Below are positions 1-64,000 of a DNA stretch of 64,000 nucleotides, piece by piece. A program made the translations under genes and the position numbers. The notes below the pieces were generated by a model. It did no database searches. It worked only from the letters and a program-made list of their open reading frames with translations, and was not told where the DNA came from. Positions within the stretch are counted from its first letter, which is position 1. Every line of letters starts with the position of its first letter. This DNA comes from Gemmatimonadaceae bacterium (GTDB taxonomy: Bacteria; Gemmatimonadota; Gemmatimonadetes; Gemmatimonadales; Gemmatimonadaceae): assembly GCA_035533755.1 (NCBI GenBank), contig DATLTC010000010.1:1-64000 (forward strand). The letters are read 5' to 3'.

Positions 1-195
1 GTCCGCGAGTGGCTCTCGCCCGAAGGCATGCGGTTCCGCGTGAACTACGTCGGGGGCTCCACCGCCCCGGCGGCAGGCACATTCGAGTTCATCTATCGGC
101 GCGATCCCTATCCCCAGATCCTGCTTGCCGAGCAGACGCGCGTGGTCTGGTCCCGCGTGGCCGGGTCGGCGCCCGAGCGGCTGGCCGTCCGGTAG
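1..195 (+). CDS. C-terminal end of an unidentified protein (partial)
   Basis: An open frame runs from the first base of the window to a TAG at 193-195, giving the last 64 residues of a protein whose start lies outside. The fragment contains EFIYRRDPYPQILLAEQTRV and shows no motif I can assign. Codon use is GC-rich at third positions like the neighbouring genes, so it is likely real coding sequence. The next gene is over 200 bases downstream behind its own ribosome binding site, so this end probably closes a transcription unit. No function is proposed. Confidence 0.55.
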   Translation, partial: VREWLSPEGMRFRVNYVGGSTAPAAGTFEFIYRRDPYPQILLAEQTRVVWSRVAGSAPERLAVR

Positions 196-326
196 CAAAA
201 CTCCGCGGCCGAGCCACCCCCGGCGGGACCTTGGGGCCGCGCGGCGCATCCCCGGATAGCGTAAGGGATTGTCCTACAAAGGCTTTTCCTCCCCATTCGC
301 TTGTTACAAAGATCGCCGGGCGTTTC

Positions 327-357
327 TTGCGTGGCATTTCAAGCCGCCCCATATGAT
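327..357 (+). promoter_or_regulatory. possible sigma70-type promoter
   Basis: TTGCGT at 327-332 and TATGAT at 352-357 are separated by 19 bases, longer than the ideal 17. The -10 hexamer matches consensus at five of six places and lies in a locally AT-rich stretch about 45 bases before the ATG at 403. Weak evidence only. Confidence 0.3.
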
Positions 358-402
358 CCCGTCCTCAGGTGAAGCTCAACCCCCCCTTGTTGTGGAGGTG
401 AC

Positions 403-837
403 ATGGACACAAAACGCGCTGCGGCCGCCGGGGCGATCGCCACTGCTTCGATGACCGCGTTGTTGATGGTGGAGCCGTCAATTGGGCTGCCCAAGATCGC
501 GATCGGCGAGATCGTGAGCAGCATGATGTCGGCGGTTTCGTCGCACATTCCCGTGGGCGCGGCGGGGGGATGGATCATCGACCTCGTGGTGGGGATCGTG
601 TTTGCGTTGATCTATGCGAGCTATCTCGAGAAGCGGCTGCCGGGCGGGCCGCTCATGCGCGGTCTGCTGTTCGGCGTGCTCGTGTTCATCGTGGCGCAGC
701 TGGTGTTCGCACCGCTCACCGGCAGCGGCGTGTTCTCGGGCGGAGACCTGGAGCTGCTCGCGGGCGGACTGTTGGGACACCTCGTATACGGCGCCGTGGT
801 CGGGTACGTCTACGGCGGCGGGGCCGCAGCCGGCTAG
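403..837 (+). CDS. small four-helix membrane protein, DUF6789-like
   Basis: A 144-residue, strongly hydrophobic protein. Four membrane segments can be seen: about residues 7-27, 48-72, 80-102 and 112-138, with the basic stretch YLEKRLPGG between the second and third. The glycine-rich helices and the small size resemble the uncharacterised DUF6789-type bacterial membrane family; that assignment is from memory of the pattern and is not certain. The start is well supported by GGAGG at 394-398, four bases before ATG. It stands alone, followed by a hairpin at 846-870. Function unknown. Confidence 0.7.
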   Translation: MDTKRAAAAGAIATASMTALLMVEPSIGLPKIAIGEIVSSMMSAVSSHIPVGAAGGWIIDLVVGIVFALIYASYLEKRLPGGPLMRGLLFGVLVFIVAQLVFAPLTGSGVFSGGDLELLAGGLLGHLVYGAVVGYVYGGGAAAG

Positions 838-845
838 CCGAATCG

Positions 846-870
846 CCGGAGCCTTCTTTCCGGCTCCCGG
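846..870 (+). terminator. hairpin after the small membrane protein gene
   Basis: CCGGAGCC (846-853) pairs with GGCTCCCGG (862-870) with one bulged G and an eight-base loop rich in T. It sits nine bases past the stop of the upstream gene. There is no clear T-tract after it, so termination activity is uncertain. Confidence 0.4.
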
Positions 871-998
871 GCGGGCGAGATTGGGAGGTGTCCGGGCGCC
901 TGGAGCGCTCGGCCCCCAACCGTCGCCGTCATGCTCTCACGTATTTCCGAACTGTCTCGCGCGGCCGCGCCTGACGCTCGCCGCGCGGCGAGCCGCTG

Positions 999-1625
999 AT
1001 GCGCGACTTCGCGCAGTTCGCGCTGATCACGTTCACGTCGATCCTCTTCATCGTGGATCCGATCGCGGCGGTGCCGTCGTATCTCGTGATCACGCAGAAC
1101 GAATCGGCCATGGAGCGCCGGCGCACGGCGTTCCGGGCGTGCGTGGCGATGGCGCTCCTGCTCGTGGTGTTCGCGGCCGGCGGGCGGTTCATCTTCGAGG
1201 CGTTCGGGATCACGCTGCCGGCCTTCCGGATCGCGGGCGGATTGATTCTGTGGCTGGTGGCGCTGGACATGGTGCGCGCCAAGCGCAGCACCAACGAGGG
1301 GAGCGAGGAGTTGGCCGAGGGCCAGACCAAGGAGGACGTGGCGGTCACGCCGCTGGCCATTCCGGTGCTGGCCGGCCCCGGGGCGATCTCCACCGCGATG
1401 GTGCTGGCGGGCGAGGCACGCTCCTGGGCGCACGGGCTCGTGGTGTATGGATCGATCGTGCTCACCGCGGTCGTGTCCTACTTGACGCTCCGGGCGGGGG
1501 AGCGGCTGATCGAACTCATGGGCCAGACCGGCATTCGCGTGATGACGCGCATCATGGGCCTGCTGCTGGCGGCAGTGGCCACGCAGTTCATCATCACGGG
1601 GATCAGGGACAGCTTCGGCAAATAA
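999..1625 (+). CDS. MarC family integral membrane protein (UPF0056)
   Basis: A 208-residue membrane protein with six likely transmembrane helices. The opening FALITFTSILFIVDPIAAVP and the central TPLAIPVLAGPGAIST are hallmarks of the MarC/UPF0056 family: an Asp-Pro in helix 1 and a Pro-Gly-Ala-Ile repeat in helix 4 of the inverted-repeat fold. Its length is typical for the family. MarC was once linked to multiple antibiotic resistance but its role remains unclear, and some relatives have been suggested to act as amino-acid exporters. No good Shine-Dalgarno sequence precedes ATG 999. The gene is followed at once by a dispersed hairpin repeat (1631-1720). Confidence 0.9.
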   Translation: MRDFAQFALITFTSILFIVDPIAAVPSYLVITQNESAMERRRTAFRACVAMALLLVVFAAGGRFIFEAFGITLPAFRIAGGLILWLVALDMVRAKRSTNEGSEELAEGQTKEDVAVTPLAIPVLAGPGAISTAMVLAGEARSWAHGLVVYGSIVLTAVVSYLTLRAGERLIELMGQTGIRVMTRIMGLLLAAVATQFIITGIRDSFGK

Positions 1626-1630
1626 CTGCT

Positions 1631-1720
1631 GGTAGGAGGGTAGGGGGGTAGGACGGTAGTAGGTAAACGGCGTCCGCAGTCATCCGTCCTGCCCCCCTAC
1701 TGTCCTACCGTCCTACCGTC
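1631..1720. repeat. dispersed GTAGGACGG hairpin repeat, copy 1
   Basis: G-rich GTAGG/GTAGGACGG units on the left and C-rich CCTACC/CCGTCCTAC units on the right can fold into a long hairpin around a central GTAAACGGCGT...CATCCGTCC core. This copy fills most of the gap between the MarC and thioesterase genes. Other copies lie at 31321, 52296, 54663, 55506 (inverted) and 58105 (inverted), with a half copy at 17818. Confidence 0.85.
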
Positions 1721-1721
1721 T

Positions 1722-1727
1722 TAGTAT
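1722..1727 (+). promoter_or_regulatory. TANNNT -10-like hexamer abutting a start codon
   Basis: TAGTAT lies between the right end of the hairpin repeat and ATG 1733. A -10 element here would start transcription at about the A of the ATG, as in leaderless genes. No convincing -35 hexamer is present. Confidence 0.3.
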
Positions 1728-1732
1728 TCGCC

Positions 1733-2203
1733 ATGGACGCTGCCATCCAGGACTACTACCCCGACGACTTCGCGCACTGCTACGGCTGCGGCCGCCTCCA
1801 CCCACACGGCATGCAGCTCAAGTCGCGGTGGGACGGGGCCGCTCCCGACATGGTGGCGCACTACACGCCGCGGGCCGATCAGATCGGTGTGCCGGGATTC
1901 GCGTACGGCGGACTGATCGCGTCGCTCATCGACTGCCACGCCATGGGCACGGCGGCCGCGGCCAGCGAACGCGCGGCCGGGCGGGCGATCGGACAGGAAC
2001 CCGCGCCGCGATTCGTGACCGGGGCGCTGAAGGTGGACTATCTCAAGCCCACGCCGATCGATGCCGAGCTGGAGATCCGCGCGCGGGCGCGCGAGATCGG
2101 CGAGCGAAAGGTGATCGTCGACGCCACCGTCAGCGCCCGTGGCGTGGTGACGGCCAGAGGCGAGGTGGTGGCGGTGCGGCTGCCGCCGACCATGGTGCGG
2201 TGA
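1733..2203 (+). CDS. PaaI-family hotdog-fold thioesterase
   Basis: A 156-residue single-domain protein of the usual hotdog length. It opens with HCYGCGRLHPHGMQLK, the Cys/His-containing N-terminal segment common in PaaI-type thioesterases. It then has the hotdog helix region VPGFAYGGLIASLIDCHAMG, where GG-hx-ID carries the catalytic Asp region, and a late strand GALKVDYLKPTPIDAELEI typical of the fold. It probably hydrolyses a small acyl-CoA; the substrate cannot be read from sequence. TAGTAT at 1722-1727 ends only five bases before the ATG, so the message could be leaderless. No SD sequence is seen. Confidence 0.85.
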   Translation: MDAAIQDYYPDDFAHCYGCGRLHPHGMQLKSRWDGAAPDMVAHYTPRADQIGVPGFAYGGLIASLIDCHAMGTAAAASERAAGRAIGQEPAPRFVTGALKVDYLKPTPIDAELEIRARAREIGERKVIVDATVSARGVVTARGEVVAVRLPPTMVR

Positions 2204-2225
2204 GCCGCCCCGCGTACACGCGTGG

Positions 2226-2606
2226 CTAGAAGCCGCCGCCCTTCTTCTTCGGGGCGGCCTTCTCCTGCGCCGCTTCCTTGCGCTCATCGGCGGCCGACTC
2301 GTACTGCACCTTGCCCACCTGCTTTCCGGTGGCCGCATCGACATTGACCTCGGCGGTGCCGCTCTTGCCGGCCACCGTCATGTCGAACGAGTAGATGAGC
2401 TTGCCGCCCTCGCGCTCGAGTTCGAGCGCCTCGATCTTGCCTGCCGGGAGGATCGACTGCGCCGTGGCCACGGCCTGGGCCTCGGTGATCTTGGCGGCGC
2501 GGACGAGCGCCGGGGGCATGTGGCGCTTGTACGTGGGAGCCTGCTGCGCGCCGGCGGTGGCGAACGCGCCGACCGCGAGCGCGATGGCGAGGAATGGGTG
2601 CTTCAT
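2226..2606 (-). CDS. secreted PepSY-domain protein
   Basis: A 126-residue protein with a clear signal peptide (MKHPFLAIALAVGAFATAGA, cleavage near AGA-QQ). The mature part contains ITEAQAVATAQSILPAGKI, followed by strands ending in VNVDAATGKQVG, which is the PepSY pattern of helix followed by a small sheet. PepSY proteins often act as inhibitory or regulatory domains for extracytoplasmic peptidases, though many are unassigned. The C-terminus is a basic low-complexity tail, AAPKKKGGGF. GGAG nine bases upstream supports the ATG. It is convergent with the thioesterase gene and close to a secreted-hydrolase region. Confidence 0.85.
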   Translation of the reverse strand: MKHPFLAIALAVGAFATAGAQQAPTYKRHMPPALVRAAKITEAQAVATAQSILPAGKIEALELEREGGKLIYSFDMTVAGKSGTAEVNVDAATGKQVGKVQYESAADERKEAAQEKAAPKKKGGGF

Positions 2607-2777
2607 GCGATGTGCTCCATCTCGTGCATGGTGACCGCGTGCCGGCCGGGGTGCCGGCAGCGTATGTCCGAACGCTATCGCGGCAAGCTGTCCAGGCGAT
2701 GACGGCCGGGCGCCTCTTGATCTTCGGCGCCGCCGCGCCCACGATTGCTGCGCCTCGACGCCCCATGGAGCTCCGGC

Positions 2778-4439
2778 ATGGCCGACATTCCCCGAAGAGA
2801 ATTCATGCGCTCGGCGCTGGCCGGTGGAGCGGCGCTGTTCCTGCCGCGCATCGCGCGCGCCGCCTCAGGGTTCGGCGGTCGGGCGCGCGCCGCGCTGGCC
2901 GACTCGCATATCGAAATTCTGCTGGACGAGCCGATCGGCACGATCGCCCCGGAGGTGTACGGCCACTTCACGGAACATCTGGGCGGCGTGATCTACGACG
3001 GCGTGTGGGTGGGGACGGACTCGAAGGTCCCCAACATCGGCGGCATCCGCAAAGCGCTGGTGGACGCGATGCGCGTGATCAGGCCGAGCGTGGTGCGGTG
3101 GCCGGGCGGCTGCTTTGCCGATTCGTACGACTGGCGCGACGGCGTGGGGCCGAGCGATCAGCGCCCCACGCGCACCAACTTCTGGGCGGGCGATCCGGGG
3201 CTGAAGGACGTGGCTGGCGGCCCGGCCAAGTACGACCCGAATGCGTTCGGCACCAGCGAATTCGCGCACTTTTGCCGGCTGATCGGCGCCCAACCGTACA
3301 TGGCGGCGAACGTGCGCACGCTGCCGGCGCGCGTGTTCGATGGGTGGCTGGAGTACTGCAACGCGCCGGCCGGCGCCACCACCTGGTCCAAGGCGCGGGC
3401 GGCGGCGGGCGACTCGGCGCCATACGATATCAAGTATTGGGGCGTGGGCAATGAGGCCTGGGGATGCGGCGGCGACTTCACCCCGGAGGAATACGCCGAG
3501 GAATACCGGCGGTTCGCGGGCTGGGGGGTGCCGGAGTTCGGCGTCGATCTGCGGTTCATCGCGTCGGGCCCGAGCGGGGCCGACGTGGAATGGACGCGGC
3601 GGCTGATGGGCGCGCTGCGCGACCGGAACAGCCTGGACCGCGTGTGGGGGCTGTCCATGCACCACTACTGCAGCGCGCCCGACGCGGGCGCCGACGCGGT
3701 GGCGTTCGACGAGCGCGGCTGGTACGACCTGTTGGTGAGCGCCGACCGGATGGAGACGGTCATCGCCGCCGTCTGGGAGACGATGCGCGAAGCGGATCGG
3801 ACCCATCGCGTGAAGCTGGTGGTGGACGAGTGGGGGGCGTGGCACAAGAGCGCGCCGATCGTGGATCCGAGCCATCTGTTCGAATCGCAGTCCACCATCC
3901 GCGACGCGCTGGTCACGGGCCTCACGCTCGACATCTTCCACCGGAATGCCGACAAGGTGGCGATGGCGAACGTGGCGCAGCTCATCAACTGCATCCATTC
4001 GCTGTTCTTCTCGCATGGCGATCAGTTCGTGGCCACGCCCAGCTATCACGTGTTCGCGATGTACGCCGCGCATCAGGGGGCGCAGTCGGTGCGCACGGAG
4101 GTGTCGGCGCCGCGGGTGGGGTGGGCGGCCAAGGACGGCACGCGGCAGAGCTTCTGGGGGCTCAACGGCTCGGCGTCGCTGGTCGGGCGCGACCTCACGC
4201 TCACGGTGACCAACGCGTCGCTTACCGAGCCGCGCGACGCCGAGCTCGTGGTGCGGGGCGGCACGGTGCAGGCGATGCGGGCCACGACGCTCGCGGCGCG
4301 CAGCGTGCACGACGTGAACAGCTTCGCGCATCCGGACGTGGTGGTGCCGGTGACGGCGGACCTGACGGCGCGGGAGCTGAACGGCGTGTACCGATTCCCG
4401 CCGGCGTCGGTGACGAAGCTGGCGATCCGGCTGGGGTAG
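2778..4439 (+). CDS. exported GH51 alpha-L-arabinofuranosidase
   Basis: A 553-residue glycoside hydrolase of clan A type. [20 protein letters not shown] is the characteristic N-terminal GH51 segment. The acid/base is Glu226 in [11 protein letters not shown] and the nucleophile Glu351 in VVDEWGAWH; a C-terminal beta domain follows. The N-terminus [19 protein letters not shown] is a twin-arginine signal, so the enzyme is likely folded before export. The family releases terminal arabinose from arabinan, arabinoxylan or related glycans. I chose ATG 2778 over an upstream in-frame ATG at 2745 because GGAG lies eight bases before it and it puts the Tat motif at the very N-terminus. No other glycan genes are adjacent. 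Confidence 0.93.
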
Positions 4440-4515
4440 CTGGCGGGCCGGTGCACCGTCCGTGCGGCGGGTCCGCGCCGGGTGGGGCGGGGCTCTAGCG
4501 CGGGTGGTGTACCGC

Positions 4516-4544
4516 GTGTCATATATTGGCCGACCGTATACAAT
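4516..4544 (+). promoter_or_regulatory. sigma70-type promoter for the S9 peptidase operon
   Basis: GTGTCA (4516-4521; four of six consensus positions), a 17-base spacer and TACAAT (4539-4544; five of six) sit in an AT-rich island in otherwise very GC-rich DNA. Transcription would begin about 80 bases before ATG 4630. Confidence 0.45.
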
Positions 4545-4629
4545 ATCCTTGCCCGCGCGGCGCCTCGGACTCGGTCCCCCGACGGCCCGCCGCCCGCCGC
4601 GCCACCCGCCCACCGATTCGGACGGCTCC

Positions 4630-7095
4630 ATGCCTCACCGCCACGCTCGCCGCATCGCCCCGCGCGCTCTCCCGGCTGCGTACGTCGCGTTGGTCGCGCT
4701 CGCCCTCCTCGCCATGGCGCCGCCCGTTCGCGCCCAGGGCACCGCCGCCGACTACGCCCGCGCCGCCGCGCTCGATGCCCGATACCGCGGGCTCGCGCTC
4801 GACGTCATGGATCCGCCCGAGTGGATCGAAGGCACCGACCGATTCTTCTATAGAAAGACGGTGGCCGGCGGCTACGCATTCGTCCTCGTGGACGCCACCA
4901 CCCGGGAGAAGCGGCCCGCGTTCGATCACGCCAAACTCGCCGCGGCGCTCTCCGCCGCCATGGACACCACCTTCACCGCCGTCACGCTGCCGTTCGCGCG
5001 CTTCACGTTCACGCCCGGCGAACGCGACATCGAGTTCGTGGACCATGGCTCGCTCTGGCGGTGCGCGCTGGCCGACTACCAGTGCCGCAACACAGGACCG
5101 GCCCTCAACGGACGCGGCGGCCGCGGCGGATTCGGCAACCGCGGCGTGGGCAGCCCGCCGTCGCCGTGGGCGCTTGACGCCGATGCCGACACCGACGCCG
5201 CGCCCGACGAGGGCCCGTGGAACGACGAGTGGTCGGCGGAGGAACTGGCCGAGGCGCAGCAGGCGCCCTCGCTGCGCGAGTCGCCCGACGCCAAACGATC
5301 CCCCGACGGGACGCGCGACGCGTACATCTGGAACTACAACGTCTACGTGCGCGCCGCCGGCGCCAGGTCCGGCACGGAGTTGAGCTACGACGGCTCCGAA
5401 GGGAACTACTACTCGTTCGCGTCCATCGAATGGTCGCCCGACTCGCGCAAGATCGTGGCCTACCGCGTGGAACCGGGCTACCACCGTGAAGTGCACTACG
5501 TGGTGTCCACGCCGCCCGACCAGCTCCAGCCCAAGGACTCGGTGCGCTTCTACCAGAAGCCGGGCGACCGGCTGGACGTGCGCCGTCCGGTGCTCTTCAA
5601 CCTCGATACCCAGCGGCAGGTCGAGGTGAGCGACGCGCTCTTTCCCAATGCGTACAACGTGACGGTGCCGATCTGGTGGAAGGACAGCCGGGCGTTCACC
5701 TTCGAGTACAACCAGCGTGGGCACCAGGTATATCGCGTGATCGAGGTGGACGGCACCACGGGCGCGGCGCGGGCGATCGTGGACGAGCACTCCGACACGT
5801 TCATCGACTACCCGCGCGCCAACGGCAGCCTCACCGATTCCGGCCGGCAGTTCCGCTACGACATCGGCGACGGCAAGCAGATGATCTGGATGTCGGAGCG
5901 CGACGGATGGTGCCACCTCTATCTGTACGACGATGCCACGGGCCAGGTGATCAACCAGATCACCAGGGGACCGTGGGTGGTGCGCGCCGTGGACCGCGTG
6001 GACGAGCAGGCGCGGCAGATCTACTTCAGCGCCGGGGGCATGGACCCGGCCGAGGATCCGTACTTCCTGCACTCGTATCGCATCAACTTCGACGGCACGG
6101 GGCTGGTGTCGTACACGCCGGCCAGGGCCAACCACATCGTCTCGTGGTCGCCCGACCACAAGTACTACGTGGATCTGTACTCGCGGGTGGACCTGGCGCC
6201 CGTCGGGCAGCTGCGCCAGACCAGCGACCAGTCGGTGGTGATGGAACTCGAGCACGGCGACCTCGCGCCGCTCGTCAAGGCGGGGTGGAAGCCGCCCGAG
6301 GTGTTCGTGGCCAAGGGACGCGACGGCAAGACCGACATCTACGGCGTCATCTTCCGGCCCACCAACTTCGATCCGCGCAGGAAATATCCGGTGATCGAGA
6401 ACATCTACGCCGGCCCGCAGGGCTCGTTCGTGCCCAAGAGCTTCCAGGTGCTGAACGGCATGCGCAACGTCGCCGAACTGGGATTCATCGTGGTGCAGAT
6501 CGACGGCATGGGCACCAACAACCGCTCCCGGGCGTTCCACAACACGGCCTGGCACAACCTGGCCGACGCCGGATTCCCCGACCGCATTCTCTGGCACAAG
6601 GCGGTGGCCGCCCGGTACCCGTGGTACGATATCTCCCGCGTGGGCATCTACGGCACCTCGGCCGGCGGCCAGAACGCGATGGCCGCGCTGCTCTTCCACC
6701 CCGAGTTCTACCAGGTGGCCTACTCCGCGTCGGGCTGTCACGACAATCGGATGGACAAGATCTGGTGGAACGAGCTGTGGATGGGGTGGCCGCTGGGGCC
6801 GCAGTACATCGCCAGCTCCAACATGGAGAACGCCTGGCGGCTCAAGGGCAAGCTGATGCTGGTGTTCGGCGAGTTGGACACCAACGTCGATCCGTCGTCC
6901 ACGGTGCAGGTGGTGAACGCGCTGATCAAGGCGAACAAGACGTTCGACCTGCTCGAGATTCCCAACTCGGACCACACGTCGGGCGGCGCCTACGGCGCCA
7001 TGAAGCGTGATGATTTCTTTGTGCACAACCTGTTGGGGGTTGAACCTCCCAACCGCAATGCGGAAGTTCTTACGGCCAATCCCATCCAGCACTGA
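4630..7095 (+). CDS. exported S9 family serine peptidase (DPP IV / prolyl oligopeptidase type)
   Basis: An 821-residue protein. Residues 1-37 form a signal peptide ending at VRAQ. A beta-propeller of the DPP IV N-terminal type covers about residues 100-570, and the alpha/beta-hydrolase domain follows. The catalytic triad is visible: Ser677 in YGTSAGGQ, Asp750 in GELDTNVD and His782 in NSDHTSGG. Such enzymes cut peptides after proline or alanine in the periplasm or outside the cell. A glycine/arginine-rich insert ([13 protein letters not shown]) near residue 160 interrupts the propeller. ATG 4630 was chosen over longer upstream frames because it starts the signal peptide. It is 15 bases from the next gene, with which it is probably co-transcribed. 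Confidence 0.93.
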
Positions 7096-7110
7096 CCCGG
7101 GACCCCACTC

Positions 7111-10100
7111 ATGATCTCCCTTCGATACCGCGCACTGCTCGCCGGCCTGCTCCTCGTGCCGCTCGCTGCCTCGCCGTCGCTCGCGCAGCGGCGCGGACGC
7201 GGCGGCCCGCCGCCCGCTCCCCAACCGTTGCACTTCCAACTCGTCGGTCCCGCGGCCGGCGGACGCATCGCGTCGATCAGCGGCGTGCCCGGCGACACGG
7301 CCATCTGGTACCTCGGCTCGGCATCCGGCGGCGTGTGGAAGTCGGTGGACGGCGGGCACAGCTTCGGCCCGATCTTCGACAAGGAACCCGTGCAGGCCAT
7401 CGGCGCGCTGGCCGTGGCGCCGTCCGATCACGACATCGTGTGGGCGGGCACCGGCGAAGCGTGGGCCATCCGCGACGCCGACGTCATGGGCGACGGCATC
7501 TACAAGTCCACCGACGCCGGCAAGACGTGGAAGAACATGGGGCTCGAGCACACGGGACGCATCGGCCGCATCCTCGTGAACCCGAGCAACCCCGACATCG
7601 TCTACGCGTGCGCGTTGGGCCGCGCCACCGGCCCGCAGCAGGAGCGCGGCGTGTTCCGCACCATGGACGGCGGGGAACATTGGACGCGCGTGCTGTTCGT
7701 GGACGAGAACACCGGCTGCTCGGGGCTCACCCTCGACCTGCACAATCCGGCCGTGCTGTTCGCCGGGATGTGGCAGGTGGTGATGCACACGTACGCCGAG
7801 CTGGGCGGCGGCGCGAGCAGCGGCATCTACGTGTCGCGCGACAGCGGCGCCACCTGGACGCACGTGGAAGACGCCGGGCTCCCGCATTCGCCGCTCGGCA
7901 AGATCGACGTGGCCGTGGCGCCGTCGGGATCCAACCGCGTGTACGCGCTCATCCAGACGCCTAACCAGGGATCGCTCTGGCGCTCCGACGACGGCGGGCA
8001 CGCGTGGCACGTCGTGAGCTGGAACCGCCTGCTCATCGGACGGGCCGGCTACTACATCCATCTCGTGGTCTCGAGCGGCAACGCCGACGAGGTGTACATC
8101 TCCAACAGTTCATTCTGGAAGTCCACCGACGGCGGCAAGACCTTCCAGACCGAGCCGTGGGGCGGCGACAACCACGACATCTGGATGGATCCGCTCGATC
8201 CCGACCATTTCGGCCTCACGTATGACGGCGGGGCGAGCGTGACGACCACGCGCGGCCGCACGATGACGCGGATCACGCTGCCCAACGCCCAGATGTACCA
8301 CGTGGCCGTGGACAATCAGGTGCCCTACTGGGTGTACGGCAACCGGCAGGATGACGGCACGATGCGCGGCCCGAGCGACGGCATGGAAGGCAACGACTTC
8401 CCCGGCGCCACGCGCATCATCAGCTTCGACAGCGCCGGGCAGGTCGCCGCCGGACGTGGTGGGCGCGGCGGTTTCAGCGGCTTCGGCGCGTACGGCCGCG
8501 GCGGGTTCGGGGGCACGCGCACGACGACGTGGGACCACGGCCTGGGCGGGTGCGAGTCCGGGTTCACGATTCCCGATCCCACCGACCCGAACATCGTGTG
8601 GGCCACCTGCTACGCCAACGAGGTGTCGCGCTACGACGCGCGCACCGGCCTGGCGCGCGCCGTGAGCCCGTGGATCCATACGCTGGATTGGGCGCCCAAC
8701 GACGCCAAGTACCGGTGCCATTGGACCCCGCCGCTGGCCATCGATCCGTTCGATCACAACACCGTGTACTACGGCTGCCAGGTGATCTTCAAGACCAGCA
8801 ACGGCGGCCAGAGCTGGAGCGTGATCAGCCCCGACCTGTCGACCAAGGATCCGAGCCGCATCATGTCGTCGGGCGGACTGGTGGGTGACAACCTCGGCCA
8901 GTTCGCGGGCGAGGTGGTGTTCGCCATCGCGCCGTCGTCGATCGAGCGCGGCCTGATCTGGGCCGGCACCAACGACGGCAAGGTCTGGAATACGCGCGAC
9001 GGCGGCAAGAGCTGGAACGACGTGAGCAAGAACGTCGGGATGGCGCCCTGGGGCACGGTGCGCGAGATCTACCCGTCCACGTTCGACGCCGGCACGGCGT
9101 ACATGACGGTGGACTATCACATGATGGACGACCGCAAGCCGTACATCTACAAGACCAGCGACTACGGCAAGTCGTGGACCAGGATCAGCGACGGGTTGCC
9201 GCAGAACCACCCGCTGGACTACGCGATGTCGGTGGCCGAGAATCCGAATCGCAAGGGCATGCTGTTCGCGGGCACGGGGCACGCGTTCTACTACTCGATG
9301 GACGATGGCGCCCACTGGACGCACTTCGACACCGGGCTGCCCGCGTCGCCGGTGACCTGGATCGTGGTGCCCAAGCTGTGGCACGACGTGGTGGTGTCCA
9401 CGTACGGCCGCGGCGTGTTCATCATGCACGACATCACCACCCTGGAGCAGGCCGACCAGGTGCCGGCCAACGCCGACGCGTACTTCTACGTGCCGCGGCC
9501 GGCGTTCCGCATGCCGCGCAGCGGCCAGGCGGAGTTCCGCTATCTCCTGCGCCAGGCGCCCACCGATTCGCTCACCCTGCAGATTGCCGACGCGAGCGGC
9601 GAGGTGGTGCGCACGATGAAGATCCAGGGACGCCGCGGCGAGAACGTCGCGTCGTGGGATCTGCAGTACGACGGGCCCGACCAGGTGGAGTTGCGCACCG
9701 TGGCCCCGGATAACCCGCACATCTTCGACGAACTGCGGTTCAAGGGCAAGGACACGCGGCCGGTGCTGCACTGGGGCATCGAGGGTCCGGTGCGCAATGG
9801 CCCGATGGCCGTGCCCGGCAGCTACTCGGCAACGCTCGTGGTGGACGGCAAGCGGTACACCCGGCCGTTCGAGCTGCTGGCCGATCCGAAGATCGCCAGT
9901 TCGCAGGCCGACCTCGAGGCGTCGCTCAAGGCGCAACTCCGGATCCGGGGCGACATGAACGAGACGGTGAAGATGATCAACCGGCTCGAGGTGATGCGGA
10001 AGACGCTCGAGGATCAGCAGGCGGCGGCGGCCGGCGACGCACCGCGCCGCGAGGCGCTGGCGGCGATGGACCAGAAGATGCTCGGCGTCGAACTCCGGCT

Positions 10101-10368
10101 GCTGTCGCACGAAGATCTGAACAGCGACGACAAGTACTTCGTCCAGGCGGACAAGGTGTATCTCAACCTGGTGTGGCTGTCCGCCGAGGTGGGTCTGGGC
10201 GGCGGCGACGTGGCCGGTGGGGCGGACTACAAGCCCACCAACACGTCGATCGAGGTGCTGCAGACGATCGAGAAGGATCTCGACGCGGCCAAGGTGGCGT
10301 ACGACGCGCTGATGACCAACGACCTGGCCGCGTACAACAAGCTCACGGGAACGAAGATCATTCCGTGA
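7111..10368 (+). CDS. exported BNR/VPS10-like beta-propeller protein
   Basis: A 1085-residue protein with a signal peptide (cleavage near SLAQ, residue 26). At least ten Asp-box repeats can be read, for example GVWKSVDGGHSFG, YKSTDAGKTWKN, FRTMDGGEHWTR, VWNTRDGGKSWND and YKTSDYGKSWTR, which indicates one or two sialidase/sortilin-like propellers over roughly residues 60-770. The C-terminal 300 residues hold an Ig-like strand region and a helical segment around MNETVKMINRLEVMRK. These proteins are often labelled glycosyl hydrolase or exo-sialidase, but no catalytic residues of those enzymes are evident, so binding or scaffolding is as likely. A Gly-Arg-Phe-rich insert lies near residues 448-472. 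A paralogue is encoded at 26717-29764. Confidence 0.88.
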   Translation: MISLRYRALLAGLLLVPLAASPSLAQRRGRGGPPPAPQPLHFQLVGPAAGGRIASISGVPGDTAIWYLGSASGGVWKSVDGGHSFGPIFDKEPVQAIGALAVAPSDHDIVWAGTGEAWAIRDADVMGDGIYKSTDAGKTWKNMGLEHTGRIGRILVNPSNPDIVYACALGRATGPQQERGVFRTMDGGEHWTRVLFVDENTGCSGLTLDLHNPAVLFAGMWQVVMHTYAELGGGASSGIYVSRDSGATWTHVEDAGLPHSPLGKIDVAVAPSGSNRVYALIQTPNQGSLWRSDDGGHAWHVVSWNRLLIGRAGYYIHLVVSSGNADEVYISNSSFWKSTDGGKTFQTEPWGGDNHDIWMDPLDPDHFGLTYDGGASVTTTRGRTMTRITLPNAQMYHVAVDNQVPYWVYGNRQDDGTMRGPSDGMEGNDFPGATRIISFDSAGQVAAGRGGRGGFSGFGAYGRGGFGGTRTTTWDHGLGGCESGFTIPDPTDPNIVWATCYANEVSRYDARTGLARAVSPWIHTLDWAPNDAKYRCHWTPPLAIDPFDHNTVYYGCQVIFKTSNGGQSWSVISPDLSTKDPSRIMSSGGLVGDNLGQFAGEVVFAIAPSSIERGLIWAGTNDGKVWNTRDGGKSWNDVSKNVGMAPWGTVREIYPSTFDAGTAYMTVDYHMMDDRKPYIYKTSDYGKSWTRISDGLPQNHPLDYAMSVAENPNRKGMLFAGTGHAFYYSMDDGAHWTHFDTGLPASPVTWIVVPKLWHDVVVSTYGRGVFIMHDITTLEQADQVPANADAYFYVPRPAFRMPRSGQAEFRYLLRQAPTDSLTLQIADASGEVVRTMKIQGRRGENVASWDLQYDGPDQVELRTVAPDNPHIFDELRFKGKDTRPVLHWGIEGPVRNGPMAVPGSYSATLVVDGKRYTRPFELLADPKIASSQADLEASLKAQLRIRGDMNETVKMINRLEVMRKTLEDQQAAAAGDAPRREALAAMDQKMLGVELRLLSHEDLNSDDKYFVQADKVYLNLVWLSAEVGLGGGDVAGGADYKPTNTSIEVLQTIEKDLDAAKVAYDALMTNDLAAYNKLTGTKIIP

Positions 10369-10424
10369 TCAGGGCGCGGTAGGCCGTGGCCCGTGATCCG
10401 CGGGCCGCGTACAGTGGAAAATGC

Positions 10425-10464
10425 ACAGCGGGGAGTGGGCGGTGATCCGCCCACTCCCCGCTGT
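10425..10464. terminator. perfect 18-bp hairpin between convergent genes
   Basis: ACAGCGGGGAGTGGGCGG (10425-10442) pairs perfectly with 10447-10464 around a four-base TGAT loop. It lies between the convergent ends at 10368 and 10494, where a bidirectional terminator is expected. There is no strong T-tract on either side. Confidence 0.65.
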
Positions 10465-10493
10465 CCGTCTGCTGTCTGCCGTGTACTGCGGCG

Positions 10494-12884
10494 CTATCTT
10501 CCCCGTCCGAACGCGTTGGCCGGCGGCTTCATCAGATATTCGTGCGGCGGCGTGGCGCCCATGAGATACCGGACGAAGTAGTCCCACCGGCGGCGCGTCA
10601 TGTAGTTGGTGGCGTCGCCGTAGCCGTGCGGCTTGTTGGGGATCATGATCAGGTCGAAGTCCTTGTTGTACTTGATCAGCGAATCCACCACGAGCAGCGT
10701 GTTGTACGGGGGCACGTTGTTGTCCATCGTGCCGTGCGCCAGGAGCAGGTGGCCCTTGAGGTTCTTGGCCACCGACTCGTTGGACTGCGCGTCGTAGCTC
10801 CAGGTGCCGTCGGGGAGCTTCACGTCCAGCCCCTGCCACTTCTCGCCCCAGTCGTCCTCGTACTCCGCCTGGTCGTGATTGCCCGACTCGGAAACGCCGA
10901 CCTTGAAGAAGTCGGGATAGCGGAACATCGCGTCGGCCGTGGCCAGCCCGCCGCCCGAATGGCCGTAGATGCCGGCCCGGGAGATGTCGATGTACTTGTA
11001 GCGCTGGGCGAGTTGCTTCATGCCCGTCACCTGATCGGGCATGCCGCCATCGACGCCCATCTTGCCGTAGTACTCGGCCTGGAAGGAGTGCGAGCGCATG
11101 GGCGTGCCCATGGCGTCGATCTCGACCACCACGAAGCCCAACTCGGCCAGGGCCTGATCGTCGCCGCGCGCCGGCGTGAAGCTGCGCGTGCCCACGCTGC
11201 CCGTCTGCGGGCCCGGGTAGATATGGTTGACGATCGGGTACTTCCTGGCCGGATCGAGGTGCGTGGGCGTGAACATCAGGCCGTACAGATCGGTCTTGCC
11301 GTCGCGCGCCTTGACGATGATCGTCCGCGGCGGCTTCCAGCCGGTGGCGAGCAGGCGCGAGATGTCCTCCTTCTCGAGATGGGCCACGAGCGTGCCGTTC
11401 TCATCGCGCAGCACCGACACCGCCGGCGTCTGCGGCGTGGAATAGGTGTCCACGAAGTACCGCCCATCGGGCGCCAGCTGCACCGTGTGATTGGCGCTGT
11501 CGGGCGTGAGCGACCGGAAATCGGAGCCGTCGAACTTCACGCTGTAGAAGTGCACGAAGTACGGGTCGCCCTTCTCGCGCCCCGCGGCCGTGAAGAAGAT
11601 GCGGCGGTTGGGCTGATCCACGCGCAGCACCTGGAGCACCTTCCAGTCGCCGCTCGTGATCTGGTTCTTGAGCTTGCCGGTGGCGAGGTCATAGAGGTAG
11701 AGGTGCCCCCAGTTGCTGCGCTGGGAGTACCAGATGACCTCGTTGGACGTGGGCAGATAGTGCCAGTTCACCATGTCGAAGCCCGACTCGAAGAAGTCGG
11801 GGACCTTCTCCTCCATGATATCGCGCACGGCGCCGGTGGCGGCGTCGGCCACGCGCAGATTCTCGTCGCGATGGTCGCGCGACGTGGAGAGGAACGCCAG
11901 CGTCTTGGAGTCGGGGCTCCATTCGGCGTCGGTGAGCGTGCCGCCGCAGGAGATGTCGTCGCAGATCGAGGTGCGGTGCTGATCGGGGGGCATCTGGAGG
12001 CGGGTCACCTTGCCGTCGTCCACGTTGATGATCACGCGCTGGATCATCGTGATGATGCTGTCTCCGGGCAGCGGGTACTTCCACGCGTGGAGGATGGGAT
12101 GGCCCACGCGGGTCTCCACCAGATACATGTCGCCATCGTTGCGCTGATCCTGCTGGTAGGTGGCGACCTGCTTGGAGTCGGGCGACCAGAGGACGATGGG
12201 GCGGTCGCTGCTGGTCCAGCCGGCGTTGTCGGTGGCGTAGCCGAAGTTCTCCACGCCGTCGTGCGTGAGCTGGGTGACCTGTCCGGTGGCGATGTCGCGC
12301 ACGTAGAGGTTCCAGTCGCGGATGAACACCGCCTTGGTGCCGTCGGGGGACAGGGACTCGGGCGGCTGGCCGGGCGCGCCGCCGCGGCCTCGACCGCCGC
12401 GCCCGAGCGCGCCGCGTCCGCCGCGGCCCGTGGCCGCGCCCACGTCGGCGCAGTGGTTGCCGCCCACGTCGCAGCTGTAGTGCCGGGCGCCGGCGTCGAA
12501 CGACACCGTGCGGCCGTCTTCGGAGAGGTCGATGCTGAAGAAGGGCAGGTGGTTGGCGTCGTACGAGGTGCCGGAGGCCGCGGAGAGCGCGGCCGCGACC
12601 TTTGCCTGGTTGAACGCCGGCTCGCGCGTGGCGTGGGCCGGGTCGACGAGGATGAACTGCTCTCCGTTCGGCGTCGTGGTGCGGTACCAGAAGCGGTCGC
12701 CGGAGAGCCAGGTGGGATTCACCGTGCCGCCGAACACGAGCGAGCTGGTGTAGTAGCCCATGAACTTCTCGGCGCGGGCGTAGTCGGCGGTGGTGATGAT
12801 GCGCGGCTGTTGGGCGGCGAGGCTCCGGGGAGCGGCGGGGGAGAGCGCGACCAGCGTCGCGAGAAGCGTGACTCGATATCGCAT
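10494..12884 (-). CDS. exported S9 family serine peptidase (DPP IV type), second copy
   Basis: A 796-residue relative of the enzyme at 4630-7095. A signal peptide (residues 1-24, ending SLAAQ) is followed by a DPP IV-type propeller and the hydrolase domain. The triad is Ser643 in YGHSGGGLA, Asp721 in HGTMDNNVP and His753 in PNKPHGYGD. Near residue 160 there is a run of RGG repeats (GRGGRGALGRGGRGRGG), placed like the insert of the first enzyme. I use the ATG at 12884, with GAGG six bases before it, rather than a TTG four codons upstream. It converges on the BNR gene and shares a terminator hairpin with it. Likely role: extracytoplasmic peptide breakdown. Confidence 0.93.
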   Translation of the reverse strand: MRYRVTLLATLVALSPAAPRSLAAQQPRIITTADYARAEKFMGYYTSSLVFGGTVNPTWLSGDRFWYRTTTPNGEQFILVDPAHATREPAFNQAKVAAALSAASGTSYDANHLPFFSIDLSEDGRTVSFDAGARHYSCDVGGNHCADVGAATGRGGRGALGRGGRGRGGAPGQPPESLSPDGTKAVFIRDWNLYVRDIATGQVTQLTHDGVENFGYATDNAGWTSSDRPIVLWSPDSKQVATYQQDQRNDGDMYLVETRVGHPILHAWKYPLPGDSIITMIQRVIINVDDGKVTRLQMPPDQHRTSICDDISCGGTLTDAEWSPDSKTLAFLSTSRDHRDENLRVADAATGAVRDIMEEKVPDFFESGFDMVNWHYLPTSNEVIWYSQRSNWGHLYLYDLATGKLKNQITSGDWKVLQVLRVDQPNRRIFFTAAGREKGDPYFVHFYSVKFDGSDFRSLTPDSANHTVQLAPDGRYFVDTYSTPQTPAVSVLRDENGTLVAHLEKEDISRLLATGWKPPRTIIVKARDGKTDLYGLMFTPTHLDPARKYPIVNHIYPGPQTGSVGTRSFTPARGDDQALAELGFVVVEIDAMGTPMRSHSFQAEYYGKMGVDGGMPDQVTGMKQLAQRYKYIDISRAGIYGHSGGGLATADAMFRYPDFFKVGVSESGNHDQAEYEDDWGEKWQGLDVKLPDGTWSYDAQSNESVAKNLKGHLLLAHGTMDNNVPPYNTLLVVDSLIKYNKDFDLIMIPNKPHGYGDATNYMTRRRWDYFVRYLMGATPPHEYLMKPPANAFGRGR

Positions 12885-13192
12885 GTTGATCCTCAATGAC
12901 TTCGACTGGAGGCTGGGCCGTATTGGGAGGCGGCTGACGGCCTGAACATGAACGGGGAGCAGGGGTTGGGCAACTGCGCGGGCCGGAAGGGGTTGCGTAA
13001 TGAAAAGTACTCTGCATTGTAAAGTATACTCGAACTCGCCCCCGATCTCCTGGAGGATCCATGGCGCGCGCGTGGTTCAAATGGGTGGCGTCCAGGACCG
13101 GCGGCCCCGCGCGGCCCGACTGAACCGCGCCACGTTACATTCGACGCTACCATGATCGCACTCCTGCCCCGGCACTCCCGCTGCCTCCGCGC
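12885..13192. other. divergent intergenic region with AT-rich core
   Basis: 308 bases between divergent starts. No open frame fits. A markedly AT-rich block at about 12993-13031, containing ATGAAAAGTACT and TTGTAAAGTATACT, is the natural place for the divergent promoters. TACAAT and TATACT can be read as -10 elements on the minus strand, but no good -35 partner is placed correctly for either gene. Nothing else is recognised. Confidence 0.4.
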
Positions 13193-14416
13193 ATGACGCC
13201 CCGCGTGCTGCTGCTCGGTCTGGGCGCGCAGGGCCGGGCCGTGCTCTACGATCTGATCCACGGCGACGAGACCACGCGGGTGGTGGTGGCCGACGCCGAC
13301 CCCGCGCTCGCCGAGTACCTGGCGCGCTACCCGGCCTCGCGCGTCACCGGCCACCGGCTCGACGCGACCGACGAGGCGGGGGTGTCGGCGCTCATGCGCG
13401 ACGCGGACGTCGTGGTCGAAGCGCTGCCGGGTCCGTTGGCACTGCCCATGGGGCGGTTGGCGGCCGCGTGCGGCGTGAGCCTGGTGAGCAGCATGTACTA
13501 TCGCGATCCGCAGGAGGCCGATCCGGCCCGGATCGACGCCACCGAACGCGCCATCGCCGAGGTCCACCGCGCGGCCGCGGCCGGCGATCGGATCATCCTC
13601 ACCGAATTCGGACTCGATCCCGGGTTGGATCTGATCCTCGGCGCGCGCGCGCTGCGCGAACTGGATGAAGTGCACGAATTCCACGCCTACGGCGCCGGCA
13701 TTCCCGGACCGAACGCGCGCGACAATCCGCTGCGCTACAAATTCTCCTGGTCGGCCATCGGCGTGATGCGCTCGTACCATCGGCCGGCGCGGATCATCAC
13801 CGGCGGCCGCGCGGTAGACATCGATCCCGCGGCGCTGTTCGAACCCGGCCGTCATCACCGGCTCGACGTGGCGGCCGTGGGGGCGCCGCTCGAGTGCTAT
13901 CCCAACGGCGACGCCGTGCACTACGCCGAACTGTTCGGCCTGCGTGGCACCGTGCGCGAGATGGCGCGCTACACGGGCCGGCTGGCCGGCCACTGCGCGT
14001 TCTGGGACGTGATGGTGAAGAGCGGGTTTCTGGACCGGACGCCGGTGGCGGTGGGCGGCGCGCGCGTGGTGCCGATGGAGTTCACGGCGGCGCTGCTCGC
14101 GTCGCAGCCGCAGTTCCAGTTCGCCGACGACGAACAGGACATGACGTTCATCCGCGTGGACGTGCGTGGCCGGCGGGCCGGCCGCGGCGCGCGGGTGATC
14201 TACGATCTGGTGGACGTGCGCGATTTCTCCACCGGGCTCACGTCCATGCAGCGCACCGTGGGGTTCACGCTGGCCCGGGGCGCGCGCCTGATCCTGGAGG
14301 GCGCGCTCGATGGACGCGGGGTGTTGACCCCGCTCGACGTGCCCTACGACCTGGTGTTTCCGGCGCTGGAGCGGCGCGGGATCCACGTGACGCGGCAGGA
14401 ACTGGCCTGGGGGTGA
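13193..14416 (+). CDS. saccharopine dehydrogenase family NAD(P)-dependent protein
   Basis: A 407-residue cytoplasmic protein with an N-terminal Rossmann fold: RVLLLGLGAQGRAVLYDL carries the GxGxxG dinucleotide motif at residues 8-13. It continues with DADVVVEALP and GVSLVSSMYY, as in the saccharopine-dehydrogenase NADP-binding domain, then TEFGLDPGLDLILG, typical of the family. The C-terminal domain is the family's catalytic/dimerisation half. Members act in lysine metabolism or as carboxynorspermidine synthases, and many are unassigned; I cannot pick a substrate. It stands among exported peptidase genes, so a role in using released amino acids is possible but only inferred. Confidence 0.85.
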   Translation: MTPRVLLLGLGAQGRAVLYDLIHGDETTRVVVADADPALAEYLARYPASRVTGHRLDATDEAGVSALMRDADVVVEALPGPLALPMGRLAAACGVSLVSSMYYRDPQEADPARIDATERAIAEVHRAAAAGDRIILTEFGLDPGLDLILGARALRELDEVHEFHAYGAGIPGPNARDNPLRYKFSWSAIGVMRSYHRPARIITGGRAVDIDPAALFEPGRHHRLDVAAVGAPLECYPNGDAVHYAELFGLRGTVREMARYTGRLAGHCAFWDVMVKSGFLDRTPVAVGGARVVPMEFTAALLASQPQFQFADDEQDMTFIRVDVRGRRAGRGARVIYDLVDVRDFSTGLTSMQRTVGFTLARGARLILEGALDGRGVLTPLDVPYDLVFPALERRGIHVTRQELAWG

Positions 14417-14515
14417 GGGGCGGGTCCCCTTGCGCGTGGTCCGGCCGCGCGGAGATTCTGGCGGTGGGGTCTCACCCTCCGTCCGATCCCTCCTCCCTCC
14501 TTCCCCACTCGCCAC

Positions 14516-16207
14516 GTGCGTACGCTCTCCGCATCGCTCCTCGCGCTGGCCGCGCTCGGCGCGGCCGCCTGCCGCCCCTCCGGCTCATCCACGGCGGGCA
14601 CCGACCCGGCCGTGCTCAAGGCCGCGCAGGCCATCTCGGCCACCGCGCTGCTGCAGCACATCAAGGACCTGTCGGCCGATTCCATGGAAGGCCGGGCTCC
14701 GGGCACGCCCGGCGAGGCCAAGGCCACCGCGTACATGGAAGCGCAGTTCCGCGCGCTCGGTCTCAAGCCTGGCAATCCCGACGGCAGCTACATCCAGAAG
14801 GTGGATCTCATCGGGTACACGTCCACGCCGTCGGTGAAGATCGTGGCCGGCGGCAAGACCGTGCCGATGAAGAATCTGGACGACTACGTGGCCGGATCGC
14901 GGCACGATCGTCCCGACGTGAAGATCGACAACTCGGGCATCGTGTTCGTGGGCTACGGCGTGGTGGCGCCCGAGTACGGATGGGACGACTACAAGGGTGT
15001 GGACGTGAAGGGCAAGACCATTCTGATGCTCGTGAACGACCCGCAGGTGACGCTGCCCAACGACACCGCGCAGCTCGACACGACGATGTTCAAGGGCAAG
15101 GCGATGACGTACTACGGGCGGTGGACGTACAAGTACGAGATCGCCTCGGCCAAGGGCGCTGCGGCCGCGATCGTCATTCACGAGACGGGGCCGGCCGGCT
15201 ACCCGTGGGGCGTCGTCCAGGGGAGCTTCTCCGCCGAGCAGTTCGACATCCCGTCGCCGGACGCCGAGAGCCGCGTACCGGTGGAGGGGTGGATCACGCT
15301 CGACAAGACGCGGGAGCTGTTCCGCGACGCCGGATTGAATTTCGATTCGTTGCAGGAGGCGGCGCGCCACAAGGACTTCAAGCCGGTGGCGCTCAACGCC
15401 AAGGCCAGTTGGGACGTGAAGGTCAAGGTGCGGACGATCGAGTCCAAGAACGTCGTGGCCAAGATCGAGGGGACGACGAAGAAGGACGAATACGTGGTGT
15501 ACACGGCGCACTGGGACCATCTGGGGCGCGACACCACGCTCAAGGGCGACCAGATCTACAATGGCGCGTTGGACAACGCGAGCGGATCGGGCGGGCTGTT
15601 GGAGATCGCCAAGGCGTACGCCGCGCTCGCCACGCCGCCCGAGCGGTCGATTCTCTTCCTGTCGGTGACCGGCGAGGAGAAGAACCTCCTGGGCTCCAGA
15701 TACTACGCCACGCACCCGCTGTATCCGCTCAACAAGACCGTGGCCGACATCAACATGGACGGTCTGAACCAGTGGGGCCGCACCAAGGATCTCACGGTGA
15801 TCGGCTTGGGCAATTCGACGCTGGACGATGTGCTGACGAACGTGCTCGCCGCCGACGGTCGCGTGGTGCGTCCCGATCCCGAGACCGAGAAGGGCTTCTA
15901 CTACCGCTCGGACCATTTCTCGTTCGCGGAGCAGGGAGTGCCGGCGCTCGACCCGGATGCGGGGATCGACTACATCGGCAAGCCGGCCGGGTGGGGCATG
16001 AAGAAGCGGGATGAGTACACGGCCAACGACTACCACAAGGTGAGCGACGAGGTGAAGCCGGACTGGGATCTGTCGGGCGCCGTCGAGGACCTGCGGGTGT
16101 TCTTCCGCGTGGGCGATGTGGTGGCCAACGCGCCGGGCATCCCCCAATGGAAGCCGGGCACGGAGTTCAAGGCGCGGCGCGATTCGATGATGGCGAAAAT
16201 GCAATAG
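14516..16207 (+). CDS. M28 family zinc aminopeptidase with PA domain, lipoprotein
   Basis: A 563-residue peptidase. The N-terminus ends in LGAAAC, a lipobox, so it is likely lipid-anchored in the periplasm. A protease-associated domain spans about residues 110-270, followed by the M28 catalytic domain. Zinc ligand motifs are visible: AHWDHLG (His332), [20 protein letters not shown] and NMDGLN, with the late His in YYRSDHFSF. The family trims N-terminal residues from peptides. The start is a GTG at 14516 without a clear SD; no ATG precedes the lipoprotein signal. It is followed within about 70 bases by the S10 carboxypeptidase gene, giving paired amino- and carboxypeptidase activities. Confidence 0.92.
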
Positions 16208-16208
16208 C

Positions 16209-16231
16209 GCGGCGGTGGACGCCTCCGCCGC
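16209..16231 (+). terminator. short GC hairpin after M28 gene
   Basis: GCGGCGG (16209-16215) pairs with CCGCCGC (16225-16231) around a nine-base loop, immediately after the M28 stop codon. There is no T-tract, so this may be only a weak terminator. Confidence 0.3.
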
Positions 16232-16280
16232 CCGGCGGTAGGTTCACCCCGGCCTCACTACCACTTCACCTCCCTACCGG

Positions 16281-17822
16281 ATGACCATGAAACGAGCAGC
16301 GCTACTTCTCGCCGCGGTCGCGATACCCGCGGCGGCCTCTGCCCAACGAGGCGGCATGATGACGATGCCGGACACGGGGGCGATGGCCGCGATGCACGCG
16401 CCCGCGCCCAAGGAAGTGCACGTGACCACCGAGCATTCGATCACGATCGGCGGTCAGCGCATCGACTATGACGCCACCGTGGGCTCCATCATCCTCCGTG
16501 ACGCCAAGAACGAGCCCACGGGCGAGCTCTATTACATCGCCTATAGCAAGCGCGGCGTGACCGACGAGTCGCACCGGCCGCTGATGTTCGCGTACAACGG
16601 CGGGCCGGGCTCGTCGTCAATCTGGGTGCACATGGGACTGCTCGGACCCAAGCGCGTGGACATTCCCGACACCGCGCACGCCCCGCCGCCGCCGTACAAG
16701 CTGGTGGACAACCAGTACAGCATGCTCGACAAGGCCGATCTGGTGTTCATCGATCCCATCGGCACGGGGTACAGCAAGCCGATCGGCAAGGGCAAGGGCT
16801 CCGACTTCTGGGGCGTGGACCAGGACGCGAGTTCGTTGGCCCAGTTCGTGAGCCGCTACCTGAGCGAGTCGGGCCGCTGGAACTCACCGCGCTACCTGAT
16901 GGGCGAGAGCTACGGCACCACGCGGTCGGCCGCGCTCTCGGCGGTGTTGCAGTCGCGGTACAACATCGATCTCAACGGCGTGATCCTGCTGTCGTCGGTG
17001 CTGGATTTCCAGACCATCACGTTCGATCCGGGCAACGACGAGCCGTTCATCATGTACCTGCCGTCGTACGCCGCCGTGGCCTGGTACCACAACGCGCTGC
17101 CCAACAAGCCGGCGCAGCTGCGGCCATTCCTCACGCAGGTCGAGCAGTTCGCCACGCACGATTATGCCGAGGCGCTGCTGCAGGGCGACAAGCTCCCGGC
17201 GGCCGATCGCGCCACGATCCTGGACAAGTTGCACGAGTACACGGGCCTCAGCCGCGATTACATCGACAAGGCCGACCTGCGCGTGACGGCGAGCCAGTTC
17301 GAGAAGGAGCTGCTCCGCGAGCACGGGCTGGTGCTGGGGCGGCTGGACGCGCGGTTCACCGGCGAGACGGGCGACCCGCTGGCCGAGAACGCCGGCTACG
17401 ATCCGCAGTCGGCCGACATCAGCTCCGCGTACACGTCGCTGTTCAACCAGTACATGCACGACGATCTGAACTTCGGCAAGGACATGATGTACGCCACGAG
17501 CGGCAACGTGAATCCGTGGGACTGGAAGCACGGGTTCGCGCGCGGGTGGCCGGGCCACACGAACGTGGCCACCGACCTGGCCGAGACGTTGACCGCGAAT
17601 CCCAAGCTCCACGTGCTGCTCAACGCCGGCCTGTTCGACCTGGCCACGCCGTACTTCCCCGCCGAGTGGACGATGGACCATCTCGGCGTGCCCAAGCAGG
17701 TGCGGGCCCAGATCACGATTGCCGAGTACATGTCGGGGCACATGGTGTACGTGCACGAGCCGTCGCTGGCCGAGTTCAAGAAGAACGTCGCGGCGTTCAT
17801 CGATAAGACGGCAGGACAGTAG
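16281..17822 (+). CDS. S10 family serine carboxypeptidase-like protein, exported
   Basis: A 513-residue protein with a signal peptide (cleavage after AAASA, near residue 21). The S10 motifs are YNGGPGSSSIWVHMG (oxyanion region), MGESYGTTRSAA (catalytic Ser in GESYG), NAGLFDLATPY (Asp) and SGHMVYVHE (His). The fold is alpha/beta-hydrolase, and the family removes C-terminal residues from peptides at low pH. ATG codons occur at 16281 and 16287; no SD decides between them. The stop TAG lies inside the half copy of the dispersed hairpin repeat (17818-17850). It is the last gene of the peptidase region. Confidence 0.92.
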   Translation: MTMKRAALLLAAVAIPAAASAQRGGMMTMPDTGAMAAMHAPAPKEVHVTTEHSITIGGQRIDYDATVGSIILRDAKNEPTGELYYIAYSKRGVTDESHRPLMFAYNGGPGSSSIWVHMGLLGPKRVDIPDTAHAPPPPYKLVDNQYSMLDKADLVFIDPIGTGYSKPIGKGKGSDFWGVDQDASSLAQFVSRYLSESGRWNSPRYLMGESYGTTRSAALSAVLQSRYNIDLNGVILLSSVLDFQTITFDPGNDEPFIMYLPSYAAVAWYHNALPNKPAQLRPFLTQVEQFATHDYAEALLQGDKLPAADRATILDKLHEYTGLSRDYIDKADLRVTASQFEKELLREHGLVLGRLDARFTGETGDPLAENAGYDPQSADISSAYTSLFNQYMHDDLNFGKDMMYATSGNVNPWDWKHGFARGWPGHTNVATDLAETLTANPKLHVLLNAGLFDLATPYFPAEWTMDHLGVPKQVRAQITIAEYMSGHMVYVHEPSLAEFKKNVAAFIDKTAGQ

Positions 17823-17850
17823 GACGGTAGGACCGGAGGACGGATATCCG
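17818..17850. repeat. half copy of the GTAGGACGG repeat
   Basis: Only the left, G-rich arm is present (AGTAGGACGGTAGGACCGG, then AGGACGGAT); the central core and C-rich arm are missing. The first TAG serves as stop codon of the S10 gene. A separate perfect hairpin follows directly. Confidence 0.65.
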
Positions 17851-17854
17851 GCAC

Positions 17855-17892
17855 GAGAATGCCGCCTGCCATTCCGGGCAGGCGGCATTCTC
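17855..17892 (+). terminator. perfect 16-bp hairpin terminator
   Basis: GAGAATGCCGCCTGCC (17855-17870) pairs perfectly with 17877-17892 around a six-base loop. It lies 33 bases after the S10 stop codon. It lacks a long T-tract but is the obvious terminator candidate for the peptidase gene pair. Confidence 0.6.
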
Positions 17893-17940
17893 ACATTCGC
17901 GGTACTGGGCGTCGAGGGTGTGCCGCGCCATCATTCCCCT

Positions 17941-18372
17941 ATGCGACTCTGGAGTCTCCACCCCCGATATCTCGACGCTGCAGGCCTGGTCGCCGTGTGG
18001 CGCGAGGGGCTGCTCGCGCGAGCCGTGCTGTCGGGTGCCACCAAGGGATACACACATCATCCGCAGCTCGAGCGGTTCCGCGCCGCGCGGCGGCCGGTGG
18101 CCGCTCTGGACAGCTATCTGGCGGTGATCTGCGACGAGGCCGACCGCCGCGGCTACCGGTTCGACCGCGGCAAGCTCGGCGCCGCGCGTACGCGCCAGCG
18201 CCTGCCGGTGGCCCGCGGGCAGCTGGCGTTCGAGTGGAAGCACCTCACGGCCAAGGTGCGCAAGCGCCGGCCGGCCTGGCTACGCGAGTTGCGCGCCGTG
18301 CGCGCCGTGCGCGCGCACCCGTTGTTCCGCCCGGTGGCGGGCGGCGTGGAATCGTGGGAGCGTGGCGCCTAG
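17941..18372 (+). CDS. pyrimidine dimer DNA glycosylase (endonuclease V type)
   Basis: A 143-residue protein starting MRLWSLHPRYLDAAGLVAVW, with GYTHHPQLERFR and DRRGYRFDRGKL further on. This pattern fits the pyrimidine dimer DNA glycosylase/endonuclease V family, related to phage T4 DenV, which cuts the glycosidic bond at UV-induced dimers and nicks the strand. The length is right for the family. The C-terminal third is very basic, as expected for DNA binding. The frame is open upstream, but ATG 17941 gives the canonical N-terminus and avoids the terminator hairpin. Its stop codon overlaps that of the convergent argJ by three bases (TAG/CTA). Confidence 0.85.
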   Translation: MRLWSLHPRYLDAAGLVAVWREGLLARAVLSGATKGYTHHPQLERFRAARRPVAALDSYLAVICDEADRRGYRFDRGKLGAARTRQRLPVARGQLAFEWKHLTAKVRKRRPAWLRELRAVRAVRAHPLFRPVAGGVESWERGA

Positions 18373-19535
18373 CTCGAGTAGTACGCCGCGTTCTCGTCGA
18401 TGTAGCCCTGCGTGAGGTCGCAGCCGTAGGCGGTGGCGGTGGCGTCGCCCACGCCGAGCGCCACTTCGAGATCGACCACGTCGCGGCCCAGCGCGGCGCG
18501 CACTTCGGCGTCGTCGAAGTCCACGCGCGCGCCGGCCCGCACCACGGCGTGCCCGTTGATGAACGCGTCGGTGGTGGCGGGATGAATCATGCAGTCGAAG
18601 CACTTGCCCACCGCCATCAGGATGCGGCCGACGTTGGGATCGGCGCCGAACACCATCGTCTTGATGAGGGGCGAGTTGACGAGCGTCTTGGCCACGCGAC
18701 GCGCCTCGGCGTCGGTGGCGGCGCCGCGCACGATCGTGCGCAGCAGGTGCTTGGCGCCCTCGCCGTCGCGGGCCAGCGTCTCGGTCATCCGGATGCAGCC
18801 GGCCGTGAGGGCCTCGACGAATGCGTCCTCGGGCACGGCGCCGGCGAGCCCGTTGGCGAGGATGGCGCAGGTGTCGGACGTGCTGGTATCGCTGTCCACG
18901 CTCAGCATGTTGAACGACACGTGGACGGCCCGACGCAGCATGCGGTCGAGCGTCGGCGCGTCGAACGCGGCGTCGGTGAAGATGTAGGCGAGCATCGTCG
19001 CCATGTTGGGCTCGATCATGCCCGAGCCTTTGGCCACCCAGGTGATGGTCGCGTCCCCCACGCGCACCGAGAGCGCCTTGGGGTGGGTGTCGGTGGTCAT
19101 GATGCCGTGGGCGCCCACGAGCGGATCGTCCTGCAGTTCGGCGCGCATGCCGTGCATTCCCTGCTCGATCTTCTCGATCGGGAGCGAGACGCCGATGACG
19201 CCGGTGGAACTGACGAGCACGCGCCCCGGGTCGCAGCCCACCTCGGCGGCGGCCGCCGCCGCCATCCGCCGCGCGTGCTCCAGCCCCTGCGCGCCGGTGG
19301 CCACGTTGCTCACCTTGCTGTTCACGACCACGGCCCGCAGGCGGCCGGCTTTGATGGTCTCGCGGCCCAGCACGACCGGCGCGCCCGGAAACTGATTGCG
19401 CGTGAACACGGCGGCCGCCGCGGCATCCACGTCGCTCACGAACAGGGCGAGGTCCTTGCCCTTGGGCTTGAGTCCGATGTGCCGACTGGCGCAGCGAAAT
19501 CCGCGCGGAAACTCGGGGCGGTGGTGGAACTCCAT
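18369..19535 (-). CDS. argJ: bifunctional glutamate N-acetyltransferase / amino-acid acetyltransferase ArgJ
   Basis: A 388-residue cytoplasmic enzyme of arginine biosynthesis that moves the acetyl group from N-acetylornithine to glutamate; bifunctional members also use acetyl-CoA. The self-cleavage site that makes the alpha and beta chains is the Thr in MIEPNMATMLAYI. Other family signatures are VVVNSKVSNVATG, SSTGVIG and SVDSDTSTSDT, where most homologues have Gly at the second Asp-flanking place. The length is normal. No other arg genes are nearby, so it is a stray member of its pathway. The start ATG has no obvious SD. Divergent from the PAS gene. Confidence 0.95.
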   Translation of the reverse strand: MEFHHRPEFPRGFRCASRHIGLKPKGKDLALFVSDVDAAAAAVFTRNQFPGAPVVLGRETIKAGRLRAVVVNSKVSNVATGAQGLEHARRMAAAAAAEVGCDPGRVLVSSTGVIGVSLPIEKIEQGMHGMRAELQDDPLVGAHGIMTTDTHPKALSVRVGDATITWVAKGSGMIEPNMATMLAYIFTDAAFDAPTLDRMLRRAVHVSFNMLSVDSDTSTSDTCAILANGLAGAVPEDAFVEALTAGCIRMTETLARDGEGAKHLLRTIVRGAATDAEARRVAKTLVNSPLIKTMVFGADPNVGRILMAVGKCFDCMIHPATTDAFINGHAVVRAGARVDFDDAEVRAALGRDVVDLEVALGVGDATATAYGCDLTQGYIDENAAYYSS

Positions 19536-19726
19536 GGCGCGGGTCGGGGCGGCAGGTGGTGGCGGATGGGACGGGAGCGAAGGAGGGGGAAGATACCGCC
19601 GGGGTTGGGGAGGGCGCCACCGAACGGCGTCTGCGGAACTATCTTTCCAGCCGCGGCTTCGCTGCCCGGCGCTGCGCGGGCCGGGCGGCGCGGCCTCGCG
19701 CGTTCACGTCCCCAGCGCTTCGGGCC

Positions 19727-20272
19727 ATGGTCCGAGAATCGTCCGTGCATTCCGTGTACCTCATTGACGCCAACGACCGCGTGGCGTGGGTGAACGACGC
19801 CTGGCGCGCGTTCGCGGCCGAGAATGGCGCGCCCAGGCTGGCCGACGGCGTGATCGGCACGTCGCTCTGGCCATACCTGGCCGGCGCCGAGGCCGAGGCG
19901 ATGTACCGCGTACTGTTCGACCGGGTACGGGAAGGGCGGACGATCGTCGTGCCCTACCGGTGCGACGCGCCGGCGCGCATGCGGCGCTTCGAGCTCGTGC
20001 TCACGCCGGCCGCTGCGGGCGCGGTGGAGTGCGCCACGCACGTCCTGGGCGAGTGGGCGCGCCCCACGGTCCCCCTGCTCGACGCGGCGATTGCGCGGAC
20101 GGACGAATTCCTGCACATGTGCGGCTGGTGCAAGCGCGTCGATCTCGGAGAATGGGTGGAAACCGACGAGGCTGTGCGGCGGCTGGGCCTGTTCGAGCAG
20201 GCCTCGATGCCGACGATCACGCACGGGATCTGCCCGGAGTGCACGGACCGGGTGATGGCGCAGGTGGGGTGA
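19727..20272 (+). CDS. PAS-like domain protein with C-terminal Cys-pair motif
   Basis: A 181-residue protein. Residues 1-110 read as a PAS-like domain: VYLIDANDRVAWVNDAWRAF, then GTSLWPYLAG and a late strand FELVLTPA. The last third has FLHMCGWCKRV and HGICPECTDRV, two CxxC pairs that could bind zinc. This tail is often seen at the end of bacterial PAS or receiver proteins that lack an output domain. Here there is no kinase or cyclase, so it may sense and bind a partner. ATG 19727 was chosen over a longer upstream reading frame because the latter is Arg/Ala-rich and structureless. Confidence 0.7.
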   Translation: MVRESSVHSVYLIDANDRVAWVNDAWRAFAAENGAPRLADGVIGTSLWPYLAGAEAEAMYRVLFDRVREGRTIVVPYRCDAPARMRRFELVLTPAAAGAVECATHVLGEWARPTVPLLDAAIARTDEFLHMCGWCKRVDLGEWVETDEAVRRLGLFEQASMPTITHGICPECTDRVMAQVG

Positions 20273-20279
20273 TCGGGCG

Positions 20280-20297
20280 CCGGCGTGCCCACGCCGG
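20280..20297 (+). terminator. GC hairpin after the PAS gene
   Basis: CCGGCGT pairs with ACGCCGG around a GCCC loop seven bases past the stop codon. It has no T-tract. Confidence 0.35.
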
Positions 20298-20319
20298 ATG
20301 GGCCGGGAGTCGCTAGATT

Positions 20320-20353
20320 CCACAGAACCGGCCGCCCCGCCGGTCCTCTGTGG
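20320..20353 (+). promoter_or_regulatory. strong hairpin in the leader of the 57-residue gene
   Basis: CCACAGAACCGGC (20320-20332) pairs with GCCGGTCCTCTGTGG (20339-20353), leaving a two-base CC bulge on the right arm: 13 base pairs. TAGATT at 20314-20319 could be a -10 element just before it, which would put the hairpin at the 5' end of the transcript. A second short stem (CGCCC/GGGCG) follows before the SD. It could equally be a second terminator. Confidence 0.35.
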
Positions 20354-20400
20354 TTGGGAGACCCGCAGGCGCCCTGCACCGGGCGTGGAGGACGACGCAT

Positions 20401-20574
20401 ATGGACGAGAAGCAGCTGCTCGCGCTGGCCAAGAAGAACGCCGCCAAGTCGGTGGCCCCCAAGGGCAAGCGTCGCACGTACGACGCGGCGCTGGACGCCA
20501 CCCGTGGGCCGGAGACGGACGACGACGAAGACCGGAAGCACTTCTTCAAGGAAATGAAGCGGCGGGAGTTCTAG
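20401..20574 (+). CDS. 57-residue highly charged hypothetical protein
   Basis: MDEKQLLALAKKNAAKSVAP begins a small hydrophilic protein rich in Lys, Arg, Asp and Glu, ending KHFFKEMKRREF. There is no membrane segment, cysteine or known motif. GGAGGA eight bases before ATG 20401 is one of the better ribosome binding sites in the window and is the main reason to accept the gene. Its leader holds a strong hairpin. It might be a nucleic-acid- or ribosome-associated small protein from its charge, but that is a guess. Function unknown. Confidence 0.6.
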   Translation: MDEKQLLALAKKNAAKSVAPKGKRRTYDAALDATRGPETDDDEDRKHFFKEMKRREF

Positions 20575-20635
20575 CCGCGGCCCGGTCGGCCGCGGGCGTG
20601 TGGCGGCCGCCCGCAACCGGCATGAGGTCCGTTCC

Positions 20636-21004
20636 ATGTGGTATCGCCTGCTCGCCGACCTGATCGTCGTCGCGCACGCGGGCTTCATCGCCTTCGTGAT
20701 CGCGGGGGGCTATCTGGCGCTCCGTTGGCGATGGATGCCGTGGCTCCACCTGCCGGCCGCTGCGTGGGGGGCGGCCATCGAATTCTGGGGCTGGATCTGC
20801 CCCCTCACCCCGCTCGAGAACCAGCTGCGCGCCGCCGGCGGCGCGGCCGGCTACAGTGGGGGATTCATCTCCCATTACCTGATCCCGCTCATCTATCCGG
20901 CCGGCCTGACGCGGGGGATCCAAATGGGATTGGGGGCGGCGGTGATCGCCGCGAACGTCACGGCGTATGCCATCGTCTGGACGCGGCGGCGGACTTCCGT
21001 CTAA
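20636..21004 (+). CDS. DUF2784 family membrane protein
   Basis: A 122-residue protein with about four membrane helices: residues 2-25, 30-60 and 95-118, with a weaker one between. The pattern MWYRLLADLIVVAHAGFIAF followed by WLHLPAAAWGAAIEFWGWIC, then PLTPLENQLR and GGFISHYLIPLIYP fits DUF2784, a family of small bacterial membrane proteins of unknown role. ATG 20636 was preferred to one 12 codons upstream because family members start MWYRLLAD-like. It lies between the small charged gene and the PPK2 gene, all on the plus strand. Confidence 0.85.
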   Translation: MWYRLLADLIVVAHAGFIAFVIAGGYLALRWRWMPWLHLPAAAWGAAIEFWGWICPLTPLENQLRAAGGAAGYSGGFISHYLIPLIYPAGLTRGIQMGLGAAVIAANVTAYAIVWTRRRTSV

Positions 21005-21094
21005 GATCCACATGGACGGCGGGCGGCACACCGCCCGCGGCGCGCGGCGAATGCCTGCCGCGTGCGTACCGCCGACCTCCAACTCGGACTCGTG

Positions 21095-21895
21095 ATGTCA
21101 CTGCACGCCGTCACCGCTCGCACCACCCTCCGGCTGGCCAGCCACGCCGCCGCGCCGCCCGCCGGCACGCCCTCGGGCGAGGCGCTCGACGACGAGATCC
21201 GCGAGCAGGTCACGCGTCTTTCCAAGTTGCAGCGCGTGTTCTACGCCGACGCGCGCCACGCGCTGCTGATCGTGCTCCAGGGTCGCGACGCGGCCGGCAA
21301 GGACGGCACCATCCGGCACGTCTTCAGCGCCGTGAACCCGCAGGGGTGCGAGGTCACCAGCTTCAAGCAACCCACCGACATCGAGGCCCGCCACGATTTT
21401 CTGTGGCGCGCGCACGCGCGCGTGCCGGCGCGGGGCATGATCGGCATCTTCAATCGGTCGCACTACGAGGACGTGCTCGTGGGGCGCGTGCGGCACCTGG
21501 CGTCCCACGCGGTGTGGGCGGCGCGCTACCGCCAGATCAACGACTTCGAGCGGATGCTCACCGAGAACGGGGTGGTCATCCTCAAGTTCTTCCTGCACGT
21601 GTCGCGCGACGAGCAGAAGCACCGCCTCAGGGACCGCCTCACCGACGCGACCAAGAACTGGAAATTCCGCGCCGGCGATCTGGAGGATCGGGCCCGCTGG
21701 AGCGGCTACACCGCCGCCTACCGGGACGCGCTCCGCCGCTGCAGCACACCGTGGGCTCCCTGGTACGTGGTGCCGTCCGACGACAAGAAGGTGCGCAACT
21801 GGCTGGTGGCCAGCGAGATCGTCCGGACGCTGGAGGGGCTCCGGCTGCGATATCCCAAGGCCGATCGCGCCGTGCGGTCGCTCAGGATTCACTGA
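21095..21895 (+). CDS. ppk2: polyphosphate kinase 2 family nucleotide phosphotransferase
   Basis: A 266-residue P-loop enzyme of the PPK2 family, which phosphorylates nucleotides using polyphosphate. Walker A is GRDAAGKDGT and the Walker B region is IGIFNRSHYEDVLVGRV. The lid stretch RLTDATKNWKFRAGDLEDR and WAPWYVVPSDDKKVRNW are strongly family-like. The single PPK2 domain and its motif spacing suggest the class that can phosphorylate both AMP and ADP; this is inferred. ATG 21095 is used; an in-frame GTG 11 codons upstream is possible. The CHAD gene begins four bases after its stop codon, so the two are almost certainly co-transcribed. Confidence 0.93.
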   Translation: MSLHAVTARTTLRLASHAAAPPAGTPSGEALDDEIREQVTRLSKLQRVFYADARHALLIVLQGRDAAGKDGTIRHVFSAVNPQGCEVTSFKQPTDIEARHDFLWRAHARVPARGMIGIFNRSHYEDVLVGRVRHLASHAVWAARYRQINDFERMLTENGVVILKFFLHVSRDEQKHRLRDRLTDATKNWKFRAGDLEDRARWSGYTAAYRDALRRCSTPWAPWYVVPSDDKKVRNWLVASEIVRTLEGLRLRYPKADRAVRSLRIH

Positions 21896-21898
21896 CCG

Positions 21899-22903
21899 AT
21901 GTCCACGGCGCAGCTGACGCCCGAGCTGCTGGCCCAGCCGGCCCGGCGCGCCGCGCGGGTGATCGCGCGCGCGCTGCTCGACGACGTGCGCGCCGCGCAT
22001 GCCCGCCTCGGCGCGCCGGACGCCGAGGCACTGCACGATCTGCGCGTGGCGCTACGGCGGCTGCGCACCTGGCTGCGCGCCTGCCGGCCCGTGCTCGACG
22101 ACACGGTGGGCCGCAAGTCGCGGCGCGCCTTTCGTACGCTCGCTCACGCCACCAACGCGGCGCGCGATGCCGAGGTGGCGCTGGCCTGGCTGCAGGCGCA
22201 GGCGGGGCTTCCCCCCGCCGCCGGCGCCGGGCACGCGCATCTGGTGGAGCGGCTGCGCGGCGAGTGCGTGGAGAGCGCGGGGGCCGCCGCCACGTACCTG
22301 GCCAAGCGGCTGCCCCGCGCCACGGAGCGGCTGGCGGACGAACTCGATCGTTACTGGCGCGAGATCGCCGTGGACGATCCCGAGCCGGAGCCACCGATGG
22401 CGGCGTTCATGGCCGGGCTGTTGCGACGGCAACGCGCGCGGCTCGCCCGGGCGCTCCGGCGCGTGGGATCGGCCGAGGACGTGGCGCCTGCCCATCGCGC
22501 GCGCATCGCCGGCAAGCAACTGCGCTACGTGCTCGAGCCGCTCGACGCGGACCCGCGCGTGGCCGAGCTGGTGGAGCGGCTCAAGGTCCTGCAGGACGGG
22601 CTGGGTGAATTCCACGACGCGCAGTTGCTGGCCGAGCGCATTCTCTCGGAAGTGGAGCAGATCGCGGGCGCGATCGCGCACCGCCGGGCGGTGGCGCTCG
22701 TGGAGCCGGAGTTGGCGCCCAGGTCGGCCCGGCCGTCGCGGCGCGGACTGCGCACCGGATTGCTGGAGGTGGCGCGCCGCGCGCACCTGCACGGCGACGA
22801 GGCGTTCACCCAATTTCGCCGCGACTGGAGCAAGCGTCAGGCGGCGCAGGCGCTGCGTCTGATCGACGAGTTGGCGAACGATCTGGCGCCCTCGGGCGAG
22901 TAG
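21899..22903 (+). CDS. CHAD domain protein (polyphosphate binding)
   Basis: A 334-residue all-helical protein. EALHDLRVALRRLRTWLRAC is the conserved first CHAD helix with His and regularly spaced Arg, and RIAGKQLRYVLEPL is the second half-repeat; a third basic stretch lies at FHDAQLLAERI. CHAD domains bind polyphosphate through these conserved basic faces. There is no N-terminal CYTH triphosphatase domain, so this is a stand-alone binder. The adjacent PPK2 gene makes a polyphosphate-handling unit likely. ATG 21899 lies three bases after the PPK2 stop. The gene ends facing hrpB. Confidence 0.93.
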   Translation: MSTAQLTPELLAQPARRAARVIARALLDDVRAAHARLGAPDAEALHDLRVALRRLRTWLRACRPVLDDTVGRKSRRAFRTLAHATNAARDAEVALAWLQAQAGLPPAAGAGHAHLVERLRGECVESAGAAATYLAKRLPRATERLADELDRYWREIAVDDPEPEPPMAAFMAGLLRRQRARLARALRRVGSAEDVAPAHRARIAGKQLRYVLEPLDADPRVAELVERLKVLQDGLGEFHDAQLLAERILSEVEQIAGAIAHRRAVALVEPELAPRSARPSRRGLRTGLLEVARRAHLHGDEAFTQFRRDWSKRQAAQALRLIDELANDLAPSGE

Positions 22904-22920
22904 GCCGCTGCCGCAGCGGC
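22904..22920. terminator. hairpin between convergent CHAD and hrpB genes
   Basis: GCCGCTG (22904-22910) pairs with CAGCGGC (22914-22920) around a three-base loop, directly in the 21-base gap between the two convergent stop codons. Confidence 0.45.
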
Positions 22921-22924
22921 GCGC

Positions 22925-25429
22925 TCACGTGCCGCGCGGTTTGGCGCGACGGGTCGGTTCAGCCACCAGCGGATCGTCCGGCCAGTAATGCCGCGGATAG
23001 CGGCCCCGTAAGTCCTTGCGAACGTCGAAGTAGCTTCGCTGCCAGAATCCCGCGAGGTCGGTGGTCACCTGCACCGGCCGCCGGGCCGGCGACAGCAGAT
23101 GCAGCGTGAGCGGCACGCGTCCGCCCGCCACGCGCGGCGTGTCGGCCAGGCCGAACATCTCCTGCAGGCGCACCGCCAGCACGGGCGATTCCGCATTCGA
23201 GTAGTCGATCGTGATGCGCGATCCGGTCGGGACGGCGACCTGCACGGGCGCGAGCGTGTCCAGCGCCGCGCGCTGCGGCCAGGAGAGCATGCTCCGCAAC
23301 GCGTCGGCCAGGTCCAACGCGCGCACGTCGTCCAGCCGCCGCGTGCCCAGCAGAAGCGGCGACAGCCACTGCTCGACCGACGCCGTCAATGCCGCGTCGG
23401 AGAGATCGGGCCACGTCGCGTCCGTGGTGCGCAGGAACGCCACGCGCTGCCGCAGCGAACGCGCGTCGTCGCTCCACGGCAGGTTGCCCACGCCGCGGCG
23501 CAGCAGCTCGCGCGCCATGACGCCGGCCACCCGGGCGGGATCGGGCTCGCCGAGCGTGGCCTCGCGAAGCGTGATCGCGCCCAGCCGCGTCACCCGCCGC
23601 GCCGCGACCGCCGCGCGCTCGGCGTTCCACGTGTACTCGTCGTCGGTGGTGACCTGATCCCCGAGTTGCGCCTCGAGGTCGGCGAGCGCGATCGGCGCCG
23701 CCAGATAGATGCGGCTCTCCGGCTGCCGGCCGTCGGTCTCGGTGACCACGAGATATTCCGCATCGCTGAATGCCGCCGCATCGCCGAGCACCGCGCCCTG
23801 GCCGTTGCGCATGAGATAGCGCGTGCGCTGGCCCACGCGGCGCTGGGCCACGCGATCGGGGTAGGCCAGCGCGAGGAGCGCGCCGAGCGGGATCTCGGCG
23901 GCGGCGCCGGGCGGCGACTCGAGCTGTGCGCGCCACCGCTGCGCCAGCTCGCGCACGCGGTGCGCGGCCGGGCCGTCCACGCGGGCGGCGGCCATGTGCG
24001 CGATGCCGCCGCGTCCGCGCAGCGCGTCCACGCGCAGGGTGAAGTCGGCCGGCGGGGGCGCGCCCTCGCCGCGCAGGATGTCGCGCTCCTCGAGCAGCGC
24101 CGCGACCGTTGCGGCGTCCGCCGCCGCGCCCAGTTCCGCGCCGCGCAGCATCAGGTGCGCCAGCCGCGGATGGGTGCCCAGCGCCGCCATCCGCGTCCCG
24201 TGGGGCGTGATCCGGCCATCGGGGCCGAGCGCGCCCAGTTCGACGAGCAGCTCGCGCGCTTGGCGGAACGCCGCCGTCGGCGGCGGATCGAGCCACTTCA
24301 AGTCCGTGGGGTGGGCGATGCCGGCGGCCGCCAGTTCGAGCGCCACCGGGGCGAGGTCGGCGGTGAGCATCTCCGGCGACTCGTGCGCCACCAGGTGATG
24401 TTCCTCCTGGGCGCTCCACAGCCGGTAGCACACCCCGGGCGCCACGCGGCCGGCGCGGCCGCGGCGCTGGTCGGCCGACGCGCGCGACACGCGCACTGTT
24501 TCCAGCCGCGTCATCCCGCTGCGCGGCGAGAAGCTGGGCCCGCGCGAGAGGCCGGCGTCGATCACCACGCGCACCCCTTCGATGGTGAGGCTGGTCTGCG
24601 CGATGCTCGTGGCGAGCACCACCTTGCGTTGGCCCGGCGGGCTGGGCTGGATGGCCTGGTCCTGTGCGTCGGCCGGGAGGTCGCCGTAGAGCGGCGCCAC
24701 GTGGACCCGTGGATCGGCCAACCGGCCGGCGAGGAGTTCGCTCGTGCGACGGATCTCACCGGCGCCGGGCAGAAAGACGAGGATGTCGCCCGTGTCGTCG
24801 GCGAGGGCGCGCTGCACCGCGGCGGCCGCGTCCGGCTCCACGCGCGCGTCGGCGCGGCGCGGCAGGTAGCGCGTGTCCACCGGGAACGACCGCCCCTCGC
24901 TGCGCACGATCGGCGCGCCGCCGAGGAGCGCCGCCACCGGGTCGCCGTCGAGCGTGGCCGACATCACGAGCAGGCGCAGGTCGGGGCGGAGCAGGGCCTG
25001 CGACTGCAGCGCGAACGCCAGGCCCAAGTCGGCGTGCACGCTGCGCTCATGGAATTCGTCGAAGATGACCAGCCCGACGCCGTCCAGCGCCGGGTCGTGC
25101 TGCATGCGCCGCGTGAGGATGCCTTCGGTCACCACTTCGACGCGCGTGGTGGCGCTCACCGCCGACTCGCCGCGCACGCGGAAGCCCACCGTGCGACCCA
25201 CCGGCTGGCCCAGCGTGCGCGCCATGTACCGGGCAGCGGCGCGCGTGGCCAGGCGCCGCGGCTCGAGCATCACGATCGCGCGGCCCGAGAGCCAGGGCTC
25301 GTCGAGCAGGGCCAGCGGAACGCGCGTCGTCTTGCCGGCGCCGGGTGGCGCCTGGAGCACGGCGCTCGTGTGGGCGCGGAGCGCGGCGCGGAGGGCCGGG
25401 AGCGCTTCGTCGATGGGGAGCGAATTCAC
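22925..25429 (-). CDS. hrpB: ATP-dependent helicase HrpB
   Basis: An 834-residue superfamily 2 RNA helicase of the DEAH type. Motif I is QAPPGAGKTTRVP; motif II is IFDEFHERS (DEFH, normal for HrpB); motif III is VMSATLDG; motif VI is ADQRRGRAGRV. The helicase-associated domain and the long HrpB-specific C-terminal domain (ending WQRSYFDVRKDLRGRYPRHYWP) are both complete. The start is GTG at 25429. HrpB is found in many bacteria; its role in RNA metabolism is poorly defined. It is divergent from the AlaX gene, with 79 bases between. Confidence 0.95.
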   Translation of the reverse strand: MNSLPIDEALPALRAALRAHTSAVLQAPPGAGKTTRVPLALLDEPWLSGRAIVMLEPRRLATRAAARYMARTLGQPVGRTVGFRVRGESAVSATTRVEVVTEGILTRRMQHDPALDGVGLVIFDEFHERSVHADLGLAFALQSQALLRPDLRLLVMSATLDGDPVAALLGGAPIVRSEGRSFPVDTRYLPRRADARVEPDAAAAVQRALADDTGDILVFLPGAGEIRRTSELLAGRLADPRVHVAPLYGDLPADAQDQAIQPSPPGQRKVVLATSIAQTSLTIEGVRVVIDAGLSRGPSFSPRSGMTRLETVRVSRASADQRRGRAGRVAPGVCYRLWSAQEEHHLVAHESPEMLTADLAPVALELAAAGIAHPTDLKWLDPPPTAAFRQARELLVELGALGPDGRITPHGTRMAALGTHPRLAHLMLRGAELGAAADAATVAALLEERDILRGEGAPPPADFTLRVDALRGRGGIAHMAAARVDGPAAHRVRELAQRWRAQLESPPGAAAEIPLGALLALAYPDRVAQRRVGQRTRYLMRNGQGAVLGDAAAFSDAEYLVVTETDGRQPESRIYLAAPIALADLEAQLGDQVTTDDEYTWNAERAAVAARRVTRLGAITLREATLGEPDPARVAGVMARELLRRGVGNLPWSDDARSLRQRVAFLRTTDATWPDLSDAALTASVEQWLSPLLLGTRRLDDVRALDLADALRSMLSWPQRAALDTLAPVQVAVPTGSRITIDYSNAESPVLAVRLQEMFGLADTPRVAGGRVPLTLHLLSPARRPVQVTTDLAGFWQRSYFDVRKDLRGRYPRHYWPDDPLVAEPTRRAKPRGT

Positions 25430-25508
25430 GGATGTTGGACCTTGCTCTTCAAATTGCGCGTACCGTAGCGAATGTTTAGGGAGCGCTGCCCTCCCACCTC
25501 CGACGGCG

Positions 25509-26690
25509 ATGACCGACCGGCTCTACTATAAGGATGCATACCTCACCGACTTCGACGCCACGATCGTCGAGGTCGCGGACGGCGGCCACCGGGTGTACCT
25601 GGACCGGACGGCGCTCTATCCCACGTCGGGCGGGCAGCCGTTCGACACCGGCACGCTGGGCGGGCGCCGCGTGACCGACGTGGTGGACGAGGACGACCGG
25701 ATCGCCCATCTGCTCGATGGGCCGTTGGACGCGGCGGCCGGCGCCGTGCACGGCCGGGTGGACTGGGCGCGGCGGTTCGACCACATGCAGCAGCACACGG
25801 GGCAGCATCTGCTCTCGGCCGTGCTCGAGGACCTCCACGGCTGGAAGACGGTGAGCGTGCACTTCGGTGACGAGACGTCGACGCTCGACGTGAACACCGA
25901 CGCCGCGCCGCGCGCCAGGCTCGACGCCGCCGAGGATCGCGCCAATGCGGTGATCGCCGAAGCGCGCGCCGTGTCGGTGTCGTTCGAGGACGCGGCGGCG
26001 CCGGGGCTGCGGAAGCCGTCGGGCCGCACCGGCGAGATCCGCGTGATCACCATTGCCGGCGTGGATCGCAGCGCCTGCGGCGGCACGCACGTGCGCGGCA
26101 CGGGCGAGATCGGCGCGCTGTTGTTGCGGCGCGTCGAGAAGGTGAAGCAGGGCACGCGCATCGAGTTCGTGTGCGGCGCGCGCGCGGTGCGGCGGGCCCG
26201 CGCCGACTACGCGGCGCTGTCGTCCATCGCGCAGGCGCTGTCCAGTTCGGTGGACGATGCGCCGTCGATGGTGGAAGCGAAGCTCGCGGCGGCGCGCGAC
26301 GTCGAAGCGAGCCGGCGCAGGATCGAGCGGGAGTTGGACGCTTATCGCGCGCGCGAGCGGTACGACGCCGCCACCCCCGACGCGCGCGGCGTGCGTCGCG
26401 TGATCGAACGCCGTGCCGACGGCGCGCTGGACGACCTGCGCGGACTGGCGCATGCGGTGTGCGCGCTGCCGCGTGCCGCGTTCGTGGGCACGATCGCGGC
26501 ATCGGGCGCCGTGATCGCCGGCACGTCGGAAGACTCGGGGCTCGAAGCCGGCGCCGTGCTCAAGCGCGCGCTCGGCGCGGCGGGGGGGCGGGGCGGCGGC
26601 TCGCCGCGCATGGCGCAGGGGGCGGTTGGGGCGGAGCAGGGGGACGCGGTGGTGCAGGCGGTGCTCGCCGAATGGGATCACGTGTCATGA
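25509..26690 (+). CDS. AlaX-type alanyl-tRNA editing protein with DHHA1 domain
   Basis: A 393-residue stand-alone editing factor related to the second half of alanyl-tRNA synthetase. It hydrolyses Ser- or Gly-tRNA(Ala). The zinc site is HTGQHLLSAVL (HxxxH) with CGGTHV (CxxxH). YPTSGGQPFDTG is the conserved entry loop. The C-terminal 170 residues form a coiled-coil plus DHHA1 domain rich in glycine near the end, making this the long AlaX-L form. ATG 25509 gives the family N-terminus. The stop TGA overlaps an in-frame ATG of the next gene, so the pair may be coupled. Confidence 0.9.
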   Translation: MTDRLYYKDAYLTDFDATIVEVADGGHRVYLDRTALYPTSGGQPFDTGTLGGRRVTDVVDEDDRIAHLLDGPLDAAAGAVHGRVDWARRFDHMQQHTGQHLLSAVLEDLHGWKTVSVHFGDETSTLDVNTDAAPRARLDAAEDRANAVIAEARAVSVSFEDAAAPGLRKPSGRTGEIRVITIAGVDRSACGGTHVRGTGEIGALLLRRVEKVKQGTRIEFVCGARAVRRARADYAALSSIAQALSSSVDDAPSMVEAKLAAARDVEASRRRIERELDAYRARERYDAATPDARGVRRVIERRADGALDDLRGLAHAVCALPRAAFVGTIAASGAVIAGTSEDSGLEAGAVLKRALGAAGGRGGGSPRMAQGAVGAEQGDAVVQAVLAEWDHVS

Positions 26691-26716
26691 CGGCGGATCG
26701 GAACAGGGGAGTCACG

Positions 26717-29700
26717 ATGCAGGCATTCACGATTCGCGGCGCGTCGCGCGCCGCGCTCATGCTCCTGGCGCTGCCGCTCGCGGCCGGCGCCCAACGCGTG
26801 ACCTACGACTCGGCGCTCTGGTCGGGGATGCACTACCGGATGATCGGGCCCGAGCGCGGCGGACGCGTGACGACCGTCACCGGCGTGCCCTCGCAGCCGC
26901 GCACCTTCTACATGGGCACCACGGGCGGCGGCGTGTGGAAGACCACCGACGCCGGCGCCTCCTGGCGCAACGTCACCGACGGCTTCCTTGCCGTGGCGTC
27001 GATCGGGGCGGTGGAGGTGTCGCGGTCCGATCCGAACATCGTGTACGTGGGCACCGGCTCGTCCAAGATCCGGAGCAACGTCTCGATCGGTCGCGGCCTC
27101 TACAAGTCCACCGACGGCGGGCATTCGTGGGCCTTCGTGGGGCTCCAGGCGGTGGGCCAGATCGCCACCGTGCGCATCGACCCCACCGATCCCGACCTGG
27201 TGTACGTGGCCGCGCAGGGTAATCCGTTCGTGCCCAACGTGGAGCGCGGCGTCTATCGCACCAGGGACGGCGGCAAGAGCTGGCAGAAGATCCTCTACGT
27301 CTCCGACAGCACCGGCGCCACGGACCTCGAACTGCAGCCCGGCCATCCCGGCGTGATCTTCGCCGCGATGTGGCACGGCCAGCGCAAGCCGTGGACCATC
27401 GTCAGCGGCGCGTACGAGGGCGGCATCTACAAGAGCAGCGACGGCGGGGACAGTTGGACCAAGCTGGGCGGCGGACTGCCCGATCAGCTGTTCGGCCGCA
27501 GCAACGTCGCGATCTCGCGGGCGATGCCCAACCGGATCTACGCGCTGATCGAGGCCAAGCCGGGCGGCGGGCTGTACCGCTCCGAGGATTCCGGCGCCAC
27601 GTGGACGCTGGTGAATGCGTCGCCGAGCCTGTGGACGCGGCCGTTCTACTACACCACGCTGGGCGTGGATCCCAACGATCCGGACGTGGTGTACGTGGGC
27701 GACGAGGGCTGGTTCAAGAGCACCGACGGCGGCAAGACCTTCCGCAGCGAGCCGGTGCCGCACGGCGACAACCATGACCTCTGGATCAATCCCGACAACT
27801 CCGACGCGATGATCCAGTCCAACGACGGCGGCGCCAACGTCTCGCTGGACGGCGGCAGGACGTGGAGTTCGCAACTCAATCAGCCCACGGCCGAGATCTA
27901 CCAGGTGGCGGTGGACAGCCAGTATCCGTACCGCGTGTACGGTGCGCAGCAGGACGACAACACACTCATCGTGCCCAGCCTGCCGCTGGGCAACGGGCAG
28001 GAGTGGCGCGAGGGCCCGGGGTGCGAGACGGGGCCGATCATCCCCAACACGCTCAACCCCGACACCGTGTACGGCTCGTGCAAGGGGCAGTTCAGCCGCC
28101 TCAACTTGAAGACGGCCAACGAGCAGCAGTACTGGGTGGGCGCCCAGTCGCTGTACGGTAACGGCGGCGCCGAGCTGATCTATCGCTTCCAGCGCGTGTC
28201 GCCCATGGAGGTGTCGCCGTACGATCCGAACACCGTGTACTACGGCTCGCAGTACGTCCATCGCACGCGCGACGAAGGCGTGACGTGGACGCGCATCAGC
28301 CCCGACCTGACCTGGAATCCGAAAGGCGAGCCGCAGGAGGCGAGCGGCACGCCGATCACGCGCGATGCCACCGGCGAGGAGGTGTACAGCACGCTGTATT
28401 CCATTCGCGAATCGCCGGTCAAGCGCGGCATCATCTGGACCGGCTCCAACGACGGCCTCGTGTACGTCACGCGCGACGACGGCAAGACGTGGACGAACGT
28501 GACGCCCAAAGGGCTCCAGCCCGGCGGTCGCGTGCAGAACATCGAGCCGAGCCCGCGGCGGCCGGGGTCTGCGTACGTCGCCATCTACCGCTACCTGCTC
28601 GGCGACTTCGCGCCGTACATCTACCGCACCGACGACTACGGCGCGTCGTGGACGCTGCTCACCAACGGGACGAACGGCATCCCCGGCGACTCGCCCACGC
28701 GCGTGGTGCGCGAGGATCCCGATCGCGCCGGCCTCCTGTACGCCGGCACCGAATTCGGGATGTACGTCTCGTTCGACAACGGCGCGCACTGGCAGTCGTT
28801 CCAGATGAACCTGCCGGTCACGCCCATTACCGACATCAAGGTGGCGCACAACGACCTCGTGATCTCCACGCAGGGCCGGTCGTTCTGGATTCTCGACAAC
28901 CTCTCCCCGCTGCACCAACTCACGGCGCAGGTGGCGCACTCGGCCGCGCATCTGTTCACGCCGGAACAGGCCGTGCGGCACGGGGCGCGCGCCGGGTTCG
29001 GCGGCGGCCGCGGCGCCGCGGGCCCGGAGTATCCGGCGCCCGGTGCGCAGATCGACTACTACATCGGGTCGCCGCCGGCCGGCGACGTGGTGCTCCAGAT
29101 CCTGGACGGCTCGGGAACGGTGATCCAGACGTTCTCGAGCGCCGCCCCGGCTGCGGTGGGCCGTGGTGGTGGGGAGGGGGGATTCCGCGGCCGGCCCGCG
29201 GCGGCGCGTGTGGAGAAGACGGTCGGCATGCACCGCTTCACCTGGGACCTCCGCTATCCCGGACCCTGGGAGAGCCCGGCGCGTCCCCAAGGACCCAACG
29301 GCCCGATGGCCGCGCCGGGCCGGTACTCGGTGCGCCTCACGGTCGGCTCGTATACCAGCACGCAGGCGTTCACGCTGATCGAGGATCCGCGCGTCACCAG
29401 CGACGGCGTGACCAGGGCCGATCTGCGGGCGCAGTTGGCCCACAACCTGCGGGCGCGCGCGTTGGTGAGCGACGTCAACCAACTCGTGGCGCGGGTGACG
29501 GCGGCCCAGGACCGGCTGCGCGGGGCCACGGGTGCCGCAGCCGATACCTTGGCCAAGGTCACGGAACTGGCCAGCCATCTGGTCACGCCGGGCATTCGGT
29601 ATAGCAAGCCCGAGCTGCAGACCCACATCACGTATCTGTACGGCATGACCAACGACGCGGACCAGAAGGTCGGACGCGACGCCGTGGAGCGTTACGCGGT

Positions 29701-29764
29701 GTTGAAGAAGGAACTCGACGAGCGGATCCGGCAAGCGAACGCGATCCTGGGGCCGGCCAACTGA
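26717..29764 (+). CDS. exported BNR/VPS10-like beta-propeller protein, second copy
   Basis: A 1015-residue paralogue of the protein at 7111-10368. The signal peptide ends at PLAAGA (about residue 24). Around eleven Asp-box repeats are visible, including VWKTTDAGASWRN, LYKSTDGGHSW, VYRTRDGGKSWQK, WFKSTDGGKTFRS and IYRTDDYGASWTL, covering residues 50-730. Then come Gly/Arg-rich linkers, an Ig-like region and a C-terminal helical part. It starts from ATG 26717, with GGGGAG just upstream, rather than from an ATG at 26687 overlapping the previous stop, because the former gives a clean signal peptide. No catalytic signature is evident; a peptide- or glycan-binding surface role is inferred. Confidence 0.88.
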   Translation: MQAFTIRGASRAALMLLALPLAAGAQRVTYDSALWSGMHYRMIGPERGGRVTTVTGVPSQPRTFYMGTTGGGVWKTTDAGASWRNVTDGFLAVASIGAVEVSRSDPNIVYVGTGSSKIRSNVSIGRGLYKSTDGGHSWAFVGLQAVGQIATVRIDPTDPDLVYVAAQGNPFVPNVERGVYRTRDGGKSWQKILYVSDSTGATDLELQPGHPGVIFAAMWHGQRKPWTIVSGAYEGGIYKSSDGGDSWTKLGGGLPDQLFGRSNVAISRAMPNRIYALIEAKPGGGLYRSEDSGATWTLVNASPSLWTRPFYYTTLGVDPNDPDVVYVGDEGWFKSTDGGKTFRSEPVPHGDNHDLWINPDNSDAMIQSNDGGANVSLDGGRTWSSQLNQPTAEIYQVAVDSQYPYRVYGAQQDDNTLIVPSLPLGNGQEWREGPGCETGPIIPNTLNPDTVYGSCKGQFSRLNLKTANEQQYWVGAQSLYGNGGAELIYRFQRVSPMEVSPYDPNTVYYGSQYVHRTRDEGVTWTRISPDLTWNPKGEPQEASGTPITRDATGEEVYSTLYSIRESPVKRGIIWTGSNDGLVYVTRDDGKTWTNVTPKGLQPGGRVQNIEPSPRRPGSAYVAIYRYLLGDFAPYIYRTDDYGASWTLLTNGTNGIPGDSPTRVVREDPDRAGLLYAGTEFGMYVSFDNGAHWQSFQMNLPVTPITDIKVAHNDLVISTQGRSFWILDNLSPLHQLTAQVAHSAAHLFTPEQAVRHGARAGFGGGRGAAGPEYPAPGAQIDYYIGSPPAGDVVLQILDGSGTVIQTFSSAAPAAVGRGGGEGGFRGRPAAARVEKTVGMHRFTWDLRYPGPWESPARPQGPNGPMAAPGRYSVRLTVGSYTSTQAFTLIEDPRVTSDGVTRADLRAQLAHNLRARALVSDVNQLVARVTAAQDRLRGATGAAADTLAKVTELASHLVTPGIRYSKPELQTHITYLYGMTNDADQKVGRDAVERYAVLKKELDERIRQANAILGPAN

Positions 29765-29766
29765 GC

Positions 29767-29810
29767 ACTGCCCACTGGCTACCGCGGGGCCGCGATAGCC
29801 AGTGGGCAGT
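29767..29810 (+). terminator. perfect 15-bp hairpin terminator
   Basis: ACTGCCCACTGGCTA (29767-29781) pairs perfectly with 29796-29810; the 14-base loop is itself GC self-complementary. It begins three bases after the BNR stop codon and directly precedes a promoter at 29827. Confidence 0.6.
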
Positions 29811-29826
29811 CCGCCAGCGAGTTGGT

Positions 29827-29855
29827 TTGAACGGTGGGCCCGTATTCCGTATTAT
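29827..29855 (+). promoter_or_regulatory. sigma70-type promoter for the M28 peptidase gene
   Basis: TTGAAC (29827-29832), a spacer of exactly 17 bases and TATTAT (29850-29855) give a good promoter in GC-rich DNA, right after a terminator hairpin. Transcription would start about 50 bases before ATG 29912. Confidence 0.6.
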
Positions 29856-29911
29856 TCCCCGGTCCGGCGCCGCCCCGGCGCCGCGGCTCCCGCGTCCCTG
29901 CCCCCCGCCTC

Positions 29912-31333
29912 ATGCCCGAGTCCAACCCACGTCGCGGTTCCGCGGCGCTGATCGTCGCGCTGACGGTGCTCCTGACCGTCCCGGCCGTCTCCCGCGCGCA
30001 GTCGCTCGCCGACCAGTACCGCGGTCCGGCCAATCGGCTGATCGACGCCGCCATGGCCGATACCACGGCGTACAGCCGGTTGGCCGACATGACCGACAGC
30101 TTCGGCAATCGACTGAGCGGATCGCCCAACCTCGAGCACGCCATCGACTGGATCCTGGCGCGCATGAAGGCCGACGGCCTGGCCAACGTGCACGGCGAGC
30201 CGGTGATGGTGCCGCACTGGGTGCGCGGCGAAGAATCGGCGGAGTTGGTGCAGCCGCGCGCCTACCAGCTCCACATGCTGGGGCTCGGCGGCAGCGTGGC
30301 CACGCCGCCGCAGGGCATCACCGCCCCGGTGCTCGTGGTGAAGAGCTTCGACGATCTCGCCGCGCACGCCGACCAGGCCAAGGGGAAGATCGTGATCTTC
30401 GACTCCCCCTTTCCCACCGACGTCCCGCCCATGGAGGGGTACCGCATCAACGTCGCGTACCGCGGCGGCGCCGCGTCGGCGGCGGCCGCGGTGGGTGCGG
30501 TCGCGGCCCTCATCCGCTCGGTGACGCCCCACTCGCAGCAGACCCCGCACACCGGCTCGCTGCGCTACGCGCCCGGCGTACCGAAGATCCCCTCGGCCGC
30601 GCTCAGCGTGGAAGACGTGGAGATGATCCACCGGATGCAGGACCGCGGCAATCCGATCGTGCTCACCCTGCGCATGCAGGCGCACACGGAGCCCGACGCG
30701 CCGTCGCGGAACATCGTGGCCGAGCTGCGGGGGTCGGAGAAGCCCGATGAGGTCGTGGTGCTGGGCGGACACATCGATTCGTGGGACGTGGGCGAGGGCG
30801 CCATGGACGACGGCGGTGGCAGCTTCGCCGCCTGGGAGGCCGTGCGGCTGATGCAGGCCCTGGGACTCAAGCCGCGGCGCACGGTGCGCGTGGTGATGTG
30901 GGTGAACGAGGAGAACGGCGGACGCGGCGGGCGGGCCTATCACGACGCGCATCTGGCGGAGCTTCCCAGGCACGTGGCGGCCATGGAGTCGGACAACGGC
31001 GTCTTCCGTCCCGATGGCTTCCGCTTCCAGGGCAGCGACTCGGCGCTGGTCATCGCCAAGCAGATCGGCGCCCTGCTCGCGCGCATCGGCGCGTCCAACG
31101 TCGTGGCCGGCGATCCCGAGGCGGACGTCGAGGCCACGATCCACACCGGCGTGCCCGGGTTCGCGCTCAACGTGGACGACTCGCGCTACTTCTGGTTCCA
31201 TCACACCGCGGCCGACATGATGACCGTCATCGACCCCGACGACTTCCGCCGCTGCATCGCGACGATGGCCGTGATGGCGTACGTGCTGGCGGACATGCCG
31301 GATCCGTTGCCGCGAGTGACGGTAGGACGGTAG
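29912..31333 (+). CDS. exported M28 family peptidase, carboxypeptidase Q-like
   Basis: A 473-residue protein with a signal peptide ending VSRAQ (about residue 30). A PA-type domain covers about residues 110-260 and the zinc peptidase domain follows. Ligand motifs are VLGGHIDSWDVGEGAMDDGG (His and Asp, Asp), VNEENGGRGG (Glu pair), AMESDNG (Asp) and FWFHHTAAD (His). This order and the HIDSWD motif match the carboxypeptidase Q/plasma glutamate carboxypeptidase branch, which cleaves dipeptides. ATG 29912 begins the signal peptide. The last residues, VTVGR, and the stop codon come from the hairpin repeat that begins at 31321. Confidence 0.92.
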   Translation: MPESNPRRGSAALIVALTVLLTVPAVSRAQSLADQYRGPANRLIDAAMADTTAYSRLADMTDSFGNRLSGSPNLEHAIDWILARMKADGLANVHGEPVMVPHWVRGEESAELVQPRAYQLHMLGLGGSVATPPQGITAPVLVVKSFDDLAAHADQAKGKIVIFDSPFPTDVPPMEGYRINVAYRGGAASAAAAVGAVAALIRSVTPHSQQTPHTGSLRYAPGVPKIPSAALSVEDVEMIHRMQDRGNPIVLTLRMQAHTEPDAPSRNIVAELRGSEKPDEVVVLGGHIDSWDVGEGAMDDGGGSFAAWEAVRLMQALGLKPRRTVRVVMWVNEENGGRGGRAYHDAHLAELPRHVAAMESDNGVFRPDGFRFQGSDSALVIAKQIGALLARIGASNVVAGDPEADVEATIHTGVPGFALNVDDSRYFWFHHTAADMMTVIDPDDFRRCIATMAVMAYVLADMPDPLPRVTVGR

Positions 31334-31414
31334 GGGGGTAGGGGGGTAGGACGGGAACGGCGTTCCGCAGTCATCCGTCCTACCCCCCTACCCCCCTACC
31401 GTCCTGCCATCCTA
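31321..31414. repeat. dispersed GTAGGACGG hairpin repeat, copy 2
   Basis: A full copy: GTAGGACGG and GTAGGGGG units on the left, GAACGGCGTTCCGCAGTCAT core, CCTACCCCC and CCGTCCTGCC units on the right. The arms are almost perfect complements of each other. The upstream gene's stop codon (31331-31333) lies in the left arm. Confidence 0.85.
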
Positions 31415-31451
31415 TTGTACCAACCCTCACGTTCCACGGAGTTCCACCCGC

Positions 31452-32696
31452 ATGAAGATCCTCGCATTCACCCTCCTCGCCGCGCTCGCCCCGCTCTCCG
31501 CCACGGCCCAGCGCTGTGCGCCACAGAGCGCCCCTCTCGACCTTCCCAAGGGATTCTGCGCCACCCTGTTCACCGCCAACGTGCAGGGCGCGCGCCACAT
31601 GGTGGTGGCGCCCAACGGGGACGTGTTCGTGGCCGGCCGCGGCGGTCGTGGGTCCGCCACGGCCATCACTGCGCTCCGCGACACCAACCACGACGGCGTG
31701 GCGGACATCCGCAAACAGTGGGGCGACTTCAGTTCCAGCGAGGTGCGCCTGTTCGACGGCTACCTGTACGCCGAGAACGGCACCGGCGTGGTGCGCTATC
31801 CGATGGCCGCCGGCCAACTCGAGCCGTCGGGACCGCCCGACACGATCGTCAAGGATCTGCCGGCCGGCGGCAACCACCCGCTCAAGACCTTCGTCATCGA
31901 CCGGAATGGCGTGATGTACGTGAACGTCGGCACCGCCACCAACGCGTGCCAGGCCAAGGATCGGCAGAAGGGCGTGCCGGGCATCGATCCGTGCGTGGAG
32001 CGCGAGACCCGCGGCGGCATCTGGAAGTTCGACGCCCGGAAGAAGGATCAGACGCAGGCCATGGGCGAGCACTATGCCATCGGCATCCGCAATTCGGTGG
32101 GCATGGACATCAACCCCGCCGACAACACGCTGTGGGTCATGCAGCACGGGCGCGACCAGCTCAACCTGTGGCCCGAATACGCCGACATGGCCAGCGCCGA
32201 ATCGCCCGCCGAGGAGCTGATCCACGTGCAGGAGCACGGCGACTACGGCTGGCCCTACTGTTACTTCGACGTGCCCAAGCACCAGTTGATGCTCGCCCCG
32301 GAATACGGCGGTCACGACGACCGGCAGGGCCGGTGCGCCGAGGCGAAGGGGCCGGTGGCCACGTTCCCCGCGCACTGGGCGCCCAACGGGCTCATGTTCT
32401 ACCGCGGCGGCAACTTCCCCGCCGCGTATCGGCACGGCGTGTTCATCGCCTTCCACGGCTCGTGGAACCGCGCCCCCGAGCCGCAGGCCGGCTACCGCGT
32501 GGTGTTCCAGCCGCTCAACGGCAACGCCGCGGGTGGCGCGTACCAGACGTTCGCCGGCGGGTTCTTCACCGATGGCAAGTTCACCGCGCTGGGCGGGCGC
32601 CCCACGGGGCTGGCCGAGGGTCCGGACGGCGCCCTGTACATCGCCGATGATCAGCACGGGCGGGTGTTCCGCGTGGTGTACGTGGGCGAGCGGTAG
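31452..32696 (+). CDS. exported sorbosone dehydrogenase / PQQ sugar dehydrogenase-like protein
   Basis: A 414-residue protein with a signal peptide (cleavage after SATA, residue 19). It folds as a six-bladed propeller of the glucose/sorbosone dehydrogenase superfamily: LPKGFCATLFTANVQGARHM, GGNHPLKTFVID, EHYAIGIRNSVGMDINPAD and LWVMQHGRDQLN match the family's PQQ- and calcium-binding blades. FHGSWNRAPEPQAGYRVV is also typical. Known members oxidise aldoses in the periplasm using PQQ; no PQQ synthesis genes are nearby, so cofactor supply is unknown. Cys residues 22 and 36, and 157, 178 and 284, may form disulfides. Hairpin repeat copy 2 ends 37 bases upstream. Confidence 0.85.
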   Translation: MKILAFTLLAALAPLSATAQRCAPQSAPLDLPKGFCATLFTANVQGARHMVVAPNGDVFVAGRGGRGSATAITALRDTNHDGVADIRKQWGDFSSSEVRLFDGYLYAENGTGVVRYPMAAGQLEPSGPPDTIVKDLPAGGNHPLKTFVIDRNGVMYVNVGTATNACQAKDRQKGVPGIDPCVERETRGGIWKFDARKKDQTQAMGEHYAIGIRNSVGMDINPADNTLWVMQHGRDQLNLWPEYADMASAESPAEELIHVQEHGDYGWPYCYFDVPKHQLMLAPEYGGHDDRQGRCAEAKGPVATFPAHWAPNGLMFYRGGNFPAAYRHGVFIAFHGSWNRAPEPQAGYRVVFQPLNGNAAGGAYQTFAGGFFTDGKFTALGGRPTGLAEGPDGALYIADDQHGRVFRVVYVGER

Positions 32697-32701
32697 CCGG
32701 A

Positions 32702-32722
32702 CGCGAGCGCGTCGCGCTCGCG
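32702..32722 (+). terminator. GC hairpin after the sorbosone dehydrogenase-like gene
   Basis: CGCGAGCG (32702-32709) pairs with CGCTCGCG (32715-32722) around a five-base loop, six bases after the stop codon. It separates this gene from the carbon-metabolism cluster. Confidence 0.5.
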
Positions 32723-32834
32723 CAACGACCGCGCGCGGCTGCGGGAACATGTGACGTCCCCGAGCCGCGCGTGGTATGTTCAGGACAAGGGCGTGCCCCC
32801 ACCCGCCGCCCAGCCTTCAGCACTGAGTACTACC

Positions 32835-33974
32835 ATGACCGACACCAGACTCCAGCGTCTGCACGACGCCGGCCAATCCATCTGGCTCGATTTCATCGAG
32901 CGCGCGATGCTGCACAACGGCGACCTCACCCGGCGCATCGCCCAGGATTCGCTCACCGGGATGACGTCCAATCCCACGATCTTCGAGAAGGCGCTGGCTG
33001 AAGGCGACGCCTACGACGCGCAGATCCGCTCGTTGGAGGGCGACTACACGGCCCCCGAGCTGTTCGAACTGCTCGCCACCACCGACGTCCGCAACGCGTG
33101 CGATGTGTTCGCGACGGTGTACCGCGCCACCAAGGGCGGCGACGGTTATGTCTCGATCGAGGTCTCGCCGGCCGCCGCCAACGACGCCGCGGCCACGGTC
33201 GCCGAGGCGAAGCGCCTGTGGAACACGGTCAGCCGGCCGAACGTGATGATCAAGGTGCCCGGCACGGTCGAAGGCGCCACGGCGGTGCGCCAGCTCATCG
33301 CCGAGGGCATCAACGTCAACATCACCCTCCTGTTCGCCATCGCCGCCCACGATCGCGTGATCGAGGCCTACCTGTCGGGACTCGAAGATCGCGTCTCCCG
33401 CGGCAAGCCGATCGACGAGATCGCCTCGGTGGCCAGCTTCTTCGTGAGTCGTGTCGATACCGAGGTGGACAAGCGGCTCGACCTCATGGCGCGCCAGGAC
33501 GCCGGTCACGCCGATGCGTTCTCGGCGCTCAAGGGCAAGGCGGCGGTGGCCAATGCGAAGCTCGCGTACGCGTTGTTCGCCGAGCGCTTCGTCGGCCCGC
33601 GCTGGGACGCGCTGCGCGCCAGGGGGGCGCGGCTGCAGCGGCCGCTCTGGGCCAGCACGAGCACCAAGAACCCGGCCTATCGCGACGTGATCTACGTGGA
33701 GGAGCTCATCGGCCCCGACACCGTCAACACGATGCCGCCGGCCACCCTCGAGGCGTTCCGCGATCACGGCGAGGTGCGCCGCACGATCGATGCCAACCTC
33801 GACGCCGCGCGCCGCGACCTCGCGTCCCTCCGGGCCGCCGGGATCTCGCTCGACGACGTCACCGACACCCTGCTCGTGAGCGGGCTGGCCAGTTTCCAGA
33901 AATCCTATGATTCGCTGATCGCCGGGCTCGCGCAGAAGTCCGAATCGCTCGGCCGCCATCTCGCCGCGCGCTGA
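32835..33974 (+). CDS. tal: transaldolase
   Basis: A 379-residue enzyme of the non-oxidative pentose phosphate pathway that swaps a dihydroxyacetone unit between sugar phosphates. SIWLDFIERAML and DSLTGMTSNPTIFEKAL are the N-terminal signature of this longer transaldolase type. The Schiff-base lysine is Lys140 in NVMIKVPGT. Further family motifs are GINVNITLLFA, VASFFVSRVDTEVDK and PLWASTSTKNPAY. ATG 32835 gives the normal N-terminus. It opens a cluster tal-pyk-MBL-pgi-fba, with 13 bases before pyk. A weak -10 (TATGTT, 32773-32778) may serve the cluster. Confidence 0.95.
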   Translation: MTDTRLQRLHDAGQSIWLDFIERAMLHNGDLTRRIAQDSLTGMTSNPTIFEKALAEGDAYDAQIRSLEGDYTAPELFELLATTDVRNACDVFATVYRATKGGDGYVSIEVSPAAANDAAATVAEAKRLWNTVSRPNVMIKVPGTVEGATAVRQLIAEGINVNITLLFAIAAHDRVIEAYLSGLEDRVSRGKPIDEIASVASFFVSRVDTEVDKRLDLMARQDAGHADAFSALKGKAAVANAKLAYALFAERFVGPRWDALRARGARLQRPLWASTSTKNPAYRDVIYVEELIGPDTVNTMPPATLEAFRDHGEVRRTIDANLDAARRDLASLRAAGISLDDVTDTLLVSGLASFQKSYDSLIAGLAQKSESLGRHLAAR

Positions 33975-33987
33975 GGACGTCCGACAC

Positions 33988-35430
33988 GTGAAAGCTCTCG
34001 ATACGCGCAACCGGCCGCCGGGCGCGGCGGCCTTCTGCAGCACGAAGATCGTCTGCACCCTGGGCCCCGCCACCGCGTCGGCCGACGCCGTGGCCGGACT
34101 GATCGAAGCGGGCATGAACGTGGCCCGCGTCAACTTCTCGCACGGCACGCACGAACAGCACGCCGAAACCATCGCCCGGGTGCGATCGGTGGCCGATGCC
34201 ATGGGCAAGCCGGTGGCCATCCTCGGCGATCTCCAGGGGCCCCGCATCCGCATCGGCGACCTGGCCGGTCCGCTCGAACTGGCCGAGGGCGCGGAGATCG
34301 TGCTCGCGCCCGAGCACGTGGCGCACGGCGCCGACGTCCCCGTCACCTACGCGCGCCTGGCCGACGACGTGACCGACGGCGACCGCGTGCTCGTGGACGA
34401 CGGCCTGCTCGAGCTGGTGGTGCTCGAGGTCCATGGCCCCAAGGTGGCGGTGCGCGTGCTGCACGGCGGACTCCTCAGGAGCCACAAGGGAATGAATCTG
34501 CCCGGCGTCCAGGTCTCGGCGCCGTCGATCACCGACAAGGATCGCGAGGACGTGGCGTTCGCCATCGAGCAAGGGCTCGAATACCTCGCTCTCAGCTTCG
34601 TGCGCCGCGCCGAGGACATCGCCGAGCTGCGCACGCTCATCCCGCGCCATCTGCTCGTCGTGGCCAAGATCGAGAAGGACTCGGCGCTCGAGAACATCGA
34701 GAGCATCGTGCGCGCCTCCGACGGCGTGATGGTGGCCCGCGGCGACCTCGGCGTGGAGTTGCCGTTCGAGGAGGTGCCGTTCGCGCAGAAGCGCATCATC
34801 GCCATCGCCAACAAACTCGGCCGCCCGGTGATCACGGCCACGCAGATGCTCGAGTCGATGTTCACGAACCCGCGGCCCACGCGCGCCGAGGCGAGCGACG
34901 TGGCCAACGCGATCCTCGACGGCACCGACGCGGTGATGCTCTCCGCCGAGACCGCCACCGGCCAGTATCCGCGCCTCGCCGTGGAGGCGATGACGCGCAT
35001 CATACGCGAGATCGAGCGCCGCCGCAGCGCCGAGCCGCGCGACCTCTGGCGCGAACTGGACGGCGAGGTCTCCAACGAGTTCGCCATCGCCGCCGCGAGC
35101 GCCGCGGCCGTGCGCATGCTCCACGCGCCGGTGCTGATCGTGTTCACCAAGAGCGGCTTCAGCGCGCGCATCGTGGCCTCGCAGCGGCCCGGCGTGCCGA
35201 TTCTCGTGCTCACCGACGTGGCGCGCACGTATCGGCAGCTCGGCCTCGTGTGGGGGGTGATCCCCGAGCTCGTCCCGCACTGCGACACCTACGAAGCCAT
35301 GGTGCGCGTGGCCGTCGACGTGGTCAACCGCCGGCAGCTCGCGCGGCCCGGCGACCGCGTGGTCGTCACCGCCGGCGTGCCGTTTGACGTGCCCGGGTCC
35401 ACCAATACGCTCAAGGTGGAGACGGTGTGA
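33988..35430 (+). CDS. pyk: pyruvate kinase
   Basis: A 480-residue glycolytic enzyme making pyruvate and ATP from phosphoenolpyruvate. STKIVCTLGPAT and MNVARVNFSHG are the N-terminal signatures. VVAKIEKDSALENI carries the catalytic Lys, VARGDLGVELPFEEVP binds metal and phosphate, and ITATQMLESM is the substrate loop. The B domain lies at about residues 85-180, and the C-terminal allosteric domain is present (VLIVFTKSGFSARIVASQRP). There is no extra PEP-utiliser domain. The start is GTG 33988. The stop overlaps the GTG of the next gene by four bases, indicating coupled translation. Confidence 0.96.
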   Translation: MKALDTRNRPPGAAAFCSTKIVCTLGPATASADAVAGLIEAGMNVARVNFSHGTHEQHAETIARVRSVADAMGKPVAILGDLQGPRIRIGDLAGPLELAEGAEIVLAPEHVAHGADVPVTYARLADDVTDGDRVLVDDGLLELVVLEVHGPKVAVRVLHGGLLRSHKGMNLPGVQVSAPSITDKDREDVAFAIEQGLEYLALSFVRRAEDIAELRTLIPRHLLVVAKIEKDSALENIESIVRASDGVMVARGDLGVELPFEEVPFAQKRIIAIANKLGRPVITATQMLESMFTNPRPTRAEASDVANAILDGTDAVMLSAETATGQYPRLAVEAMTRIIREIERRRSAEPRDLWRELDGEVSNEFAIAAASAAAVRMLHAPVLIVFTKSGFSARIVASQRPGVPILVLTDVARTYRQLGLVWGVIPELVPHCDTYEAMVRVAVDVVNRRQLARPGDRVVVTAGVPFDVPGSTNTLKVETV

Positions 35431-36212
35431 AGCTCACGTTCCTCGGAACCGGCACGAGCTTTGGCGTTCCCCAACTGGGGTGCCACTGCGCGGTGTGCAA
35501 CTCGGCCGATCCGCGGGACAAGCGCACGCGCGTGGGCGCGGTGGTGGAGGGGCAGGGCGGGGCGCGTCTGTTGCTCGATACGCCGCCCGAGTTGCGCCTG
35601 CAGCTCATCGCCGCCGGCATCGATCGCGTGGACGCGGTGCTGTTCACCCACGACCATGCCGACCATACGCACGGCCTCGACGACATCCGCGCCATCTCGG
35701 TGCGCCGCGACGGGCCGCTGCCGTTCTACGGATCGGAACAGACGCTGGCCAGCCTCCGCGCCAAGTTCGGCTACGTGTTCGACGAGAACGTGCGCCCACT
35801 GCCCGGCACGTCCAAGCCCGAAGGGCGGGCCATCGCGTTCCGGCACGGCGAGCTGTTCTCGGTGGCCGGCATCGACGTGCTCCCGTTCGCCGTGCCCCAC
35901 GGCCGCATGACCGTGACCGGGTTTCGCATCGGCCCCCTGGCCTACATCACCGACGCCAAGAGCATCCCCGACGACGTGATGGCGGTGATCCGCGGCGCCC
36001 GCGTCCTCGTGCTGAACGCCCTCTTCCGAACCGAGCACCCCACCCACCTCAGCATCCCCGACGCCATTCGCGTGGCCGGCCAGGTGGGCGCCGAGCGTAC
36101 GTATCTCACGCACCTCACGCACGACAACTTTCACGCGGATCTCGAAGCCGAGCTGCCGCGGGGCATCAGCCCCGCGTTCGACGGCCTCACGGTTCGCATC
36201 GACGGACCATGA
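35427..36212 (+). CDS. MBL-fold metallo-hydrolase, PhnP/YycJ-like
   Basis: A 261-residue metallo-beta-lactamase-fold protein. FLGTGTSFGVPQLGCHCAVC opens the PhnP-type branch with Cys residues typical of its zinc loop. The metal motif is FTHDHADHTHGLDD (HxHxDH), with later ligands in VPHGR, YITDAKSIP (Asp) and THLTHDNFH. Relatives act as phosphodiesterases on cyclic phosphates or as nucleases. The role beside glycolytic genes is unclear: it may be a housekeeping hydrolase or may act on a sugar-phosphate by-product. GTG 35427 overlaps the pyk stop, and its own stop overlaps the pgi ATG, so it is locked into the operon. Confidence 0.9.
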   Translation: MKLTFLGTGTSFGVPQLGCHCAVCNSADPRDKRTRVGAVVEGQGGARLLLDTPPELRLQLIAAGIDRVDAVLFTHDHADHTHGLDDIRAISVRRDGPLPFYGSEQTLASLRAKFGYVFDENVRPLPGTSKPEGRAIAFRHGELFSVAGIDVLPFAVPHGRMTVTGFRIGPLAYITDAKSIPDDVMAVIRGARVLVLNALFRTEHPTHLSIPDAIRVAGQVGAERTYLTHLTHDNFHADLEAELPRGISPAFDGLTVRIDGP

Positions 36213-37597
36213 CCATTCGCATCGACTACACCAACATGCTCGCCGGCGCCGTGGCGGGGGGCGTCTCCGCCAACGCCTGGGAGACCGCGCAGCGCGACTT
36301 CGCCGGCGTCCACGGCGCCGTGCGGGCGTTGCGCGCCACCGGCGCGCTGGGATTCCTGGATCTGCCCGGCAACGCCGCGCTCCACGCCCAGTCCACCGCC
36401 TTCGCTGCCGGCGCCCGCGGCAAGTTCGACGACGTCGTCCTGCTCGGCATCGGCGGGTCGGCGCTCGGCCCCATCGCCCTGCGCACCGCCCTCTGCAAGC
36501 ACGACTGGAATGCGCTGTCGGGCGCCGAGCGGGGCGGGTGGCCGCGCCTGCACGTGCTCGACAACGTGGATCCCGGCACCATCGCCGCGCTGCTGGCGCG
36601 GCTCGATCTCGAGCGCGCGCTGTTCCTGGTCACCTCCAAATCGGGCGGCACCGCCGAGACCATGGCCCAGTACCTGATCGTCCGTGGCCAGCTCAATGCC
36701 AGGTTCGGCGCCGGCGCGCGCGACCACCTGGTGTTCGTCACCGATCCCAAGAACGGCGCGCTGCGCGACATCGCCGGCCAGGAGGGCGTGCCGGCGCTCG
36801 ACATTCCGCCCAACGTGGGGGGGCGGTTCAGCGTGCTCACGCCCGTGGGCGTCCTCCCCGCCGCGCTGCTCGGCGTGGACACCGCGGCGCTGCTCGCGGG
36901 GGCCGCCGACATGGCCGCGCGGTGCGACACCGCCACGCTCCGCGACAACCCGGGCGCCGTGTTCGGCGTGCTCCAATGGCTGGCCGACACCACGCTCGGC
37001 CGCGGCGTGCACGTGCTCATGCCGTACTCCGATCCCCTGCGCGACATCGCCGCCTGGTTCGTGCAGCTCTGGGCCGAGAGCCTGGGCAAGCACCGCGCGC
37101 CGGGCGACCCCGGCGTGGGCCCTACCCCCCTCGCCTCGCACGGCGCCACCGACCAGCACAGCCAGGTGCAACTGTTCATGGAGGGCACGCCCAACAAGAC
37201 CATCAGCTTCATCCAGCTGGGCGAGCATCCGGTGGACGTGCCGATCCCCGCGCTGCACCAGGATGTGCCCGAACTCGCCTACCTGGGCGGCCACCATCTG
37301 GGCGAGCTGATCGACATCGAGCGGCGGGCCACCGCAGGCGCGCTGGCCCGCCGCGGACGTCCCAACCTCACCATCCATGCCGACCGGGCCGACGCCTGGC
37401 ACGTGGGGGCGCTGTTGATGCTGCTCGAAGTGGCCACCATCTACGCCGGCCAGCTGTACGGCGTCGACGCGCTCAACCAACCGGGTGTGGAGCTGGGCAA
37501 GCAGTTCACGTACGCCATGCTCGGCCGCGCCGACGCCGGGGCGGCGCGCAAGGAGTGGGACACGCTGCCCAAGCCCGATCCTCGGGCCTCGGTATAA
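36209..37597 (+). CDS. pgi: glucose-6-phosphate isomerase
   Basis: A 462-residue enzyme that interconverts glucose 6-phosphate and fructose 6-phosphate. The sugar-isomerase domains show VVLLGIGGSALGPIAL, LVTSKSGGTAETMAQ (phosphate loop), NVGGRFSVLTPVGVLPAAL and the catalytic region QLWAESLGKHR; GATDQHSQVQLF is also conserved. It belongs to the shorter bacterial Pgi type that in some bacteria is fused to transaldolase; here tal is separate and two genes upstream. ATG 36209 overlaps the upstream TGA by four bases. The gene is followed by a 106-base gap and then fba. Confidence 0.95.
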   Translation: MTIRIDYTNMLAGAVAGGVSANAWETAQRDFAGVHGAVRALRATGALGFLDLPGNAALHAQSTAFAAGARGKFDDVVLLGIGGSALGPIALRTALCKHDWNALSGAERGGWPRLHVLDNVDPGTIAALLARLDLERALFLVTSKSGGTAETMAQYLIVRGQLNARFGAGARDHLVFVTDPKNGALRDIAGQEGVPALDIPPNVGGRFSVLTPVGVLPAALLGVDTAALLAGAADMAARCDTATLRDNPGAVFGVLQWLADTTLGRGVHVLMPYSDPLRDIAAWFVQLWAESLGKHRAPGDPGVGPTPLASHGATDQHSQVQLFMEGTPNKTISFIQLGEHPVDVPIPALHQDVPELAYLGGHHLGELIDIERRATAGALARRGRPNLTIHADRADAWHVGALLMLLEVATIYAGQLYGVDALNQPGVELGKQFTYAMLGRADAGAARKEWDTLPKPDPRASV

Positions 37598-37703
37598 CCG
37601 ACGGCTTGATCCCGCCCGCCGCATAGGTGAACTTCCGAAGACCGACTGACTTCCGGGCTCCGGCGGCGCGCCTGCGCTGCTCTGGTCCGGATACGAGGAA
37701 GCC

Positions 37704-39116
37704 ATGCCCGACACGATCGAGTCTCTGAACGGCCTGTTCGGCGCCGCGGTATCGGTGACGAACGGCCGCGTGCAGGTGAAGGACGCCGCGCCGCTGGCCG
37801 GCCCGGCGATGGACCAACTGGTCCGCGCCGCCGTGTTCGGCGATCCGGTGGCCCAGTCCCACGCGCGGTGGATGCTCTGGGAGTTGGGGCAGGCGGTGGG
37901 CGTGCGCCCGGCATCCATTCACGATCTCTACATGGCTCGCGGCCGCGGGGCGGTGCACGGCTTCACCGTGCCCGCCATCAACGTGCGCGGCATGGCCTAC
38001 GACACCGCGCGGTCGATCTTCCGCACCGCCGTTCGCATGCGCGCGGGCGCCTTCCTGCTCGAGATCGCGCGTTCAGAGATCGCATATACCGATCAGCGGC
38101 CGGCGGAGTACGTGGCGGTCCTGCTCGCGGCGGCGCTGCGCGAGGGGTTCCGCGGCCCGGTGTTCATCCAGGGCGACCACTTCCAGGTGAACGCCAAGAA
38201 GTTCGCCGTCGATGCGGCCACCGAGGTGGGCGGCGTGAAGCAGCTCGCCACCGAGGCCATCCATGCCGGCTTCTTCAACATCGACATCGATACCTCGACG
38301 CTGGTGGACATCAGCAAGGCCACCCTCGACGAGCAGCAGCGGCTCAACTACGAGGTGGGCACCGACATCCTGACGCACGTGCGCGCCGCCGAGCCCAGGG
38401 GCGTGACGATCTCGGTGGGCGGCGAGATCGGCGAGGTGGGCACGGCCAACAGCACGGTCGAGGAGTTGCAGGCCTACATGAACGGCTTCATCCGTTCGGC
38501 GCCCAAGGGCATGGTCGGCGTCTCCAAGATCAGCGTGCAGTCGGGCACGTCGCACGGCGGCGTCGTGCTGCCCGACGGCACGATCGCCGACGTGAAGCTC
38601 GATCTCGACACGCTGGAGCGCCTGTCCAAGGTGGCGCGCGACGAGTACGGCCTCGCCGGCGCCGTGCAGCACGGCGCGTCCACGCTCCCCGACAGCGCGT
38701 TCCACCATTTCCCCGAGCGCGAGACGGCGGAGATCCATCTGGCCACCAACTTCCAGAACATGCTCTTCGACCATCTGCCGGCGGCGCTGCGCGACGAGAT
38801 CTACGCCTGGCTGGCGGTGAACGCTCAGGGCGAGCGCAAGGCGACCGACTCCGACGAGCAGTTCTTCTACAAGACGCGCAAGAAGGCGCTGGGTCCGTTC
38901 AAGCGCCGGCTGTGGGATCTGCCGGCGGACAGCAAAGCCACCCTGGCCGCGGCGTACGATCAGAAGTTCGGGTTCCTGTTCGACCAGTTGAAGATCGGGA
39001 ACACCGCGGCCGTCGTGGCGCAGTATGTGCAGGCGCCCGCGATCCATCGCCCGGCGCCCGATGGGGCGACGGCCGCGGTGGCGGCGGCGCCCGACGATGC
39101 CGACGCCGGCGAGTGA
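37704..39116 (+). CDS. fba: class II fructose-bisphosphate aldolase (long form)
   Basis: A 470-residue zinc aldolase that would split fructose 1,6-bisphosphate. GFTVPAINVRGMAYDTARS is the class II opening, and zinc/substrate ligands appear in FIQGDHFQVN (Asp-His), GGEIGEVG (Glu), VQSGTSHGG (His) and AVQHGASTLPD (His and phosphate loop). It is longer than the usual 300-360 residues: a 70-residue N-terminal helical part and a C-terminal extension ending in an Ala/Pro/Asp tail are extra. Because of this, a related ketose-bisphosphate substrate is possible. GAGGAAG six bases before ATG 37704 supports the start. Last of the carbon cluster. Confidence 0.9.
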   Translation: MPDTIESLNGLFGAAVSVTNGRVQVKDAAPLAGPAMDQLVRAAVFGDPVAQSHARWMLWELGQAVGVRPASIHDLYMARGRGAVHGFTVPAINVRGMAYDTARSIFRTAVRMRAGAFLLEIARSEIAYTDQRPAEYVAVLLAAALREGFRGPVFIQGDHFQVNAKKFAVDAATEVGGVKQLATEAIHAGFFNIDIDTSTLVDISKATLDEQQRLNYEVGTDILTHVRAAEPRGVTISVGGEIGEVGTANSTVEELQAYMNGFIRSAPKGMVGVSKISVQSGTSHGGVVLPDGTIADVKLDLDTLERLSKVARDEYGLAGAVQHGASTLPDSAFHHFPERETAEIHLATNFQNMLFDHLPAALRDEIYAWLAVNAQGERKATDSDEQFFYKTRKKALGPFKRRLWDLPADSKATLAAAYDQKFGFLFDQLKIGNTAAVVAQYVQAPAIHRPAPDGATAAVAAAPDDADAGE

Positions 39117-39156
39117 CACGCTCGGGCGCCGCGTTCTTTCTCGCAGGGAGGTACCG

Positions 39157-39588
39157 ATGACCGACCACATGCGCAACGACGATCGCCAGATCGTGATCGA
39201 GAAGTCTTCCTCCGGGGTCGCGCCGTTCCTGATCGGGCTGGCCATCGGCGCCGGCGCCGCGCTGTTGTTCGCGCCCCAGTCGGGCGAGCAGACGCGCCGC
39301 GATATCGCGCGCCGCGGGCGCCGCATCAAGCTCCGCGCGCGCGAGGCGGCCGAGGACCTGCGCGACAAGGCCGAGGAGACGTACCAGGACGCGCGCGCGG
39401 GACTCGAGGACACGATCGACTCGGCGCGCGAGGCCGTGGGGCGCGGCAAGCGGCAGGTGTCGCGGGCCGTGGGCACCGGGCGCGCCGCGGCGCATCAGGC
39501 GCGGGAAGACCTGGAGCGCCGGTTGGCGGCCTCCAAGGCGGCGTATCAGGCCGGCGTCGAGTCGTCGAACGCCGACGGCGAAGAATAG
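39157..39588 (+). CDS. YtxH domain-containing protein
   Basis: A 143-residue protein. Residues 24-42 (APFLIGLAIGAGAALLFAP) form one membrane segment followed by QSGEQTRRDIARRG, which is the YtxH signature. The rest is an amphipathic, highly charged helix about 90 residues long with a regular Ala/Glu/Arg pattern, likely a coiled coil facing the cytoplasm. YtxH proteins are linked to general stress responses in Bacillus, but their molecular role is unknown. AGGGAGG seven bases before ATG 39157 decides the start. It precedes the BrkB gene. Confidence 0.85.
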   Translation: MTDHMRNDDRQIVIEKSSSGVAPFLIGLAIGAGAALLFAPQSGEQTRRDIARRGRRIKLRAREAAEDLRDKAEETYQDARAGLEDTIDSAREAVGRGKRQVSRAVGTGRAAAHQAREDLERRLAASKAAYQAGVESSNADGEE

Positions 39589-39630
39589 CCGATCGGCGCC
39601 CACCATCCACCGCCCCCCGGCGCGCGAAGC

Positions 39631-40539
39631 ATGACCCGGCGGCCACGCTTCTCCGCATTCCGGTGGGCGGTGCGCGATTACGTCGTGCGCATGTGGGACA
39701 ATGCGTACGAGGACAACGTGCTGTTCCTCGCCAGCGGCATCGCGTTCGACGTCCTGCTGGCGTCGGTCCCGTTCGTGATCACCCTCGTGTCGGGGGTGAC
39801 GCTGGCGCTCAACATGTCGGCGGCCACGTCGAATGCCGAGATCACCGACATCGTCGATCGCATGCTCCCGCCGCACAGCGACGCCATGGGCGTGGCGGTG
39901 CACCGCATTCTCGACGACGCCCTGCGCACCCACCACTCGCTCGGCCTGTGGAGCGCCCTCATCTTCCTGTTCCTGTCCACGCGGCTGTTCGCGTCGTTGC
40001 GCACCGTGCTCGCCGAGGTGTTCGACATCGAGGCCACGCGCGGGATCATCGACGGCAAGCTGTTCGACATCCGCATGACGATCTTCGCCACGCTGCTGTT
40101 CGTGGCCAACACCATGGTCTCGGCGTATCTCACCATGGCCCGCTCGCGGAGCGCGGAGATCCTCATCGACATCGGACTCCGCAAGAGCGCCATGGGGCCC
40201 ATCGAGTACGTGGTCGGGCGCATCGTCGCGTTCACGTTCCTCGCCCTCATGTTCTTCGCCATCTATCGCTACCTGCCGGCGCGCAAGATCCGCTGGCAGA
40301 CGGCGTTCGTGGCCTCGATGTTCACGAGCGTCTTCTTCGAGCTCGCCAAGCAGCTCTTCTCCGTCTTCATCAACCACGTCAACACCGCCTCCGTCTACTC
40401 CGGCACGCTGGCCGCGGTCGTGATCATCGTCGTCTGGGTGTACTACTCGGCGATCGTGCTCATCCTCGGCGGCGAGGTGGGCCAGGTGTACGAACTGCGG
40501 CGCATTCGGCGCACGCAGCGCGAGGTATTCACCGAATGA
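39631..40539 (+). CDS. YihY/BrkB family membrane protein
   Basis: A 302-residue inner-membrane protein with six predicted helices. FLASGIAFDVLLASVPFVITL is the conserved first segment, GIIDGKLFDIRMTIFATLLF follows, and YSGTLAAVVIIVVWVYYSAIVLILGGE is the C-terminal family hallmark. It was once called ribonuclease BN by mistake; the family is now treated as possible transporters of unknown substrate. The C-terminus is short and basic. Seventeen bases separate it from the threonine aldolase gene. Confidence 0.9.
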   Translation: MTRRPRFSAFRWAVRDYVVRMWDNAYEDNVLFLASGIAFDVLLASVPFVITLVSGVTLALNMSAATSNAEITDIVDRMLPPHSDAMGVAVHRILDDALRTHHSLGLWSALIFLFLSTRLFASLRTVLAEVFDIEATRGIIDGKLFDIRMTIFATLLFVANTMVSAYLTMARSRSAEILIDIGLRKSAMGPIEYVVGRIVAFTFLALMFFAIYRYLPARKIRWQTAFVASMFTSVFFELAKQLFSVFINHVNTASVYSGTLAAVVIIVVWVYYSAIVLILGGEVGQVYELRRIRRTQREVFTE

Positions 40540-40555
40540 CACCACCCCCTTCCCC

Positions 40556-41584
40556 ATGACGTCCATCGATCTCCGCAGCGACACGGTCACCCGGCCCTCC
40601 CCCGACATGCGGCGCGCCATGGCCGATGCCGAGGTGGGCGACGACGAGCGCGACGGCGACCCCACCACGCTGCGGCTCGAACGGCGCGTGGCCGAGTTGC
40701 TCGGCAAGGAGCGCGCGCTGTTCTTCCCCAGCGGCGTCATGGCCAACCAGGCGGCGGTCAACCTCCACACCCGGCCCGGCACCGAGGTCATCCTCGATCA
40801 GGACGCGCACATCGTCCACTGGGAGATGGCGGGCGTGGCCGCCCTGAGCGGCGCGCAGATCCGTCCCGTGGCCCCGTCGGGCATCGTCGCCACCGCCGAC
40901 GACATGCGGCGCTACGTGCGCCCCAGGGCGCGCCACATGACCAGCCCCAGCCTCGTGTGCGTGGAGAACACGCACAACGGCGCCGGCGGCAAGATCGTGC
41001 CGTTGTCCGAGATGCGCGCCATCCGCGCCTTCGCCACCGAGCTCGGGCTGCCCGTGCATATGGACGGCGCGCGCCTGTGGAACGCGTCCGTCGCCTCCGG
41101 CGTCCCGCTCCACGACTTCGCCGCCTGCGCCGACACCGTGATGGTCGCGTTCTCCAAGGGACTCGGGGCGCCGATCGGCGCCGCCGTGGCCGCGTCCGGA
41201 CCCGCCGTCGACGCGCTGTGGGGCATCCGCAAGCGGTTCGGCGGCGCCATGCGCCAGTCGGGCATCATCGCCGCCGGCGCGCTGTACGGGCTCGAGCACA
41301 ACCGGTCGCAGCTGGCCCAGGACCACGCCAATGCCCGCGCGTTCGCGGGCATCGTGGAGGGCGCGGGCGGGGCCACGGTCGTGGCGCCGGATACCAACAT
41401 CGTGATGGTCGATCTGCCCCACGGCCGGCAGGCCGCGCCGCTGGTCCAGGCATGCGCGGCCGCGGGCGTGCTGCTCTCCGGGTGGTCGGCCACGCGCATC
41501 CGCGCCGTCACGCATCTTGACGTGACGGCGGATCAGGTGCGCGCCGCCGCCGAGGTGCTGGCCCGGGAGTTGGCAAGGGCCTGA
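40556..41584 (+). CDS. ltaE: low-specificity L-threonine aldolase
   Basis: A 342-residue PLP enzyme that cleaves threonine or allo-threonine to glycine and acetaldehyde. IDLRSDTVTRPSPDMRRAM is the family's first stretch. DDERDGDPTTLRLERRVAEL, PSGVMANQAAVN and ENTHNGAGGKIVP are further signatures. HMDGARLWNAS carries the PLP-binding Asp and Arg, and the Schiff-base lysine is in VAFSKGLGAPIG. The length is typical. The gene ends about 27 bases before the SRP RNA promoter. Confidence 0.94.
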   Translation: MTSIDLRSDTVTRPSPDMRRAMADAEVGDDERDGDPTTLRLERRVAELLGKERALFFPSGVMANQAAVNLHTRPGTEVILDQDAHIVHWEMAGVAALSGAQIRPVAPSGIVATADDMRRYVRPRARHMTSPSLVCVENTHNGAGGKIVPLSEMRAIRAFATELGLPVHMDGARLWNASVASGVPLHDFAACADTVMVAFSKGLGAPIGAAVAASGPAVDALWGIRKRFGGAMRQSGIIAAGALYGLEHNRSQLAQDHANARAFAGIVEGAGGATVVAPDTNIVMVDLPHGRQAAPLVQACAAAGVLLSGWSATRIRAVTHLDVTADQVRAAAEVLARELARA

Positions 41585-41610
41585 CCGCCGCTCGTCCGGG
41601 AAATCGCGGC

Positions 41611-41639
41611 TTGAGGGGGCGTCTCTCCCAGGCTAACTT
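41611..41639 (+). promoter_or_regulatory. promoter of the SRP RNA gene
   Basis: TTGAGG (41611-41616), a 17-base spacer and TAACTT (41634-41639). The expected start, about 7 bases downstream (near 41646), coincides with the 5' strand of the SRP RNA closing stem, which supports both calls. Confidence 0.65.
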
Positions 41640-41645
41640 CAGATC

Positions 41646-41742
41646 GTTCCAGGCCCCGGAGGGCGTGAGCCTTCTAACTCCGTCAGGGCCCCGAAGGCAG
41701 CAGCGGCATGAAGTGTCTGGCGTCGCTTCGTCAGGCCTGGGA
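41646..41742 (+). ncRNA. ffs: bacterial small signal recognition particle RNA (4.5S type)
   Basis: The SRP domain IV signature is clear: GTCAGG at 41682-41687 and AGCAGC at 41699-41704 flank the apical hairpin that binds Ffh. The ends pair: CCAGGCC (41649-41655) with GGCCTGG (41734-41740). The size, near 97 bases, fits the Alu-less 4.5S form. Compared with E. coli, the segment between GTCAGG and AGCAGC is 11 bases rather than 10, giving a GCC/GGC stem closed by a five-base CCGAA loop instead of a GNRA tetraloop. The gene lies just upstream of dnaX, a linkage seen in many bacteria. The exact ends are estimated. Confidence 0.88.
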
Positions 41743-41746
41743 CACT

Positions 41747-41797
41747 GCGCGGGCGGTGCATCTCCCCTACCGGGAGGTACCGCCCGCGCGGCATTTT
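41747..41797 (+). terminator. rho-independent terminator of the SRP RNA gene
   Basis: GCGCGGGCGGT (41747-41757) pairs with ACCGCCCGCGC (41779-41789); an inner CTCCC/GGGAG stem extends the hairpin, and GGCATTTT follows with a short T-run. Placed right after the SRP RNA. Confidence 0.75.
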
Positions 41798-41879
41798 GGG
41801 GCCCGGTCGCCCGTCACTTTCGACGCCGGGGTTCGGCTGTAGATTGCCAGTGAACCTCCCGCCGCCCACTGCCCAACCC

Positions 41880-43613
41880 GTGTCCATCGCCCTCGCCCGC
41901 AAGTACCGCCCCAAGTCGTTCGCCGACGTCGCCGTCCAGTCGCACGTCGCGAACACGCTCAAGGGGGCGATCGCGCGCGGCCGCGTGGCCCACGGCTACC
42001 TGCTCTGCGGCCCCCGCGGCGTGGGCAAGACCACGCTCGCGCGCGTGCTCGCCATGGCGCTCAACTGCGAGGCCAAGGGAGACGACGGGGAGCCGTGCGG
42101 ACAGTGCACGTCCTGCCTGCGCATCTGGAGCGGCGGCGCGTCGCTCGACGTGGTCGAGATCGACGCCGCGTCCAACCGCGGCGTGGACGACGCCCGCGAG
42201 CTGCGCGAGCGCGCCATGTACGCGCCGTCCGGCGAGCACGGCTACAAGGTGTACATCGTGGACGAGGCGCACATGCTCACCCGCGAGGCGTGGAACGCGT
42301 TGCTCAAGATCCTCGAGGAGCCGCCGCCGCGCGTGGTGTTCGTGTTCGCCACCACCGAGCCGCAGAAGATCGCCCAGGCCGCGGCGCCGGTCCTGAGCCG
42401 CCTCCAGCGCTTCGATTTCAAGCGCATGGGCCCGGGGGACATCCGCATCCGGCTGGAGACGATCCTCGCCGCCGAGCAGGTGACGGCCGAGCCCGAGGCG
42501 CTGCTCATGATCGCCCGCGCCGCCGACGGCTCGATGCGCGACGCCCTCAGCCTCACCGATCAGGTGCTGTCCATGGACGAGGGCGCGCTCACCGCGGCCC
42601 GCGTGCGCGAGGCGCTGGGCCTCGTGCCCGAAGACGAATTCATCGCCCTCCTCGACCTCATCGCCGAGCGGCGCGCCGGCGACGTCTTCCCGTTCGTGGC
42701 CCGTGTGGCCGACGCCGGCGTGGATTTCGGCACCTTCCTCACCGGCCTCGCCGACATGCTGCGGGCGCAGCTCGCCGTCACGCTCGGCGGCACCGCGCCC
42801 GAGGTCTCGGAGTCCGCCCGCCACGCGCTGTCGGCCCGCGCCGGCAAGCTCGCGGCCGGCGACCTGCTGCGCATGCTCACCGGCGTGGCCGACCTGGAGC
42901 CGCAGTTCCGCAAGAGCGGCCAGCAGCAAATCCTGATCGAGATGCTCCTGGTGCGGTTCGCGCTCATGGATCGCACGCTGGCGATCGAGGACGTGCTCCG
43001 GGCGATGGGCGGGCAGAGCGGCGCCAGCGGAGCCACGGCCACCCGGCCGGCGGCCGCCGCCCCGGCTCCGTCACGCGCCCCGGCGCCGCCCCGCCGCGAT
43101 GCCGCGCCCGCCGTTCGCGAGCCCGCCCCGCCACGCCCAGTCCCCGCGGACGCGCCGGCCCCACAGAAGGCGGCCCCCGTCCCGCTGGCAGATGCCCCGG
43201 TCTCGCCCGTTGCCGCTCAGGTGCCCCTGGATCTGAACGTGCTGGCCGGACGCTGGGACCAGTTGGTGGACCGGGTGAGGGCCACGGGAATGGGCGTCCT
43301 CGCCGCCGCGCTGCAAAATGCGATGCCCTCGGCCGTCTCCACCAGGGACGGCGGCGAGGTGACCGTGCGGCTGGACGAGGCCAACCCCTTCCACGCCCAG
43401 GCCATCGAGGAGAAGCGGTCGGAGATCCTGGCCATCCTGCGCGAATGGTTCATCGGCGTGTCCCGGATCACGGTGATGTCGGAGGCCCAGGCGGCGGCGC
43501 CCAAGCGTCTGACCGACGAGATGATCCGGAGCGAGCGGCTGGCCAAGCTTCGGCAGCGGAATCCGGTGCTCGGCGCGGCGATCGACGTCCTCGATCTGGA
43601 CGTCGTGGACTGA
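41880..43613 (+). CDS. dnaX: DNA polymerase III subunits gamma/tau
   Basis: A 577-residue clamp-loader ATPase. It begins SIALARKYRPKSFADV, the usual DnaX opening. Walker A is GPRGVGKTTLARVLA. The zinc module is CEAKGDDGEPCGQCTSC. Walker B is IVDEAHMLTREAWNALLK, then EEPPPRVVFVFATTEP and a sensor-2 GSMRDALSL. A Pro/Ala-rich linker (about residues 390-450) leads to a C-terminal domain that ends LGAAIDVLDLDVVD. I use GTG 41880; a GTG at 41850 is also in frame, and a TTG at 41796 lies inside the terminator. No frameshift slippery sequence was noticed. Next genes: ybaB and recR. Confidence 0.94.
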   Translation: MSIALARKYRPKSFADVAVQSHVANTLKGAIARGRVAHGYLLCGPRGVGKTTLARVLAMALNCEAKGDDGEPCGQCTSCLRIWSGGASLDVVEIDAASNRGVDDARELRERAMYAPSGEHGYKVYIVDEAHMLTREAWNALLKILEEPPPRVVFVFATTEPQKIAQAAAPVLSRLQRFDFKRMGPGDIRIRLETILAAEQVTAEPEALLMIARAADGSMRDALSLTDQVLSMDEGALTAARVREALGLVPEDEFIALLDLIAERRAGDVFPFVARVADAGVDFGTFLTGLADMLRAQLAVTLGGTAPEVSESARHALSARAGKLAAGDLLRMLTGVADLEPQFRKSGQQQILIEMLLVRFALMDRTLAIEDVLRAMGGQSGASGATATRPAAAAPAPSRAPAPPRRDAAPAVREPAPPRPVPADAPAPQKAAPVPLADAPVSPVAAQVPLDLNVLAGRWDQLVDRVRATGMGVLAAALQNAMPSAVSTRDGGEVTVRLDEANPFHAQAIEEKRSEILAILREWFIGVSRITVMSEAQAAAPKRLTDEMIRSERLAKLRQRNPVLGAAIDVLDLDVVD

Positions 43614-43679
43614 CGCCATCGGCTTGCCTAAGTCCCTTGGCACGGCGTAGTTTAACTCTCCACCCCCGCAGCGGTTTCG

Positions 43680-43997
43680 ATGCGAGATTTCATGAAGATC
43701 CTGCAGCAGGCGCAGGAGATGCAGGGCAAGGTTCAGCAGGTGCAGGCCGAGCTGGAGCAGATGACCGTCACGGGGTCCGCCGGCGGCGGGCTGGTGAGCG
43801 TGGAGGTCAACGGCGCCGGCGTGGTTCGGCGCGTGAAGATCGACCCCAGCGTGGTGAATCCGGCCGACGTCGAGATGCTGGAGGACCTCGTCCTCGTGGC
43901 GACCACGGAGGCGCAGAAGAAGGCGCAGGTCCAGGCTCAGGAACACATGGGGGCGCTGACGGGCGGACTTCAACTCCCGTTCAAGCTGCCTTTCTGA
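43680..43997 (+). CDS. ybaB: YbaB/EbfC family nucleoid-associated protein
   Basis: A 105-residue DNA-binding protein. MKILQQAQEMQGKVQQVQAE is the N-terminal helix typical of the family. Strands GSAGGGLVSVEVNGAGVVRRVKI and the C-terminal helix with DLVLVATTEAQKKAQ complete the tweezer-like dimer fold. The place between dnaX and recR is one of the most conserved gene orders in bacteria. ATG 43680 is preferred; an ATG four codons further in also exists. One base separates the stop codon from the recR GTG. Confidence 0.95.
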   Translation: MRDFMKILQQAQEMQGKVQQVQAELEQMTVTGSAGGGLVSVEVNGAGVVRRVKIDPSVVNPADVEMLEDLVLVATTEAQKKAQVQAQEHMGALTGGLQLPFKLPF

Positions 43998-43998
43998 C

Positions 43999-44589
43999 GT
44001 GTCGGTGATCGACGAGCTGGCCACGGAATTCGCGAAGCTGCCGGGAATCGGTCGCAAGACCGCGCTCCGGCTGACGTATCATCTGCTCAAGCAGCCGGCG
44101 GACCAGACCCGTCGGCTGGCGCAGTCGCTGCTCACGCTGGGCGAGCGGGTGCGGCCGTGCGAGCGGTGCTTCAACCTCACGGAAGAGGCGTTGTGCGTGG
44201 TGTGTCGCGATCCGCGGCGCGACGCGTCGGTGGTGTGCGTGGTGGAGGAGGCGTCGGACATCGGCGCCATCGAGCGGGCAGGGGAGTTCCGCGGCGTGTA
44301 TCACGTGCTCGGCGGCCGTCTCTCGCCCCTCGAGGGCGTGGGGCCGGAGGATCTCACCGTGGCGAAGCTGGTGGAGCGAGTGGCGGCGGGACAGGTACGC
44401 GAGGTGATCGTGGCCACGAATCCGAGTCTGGAAGGGGAAGCCACGGCCCTGCTGGTGCGGCGCGAACTCCAAGGCGCGTCGGGGGTGACGATCAGTCGCA
44501 TCGCGCTGGGGCTGCCGGTGGGCGGCGATCTGGAATACGCGGACGGCGTGACCATCGCCCGCGCGCTCTCGGCGCGAAGGGCGATGTAA
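43999..44589 (+). CDS. recR: recombination mediator RecR
   Basis: A 196-residue protein that forms a DNA-encircling ring and helps RecF/RecO load RecA. The order is as usual: helix-hairpin-helix LPGIGRKTALRLTYHLL, four-Cys zinc finger CERCFNLTEEALCVVC, then Toprim domain from VCVVEEASDIGAIE through VIVATNPSLEGEATALLV. The C-terminus GDLEYADGVTIARAL is the Walker B-like family end. GTG start at 43999, one base after ybaB. The TAA stop overlaps the ATG of the next gene by one base. Confidence 0.96.
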   Translation: MSVIDELATEFAKLPGIGRKTALRLTYHLLKQPADQTRRLAQSLLTLGERVRPCERCFNLTEEALCVVCRDPRRDASVVCVVEEASDIGAIERAGEFRGVYHVLGGRLSPLEGVGPEDLTVAKLVERVAAGQVREVIVATNPSLEGEATALLVRRELQGASGVTISRIALGLPVGGDLEYADGVTIARALSARRAM

Positions 44590-44861
44590 TGGAACGCGGC
44601 GACCGGGCGGCCCTGGCGGCCGGATTCCTGGGTGGTCTGGTGGTTGGCGTGCTGGCGTGGAGCGCGCAGATTCAACGCTCGCGGCGCGATCTGTTCAGCA
44701 GCAGCCCGGTGCGGCGGGTGGCCGCGCTCGGCTACCTGAGCGGCCGGCCGGGGCTCAAGACCGTGCAGTTGCTGGCCGAGTACGTGAAGTGGGAGCCCCA
44801 ACCGCTGCTGCAGCGGCGCGGGCGGCGGATGTTGCGGCGGATGCAGGCGTCCCTCGAATAG
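44589..44861 (+). CDS. 90-residue single-pass membrane protein of unknown function
   Basis: MERGDRAALAAGFLGGLVVG begins one hydrophobic segment (residues 8-28), followed by a basic cytoplasmic part with FSSSPVRRVAALGYLSGRPG and a final cluster QRRGRRMLRRM. I do not recognise a family. The start overlaps the recR stop, and the roadblock gene follows in 14 bases, so it is inside the operon. The membrane anchor plus basic tail could let it tether the acidic GTPase module at the membrane; that is a guess from position. Confidence 0.65.
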   Translation: MERGDRAALAAGFLGGLVVGVLAWSAQIQRSRRDLFSSSPVRRVAALGYLSGRPGLKTVQLLAEYVKWEPQPLLQRRGRRMLRRMQASLE

Positions 44862-44875
44862 GCAGGCGAGATCCC

Positions 44876-45364
44876 ATGCCCGTTGGTTCAGCGAGCTGGT
44901 CCTTCACGGAAGACGACTTCGGGGCGATCACGCACGCGCTGCAGCGGTTCCTGGCCGACAGCAGCGCGCGGTGCGCGCTGCTCGTGGACCGCACCGGCCA
45001 GCTCGTGGCCACCGTCGGCGAGCAGCCCAAGTTCGATCCCACCACCTTCGCCACGCTCACGGCGGCCGATTTCAGCGCCAACGACCAGTTGGCCAAGCTC
45101 ATCGGGGAATCCGACTTCAATTCGCTGTTCCACCAGGGTGAAAAGGAATCGATGTATCTGGCGGACGTCGCGCGGCGCGTGATCCTGGTCGTGCTGTTCG
45201 ACAACCGCACCACTCTAGGCCTGGTCCGTCTCAAGATGAAGCAGACAGTCGAGGAGCTCAGCCGACTCTTTGAAGCGGTGTTCGCGCGCGGCGCGGCGGG
45301 TCAGCCGGCCGCCCCCAACATTCTCGCCGGCGCCGACGACGAGATCGACAAGCTGTTCCAGTAA
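44876..45364 (+). CDS. roadblock/LC7 domain protein, MglB-like
   Basis: A 162-residue protein with one roadblock/LC7 domain: an N-terminal helix (FGAITHALQRFLADSSARCA), strands ALLVDRTGQLVATVG, a middle helix FSANDQLAKLIGES, strands RRVILVVLFDNRTTLGLVR and a closing helix VEELSRLFEAVFAR. The tail is disordered and ends ADDEIDKLFQ. Its neighbour 15 bases on is an MglA-type GTPase, for which roadblock dimers such as MglB are known GTPase-activating partners in Myxococcus and Thermus. ATG 44876 was chosen as the first Met with a plausible purine-rich leader after the upstream stop. Confidence 0.85.
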   Translation: MPVGSASWSFTEDDFGAITHALQRFLADSSARCALLVDRTGQLVATVGEQPKFDPTTFATLTAADFSANDQLAKLIGESDFNSLFHQGEKESMYLADVARRVILVVLFDNRTTLGLVRLKMKQTVEELSRLFEAVFARGAAGQPAAPNILAGADDEIDKLFQ

Positions 45365-45379
45365 CGGGAGACCCACAGC

Positions 45380-46057
45380 ATGTCGATGATCAACTACGCG
45401 TCCCGCGAGATCAACTGCAAGATTGTCTATTACGGCCCCGGGTTGGGCGGCAAGACCAGCAACCTGGAGCACGTGTACGGCAAGGTGCAGCCCGATACGC
45501 GCGGCAAGCTCATCTCGCTCGCCACCGAGACCGAGCGCACGCTGTTCTTCGATTTCCTGCCCGTGGACCTCGGCACGATCCGCGGCTTCAAGACGCGCTT
45601 CCACCTCTACACGGTGCCCGGCCAGGTGTACTACAACGCCAGCCGCAAGCTCATCCTCAAGGGCGTGGATGGGATCGTGTTCGTGGGCGATTCGCAGATC
45701 GAGCGCATGGAAGCCAACCAGGAAGCGATGCAGAACCTGTACGACAACATGGCCGAGTACGGCTACGATCTCACCAAGATGCCGTTCGTGATCCAGTACA
45801 ACAAACGGGACCTGCCCAATGCGTCGCCGATCGGCGAACTCCAGGGGGCGCTCAACCCGGGGTGGGAAGTGGTCGATCCCGCGCGCCAGCGCGTGACGCC
45901 CGATCCCTACCACGCCGGCGAGAATCTCATCGAGCAGTTGCCCACGGGCGAGTGGCTCGAACGCGCGCAGTATTTCGAAGCGGTGGCGATCACCGGCGAC
46001 GGCGTGTTCGAGACGCTGCGCGCCGTGAGCAAGCTCGTGCTCAAGTCCCTGGCCTGA
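45380..46057 (+). CDS. mglA: MglA-like small Ras-type GTPase
   Basis: A 225-residue cytoplasmic GTPase. The P-loop is GPGLGGKT (residues 19-26). The switch 2 region has [12 protein letters not shown] instead of the usual DxxG, a feature of MglA proteins. [13 protein letters not shown] holds the NKxD guanine-specificity motif. Compared with MglA of about 195 residues, there is an insert near residues 155-190 containing [20 protein letters not shown]. MglA proteins set cell polarity and drive gliding or pilus switching in Myxococcus; in other bacteria the role is open. GGGAG precedes the ATG. Partner candidates are the two genes upstream. Confidence 0.92.
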
Positions 46058-46073
46058 GGCGCTCGGCGTTCCG

Positions 46074-46793
46074 GTGAATCTGCCGAACTGGTTGAGCGCG
46101 GGGCGCATCGTTGCGGCGCCGTTCATCGCCTGGCTGCCGTTCTCGGGGTCGTCGTCGCTCCGGTTCACGGCGTGGGCCCTGTTCTTCATCGCCGCCATCA
46201 CCGACTACATCGACGGCTACCTGGCGCGGTCCCGCGCCCAGGAGACCGACCTCGGCCGGCTGCTCGATCCGCTGGCCGACAAGCTGCTGCTCGTGGCCAC
46301 GCTCGTGCCGATGTTCGTGCTCATCGGATCGGGCACGGCGACGTCGCTCGTCTCGCCGCTGCACACGCCCATGGTGGCCGGCGCCGTGGGCGCCGTGATG
46401 AAGACCAGCGGCCTCGCCGCCTTCCCGTTCGTCACCCCCTTCGGCCTCATCGGTCTCCCGTGGTGGATCCCGGTCGTGATCCTGGGCCGCGAGGCGTTCA
46501 TGTCGGTGTTCCGGCAGATCGCCCGCGGGCGCGGCGTGGTGATCTCGGCCATCGGCCCCGCCAAGTGGAAGACGGCCATGCAGCTCATCTGGGTGGGCTC
46601 GGCGTTCTTCTGGTTCTTCATCGCCACCGTCGCGATGAATCGCCGCTGGGCGGGCGACGGCTGGCGGTACTTCGCCTACTTCAACGGCACGGTGGGCGTG
46701 CTGATGATGGTCGGCGCCACGGTGCTCACGCTCTATTCGCTCTGGCTGTACCTGAGCCGGTTCGGCCGCCTCCTCGGCGCGGCGGCGCGCTGA
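46074..46793 (+). CDS. pgsA: CDP-diacylglycerol-glycerol-3-phosphate 3-phosphatidyltransferase
   Basis: A 239-residue membrane enzyme that makes phosphatidylglycerol phosphate. The CDP-alcohol phosphotransferase motif is complete: DYIDGYLARSRAQETDLGRLLDPLADK, with all Asp residues of the D-DG-AR-G-D-D pattern. NLPNWLSAGRIVAAPFIAW is the usual PgsA N-terminus. Five or six helices are visible. An extra hydrophobic segment around residues 95-130 makes it longer than the usual 180-200 residues. The start is GTG 46074, 16 bases after mglA, so lipid synthesis is in the same operon as the polarity GTPase. Confidence 0.9.
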   Translation: MNLPNWLSAGRIVAAPFIAWLPFSGSSSLRFTAWALFFIAAITDYIDGYLARSRAQETDLGRLLDPLADKLLLVATLVPMFVLIGSGTATSLVSPLHTPMVAGAVGAVMKTSGLAAFPFVTPFGLIGLPWWIPVVILGREAFMSVFRQIARGRGVVISAIGPAKWKTAMQLIWVGSAFFWFFIATVAMNRRWAGDGWRYFAYFNGTVGVLMMVGATVLTLYSLWLYLSRFGRLLGAAAR

Positions 46794-46808
46794 CGTCGCG
46801 AGCCGCGA

Positions 46809-47010
46809 ATCAAGAACGAAGGGTTCATTCGGATGCTCCGGATCGAACGGATGCTCCAGATGTCGCAACGAACCGGTCGCCGTGAAGCCGTAGCGCCGGG
46901 GGTAGGGGCGATCGCTTCGACGAGATCTCCCGCCGCGGCCCCGGCTGGTGGTGTCCTCTCCGGTCGATCCGTTCCATCCGGAGCATCAGGCCCAACCATC
47001 CATTCTTGAT
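46809..47010. repeat. long imperfect inverted repeat in the pgsA-cinA gap
   Basis: The left arm, 46809-46859, reads ATCAAGAACGAAGG...GGATGCTCCGGATCGAACGG. The right arm, 46960-47010, is its imperfect reverse complement, ending CATTCTTGAT. About 50 bases match on each side around a 100-base middle with no open frame. The left arm also holds a direct repeat CGGATGCTCC twice. It looks like a small non-coding terminal-inverted-repeat element or a large RNA hairpin. Confidence 0.55.
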
Positions 47011-47066
47011 GCCGGCCCGGCATGTAGATTCATGGCGTCACCACGATCTCGAATGGATGCCTGGGC

Positions 47067-48323
47067 ATGAAGATCGAGTTGGTCACGATCGGCGACGAGC
47101 TGCTGCTCGGATTCACGATCGATACGAACGCCGCGCACCTGGCGCGTGAACTGGCCGCCATCGGCGTGGAGATCGACCGCCGCACCACCGTCGGCGACAC
47201 CGCCGAGGCCATTGCCGCCGCCGTGCGCGACGGCCTCGACCGCGCCGGCGCCGTGATCACCACCGGCGGCCTGGGCCCCACCAGCGACGACCTCACCAAA
47301 CCGGCCATCGCGGCGCTGTTCGGGCGCGAGATGGTGTTCGATGAGGAGCACTTTGCCTGGATGGCGGAGCGGTGGCGCCGGCGGTTCGACCACGAGATCC
47401 CCGCGGCCAACCGGCTGCAGGCCATGATCCCGGCCGGCGCGCGCAAGCTCCGCAACCAGCATGGCTCGGCGCCCGGCATCTGGCTCGAAGACGACCGCGG
47501 GCGTTGGGTGGCCATGCTCCCCGGCGTCCCGCGCGAGATGCGCGGCATGCTCGCCGATACGCTGGTGCCGATGCTCAGCGAGCGCGTGGCCGGCGATCGC
47601 GTGGTGCGGTCGCGCACCCTGCGCACCACCGGCGTGGCCGAGTCGCTGCTGGCTGACCGCGTGCAGCCGGTGGCCGGCGCCCTGGGTCGCGACGTCTCGC
47701 TGGCCTACCTGCCCAACGTGGACGGCGTGGATCTCCGCGTCACCGTGCGCGGCCTGCCAGCGGCCGACGCCGACCGCGTGCTCGAGGCGGCGGCCGCGCA
47801 ACTGCGCCCCGTGGTCGGAACCGACGCCTACGGCGAGGGGAATGCGGATCTCGCGGCCGTCGTGCTCGACGCCTGCCGCGCCCGCGGCCTCTCGATCGCG
47901 GTGGGCGAGAGTTGCACCGGCGGCCTGCTCGGCGAGCGCCTGACCAACATTCCGGGATCGAGCGATGTGTTCGTGGGCGGCGTGATCGCCTACGCCAACG
48001 AGATCAAGACGTCGCTGCTCGACGTGCCGGCGGCGATGATCCGCGAGCACGGCGCGGTGAGCGAGCCCGTCGTGCGCGCCATGGCCACCGGCGCCCGCAA
48101 CTGCACCGGGGCCGAGGTCGGCATCGGCATCACCGGCGTCGCCGGCCCCGACGGCGGCACGCCGGAAAAGCCCGTGGGCACGGTGTGGGTGGGCGTGGAC
48201 TTTGCCGGGGAGGTGCGCAGCGTGCTCCTGCACTCGTGGGGCGACCGGCAGGAGGTGCGGCAGCGCGCCGCCCAGGCGGCGCTCAACCTGGTGCGCCGCG
48301 TGCTCGAGGTCGGTCCGGCGTAG
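47067..48323 (+). CDS. cinA: CinA family protein (damage-inducible, NMN amidohydrolase domain)
   Basis: A 418-residue two-domain protein. The N-terminal MoaB/MogA-like domain opens IELVTIGDELLLGFTIDTNA and has VITTGGLGPTSDDLTK and MLPGVPREMRGML. The C-terminal domain has VGESCTGGLLGERLTNIPGS and ITGVAGPDGGTPEKPVGTVW, which is the nicotinamide-mononucleotide deamidase module. Family members recycle pyridine nucleotides and some also cleave ADP-ribose. The full length is present. The stop lies six bases from the convergent MFS gene, with no clear terminator between. Confidence 0.95.
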   Translation: MKIELVTIGDELLLGFTIDTNAAHLARELAAIGVEIDRRTTVGDTAEAIAAAVRDGLDRAGAVITTGGLGPTSDDLTKPAIAALFGREMVFDEEHFAWMAERWRRRFDHEIPAANRLQAMIPAGARKLRNQHGSAPGIWLEDDRGRWVAMLPGVPREMRGMLADTLVPMLSERVAGDRVVRSRTLRTTGVAESLLADRVQPVAGALGRDVSLAYLPNVDGVDLRVTVRGLPAADADRVLEAAAAQLRPVVGTDAYGEGNADLAAVVLDACRARGLSIAVGESCTGGLLGERLTNIPGSSDVFVGGVIAYANEIKTSLLDVPAAMIREHGAVSEPVVRAMATGARNCTGAEVGIGITGVAGPDGGTPEKPVGTVWVGVDFAGEVRSVLLHSWGDRQEVRQRAAQAALNLVRRVLEVGPA

Positions 48324-48329
48324 CGTCTC

Positions 48330-49874
48330 CTACTCGGCCATGATCTCCACGGGCTCCGACGTCCGGGAGGCGCGGGGCAGGAGCACGATCAGCGGGGCCG
48401 CCAGCGCGAACGTCAGTGTCACGATCACGAAGATGTAGTTGTACGACAGGACCGTGGCCTGGGCGCTCACGCGCAGCCCGAGCAGCTCGAGGGCGCGCTG
48501 CTGAGCCACGCCCAGGCTCGCGCCCATGCCCTGCATGGCCCCCGTCACGTCGTGCAGCCACTGGCGCGTGATCGGGCTCGACGAGTTCTCGGCGAGAATG
48601 GCGTAGTAGCGCTGCTGGCCGCTCGTGAGCAGCGTGGCGAAGACGGCGATCCCGATGCTGCCCATGACCTGCCGGACCACGTTGTACAATCCCGTGGCCG
48701 CCGTCATCTGCGCTTTGGGAATGGCCGACAGCGCCGCCGTGCTCAGCGCCGCGAACAGGAAGCTGAAGCCGGTGCCCGTCCAGATCTGCGGCAGCACCAG
48801 GTCCCAGATCCCGGTCTGCGTGGTCAGGTGCGCCAGCTGCCAGTGGCCCACGATCAGGAACACGAGGCCCATCGAGACCATGAGCCGCGCGCCCGTCCGG
48901 TTGTACAGGCGGCCGGCAATGGGCATGACGACGAGCATGGCGAGACTGCGCGGCATGAGCGCCAGCCCGGCGTCCATGGCTGTGAAGCCGAGCAGCCCCT
49001 CGAGGAAGAGCGGCAGGATGAACAACGTGCCGCTCAGCCCGGCCCCCATGATCCCGCCCAGGAACGTGGCCGCCGTGAACGGGAGGTTGCGCAGGATGCG
49101 CAGGTTCACGGCCGGTCGCTCGACGGTGAGTTCTCGCCACACGAAGGCCACCATCCCGGCGGCGGCGACCACGGCCAGGCGGACGATGAATCTGGACTGG
49201 AACCAGTCGTCCTGCTGGCCTTCCTCGAGCATGAGCTGGAACGCGCCCAGCCCCACGATCATGAACGCCAGGCCCGGCAGGTCGAGCTTGGCCCGCGAGC
49301 GCTCCAGATACGGCGGGTCGCGCAGCACGCGCTGCACCATGATCAGGTTGATGAGGCCGATCGGCACGTTGATGAAGAACACCCAGGGCCACGAGTAGCG
49401 GTCGGTGAGCCAGCCGCCCAGCGTGGGGCCGATGGCCGGCGCGAGCACCACGCCCATGCCGTACACGCCCATCGCCAGCCCCTGCTCCTCGAACGGGAAG
49501 CTCTCGCGCAGCACGGCCTGCGGCACGGTGATCAGGATGCCGCCGGCCAACCCCTGGAGCGCGCGGTAGGCCACCAGCATGCCCAGCGAGGTCGAGACCC
49601 CGCAGAGCATCGATGCCGTGGTGAACACGGCGATCGACAGCATGTAGATGCGCTTGCGTCCGTAGCGGGCGCTCAGCATGCCGACGATCGGCATCACCAG
49701 CACGTTGGCCAGGATGTAGCCCGTGACCACCCAGGTGATCTCCTCGATCGTGGCGCCCAGGTTGCCGGCCATGTCGGGCAGCGCCACGTTGACGATGCTG
49801 GAGTCGAGCACCGCCATGATGTTGCCGATCATCACCGTGGCGGCGATGACCCATTTGCCGGGGCCGTCCTCCAC
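48330..49874 (-). CDS. emrB: DHA2 family drug efflux MFS transporter, EmrB-like
   Basis: A 514-residue transporter with 14 predicted helices. MAVLDSSIVNVALPDMAGNL is the DHA2 helix 1 signature with the conserved Asp. YMLSIAVFTTASMLCG, GMLVAYRALQGLAGGILITV (motif with Arg and Gly-Gly) and GPTLGGWLTDRYSWPWVFFINVPIG are typical of the EmrB group. It pumps drugs or detergents out using the proton gradient, often with an EmrA adaptor, which is not seen here. The start is GTG 49874, two bases after the marR stop, so the regulator and pump form one operon. Confidence 0.93.
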   Translation of the reverse strand: MEDGPGKWVIAATVMIGNIMAVLDSSIVNVALPDMAGNLGATIEEITWVVTGYILANVLVMPIVGMLSARYGRKRIYMLSIAVFTTASMLCGVSTSLGMLVAYRALQGLAGGILITVPQAVLRESFPFEEQGLAMGVYGMGVVLAPAIGPTLGGWLTDRYSWPWVFFINVPIGLINLIMVQRVLRDPPYLERSRAKLDLPGLAFMIVGLGAFQLMLEEGQQDDWFQSRFIVRLAVVAAAGMVAFVWRELTVERPAVNLRILRNLPFTAATFLGGIMGAGLSGTLFILPLFLEGLLGFTAMDAGLALMPRSLAMLVVMPIAGRLYNRTGARLMVSMGLVFLIVGHWQLAHLTTQTGIWDLVLPQIWTGTGFSFLFAALSTAALSAIPKAQMTAATGLYNVVRQVMGSIGIAVFATLLTSGQQRYYAILAENSSSPITRQWLHDVTGAMQGMGASLGVAQQRALELLGLRVSAQATVLSYNYIFVIVTLTFALAAPLIVLLPRASRTSEPVEIMAE

Positions 49875-49876
49875 CG

Positions 49877-50368
49877 CTAGCGGGCCTCGCCGCCGTCGTC
49901 CGCGGTCCGCGCGGCGGCGAGGCTCGGGAGCACCTGCGTCATGGCCCGGCGCACCGCCGCGCGCTGTCTGGGCGTGAGGCCGGCCAGCCGCTCGGCCACC
50001 ACGGCGCGCGCCCGCGTGAAGTAGGCGTCGAGATGCGAGCGGCCGGCGCGCGTGACCGCGAGCTTGAGGCGCCGGCGATCGCGGGCATCGAGCCGGCGCG
50101 TGACGAGCTTGCGTTGGACCAGGCCGTCGAGCAGGCGGGTGACGGCGGGCCGGCTGAGCATCAGGTATTCGGCCAGCTGCGACGGCGCGCAGTCGGGGTC
50201 GGCGTTGACGAACGCCAGGGCGCGCACCTGCGGCAGGGTGAGTTCCACCGGGCGGTGGCGCCGCACCTGGGCGCGCACGAGGCGGGAGACGGCGAGCCCG
50301 ACGTCGAGCACGGCGGCGGCGCAGCGGTCGGCGTCCGCGGTGCTATTCACGGTCAGCAACTGTTGCAT
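49877..50368 (-). CDS. MarR family transcriptional regulator
   Basis: A 163-residue winged-helix repressor. LTLPQVRALAFVNADPDCAP leads into the recognition helix SQLAEYLMLSRPAVTRLLDGLVQRKLV and the wing RRLDARDRRRLKLAVTRAG; helices at both ends form the dimer. MarR proteins usually repress the efflux gene beside them and let go on binding a phenolic ligand; here emrB starts two bases downstream. ATG 50368 is chosen over a longer upstream frame that is Pro/Arg-rich and structureless. The palindrome GCAACTGTTGC overlaps the first codons and may be part of an operator. Confidence 0.88.
   Translation of the reverse strand: MQQLLTVNSTADADRCAAAVLDVGLAVSRLVRAQVRRHRPVELTLPQVRALAFVNADPDCAPSQLAEYLMLSRPAVTRLLDGLVQRKLVTRRLDARDRRRLKLAVTRAGRSHLDAYFTRARAVVAERLAGLTPRQRAAVRRAMTQVLPSLAAARTADDGGEAR
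50356..50366. promoter_or_regulatory. palindrome at the marR start, possible operator half
   Basis: GCAAC-T-GTTGC is a perfect 11-base palindrome within the first codons of marR, flanked by TTCAC and GTGAA. The position suits autoregulation, but the site is short and this is weak. Confidence 0.2.
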
Positions 50369-50405
50369 GATGTGAACTATATGCCGGGGGGCGCGACCGG
50401 CGGAA

Positions 50406-50431
50406 GGGGGCGGGGGGTGGGGGGCGGCGGG
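50406..50431 (+). other. G-quadruplex-type run in the marR-grpE divergent region
   Basis: Runs of five, six and six G are separated by single C or T bases and followed by CGGCGGG. This meets the usual rule for a four-tract G-quadruplex with very short loops. It lies between the divergent marR and grpE starts, beside a C-rich block at 50455-50495. Confidence 0.55.
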
Positions 50432-50559
50432 CCAATCGGCCGGGAGCGGCTGCCACCCCCGCCGCCGCCGGGGGCCTTGCCCCCTCGCCCCCGCCGTCCT
50501 GACAGGCTTTGGAGGCACGGACATTGCAACTCGGCCCCCTTGGGACGACCTTTCATTCG

Positions 50560-51165
50560 ATGACTCACAAGACCAGACCGATGAATTCCGCTGACGCGCC
50601 GAAAGGGGCCGAAGACATGCCGACTGCCAAGGCCGCAGTCACCGACGACGGCTCGGATGCGCCCGTGACCGGCACGGCGGGCATCGAGCCGGGCCCCGAC
50701 ACGCGCGCGGCCCAGCTCGACGCCGAGCTCGCCGACCAGCGCGACAAGTATCTCCGCCTGGCCGCCGAATACGACAACTTCCGCAAGCGCATGGTGCGCG
50801 AGCGGCAGGAGGCCGAGCTCAAGGGGATGGGGATGCTCGTGCGCGGCCTGCTCGACGGCCTCGACGACCTGGGCCGTTTTGCGCACGTCGACCCGGCCAC
50901 GGTGGACGCGGCCACGGTGGTGCAGGGCGCCGACATGGTCGAGAAGAAGCTGCTCAAGTCGCTGTCGGGGCACGGCCTCGAGATCCTCAATCCGCTGGGC
51001 GATCCGTTCGACCCGGCGGTGCACGAGGCGGTGGCCACCACCCGCGCCGAGTTGCCCGAGGAGGATCACCGCGTGGCCCAGGTCTATCAGGTGGGGTACC
51101 TGTTCAACGGCCAGTTGCTTCGCCCCGCTCGCGTCGTCGTGACGCAGTGGCACGACGAACCCTAG
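50560..51165 (+). CDS. grpE: nucleotide exchange factor GrpE
   Basis: A 201-residue DnaK co-chaperone. A disordered acidic N-terminus of about 45 residues is followed by the long dimerisation helix LADQRDKYLRLAAEYDNFRK, which carries the YLR-AEY/F-DN-RKR signature, and the beta wing ending EVLQ-like in VAQVYQVGYLFNGQLLRPARV. It releases ADP from DnaK. ATG 50560 is used, but 50581 and 50617 are also possible; no SD decides. dnaJ follows in nine bases, while dnaK and hrcA are absent here. No CIRCE operator is seen upstream. Confidence 0.93.
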   Translation: MTHKTRPMNSADAPKGAEDMPTAKAAVTDDGSDAPVTGTAGIEPGPDTRAAQLDAELADQRDKYLRLAAEYDNFRKRMVRERQEAELKGMGMLVRGLLDGLDDLGRFAHVDPATVDAATVVQGADMVEKKLLKSLSGHGLEILNPLGDPFDPAVHEAVATTRAELPEEDHRVAQVYQVGYLFNGQLLRPARVVVTQWHDEP

Positions 51166-51174
51166 CCCACCCGC

Positions 51175-52290
51175 ATGCCGCCCACCAAGGACTATTACTC
51201 GGTACTCGGGGTTCCAGCTTCGGCCAAGCAGGAAGAGATCAAGAAGCAGTTCCGGAAGCTGGCCAAGAAATTCCATCCCGACACGAATCCCAACGACCCG
51301 AAGTCCGCCGAGCGCTTCAAGGAGATCTCGGAGGCGTACAACGTCGTGGGCGACGCCGAGAAGCGGAAACAGTACGACGACATGCGCCGTCTGGGCGCGT
51401 TCGGCGGCGGCTTCACCGCGCAACGTGGTGGGCGCCCCACGCCGGGCGCGCAGCAGGCGCAGGGCGGGGTCAAGTTCGAGGACATGGACATCGGCGGCCT
51501 GGGCGGCCTCGGTGACATCTTCAGCTCGATGTTCGGCGGCGCGCGCGCGCAGAAGCCGCGTGGTCCGGAACGCGGCCAGGACGTTGAGCGGTCGCTCGAA
51601 GTGCCCTTCCGCACCGCGGCCACGGGTGGCAAGGTGCCCGTGGAGCTCGAGGTCACCGAGGAGTGCGAGACCTGCCACGGGTCGGGCGGCGCGCCGGGCG
51701 CCAAGTTCCAGACCTGCACGGAGTGCGGCGGGCGCGGCACGATCGCCTTCGGGCAGGGCGGATTCGCCGTCCAGCGCCCCTGCCCGCAGTGCCTGGGCCG
51801 CGGCCAGGTGCCCAGCGAGCGGTGCGCCGCGTGCGGCGGCGCGGGCGAGGCGCGGACGCGCCGCAAGGTGCTGATCAACGTGCCCGCAGGCGCCGACACC
51901 GGCACGCGCATTCGCCTCAAGGGACAGGGCGGGCGCGGCAGCCGCAACGGGCCCCCGGGCGACCTGCTGATCACGATCCAGGTGGCGCCCGACCGGTTCT
52001 ACGCGCGCGAGGGACTGGATCTCGTGGCCAAGGTGCCTATCAACATCGCCCAGGCCACGCTCGGCTCCAAGGTGGGCGTGCGCACGCTGGACGGCCGCAA
52101 GGTGGCCATCCGCATTCCGGCCGGCACACCGTCGGGCAAGCGCTTTCGCGTGAAGGGGCAGGGCATCGAGAAGGACGGCGCGCGCGGCGACCTGATCGTG
52201 CAGGCCGAGGTCACGGTGCCGGAGAAGCTCACGCCCGAGCAGGAGAAGATGATGCGGGAGTTTGCCGAGGCGGGCGGGCTGAAGTACTGA
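51175..52290 (+). CDS. dnaJ: chaperone DnaJ
   Basis: A 371-residue class A J-protein. The J domain (residues 6-70) contains HPD at 34-36. A Gly/Phe region follows ([16 protein letters not shown]). The zinc domain has all four CxxCxGxG repeats: [24 protein letters not shown] and CAACGGAG. The C-terminal substrate domains follow, with [17 protein letters not shown]. It delivers substrates to DnaK and stimulates its ATPase. The grpE-dnaJ order is unusual only in lacking dnaK between them. Hairpin repeat copy 3 begins six bases after the stop. Confidence 0.96.
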
Positions 52291-52295
52291 ACGAT

Positions 52296-52383
52296 GGTAG
52301 GGAGGTAGGACGGTAGGACTGAAGGACGGTAGACGGCGTTCCGAAGTCATCCGTCCTACGCCCCTACCCCCCTACCGTCCTAC
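52296..52383. repeat. dispersed GTAGGACGG hairpin repeat, copy 3
   Basis: A full copy filling the gap between the convergent dnaJ and mnmA genes. Core: TAGACGGCGTTCCGAAGTCA. The right arm contains the stop codon of mnmA (52380-52382 on the minus strand). As a hairpin it could act as a bidirectional terminator. Confidence 0.85.
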
Positions 52384-53471
52384 GCCAAAATAGGCAGCCC
52401 CACACGTGCCGCCGACTCGATGATTCCCCCGCCCAGGACCACGTCGCGCGCGTAGAACACCGCCGACTGCCCCGGCGTGATCGCGCTCACCGCCTCGTCC
52501 AGCGCCAGCTCGATCTCGTGACCGTCCAGACGCACCACCTCGGCGCGCGCCGCCGGCGCGCGATGGCGCACCTGCACTTCGAGGTGCGAGCCCACGGCCG
52601 GCGGATCCACCAGCCAGCTCACCTCGCGGGCGATCAGGCCGTGGCCCAGCAATTCCTCCCGCGGGCCGATGACCACGGCGCGGTCGTCGGGCCGGATGGC
52701 GACCACGAACATCGGCTCGGCGAATCCGCCGGGCAGGCCGCGCCGCTGGCCGATCGTGAATCGGGCGTGGCCGTCGTGATAGCCGAGCACCTCTCCGCTC
52801 GACCGCACGAACGGGCCGCGCGACAGCGACGGCGCGTCGGCGCCGAGTCTGGACCGGATGATCTTGGTGTGATCGCCGTCGGGCACGAAGCAGATGTCCT
52901 GGCTCTCGAGCTTGTCGGCCACCACCTCGAGGCCGAGCCGGTGCGCCACGGCGCGCGTCTCGGCCTTGGTCTGCGCGCCCACGGGGAGCAGCATGCGCGG
53001 CAGCACGCCGCGGTCGATGCCCCACAGGAAGTACGACTGGTCCTTGGACCGGTCCACGCCCCGATGCAGCGCGCCGTCCACGACGCGCGCGTAGTGGCCG
53101 GTGGCGATCCAGCGCGCCTCCATGGCGTCGGCCTTGCGCACGAGGTCGCGGAACTTGGTGAACGTATTGCACCGCACGCACGGAATGGGCGTGCGGCCGC
53201 GCGCGTACTCGCTCACGAAGTCGTCGACCACGTCGTGCGAGAACGCGCTCTCCAGGTTGAGCACGTAGTGCGGCACGCCGAGCGACTCGCAGACGCGGCG
53301 CGCGTCGTTGATCGAATCGAGCGAGCAGCAGGGGCGGTCGACGATCTCGTCGCCGTAGCAGAACAGCTTCATCGTGGCGCCCACGACGTCGTAGCCCTGC
53401 GCCACGAGCATGGCGGCGGCCACCGACGAATCGACGCCGCCCGACATCGCCACCAGCACGCGCTCCTTCAT
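52380..53471 (-). CDS. mnmA: tRNA-specific 2-thiouridylase MnmA
   Basis: A 363-residue enzyme that puts sulfur on U34 of tRNAs for Lys, Glu and Gln. The PP-loop is VAMSGGVDSSVAAAML. The catalytic cysteines are in IPCVRCNTFTKF and SQDICFVPDG. ATGHYARVVDG and KDQSYFLWGI are further signatures, and the C-terminal beta barrel is complete. NDARRVCESLGVPHYVLNL also fits. The stop codon lies in the hairpin repeat. A cysteine desulfurase gene 16 bases upstream is the likely sulfur donor. Confidence 0.95.
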   Translation of the reverse strand: MKERVLVAMSGGVDSSVAAAMLVAQGYDVVGATMKLFCYGDEIVDRPCCSLDSINDARRVCESLGVPHYVLNLESAFSHDVVDDFVSEYARGRTPIPCVRCNTFTKFRDLVRKADAMEARWIATGHYARVVDGALHRGVDRSKDQSYFLWGIDRGVLPRMLLPVGAQTKAETRAVAHRLGLEVVADKLESQDICFVPDGDHTKIIRSRLGADAPSLSRGPFVRSSGEVLGYHDGHARFTIGQRRGLPGGFAEPMFVVAIRPDDRAVVIGPREELLGHGLIAREVSWLVDPPAVGSHLEVQVRHRAPAARAEVVRLDGHEIELALDEAVSAITPGQSAVFYARDVVLGGGIIESAARVGLPILA

Positions 53472-53487
53472 CGCCCGGTGTCCACGC

Positions 53488-54645
53488 TCAGGCCGCGGCG
53501 GCGCCGCGCGCCTTGGCCGCGAGCCGCGGGAACGCCTCGGCCACGCGCTCCACGGCCGCGTCGTCGGTGAGCACGCCCAGGCTCATCCGCACGGCCGCGG
53601 CGGCCAGCGCCGGCTCCACGCCGATCGCCGTCAGCACGTACGACGGCGAATTGCTCCCGCTCTGGCACGCCGACCCGCCGGAGCAGGCGATGCCGTGGAG
53701 GTCGAGCGCGATGAGCATCGACTCGCTGTCGGTGCCGGGCACCGACACGTTGAGGATGTGGGGCGCCCGCGGCGCGCGGGCGGCGTGCACCACGAGACCG
53801 GGCACGCGGGCCACGAGCATCGCCTGCAGCCGGTCGCGCAGCGCGCTCAGCCGCGCCGCCTCGGTCTCGCGCTCGGCGATGGCGATCTCGGCGGCCGTGG
53901 CGAGCCCGACGGCGAACGCCACGTTCTCGGTGCCCGGGCGGCGGCCGCGGTCCTGCGATCCGCCGTGGAAGAGCGGCTCGATGGACGTGCCGCGCCGGAT
54001 GAACAGTGCGCCGCAGCCCTTGGGCGCGCCGATCTTGTGCCCCGAGATGGACAGGATGTCGAACGGCACCGTGGCGGCGTCGATGGCCACCTTGCCGAAC
54101 GCCTGGACGGCGTCGGTGTGGAAGACGACGCCGCGCGCCCTGGCGCGCTCGGCCAGCTCGGGCACGGGCTGGATGGAGCCGATCTCGTTGTTCACCCACA
54201 TCACCGACGCCACCGCCACGTCGTCGCGCACCATGGCATCGAACGACGCGCGATCGACGACGCCATCGGAGGTCATGGCGAGCAGGCGCTCGTCGGCGCC
54301 TTCATGGGCCGCGGTGTGCACGGCCTCGAGCACCGCCTTGTGTTCGACGGGCGTGGTGACGACCGCCGTCTTTCCGCGCTCGCGTGCCCACCGCCAGGCC
54401 CCGAGCACGGCGAGATTGTCCGACTCGGTACCGCCCGAGGTGAAGCAGATCTCGTCGGCGTGGGCGCCGAGGCAGCGGGCCACGCGCTCGCGCGCCTCGT
54501 CCAGAGCGGCGCGCGCCTCGCGGCCCCAGCGATGCGTGCTCGAGGGGTTCCCGAACCGCGCGCCGTAGAACGGCCGCATGGCGTCGAACACCTCCGGGCG
54601 CACCGGAGTCGTGGCCGAATGGTCCAGGTAGATGGGGTCGGGCAT
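53488..54645 (-). CDS. cysteine desulfurase (NifS/IscS family)
   Basis: A 385-residue PLP enzyme that takes sulfur from cysteine as a persulfide. YLDHSATTPVRPEVFDAM is the opening signature. FTSGGTESDNLAVLG, HKAVLEAV and the PLP lysine in SISGHKIGAPKGCGAL follow. The active cysteine is in the loop ACSGGSACQSGS. The loop length suggests the group I type. It lies directly upstream of mnmA, so it probably supplies sulfur for tRNA thiolation. TATATT ends six bases before the ATG, suggesting a leaderless message. Confidence 0.93.
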   Translation of the reverse strand: MPDPIYLDHSATTPVRPEVFDAMRPFYGARFGNPSSTHRWGREARAALDEARERVARCLGAHADEICFTSGGTESDNLAVLGAWRWARERGKTAVVTTPVEHKAVLEAVHTAAHEGADERLLAMTSDGVVDRASFDAMVRDDVAVASVMWVNNEIGSIQPVPELAERARARGVVFHTDAVQAFGKVAIDAATVPFDILSISGHKIGAPKGCGALFIRRGTSIEPLFHGGSQDRGRRPGTENVAFAVGLATAAEIAIAERETEAARLSALRDRLQAMLVARVPGLVVHAARAPRAPHILNVSVPGTDSESMLIALDLHGIACSGGSACQSGSNSPSYVLTAIGVEPALAAAAVRMSLGVLTDDAAVERVAEAFPRLAAKARGAAAA

Positions 54646-54651
54646 GAGGGG

Positions 54652-54657
54652 AATATA
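54652..54657 (-). promoter_or_regulatory. TATATT -10-like hexamer abutting the desulfurase start
   Basis: On the minus strand TATATT lies six bases before the ATG at 54645, so transcription would begin at the start codon itself. The region upstream is hairpin repeat copy 4 and holds no clear -35. Confidence 0.4.
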
Positions 54658-54662
54658 CCGAT

Positions 54663-54757
54663 GGACGGTAGGACGGTAGGACGGTAGGGGGGGAGGGGGG
54701 TAAACGGCGTTCCGCAGTCATCCGTCCTACGCCCCTACTCCCCTACCGCCCTACCGT
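54663..54757. repeat. dispersed GTAGGACGG hairpin repeat, copy 4
   Basis: The longest left arm: three GGACGGTA units, then G-rich stretches, the TAAACGGCGTTCCGCAGTCA core and right-arm CCCCTACTCCCCTACC units. It fills the gap between the bshB1 stop and the desulfurase start. Confidence 0.85.
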
Positions 54758-54760
54758 TCG

Positions 54761-55477
54761 TCAAAACGTAGAGACCTCGAGCGCCACGACATCGTCCACG
54801 CGCATCGTCTCGCTGGTGTAGAACGGCTCGCCGTACCGGGTGCGGATGAGCGCACCGTAATAGGCCGCGTGGTGGCGCACCACGTCGTAGAGCGGCTCGC
54901 CGGTGGGATACACCTCGCCGGCCTGCGTGACGCCGTCGAACTGCGACGCGTAGCAGCGGATGGCCTCCATCTTCTGCTCGAACACCTCCGAGATGTCGAC
55001 CACGAACGTGGGCCGTTCGAAGTCCTGCCGGTAGGTGATGGCGTGGATGACCTTGTGCGGCCGGTGCTTGGGGATGCCCGGCGACACCTTGGCCAGGCCC
55101 GCCACGAAGCAGGCGTCGCGCACGAGCTGGGCGGTGGCGATGTGGTCGGGATGCCGTCCCTGGATCGACGGCGCGATCACGACGCGCGGTTTGAGGCGGC
55201 GAATCACGCCGGCCACCATGGCGCGCGTCTCGGGCGTGTTCACGATGCCGGCGTCGGGCAGGCCCAGATTCTCGCGCACCGCCACGCCGAGGATCTGCGC
55301 GGCGCGCGCCGCCTCCTCGCCGCGCAGGTCGGCCGACCCGCGCGTGCCCGACTCTCCCTGCGAGAGATCGAGGATCGCGGTGCTGCGACCTCGGGCCACG
55401 GCCATGAGCAGCGTGCCGCCGCAGGTCAATTCGACGTCGTCGCGGTGGGCCGCGATGGCGAGGAGGTCGATGGGCAT
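54761..55477 (-). CDS. bshB1: bacillithiol biosynthesis deacetylase BshB1 (PIG-L family)
   Basis: A 238-residue zinc deacetylase. IDLLAIAAHRDDVELTCGGT carries the AHxDD zinc motif of the PIG-L/LmbE fold, with a later His in GRHPDHIATAQL. LDLSQGESGTRGSADLR is the strongly conserved BshB1 segment. It would remove the acetyl group from GlcNAc-malate in bacillithiol synthesis; bshA and bshC are not in the window. An ATG 20 codons upstream exists in frame, but 55477 gives the family N-terminus and clears the hairpin repeat. The neighbours upstream in the same strand are sulfur genes. Confidence 0.92.
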   Translation of the reverse strand: MPIDLLAIAAHRDDVELTCGGTLLMAVARGRSTAILDLSQGESGTRGSADLRGEEAARAAQILGVAVRENLGLPDAGIVNTPETRAMVAGVIRRLKPRVVIAPSIQGRHPDHIATAQLVRDACFVAGLAKVSPGIPKHRPHKVIHAITYRQDFERPTFVVDISEVFEQKMEAIRCYASQFDGVTQAGEVYPTGEPLYDVVRHHAAYYGALIRTRYGEPFYTSETMRVDDVVALEVSTF

Positions 55478-55505
55478 GAGGGAAGCTAAAGCGAACGACG
55501 GTGAC

Positions 55506-55580
55506 GGGGTAGGACGCCAGGACGGATGCCTGCTCAACGCCGTTTACCAACAACCGTCCTACCGTCCTACTCTCCTACCT
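55506..55580. repeat. dispersed GTAGGACGG hairpin repeat, copy 5 (inverted)
   Basis: The core reads AACGCCGTTTACC, the reverse complement of the core of copies 1 and 4, so this copy is flipped. The right arm CCGTCCTACCGTCCTAC ends directly at the stop codon of the last permease gene. The arms are shorter and less regular than in copies 1-4. Confidence 0.8.
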
Positions 55581-56837
55581 TCATTCGTAGCGCAACGCCT
55601 CCACGGGGTCCAACTGCGCCGCGCGACGCGCCGGCAGCACGCCGAATATCAGCCCGATCCCCACCGACACGGTGACCGCGATCAGGGTCAGGTTCACCGG
55701 CGCCGAGGCGTTGATGTGCATGGCCGCGGTGGCCACGCGGCCCAGGCCGAGTCCGACGACGACCCCGATCACGCCGCCGGCGCCGGTGAGCGTGGCCGCC
55801 TCCACCAGGAACTGCTGCAGGATGTCGCGGCGCGTGGCGCCCACCGCCTTGCGCAGGCCGATCTCGTGCGTGCGCTCGGTGACGCTGATCATCATCACCG
55901 CCATCACCCCGATGCCTCCCACGAGCAACGCCACCGCGCTCAGCACGATCATGACCAGAAAGAACACGCCGGTGAGCTTGTTGAATACGTCGAGGATCTG
56001 ATCCTGCGTGAGCAGGTCGAAGGTGTCATGGTCGGCGGGGCGCAGCCGGCGCGCCTCGCGCAGCGTCACGATCACCGCGCCCTGCGCCTCGTCCAACGGC
56101 ACGCCGGCGCGCGGCTTGACCGGAATGAACACCATGTTGGTCTTGTCGAGCGTGAACTGGTGATCGAGCATCTGATACGGCACGATGGCCACGATGTTCT
56201 GGCCCGGCGGGTTGAAGATGTTCGCGGCGGGCTGGTACAGGCCCACGACCTGCACCGGCTTGCCGCCCACGTGCACCCACTTGCCCATCGGGTCGATGCT
56301 GCCGAACAGCTTGCGCGCCACGTCCACGTCGATGACGACCACCGACGACCCGGTGCGTTCCTCGGCGCGGGTGAACCACCGGCCCTCGGCCAGGCTGCCG
56401 CCCTGGATGTCGGTGAAGTGCGCATCGGCGCCGATGACCGCCTGCGGCTGCGTGCGGACGCCGTCGTACTCCACGCGGGCAATGTACTGCCCCCAGATGC
56501 CCGCATACCCGACCTCGGGCAGGGCCTGGATGCGCGCCGCCTCGTCGGGCGTGAGGTCGGGGCGCGCGCGCACCCACTTGGGCAGGTCCTGCGGATTGAG
56601 CGGCGTCTGCGAGAACACCTTCATCACGTAGAAGGTGGTGGGGCCGGCGATCTCGATCGTGTGGATGATCTGCTCCTGGATGCCCTGCACGATCGACGCC
56701 ATCGCCATCACCGTGGACACGCCGATGACGACGCCGAGGATGGTGAGCCCGGACCGCGTCTTGCTCACGCGGAGCGAGTCCACCGCGACGGCCACGTTTT
56801 CGCGGAAACTGTCGGAGACGCGGCGCCAGTGGCTCAC
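55581..56837 (-). CDS. MacB-like ABC transporter permease, type A, pair 3
   Basis: A 418-residue permease of the MacB/FtsX fold. There is one N-terminal helix (TRSGLTILGVVIGVSTVMAM), a large extracytoplasmic domain (about 45-270) and three C-terminal helices. TERTHEIGLRKAVGA is the cytoplasmic coupling motif and LDPVEALRYE the C-terminus shared by all three type A permeases here. It lacks the double-Cys loop of the other two. Ten bases separate it from its type B partner. MacB-like pumps use a mechanotransmission mechanism on periplasmic substrates; the cargo is unknown. Confidence 0.92.
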   Translation of the reverse strand: MSHWRRVSDSFRENVAVAVDSLRVSKTRSGLTILGVVIGVSTVMAMASIVQGIQEQIIHTIEIAGPTTFYVMKVFSQTPLNPQDLPKWVRARPDLTPDEAARIQALPEVGYAGIWGQYIARVEYDGVRTQPQAVIGADAHFTDIQGGSLAEGRWFTRAEERTGSSVVVIDVDVARKLFGSIDPMGKWVHVGGKPVQVVGLYQPAANIFNPPGQNIVAIVPYQMLDHQFTLDKTNMVFIPVKPRAGVPLDEAQGAVIVTLREARRLRPADHDTFDLLTQDQILDVFNKLTGVFFLVMIVLSAVALLVGGIGVMAVMMISVTERTHEIGLRKAVGATRRDILQQFLVEAATLTGAGGVIGVVVGLGLGRVATAAMHINASAPVNLTLIAVTVSVGIGLIFGVLPARRAAQLDPVEALRYE

Positions 56838-56847
56838 GCGGGCATCC

Positions 56848-58089
56848 TCATTCGGCGTGCAGCGCCGCGACGGGGTCGAGGCGCGCCGCGCGCACCGCCG
56901 GGTACACCCCGAAGATCACGCCCACGCCGGCGCCCAGCGTCAGCGCCAGCACCACCGACCAGAGCGTGACGCGGGCCGGCAGCGGCGACAGCACGGTGAT
57001 CGCCTGCGCGAACAGGAACCCGCCCCCGGCGCCCAGCGCGCCGCCGAGCGTGGCGAGCATCACCGCCTCGGCCAGGAACTGCCGGCGGATGTCGCGCTGC
57101 GTGGCGCCCACCGACTTGCGGATGCCGATCTCGTGCGTGCGCTCGCGCACCGCCATGAGCATGATGTTCATGATCACGATGCCGCCGACGACGATCCCGA
57201 TGGCGACCACCGCCGGCACGACGGCGAACAGCACGGCCGTAAGGCTCTTCCAGAAGGCCACGAACGCGTCCGAGGTCTCGACGGAGAAGTTGTCCGGTTG
57301 CCCCGGGCGCAGGTGGTGGGCCACGCGCATCGCCTCCTCGGCGGTGGCCATCGCCGGCGCGATGTCGGCCGCGGCCGCCATCTTCACCGAGACCTGCGTG
57401 GTCTGGCGGCGGCCGTACACGGACTCGAAGGTCGTGATCGGCATCAGCGCGAAGCCGTCGAACGACTGGCCGAGCACGCGCCCCTTGGGCGCGATCGTGC
57501 CGACCACGGTGAACTGCTGGCCGCGGATGCGCACCGGCTGGCCGACGGCCGAGACGCCGTTGAACAGCTTGGTGGCGACGTCGGCGCCGATCGCGACCAC
57601 GTACCGCCGCTCGCGCACGTCGATGTCGGTGATCGGCTGGCCGGTGGTGAAGCGATAGTCCTGGACCGTCTGGTACGGGGCGCTGATCCCGAAGACGAGC
57701 ACGTCGCCCAGCGTCTGGTCGCGCCAGAGGACGTCGGATCGCGGCGTGGGCCAGCCGGAGGTGATCCCCACGGCCTGCGCGCCGGGCAGCGCCTGCTCCA
57801 CGACCGCGGCGTCGGCCATCGTGATCGGCGGTCGCCGGCGGGCCCGATCCATGTCCTCGTCGGAGATGAGCCCGATCTGGATCGGGTCGCGCCGCACCAT
57901 GAAGGAGTTCGCGCCGACCATGTTGTCGGCGATGTTCTCCTTCACGTACGCGTTCATGCCCTGGATGATCGCCACCACCGCCACCAGGAACGCCACGCTC
58001 ACGACGATGCCGAGCAGCGTGAAGAACGACCGCAGCTTGCTCACGCGGATCTGCGTGAACGCCGTGAGGAGCACGTCGGCGAAGCGCAT
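56848..58089 (-). CDS. MacB-like ABC transporter permease, type B, pair 3
   Basis: A 413-residue permease. The N-terminus FTQIRVSKLRSFFTLLGIVV marks the type B form, followed by an extracytoplasmic domain and three C-terminal helices with the coupling motif RERTHEIGIRKSVGA. The C-terminus is LDPVAALHAE. It pairs with the gene at 55581-56837 and is more diverged from the other type B copies than they are from each other. TAGTTT lies a few bases before the ATG at 58089, after a hairpin repeat, so this pair may have its own leaderless transcript. Confidence 0.92.
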   Translation of the reverse strand: MRFADVLLTAFTQIRVSKLRSFFTLLGIVVSVAFLVAVVAIIQGMNAYVKENIADNMVGANSFMVRRDPIQIGLISDEDMDRARRRPPITMADAAVVEQALPGAQAVGITSGWPTPRSDVLWRDQTLGDVLVFGISAPYQTVQDYRFTTGQPITDIDVRERRYVVAIGADVATKLFNGVSAVGQPVRIRGQQFTVVGTIAPKGRVLGQSFDGFALMPITTFESVYGRRQTTQVSVKMAAAADIAPAMATAEEAMRVAHHLRPGQPDNFSVETSDAFVAFWKSLTAVLFAVVPAVVAIGIVVGGIVIMNIMLMAVRERTHEIGIRKSVGATQRDIRRQFLAEAVMLATLGGALGAGGGFLFAQAITVLSPLPARVTLWSVVLALTLGAGVGVIFGVYPAVRAARLDPVAALHAE

Positions 58090-58104
58090 GGAAGGAAACT
58101 ACAC

Positions 58105-58186
58105 GTAGGACGGTCGGAGAGTAGGACGGATGACTGCGCAACGCCGTTCCCCACGACCCCCCTACCACCCTACCGTCCTACTCTCA
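58105..58186. repeat. dispersed GTAGGACGG hairpin repeat, copy 6 (inverted)
   Basis: A flipped copy with core CGCAACGCCGTTCCCC. GTAGGACGG units lie on the left and CCCTACCGTCCTAC on the right. It separates permease pair 2 from pair 3. Confidence 0.8.
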
Positions 58187-58203
58187 ATGCGCGCACCGCC
58201 CTC

Positions 58204-59457
58204 TCACTCGTACCTGAGCGCTTCCACTGGGTCGAGGCTCGCCGCGCGCACCGCGGGCAGCAACCCGAACACGATCCCCGCGAACGCACTGCCCAGCACG
58301 GCGATCATGATCGCCGCCGGGGGCGTGGTGGCGTCGATGGGCGTGGCGTGGCGCACGACGTAGGTGATCGCCCCGCCGATCACCAGCCCCGCCGCGGCGC
58401 CGAGCGTGGTCAGCGTGGCCGCCTCCACCAGGAACTGCCAGAGGATCACGCCGCGCGTGGCGCCCAGCGCCTTGCGCACCCCGATCTCGCGCGTGCGCTC
58501 GGTGACGCTGATCATCATGATCGCGATCACGCCCACGCCGCCCACCAGCAGGCCGATGGCCGACAGCGTGATCATGACCAGGAAGAACACGCCCACGATC
58601 TTGTTGTACAGCTCGAGGATCTTCTCGGGCGTGGAGACGAAGAAGTCGTTCTGCGCGGCCGGGTGGAGATGCCGCGTGACGCGGAGCAGGGCGATCACCT
58701 CGTCCATCGCCGCGTCGCGGTCCACGCCCGGCTGCGGCTTGACGGTGAGGTCGAGCCAGCGCAGCCCGAAGTTGAGCCGGCGGTAGGCGGTGAGGATCGG
58801 CACCACGACCTTGCCGTTGTCGCCGCTGTCGAACGCGTTGGGGATCGGGTCGTACACGCCGATGACGGTGAATTCGTTGCCGTTGAGCCGCACCGTCTTG
58901 CCCACGGGGTCCTCGCCCAGGAACAGCTTGTCCACGATCTTCGAATTGATGAGCGCCACCGGCGCGCCGGCGTCGTTCTCCTGCGGCGTGAAGTTGCGGC
59001 CGAGCGAGATGTCGCCCCCCGCCACGTCGAACCACTCCGGCGTATAGCCGTCCACGGATACGGCGCCCAGCTCGCGGTCGGCGAACTTGATGGCCGCGTT
59101 GGAACTGATGTGCGCCGTCACGGCGCGCACGTCGGGCAGCTGCCCGATCTGCCGGGCCTGGTCGAGCGTGAGCGACGGATTGCGGCGCCACGGACAGGAA
59201 TCGGCCGAGCCGTTGCAGCTGTTGATCTCGGCCGGCCAGCGCGTGATGAAGAACGTGGTGGGCCCGGCGGCGGCGATGCTGTTGGCCACGCCGGCGTTGA
59301 TGCCGTGCACGGCGGCCGACATCACCGTGACCACGAACACGCCGACGGCGATGCCGAGGATGGTCAGCCCGGCGCGCACGCGGTTGGCGCGGATGGAGTC
59401 GAAGGCCATGACGATGCCCTCGAACAATGCGGAGACTCTGGCCACGAAGCGCTTCAT
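58204..59457 (-). CDS. MacB-like ABC transporter permease, type A, pair 2
   Basis: A 417-residue permease: N-terminal helix RAGLTILGIAVGVFVVTVM, extracytoplasmic domain, three C-terminal helices, coupling motif TERTREIGVRKALGA, C-terminus LDPVEALRYE. Near residue 80 it has SCNGSADSCPWRRNP, a short Cys-bounded loop also seen in the type A protein of pair 1 but not of pair 3. One base separates it from its type B partner upstream. Substrate unknown. Confidence 0.92.
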   Translation of the reverse strand: MKRFVARVSALFEGIVMAFDSIRANRVRAGLTILGIAVGVFVVTVMSAAVHGINAGVANSIAAAGPTTFFITRWPAEINSCNGSADSCPWRRNPSLTLDQARQIGQLPDVRAVTAHISSNAAIKFADRELGAVSVDGYTPEWFDVAGGDISLGRNFTPQENDAGAPVALINSKIVDKLFLGEDPVGKTVRLNGNEFTVIGVYDPIPNAFDSGDNGKVVVPILTAYRRLNFGLRWLDLTVKPQPGVDRDAAMDEVIALLRVTRHLHPAAQNDFFVSTPEKILELYNKIVGVFFLVMITLSAIGLLVGGVGVIAIMMISVTERTREIGVRKALGATRGVILWQFLVEAATLTTLGAAAGLVIGGAITYVVRHATPIDATTPPAAIMIAVLGSAFAGIVFGLLPAVRAASLDPVEALRYE

Positions 59458-59458
59458 G

Positions 59459-60703
59459 TCACTCGGCCCGGATGGCGAGAATGGGGTCGAGCCGCGACGC
59501 GCGGCTCGCGGGATACGCGCCGGCGATGACCCCGATGCCGCCGCCCACCACCACCGAGACCACGATCGACCAGGGCGCTACCGCGGCGGGGAGCGGCGAG
59601 ACCATCGCCACCACCTTGGCCAGCGTGATGCCGAGGCCGACGCCGAGGATGGCGCCGAAGCAGCTCAGCGTGGCGCTCTCGACCAGGAACTGCGCCAGGA
59701 TGTCGCGGCGCCGCGCGCCGAGCGACTTGCGGATGCCGATCTCCCGCGTGCGCTCGGCCACCGCCACGAGCATGATGTTCATGATCACGATCGCGCCCAC
59801 GACCAGCCCGATGGCGGGCAGCACCATGCCGGCGAGCACGAGATAGTGCTCGATGGTCTTCCACTGCGTGAGCGCCGACTCCGAACTCTCCATCACGAAG
59901 TTGTCGGGGTCGGTGGGGTGCAGCTGGTGCCGGTTGCGCATCACCTCGCGCACGATTTCCTCGAGCGGCTGGAACTGCGCCGGCGTGGGGGACTGCACCA
60001 CCACGCCGTAGAGGTTCTGGCGGGCGCCGGTGAGCCGCGACATCTCGGAGTGGAAGGGCGCGATGGCCTGGCGATCGAGATTGAGCCCGAACACGGTGCC
60101 CTGGTGCGTGAACACGCCGATCACGCGGAACGGGAACCGCTGGACCAGCAGCGTGCGGCCCACCGGATCGAGATTGGGGAAGTACTCGGCGGCGAGCGCG
60201 TCGCCGATCACGATCACGTCGGCGCCCACGGCGTCTTCCTGCTCGTCGAACAGGCGGCCCTGGGCCACCGGGAGGTCCTTGATCTTGAAGTACTCGGGCG
60301 TGGCCGCTTCGGCCAGCACCTGGGCGCCGCCGGTGGCGTACCGCGAACTCACGTTCATCCAGCGCACGTCGTGCATGGCCCAGCGCGTGCCGTCGGGCAG
60401 CGCCGCCTTGACCGCCATCGCGTCGGCGATCGTGATCTTGGGGCGCTGCTGCCACTCCTTCCACTCCTGGTCGGTGACGTTCCCGGTGTTGATGTCGGGG
60501 TACGGCCGCAGGTTGAAGGTGTTGATGCCGAGGAACTTCCCGGCGAAATCCTGCTCCACGTACACGTTCATGCCCTGGACGATGGACACGACCGCGATCA
60601 GGAACATCACGCTGATCATGACGCCGAGCAGGGTGAAGAAGCTCTTCAGCTTCTGGACCCGGATCTGGGCCAGGGCGAGGCGGACGGCTTCGAAAAGCTG
60701 CAC
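59459..60703 (-). CDS. MacB-like ABC transporter permease, type B, pair 2
   Basis: A 414-residue permease with the type B opening AQIRVQKLKSFFTLLGVMIS, extracytoplasmic domain, C-terminal helices, coupling motif AERTREIGIRKSLGARRRD and C-terminus LDPILAIRAE. It is close to the type B protein of pair 1. A near-perfect -35 element (TTGACA) lies in the 91-base gap upstream, so pair 2 may have its own promoter. Confidence 0.92.
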   Translation of the reverse strand: MQLFEAVRLALAQIRVQKLKSFFTLLGVMISVMFLIAVVSIVQGMNVYVEQDFAGKFLGINTFNLRPYPDINTGNVTDQEWKEWQQRPKITIADAMAVKAALPDGTRWAMHDVRWMNVSSRYATGGAQVLAEAATPEYFKIKDLPVAQGRLFDEQEDAVGADVIVIGDALAAEYFPNLDPVGRTLLVQRFPFRVIGVFTHQGTVFGLNLDRQAIAPFHSEMSRLTGARQNLYGVVVQSPTPAQFQPLEEIVREVMRNRHQLHPTDPDNFVMESSESALTQWKTIEHYLVLAGMVLPAIGLVVGAIVIMNIMLVAVAERTREIGIRKSLGARRRDILAQFLVESATLSCFGAILGVGLGITLAKVVAMVSPLPAAVAPWSIVVSVVVGGGIGVIAGAYPASRASRLDPILAIRAE

Positions 60704-60741
60704 GGGCGCGCGGGGTTGGAGACCGGAGGAATCGACTCCAT

Positions 60742-60773
60742 CCCATACGCGGCGCCGGCCGCGAAAGTGTCAA
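60742..60773 (-). promoter_or_regulatory. possible internal promoter before permease pair 2
   Basis: On the minus strand, TTGACA (60773-60768) is a perfect -35. Candidate -10 elements are CGTATG at 18 bases or TATGGG at 20 bases; neither is good. It lies in the only longer gap between pairs 1 and 2. Confidence 0.35.
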
Positions 60774-60794
60774 TTCTTAACGGCGGGGACGGGG

Positions 60795-62051
60795 CTACTC
60801 GTACCTCAGCGCGTCCACGGGGTCGAGCCGCGACGCGCGGGCGGCCGGTAGCAGGCCGAACAGCACGCCCGTCACGGCGCTCGATCCCAGGGCCGCGACG
60901 ATGGCCAGCGGCGGCACGGAGGCCGCCACGGGCGTGTACGACCGCACCACCAGGGCCACGAGGATCCCCGCCACCAGCCCGATCACGGCCCCGATGCCGG
61001 TGAGCGTCACCGCCTCCACCAGAAACTGCCAGAGGATCATGGCGCGAGTGGCGCCCAGCGCCTTGCGCACGCCGATCTCCCGCGTGCGTTCCGTGACGCT
61101 GATCATCATGATCGCCACCACGCCCACGCCGCCCACGATCAGCCCGATGGCCGAGAGCACGATCATCACCAGGAAGAACATGCCGAACACCTTGTTGTAG
61201 GTGTCGAACAGCTTGTCCTGCGTGATGATCGCGAAGTCGTTGTCGGTGGCCGGGCGCAGCTCATGGCGCTGGCGCAGCAGCGCGGTCACGTCGTCGATCG
61301 CCTGATCGCGGCCGGCGGACTCCAGCGGCACCACGGTGATCGAGATCTGGCGGCGGCCCGCGTTGAGCACGCGGAAGGCCGTCTGGATGGGAATGATCGC
61401 CCGCGACCGGTCGCCCCCCGACAGGAAGCTGGCCACGGAATGGTAGATCCCGATCACGTGGAACGGCTCGTCGCGGATCGTGATCACCTTGTCCATCGGG
61501 TCGGAGTCGCCGAACAGCTGCTTGGCCATGATGTCGTTGATCACCACCACCCGCTGTCCGGCATTGGCCTCGTTCTCGGTCCAACTGCGCCCGGGGTACA
61601 GGTCGCCCCCGCCGTCGATGATGATCCAGTTGGACGTGAGGGCGCTGACCTGCGCGGCGCTCAGCGAGCGGTCGGCGTAGCGCACCTGGAACGCCATGTC
61701 CAGCCGCGCGCCGGCCGCGCGCACGCTCGGCAGTTGATCCATGGACGCCTGATCGGCCATCGTGAGCGGCGGGTTGTGGCGCCACTTGCAGGTGGCGTCG
61801 GTGCCGTCGCAGGCTTCGAACGTGATCGGGTAGCGCGACACGAAGAACGTCATCGGACCCGCGGACTCGAGGTCCTTGGCCACGCTGGCGTTGATGCCGT
61901 GCACCGCCGCCGAGATCACCACCACCACGAACACCCCCACGGCGATGCCGAGGATGGTGAGGGCGGCACGCACCTTGTTGGCCCGGATCGACTCGAGGGC
62001 GATGCCGACGCCTTCGCCAAGGTTGAGGATCGTGGAGAGAAGGGAAGCCAT
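60795..62051 (-). CDS. MacB-like ABC transporter permease, type A, pair 1
   Basis: A 418-residue permease: N-terminal helix RAALTILGIAVGVFVVVVI, extracytoplasmic domain, three C-terminal helices, coupling motif TERTREIGVRKALGA, C-terminus LDPVDALRYE. Around residue 80 it has EACDGTDATCKWRHNPPL, matching the Cys loop of pair 2. The coding part begins three bases after the type B gene's stop. It is the closest relative of the type A gene in pair 2. Confidence 0.92.
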   Translation of the reverse strand: MASLLSTILNLGEGVGIALESIRANKVRAALTILGIAVGVFVVVVISAAVHGINASVAKDLESAGPMTFFVSRYPITFEACDGTDATCKWRHNPPLTMADQASMDQLPSVRAAGARLDMAFQVRYADRSLSAAQVSALTSNWIIIDGGGDLYPGRSWTENEANAGQRVVVINDIMAKQLFGDSDPMDKVITIRDEPFHVIGIYHSVASFLSGGDRSRAIIPIQTAFRVLNAGRRQISITVVPLESAGRDQAIDDVTALLRQRHELRPATDNDFAIITQDKLFDTYNKVFGMFFLVMIVLSAIGLIVGGVGVVAIMMISVTERTREIGVRKALGATRAMILWQFLVEAVTLTGIGAVIGLVAGILVALVVRSYTPVAASVPPLAIVAALGSSAVTGVLFGLLPAARASRLDPVDALRYE

Positions 62052-62054
62052 CCG

Positions 62055-63296
62055 CTACTCCTGGCGCAGGGCCGCGATCGGGTCGAGCAGGGCGGCGCGG
62101 CTGGCCGGATAGACGCCGGCGATGATGCCCACGCCGGCGCCCACCGACACGCCCACCACCACGGACCAGAGCTCGACGGATGCCGGGAGCGGGGTCAGGG
62201 CGGAGATCAGCTTGGCGAGGGCGAATCCGAGGGCGACGCCGACGGCGGCGCCGAGCATGGCCAGCGTGGTGCTCTCCACCAGGAACTGGCGCAGGATGTC
62301 GCGGCGGCGCGCGCCGAGCGCTTTGCGGATGCCGATCTCGCGGGTGCGTTCGGCCACCGCCACCAGCATGATGTTCATGATCACGATCGCGCCCACCACG
62401 AGCCCGATCGCCGGCAGCGCCACGCCCGCCATCACCAGATAGCCCTGGATCTTCTTCCAGAACGCGAGCGCGGAATCGGAGGTCTCGAGCGTGAAGTCGT
62501 CCGCCTGCTCAGGGCGCAGGCGGTGCCGGGCCCGCATCACCTCGCGCACCCGCTCCTCGTTGTCGCTGATGCCGGCCTCGGTGGGCGACTGCACGATCAC
62601 CGCGTCCACCACGCCGTGCGGATTGAGCAGGCGCTGGATGGGCGCGCGGGCCGGCGCCACGAGGAACCCGTCGAACGACATGCCGAACGCGCTGCCCTGC
62701 GTCTCGGCCACGCCGATCACCGAATAGGGCACGCCGGCCACCTTCAGCTCGCGGCCCAGCGGGTTGAGATCGGGGAAGAAGTGGTCCTGGACGTCCTTGC
62801 CGATCACGATCACCGGCGACCCGAGGATGTATTCCTGCGGCGACGGCAGGCGTCCCAGGGTCACGCCCATGCGCTTGATCGTGAAATACTGATCGCTCAC
62901 GCCGTACGCGGTCACGCGGCGCGGCGTGCCGTACTGCGATTCCACGTTGACGCCGCTCTGGCTGTATTCAGCCCACAGCGTGCCGGTGGCGAGCGACGCC
63001 GCCACCTCGGGCACGTCGTACTCGTAGATGCTCGGGCGCAGGCGCCAGGCGCGGCGCTCCGCCTCGTTCACGTCGCCGATGTTGAGGTTGGGGCGCTGGC
63101 GCAGCTCGAACGAGTTGAGGGCGATGAGCTTGCCCACCAGTTCGTTCTTCATGTAGTTGCCCATGCCGCTCACGATCGAGACCACGGCGATGAGGAACAT
63201 CACGCCGATCATGACGCCGAGCAGCGTGAAGAAGCTCTTGAGCTTCTGGACGCGGATCTGGGCGAAGGCGAGGCGGATGGCTTCGTAGAACGGCAC
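62055..63296 (-). CDS. MacB-like ABC transporter permease, type B, pair 1
   Basis: A 413-residue permease with opening AQIRVQKLKSFFTLLGVMIG, extracytoplasmic domain (about residues 45-260), three C-terminal helices, coupling motif AERTREIGIRKALGARRRD and C-terminus LDPIAALRQE. It is the first permease after the ATPase gene, separated by 90 bases that contain a hairpin. The near-identical N-terminal 35 residues of pairs 1 and 2 point to a recent duplication. Confidence 0.92.
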   Translation of the reverse strand: MPFYEAIRLAFAQIRVQKLKSFFTLLGVMIGVMFLIAVVSIVSGMGNYMKNELVGKLIALNSFELRQRPNLNIGDVNEAERRAWRLRPSIYEYDVPEVAASLATGTLWAEYSQSGVNVESQYGTPRRVTAYGVSDQYFTIKRMGVTLGRLPSPQEYILGSPVIVIGKDVQDHFFPDLNPLGRELKVAGVPYSVIGVAETQGSAFGMSFDGFLVAPARAPIQRLLNPHGVVDAVIVQSPTEAGISDNEERVREVMRARHRLRPEQADDFTLETSDSALAFWKKIQGYLVMAGVALPAIGLVVGAIVIMNIMLVAVAERTREIGIRKALGARRRDILRQFLVESTTLAMLGAAVGVALGFALAKLISALTPLPASVELWSVVVGVSVGAGVGIIAGVYPASRAALLDPIAALRQE

Positions 63297-63329
63297 GGCG
63301 GGCGGGAGACGGGGGAGCCTTCGAAAGGC

Positions 63330-63363
63330 GCGAGGCGGCGAAGGAGGACCTCCGCCGCCTCGC
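63330..63363 (-). terminator. 11-bp hairpin between the ATPase and the first permease gene
   Basis: GCGAGGCGGCG (63330-63340) pairs with CGCCGCCTCGC (63353-63363) around a 12-base loop. On the minus strand it lies directly after the ATPase stop codon. It may be a partial terminator or an mRNA stabiliser that sets the ratio of ATPase to permease. Confidence 0.5.
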
Positions 63364-63386
63364 GATGGGGCGCTACGGGCGCGCGG

Positions 63387-64000
<614 letters not shown>

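Follow-up and report, generated by a model that had tools for sequence, protein, structure and literature searches.

Near-palindromic elements, each with a short core set between two inverted G-rich octamer arrays, are dispersed at gene 3' ends in the genome of a Gemmatimonadaceae bacterium, and a comparison of four sister genomes reveals that their position is steadier than their sequence, with the octamer being exchanged at gene ends that are occupied. The window analyzed is a stretch of 64,000 nucleotides from this genome (G000), a metagenome-assembled genome of 3.25 Mb from a soil bacterium. The elements may be best understood as bidirectional gene-end hairpins that have a two-way 3'-end role, spread by copying and undergo rapid unit turnover, an interpretation that we regard as an even call.

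Element architecture and copy number

All seven places described in a previous sequence-only reading of the window were read directly and confirmed as six full near-palindromes and one half copy. They are given here together with an unlike hairpin that adjoins the half copy.

1631..1719 (+): full element 1, preceded by a MarC-family gene (stop 1623-1625) and followed by a thioesterase-superfamily gene (start 1733); RNA fold MFE -56.1, z -6.05
17810..17846 (+): half copy, a single G-rich array on the sense strand, left arm only
17855..17892: perfect hairpin of unrelated sequence immediately behind the half copy, gagaatgccgcctgcc...ggcaggcggcattctc, without a U-tract
31318..31414 (+): full element 2, which provides the TAG stop (31331-31333) of an M28 peptidase-type gene (29912-31333); RNA fold MFE -87.8, z -11.3
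52296..52383 (+): full element 3, in the gap where two genes converge, one dnaJ-like (stop 52290) and the other mnmA-like
54664..54756 (+): full element 4, flanked on one side by the start of a class-V aminotransferase (cysteine desulfurase-like) gene and on the other by the stop of a PIG-L-like gene
55506..55579 (-): full element 5, core inverted, following a MacB/FtsX permease gene (- strand, gene end 55581) at 2 nt from its stop
58105..58184 (-): full element 6, core inverted, flanked by two MacB-type permease genes

In a full element of ~87 bp, a core that is conserved in part separates the array of GGTAGGAC, a G-rich octamer, from a complementary array, with usually 3-4 octamers in the left arm and 2-5 complementary octamers on the other side, in agreement with the variable unit number already described for the arms. 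Cores such as GTAAACGGCGTTCCGCAGTCATCC align between copies, as do the arms, and some cores are themselves perfect small hairpins (ACTGCGTTACGCAGT). The occurrence of both orientations was upheld in part: the core is indeed inverted at 55506 and 58105, but each element is near-palindromic, so that the core alone sets the orientation. The minus-strand region 55581-63998 holds at least six tandem paralogous MacB/FtsX-type permease genes, spaced ~1.26-1.36 kb apart (repeat families D1/D2), with Pfam support for this assignment in the first permease of the array. Elsewhere in the window, two paralogous genes (7111-10368 and 26717-29764) carry a repeated motif of ~48 nt (family D3).

Across the whole genome, GTAGGACGGTAGG with at most one mismatch has 193 matches, compared with 6 for a reversed control. 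A covariance model built from 17 copies gave 83 strand hits, which merge into 42 full places, single arrays being additional. Such a model had been proposed as a check on the genome and its relatives, and it locates the element well beyond the window (~42 places); together with the fold scores, the whole-genome matches support a dispersed family of intergenic hairpins, and the common core found at many loci demonstrates dispersal. The extrapolation from about one copy per 10 kb to hundreds per genome did not hold, since full copies occur at ~1 per 77 kb and the window with its six copies is a local cluster.

Placement at gene ends and folding

Placement was quantified with a gene caller written for this analysis and run on 711 kb of the own genome, to which the placement statistics refer. 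The outer edges of the elements mostly lie 0-10 nt from a stop codon, which puts the elements at gene 3' ends. The 18 full elements with both neighbors visible comprise 11 in tandem, six in convergent and one in divergent gaps, with gap totals of 431, 71 and 73, respectively. All 11 elements in tandem gaps are nearer to the preceding stop than to the following start (sign test, p 0.001). Elements are also more frequent in convergent gaps (6/71 vs 12/504 other gaps, p 0.016). Just 1/18 lies in a divergent gap, but this avoidance is not significant (p 0.7). The proximity to stop codons could partly stem from selection against insertion near promoters.

Among genes that end at an array, 23/35 have TAG as the stop codon, compared with 153/516 elsewhere (p 4e-5), and in 16 of the 35 the stop codon lies inside the array; the values -4, -12 and -20 are repeated among the edge positions, since the stop codon is the TAG within GTAGG. 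In the window, the TAG stop of the mnmA-like gene (52380-52382, - strand) lies inside the outer octamer of element 3, and that of a serine-carboxypeptidase-like gene (16356-17822, stop 17820-17822) inside the half copy. This also matters for genome annotation, as numerous genes stop inside a repeat array. Among 17 single arrays, 12 follow a stop with the G-rich strand in sense, and four precede a start with the G-rich strand in antisense. The genes neighboring the elements have unrelated functions, which fits a general 3'-end role.

The six full elements of the window have RNA fold z scores from -2.5 to -11.3 relative to dinucleotide shuffles. Because the hairpins are near-perfect and palindromic, both strands have the same structure, and the transcript expected from the sequence would form a hairpin of 30-40 bp with the G-rich arm 5', whichever side reads through. 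Each arm contains the motif GTAGG 3-4 times, paired within the stem and with no unpaired GTAG/CGTC foot. An Rfam scan of the window gave no family above the gathering score for the element, consistent with the earlier failure to recognize a named family; its sole match was a bacterial small SRP RNA (41648-41744 (+), RF00169, 43.5 bits).

Several familiar explanations were excluded by sequence comparisons. A covarying RNA stem is ruled out by pair counts between the arms that are no better than in shuffles (17 copies) and by spacer triplets in the left and right arms of one locus that match no better than in shuffled loci (26 copies, p 0.18). These unmatched spacers, with covariation not above shuffles, also speak against arm-to-arm conversion, one of the processes previously suggested for the varying unit number. 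Ordinary intrinsic terminators are excluded by the absence of a U-tract behind the hairpins: no T-run was found 3' of the right arm in 20 copies, and a terminator scan of window positions 50-64 kb flagged none of the four elements there. Insertion with target duplication is rejected because the longest word shared by the flanks averages 2.9 nt, compared with 2.88 nt after shuffling. A REP element driven by a RAYT transposase is likewise rejected, as the corresponding domain (Y1_Tnp, PF01797) is missing throughout the own genome, in the three sister genomes and also in the relatives G015 and G018; the lack of a RAYT-like gene noticed in the window therefore extends to the genus.

Unit exchange among relatives

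The comparison within the genus included the own genome and three sister species (G001, G002 and G003), which are ~82% identical. With at most one mismatch, GGTAGGACGGTAGGA occurs 130, 24, 55 and 3 times in G000, G001, G002 and G003, respectively, and GGTGAGGCGGTGAGG occurs 0, 1, 4 and 72 times. Accordingly, GGTAGGAC predominates in three species and the fourth, G003, uses GGTGAGGC. For regions of G000 that bear elements, the matching stretches of the sister genomes were identified and the junctions were then compared. At approximately five orthologous gene ends that hold GGTAGGAC in G000, arrays or hairpins of GGTGARGC were found in G003, and window elements 3-6 are occupied in at least one sister but have diverged.

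C77:17165, C77:25253, C67:39722, C71:31014 and C54:35705: GGTGARGC in G003 at GGTAGGAC sites of G000
C3:10740: in G003, one arm of each octamer kind
C54:39005 and C54:42071: element in G000, site empty in G001 and G003
52296..52383 (element 3): orthologous element in G002, diverged sequence with a different unit in G001
54664..54756 (element 4): site filled in both G001 and G002, with diverged sequence
55506..55579 (element 5): present in G002, decayed in G001
58105..58184 (element 6): present in G001 and G002, without core in G003

When a gene-end gap has an array in G000, the sisters have one in 10/19 cases, compared with 0/82 otherwise (Fisher p 5e-9), a contrast to be read with the ascertainment that several sister stretches were chosen as matches to element-bearing regions. 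The different octamer of G003 at GGTAGGAC sites of G000 indicates that the site outlives the unit, and this exchangeability at a retained site argues that geometry and place count more than sequence. The sister species lack an element at some sites, so that none of the hairpins is indispensable by itself. Elements of mixed composition also occur: one in G003 (contig C214) has a left arm of GGTAGAGC units and a right arm of GGTGAGGC units and is a possible intermediate of unit switching. In G000, a GGTAGGAC array on contig C29 continues without a break as an array of a different octamer, GGCACAAC, and at C26:108470 octamer arms surround an intrinsic terminator of canonical form, complete with a T7 tract, in place of the usual core.

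Beyond the genus, the covariance model matches 28 of 60 relatives and 76 of 395 genomes of the phylum Gemmatimonadota, nearly all of them in the order of the window. These relatives keep the architecture but not the unit, with GGGCAGGA, GGTCGGAC, GGATGGAA, GGCGGTCA, GGTAAGAC and others each being typical of a lineage. The exact own-octamer hairpin was found in a GTDB scan only in Gemmatimonadetes bacterium 2013_60CM_65_52, the closest records possibly lying outside that scan. When 400 kb of the relative G018 (7.5 Mb) were scanned without regard to the unit sequence, 66 array hairpins were identified, 55 of them mostly intergenic; third-order Markov controls contained none, compared with 13 and 66 in real sequence. 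Convergent gaps in G018 carry a hairpin in 19/53 cases vs 36/260 for other gaps (p 0.0005). Periods of 7, 8, 9, 10, 11, 14 and 15 coexist in this one genome, which rules out period 8 as special. Its region C2:1.78-2.18 Mb contains about ten families of hairpins whose units measure 7-15 nt, including the 9-mers ACAGAGGAC and ACAGGATGA, and the family of the 11-mer GGACTGAAGAA keeps a near-constant distance of 29-42 nt from the stop codon. In another relative (G059, contig C206), octamer arms surround an inverted-repeat core, GTCATTGCGAGG...CGCAATGAC.

Interpretation and comparison with known systems

Conservation of the site despite exchange of the unit therefore favors a two-way 3'-end hairpin. 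In this reading, the two inverted octamer arrays around their short core adjoin or overlap the neighboring stop codon, and transcription from either side would yield the same hairpin of 30-40 bp, which might halt readthrough between adjacent transcripts and protect the mRNA 3' end. By analogy with reports on E. coli REPs near stops, it may also delay ribosomes at the stop codon. Copies would spread among gene ends, and in each lineage the octamer would drift or be replaced as a set as the site stays occupied. The comparisons show the architecture, place and dispersal of the elements, their lineage-specific units and the exchange of units at orthologous gene ends, and from these we infer transcription, termination or protection, and the means of spread; an action on termination, decay or ribosome release is likewise a proposal. 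The absence of compensatory changes counts against this role, because a selected RNA stem would usually show refinement of its pairing.

Selfish miniature elements of the REP/MITE kind, mobilized in trans by a putative transposase and collected at gene ends only through selective removal of insertions elsewhere, would need no cellular function. Dispersed copies with a common core, empty sites in sister species and the patchy distribution of lineage-specific families (76/395 phylum genomes, nearly all of one order) are in line with this explanation, but it appears rather unlikely given that no target-site duplication is present, that RAYT is lacking in the whole genus and in the hairpin-rich G015 and G018, that sites are kept over ~18% divergence with a different unit, and that the array provides the stop codon in 16/35 cases. 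If instead the G-rich strand itself mattered (in sense at gene ends and in antisense before starts) and pairing were secondary, the elements would be G-quadruplex repeats like those of Xanthomonas; 16 of the 17 single arrays (12 + 4) fit the published orientation rule and in most of the lineage octamers the G-rich strand still has two GG pairs. We consider this improbable, however, as the tracts are mostly GG, allowing two-tetrad quadruplexes at best, some lineages have one G-tract per unit (GGTGAAGC, GGGCGTAT), and the TA of GGTAGG is conserved as strongly as the Gs.

Doubt is greater still for arrayed DNA sites to which a nucleoid protein (HU/IHF, for example) would bind, an analogy to the proposal for Geobacter metallireducens: the same geometry was so interpreted there and conservation here lies in the DNA sequence rather than in pairing, but a wholesale unit change between sisters and the coexistence of periods of 7 to 15 in one genome would hardly be tolerable for a conserved binding protein, and placement tracks stop codons. 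A long shot is a dedicated array-writing activity, through templated or biased inter-locus conversion, that would keep stop-codon sites filled and swap the unit genome-wide with its template; a change of template would then explain the different octamer hairpins of sister species at the same genes. Chance tandem repeats or assembly artefacts deserve practically no credence. The genomes are mostly metagenome assemblies, yet the Markov controls, the reversed-motif control (193 vs 6 matches) and the cross-genome comparison, with independent genomes occupied at the same sites and an exact match in a separate GTDB genome, have already refuted this explanation.

Among eukaryotes, Foldback (FB) transposons flank a variable middle with inverted repeats that are themselves made of short tandem subrepeats; they make target duplications and are far larger than the elements described here. 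The elements resemble them as inverted repeats of tandem subrepeats and differ in that no target duplication was found. Searches of the literature with the repeat strings gave no relevant match, and those for repeats or palindromes in Gemmatimonas/Gemmatimonadetes found nothing relevant. REP/BIME sequences (GTAG and CGTC families) are dispersed palindromes in convergent and tandem gaps near ORF 3' ends (PMC3733652, PMC12306157), and REPs located at most 15 nt from a stop in E. coli were reported to stall ribosomes, according to work cited in PMC12306157. The present elements share with REPs the tandem and convergent gaps near ORF 3' ends and the GTAG motif, but they consist of tandem octamers, repeat GTAG within the stem rather than in an unpaired foot, and occur in a genus without RAYT.

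Geobacter metallireducens has paired multicopy sites (classes 1-3), in which 3-5 tandem hepta- or octanucleotides face an array of the same units on the opposite strand with variable spacing; PMC2700814 describes tens of copies and several families per genome and proposes them as sites of global regulators (IHF/HU). Here, too, short units form arrays on opposite strands with a variable distance between them, with other unit sequences, and an analysis of gene ends or a comparative analysis was not found for the Geobacter sites in the text consulted. The placement rule is shared with the dispersed G-rich heptamer arrays of Xanthomonas, (GGGAATC)n, and Nostoc, GGGGA(C/T)T, which according to PMC4692102 are rare between divergent genes, have the G-rich strand in sense after stops and in antisense before starts, and form ~70 convergent (inverted) pairs per Xanthomonas genome. 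Similarly, the genome studied here has dispersed short arrays, of which 16/17 single ones obey this orientation rule, and close inverted pairs at 42 full places. Unlike those of Xanthomonas, the unit is 8 rather than 7 nt with GG instead of GGG tracts, so that the heptamer with a GGG tract for a three-tetrad quadruplex is not what these elements contain, and many inverted pairs share a core. A unit switch at the same sites between sister species is not described for the Xanthomonas and Nostoc repeats in the accessible text of PMC4692102.

In the literature searched, no description was found of the octamer form in this order, of stop codons supplied by the array or of the orthologous unit switch. 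The kind of element is already known: Xanthomonas, Nostoc and Geobacter have short arrays at gene ends, reported piecemeal and with proposed functions that differ, and REPs share the gene-end placement. By separating site from sequence, the present elements provide a natural experiment on the role of such hairpins and on repeat homogenization without RAYT.

Follow-up and report, generated by a model that had tools for sequence, protein, structure and literature searches.

RGG-type loops of predicted disorder in exported peptidases and propeller proteins of Gemmatimonadota: candidate cationic tethers under probable protein-level constraint

Exported peptidases and propeller proteins of a Gemmatimonadaceae bacterium carry RGG-type tracts that are read in frame mainly in exported proteins, are concentrated in a small number of families, are predicted to be disordered, space their arginines regularly, and retain their arginine and glycine residues among close relatives; most of them bear no trace of recent DNA repeats. 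RGG motifs are familiar chiefly from intracellular RNA-binding proteins, and their presence is taken to indicate RNA binding. We propose, with a probability of about 0.4, that the tracts described here form disordered loops at inter-blade or linker positions that tolerate them, and that these loops have been selected and serve as cationic tethers of exported enzymes. Constraint on the tracts at the protein level is probable, an estimate that we lowered slightly in view of the antisense counts given below; if such constraint is granted, a role in tethering is marginally favoured.

The window, that is, the whole stretch of 64,000 nt that was analysed, belongs to a genome of 103 contigs and 3.25 Mb (G000) and encodes four tract-bearing proteins, designated P0001, P0002, P0004, and P0007. 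P0001 (4630..7095, plus strand; 821 aa counted from the ATG at 4630, with the open frame beginning at 4462) and P0007 (10494..12896, minus strand) are exported S9/DPPIV-type peptidases, both of which have a DPPIV_N propeller plus a Peptidase_S9 domain in Pfam (DPPIV_N 3e-43 and Peptidase_S9 3.7e-38 for P0001, DPPIV_N 1.3e-62 for P0007). P0002 (7111..10368, plus strand) and P0004 (26687..29764, plus strand; the ATG at 26687 gives 1025 aa, an ATG at 26717 is a possible alternative, and the open frame begins at 26171) are exported sortilin/BNR proteins that matched the Pfam family Sortilin-Vps10 at 94.3 bits (9.4e-27) and 103.6 bits (1.5e-29), respectively, the curated cut-off being 33. These assignments agree with an earlier, sequence-only reading of the same DNA, which had called two S9 peptidases and two BNR proteins. 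All four proteins begin with signal-peptide-like N-termini according to our own heuristic (used in place of SignalP), and by this heuristic they lack the intracellular location that is a hallmark of RGG-type RNA-binding proteins. No RNA-binding domain was found in the four proteins by Pfam at E 1e-3.

The tracts are located at 5107..5145 (plus strand) in P0001, where 13 residues lie in the linker before SPDG; at 8452..8514 (plus strand) in P0002, where 21 residues lie within a predicted disordered loop (residues 429-471); at 12378..12428 (minus strand) in P0007, where GRGGRGALGRGGRGRGG takes the same linker position as in P0001 and has the lowest model confidence; and at 29156..29197 (plus strand) in P0004, where the RGG-like VGRGGGEGGFRGRP shortly precedes the WDLRY strand. 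These are the four tracts that had already been located by inspection, the one in P0007 being on the minus strand. Two RG- or GRA-rich tracts had been passed over, namely QRRGRGGPPP, the mature N-terminus of P0002 directly after the signal peptide (7186..7215, plus strand), and the G/R/A-rich GARAGFGGGRGAAG of P0004 (28982..29023, plus strand). G- or RG-rich mature N-termini right after the signal peptide also occur in exported proteins of loci L160, L391, and L427. P0001, P0002, and P0007 contain two RGG separated by 0-4 residues, the di-RGG definition that passages of PMC11789052 attribute to Thandapani et al.; P0004 has a single RGG, as read from its sequence, and falls outside this definition. 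The order and orientation of the gene trio P0001-P0002-P0007 (4462-12896) are kept in a sister genome (G002, C59:12178-20454) and partly in another (G001). Elsewhere in the window, 55584-63296 holds six successive minus-strand genes of ~400 aa each that were classed as membrane proteins; their similar N-termini look MacB/FtsX-like and are of two types that take turns along the row.

The tracts of the two peptidases occupy a homologous site, in a common linker with a Cys-Cys segment upstream and the first SPDG propeller strand downstream, which bears out the claim of the sequence-only reading that the two tracts fall at the same place in the propeller. By eye, a third S9 paralogue (contig C71) has one tract at that linker site and a second in the hydrolase part, and in a sortilin paralogue (contig C70) tracts occupy the sites where P0002 and P0004 have theirs, one of them preceding its WDLRY. 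The AlphaFold model of P0007 (mean pLDDT 77) drops to a mean of 29 at residues 161-170, between strands 149-154 and 180-182, and that of P0002 (mean pLDDT 81) drops to 22-31 at residues 431-470, between strands 416-421 and 486-488. These low values support disorder of the loops in P0007 and P0002, for which the sequence-only reading had suggested modelling, and the loops are predicted to be sited between propeller blades; given disorder and an inter-blade position, they would probably be exposed. The nearest solved fold of P0007 found with Foldseek is bacterial DPP IV, and the window peptidases have the fold and the catalytic domain in common with the S9 DPP IV family (2ecf, 2eep, 5yp1). The three best phmmer matches begin at residue 182, past the tract, and the matches to 2ecf and 5yp1 begin inside it, at residues 170 and 159; compared with the S9 DPP IV structures, the RGG linker is an extra element present in some lineages. 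The predicted fold of P0002 is nearest to GH74 tandem propellers, the best Foldseek matches being GH74 xyloglucanases; at only 13-16% identity, a TM of ~0.4 by query, and a large rmsd, these matches do not imply enzyme activity of P0002. A propeller model is shared by P0002, the Sortilin-Vps10/BNR proteins, and the GH74 fold, and the RGG loop is an extra relative to these propellers.

Across the window's genome, a DNA pattern coding for RGGRGG matched 87 places, all of which were examined, and a reversed control pattern matched 61. The motif is in frame at 29 of the 87 places (16 in exported proteins, nine in N-terminally cut ones, three in proteins without a signal peptide, and one in a membrane protein), in frame +2 at 37 (four exported, 20 without a signal peptide, 10 membrane, and three cut), and antisense at 18 (nine exported, four without a signal peptide, four membrane, and one cut), with the remaining three intergenic or uncalled. 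All places outside the reading frame together comprise 13 exported, 38 not exported, and four cut. With cut genes left out, the exported share in frame exceeds that of all other frames (p = 3.6e-5); it also exceeds that of frame +2 alone (p = 7e-7), and the comparison with antisense alone gave p = 0.08. Several of the places overlap within one gene; counted by gene, the 20 in-frame genes are divided into 10 exported, seven cut, two without a signal peptide, and one membrane (10 vs 3, p = 0.001). One in-frame gene without a signal peptide (contig C96) looks lipoprotein-like by eye. The frame counts thus show a preference of the in-frame reading for exported genes, which the antisense reading shares less clearly, and the contrast between the in-frame reading and the other frames rests on frame +2 (4 exported, 30 not). 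The antisense copies presumably read on the sense strand as proline- or alanine-rich stretches, as we take it from the genetic code. Since the antisense motif is also common in exported genes (9/17 classed), these genes may tolerate GC-rich repeats generally. This count favours the alternative, raised in the sequence-only reading, that slippage of GC-rich DNA repeats creates and maintains the tracts; the copies in frame +2, only 4/34 classed of which are in exported genes, speak against it.

The in-frame genes are concentrated by family. Seven of the 20 are sortilin-type (one assigned below the curated cut-off), four S9, three M14, and one M28, and the five others are a kinase, a DUF1800 gene, a MacB/FtsX gene, and two without a family assignment. 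The peptidase and sortilin families make up 15/20 in-frame genes vs 11/154 exported genes in a sample from this genome classed by BLAST, where they hold 15% of residues (binomial p = 7e-14, or 3e-9 with the 15% residue share); the figure of 11/154 may be a lower bound, since a protein on contig C3 that looks M28-like from a motif was not caught. In the same sample, a tract was found in four of the 11 family members, all four of them window genes, and by BLAST six of the 10 tract-bearing exported proteins fall outside the peptidase and propeller families; beyond the window, 0/6 tract-bearing exported proteins belong to these families. The protein kinase, which carries ARGGRGGRGGRK (G000:C51:18817, L332), is one of the small number of in-frame cases that lack a signal peptide.

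Exported and other proteins were also compared for tracts. Gene calls and the signal-peptide and membrane classes come from our own heuristics, which missed at least three signal-like N-termini judged by eye (C96, L403, L408); many of the sampled genes are truncated by the edge of their locus, some genomes are incomplete, and the 16 named loci of lowest GC were excluded from the exported and cytosolic counts. In a 458-kb sample that includes the window, 80 exported proteins have five tracts vs 0.69 in shuffled sequences, four of the five being those from which the sequence-only reading started, 253 cytosolic proteins have two vs 2.72, and 80 membrane proteins have one vs 0.74. Outside the window and hand-picked stretches of the same genome, a tract is present in 6/139 exported proteins vs 4/479 others (p = 0.011). 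The stretches on C70, C71, and C38, which had been chosen for their paralogues, were left out of this test and of the 154-gene family sample, and were kept in the codon-repeat (64/148) and arginine-spacing counts and in the tract counts across genome samples. Among named loci retrieved for their similarity to P0002, a tract is present in 13/273 exported proteins vs 3/411 others (p = 8e-4); P0002 relatives account for six of those 13, and once every such relative is removed a weak contrast is left (7/213 vs 3/402, p = 0.024). A di-RGG is present in 7/273 exported proteins of these loci vs 0/441 others, N-truncated genes being counted among the others (p = 0.001), and in 3/213 vs 0/402 without the P0002 relatives (p = 0.041). 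Outside the tract, the median net charge per 100 aa is -1.1 in 10 exported proteins with a tract vs -0.7 in other exported proteins; with so little difference, we rejected the idea that the tract compensates for an acidic protein body.

The codons of the tracts bear directly on slippage. Consecutive G or R codons are identical in 64/148 cases in the tracts of the window's genome (expected 70.2 ± 7.0) and in 195/545 cases in orthologue tracts (expected 241.9 ± 11.4), or 117/316 vs 137.2 ± 8.6 with about one row per genus. The arrangement of codons inside the tracts is random, with GGA and GGT raised. An exact in-frame tandem 9-mer was found once in 47 tracts, a set that includes one tract, from row L108 of the P0001 set, that is probably in the wrong frame; the same 47 tracts underlie the orthologue codon-repeat counts and the G-run counts. 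In tract codons of P0001, P0002, and P0007 orthologues, from which the GGA and GGT result also comes, runs of three or more G are avoided (101 vs 149 ± 8.7 expected; 56 vs 86.8 ± 6.7 with about one row per genus), as are runs of four or more (40 vs 83 ± 7.3). The same avoidance led us to reject a further candidate, in which selection acts on a G-quadruplex in the mRNA or DNA and the protein tract is a by-product: RGG codons are guanine-rich, and passages of PMC11789052 propose that those of human proteins form such structures (rG4), so that a link to coding has been published, but G-runs that such selection would favour are depleted here, and we consider the idea extremely improbable.

Aligned tracts tell the same story against slippage as the maintaining force. 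Within genera, the residue is kept at 233/272 aligned G/R tract codons (0.857) vs 0.643 ± 0.024 after shuffling and realignment, 137 of the 233 differing synonymously, and arginine is kept as arginine at 63/77 vs 0.48 ± 0.05 when shuffled; the rows within a genus are related, so these figures describe few independent lineages. An excess of identical neighbouring DNA repeat units, the mark of slippage, was not found overall. The exception is an exported M28 peptidase gene with RGGRGGRGGRGG (G000:C54:68678-68712, L339), where three overlapping matches consist of near-exact 9-nt repeats and where, judging the sequence by eye, recent slippage is likely. Taken with the codon repeats, the rare exact 9-mers, and the avoidance of G-runs, this retention of R and G contradicts the suggestion that GC-rich slippage maintains the tracts. 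Slippage is further favoured by an arginine spacing of three, which corresponds to a 9-nt unit, and by the plausibility of tract birth through short duplications in GC-rich genomes, which favour G, R, A, and P codons; as an account of both origin and maintenance we regard it as unlikely.

The order of arginines within the tracts differs between protein classes. A first test of spacing had picked tracts partly by their RG/GR counts, which biases the choice toward isolated R; the spacing-3 result held when tracts were chosen again by composition only, with both odd L108 tracts removed. In this second set, exported tracts (n = 42) have 21 arginine pairs at spacing 3 vs 12.5 ± 3.2 and nine RR vs 19.7 ± 3.7, and non-exported tracts (n = 23, three of them from N-terminally cut paralogues) have 12 at spacing 3 vs 10.6 and 18 RR vs 19.7. 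Orthologue tracts, taken one per genus (n = 31), have 22 at spacing 3 vs 9.2 ± 2.8.

Relatives of P0007 were found at E 1e-60 in 86/119 genomes, and one copy each from 66 genomes was aligned. The tract is present in 17/66 of these orthologues and absent from 49/66, with at least seven changes of state on a quick tree, and its length varies freely; absence from 49/66 indicates that it is not needed for the basic work of the enzymes. The tract state is uniform in groups g1 (4/4), g14 (3/3), and g5 (2/2), in g19 (3/3, not one clade), and in g40 (4/4, of which three share a clade); g13 is mixed. The sequence-only reading had held that absence from most orthologues, combined with no pattern by subcellular location, would tell against it; absence from most P0007 orthologues is indeed what we found, and a pattern by location does exist in the exported counts. 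A di-RGG occurs in 12/66 P0007, 13/109 P0002, and 6/30 P0001 orthologue rows. In the 109 rows of the P0002 loop, RGG inserts are found in Gemmatimonadota and some Acidobacteriota, with single short RGG stretches in one Aminicenantes row and one Marinimicrobia row, and the P0002-type loops of Bacteroidota rows have neither an RGG nor a K-rich insert. A scan for K-rich counterparts in long ORFs of low-GC loci without gene calls gave scattered matches only.

These alignments also bring in a serious rival, which we consider a real possibility, namely that the loop is a plain flexible spacer coded by GC-rich DNA, which need only be soluble and flexible between blades and has no binding partner. On this account selection for flexibility favours glycine, and the scarcity of lysine and serine codons in these genomes brings in arginine and alanine alongside it. 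As the P0007 linker lengthens (61 rows), it gains mainly glycine (slope 0.55) and no more R (0.12) than A (0.15), which is consistent with a spacer, as are the predicted disorder, the free length, and the gain and loss of the tract. Lysine is likewise missing from the tracts (0/959 residues), which would be odd if only positive charge mattered. The spacer does not predict the RGG order, the avoidance of RR, or the retention of arginine within genera, nor that this order should be confined to exported tracts or the tracts concentrated in peptidases and sortilin-type propellers. It also does not predict the short A/P/S-rich linkers that stand at this site in tract-less P0007 relatives with a similar GC content.

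The distribution of in-frame tracts was extended to other genomes by sampling. In G087, from another family of the same order, 30/65 places were sampled and 28 were in frame (12 exported, 15 cut, one without a signal peptide), corresponding by our own reading to 20 genes, 16 of which are of the peptidase and sortilin type (eight sortilin, one of them matching below the cut-off, three S9, two M28, and one each of M14, M61, and S51). In G043, 30/84 places were sampled and 16 were in frame in 10 genes (own reading), comprising seven peptidase/sortilin genes, two without assignment, and ribosomal protein S5; the exported contrast is absent from this sample (4/4 vs 3/2, p = 0.82). In G028, whose P0007 has no tract, one of 30/90 sampled places was in frame, in PNPase. 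Eight further genomes were sampled at three or four places each. Four Acidobacteria genomes, picked because their P0002 relative has a tract, gave 10/16 places in frame (seven exported, two cut, and one that looks Obg-like from its N-terminus), and one Actinobacterium, two Proteobacteria, and one other member of the Gemmatimonadetes together gave 1/14. The median log2 ratio of RGGRGG to reversed-pattern DNA is 1.13 in the 17 genomes with a P0007 tract vs 0.08 in the 49 without (p = 3e-4, uncorrected for kinship). Samples of G049 and G018 (312 genes) gave a tract in 0/98 exported proteins, which indicates that the trait depends on lineage.

The tracts resemble the RGG/RG (GAR) motif known from RNA-binding proteins of eukaryotes and, in some cases, of bacteria in their di-RGG spacing, their glycine-rich disorder, and some F near RGG; unlike the classical RGG/RG proteins, the carriers here appear from their sequences to be exported peptidases and propellers. 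A moonlighting role, in which the tracts bind RNA or DNA in the cytosol before export as classical RGG proteins do, would accord with the di-RGG spacing and with cytosolic RGG tracts nearby, in the PNPase tail (L460, G028) and in ribosomal protein S5 (L412, G043). Most carriers, however, have a signal peptide and the fold of a secreted enzyme, and as Pfam gave no RNA-binding domain for any of the four proteins of the window, this role is very improbable. In the passages of PMC6821194 that bear on the subject, low-complexity regions of prokaryotes include glycine-rich ones, said to be conserved and functional, arginine is under-represented in such regions, arginine-rich ones are tied to RNA-related proteins, and S/T-rich ones occur in polysaccharide enzymes. 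The tracts described here are likewise glycine-rich low complexity in bacteria, and as R/G-rich regions of exported peptidases they run against the trends given in those passages. Among the matches listed in a search of open-access full text, which leaves subscription journals and preprints outside, no paper dealt with RGG tracts in exported bacterial enzymes.

Under the reading that we prefer, selected cationic tethers, gain or loss of tracts would have happened repeatedly across Gemmatimonadota and Acidobacteriota, the tracts perhaps arising by short duplications and then being kept by constraint at the protein level. The loops would form flexible patches of positive charge by which enzymes are held on a polyanionic surface, for which the cell's own LPS or capsule, matrix DNA or RNA, or an acidic substrate are candidates; a disordered loop with spaced arginines, few acids, and no lysine would be suited to weak, multiple binding of polyanions. 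Such tethering might keep a degradative arsenal near the cell surface or matrix. A broader version, in which RGG is a common extracytoplasmic tag in Gemmatimonadota and Acidobacteriota that clusters exported peptidases and propellers on a polyanionic surface or matrix, is speculative and rather unlikely; if true, it would be an outside counterpart of RGG-driven condensates, with some twenty or more carriers in one genome. The same local pattern as in RNA-binding RGG proteins appears to be selected in exported proteins of two phyla, chiefly of peptide-digesting kinds. If the loops do not tether, they are a warning that a protein's RGG sequence is by itself no proof of RNA binding; if they do, they would be a simple and portable kind of anchor, which could account for the retention of exported peptidases close to such bacteria.
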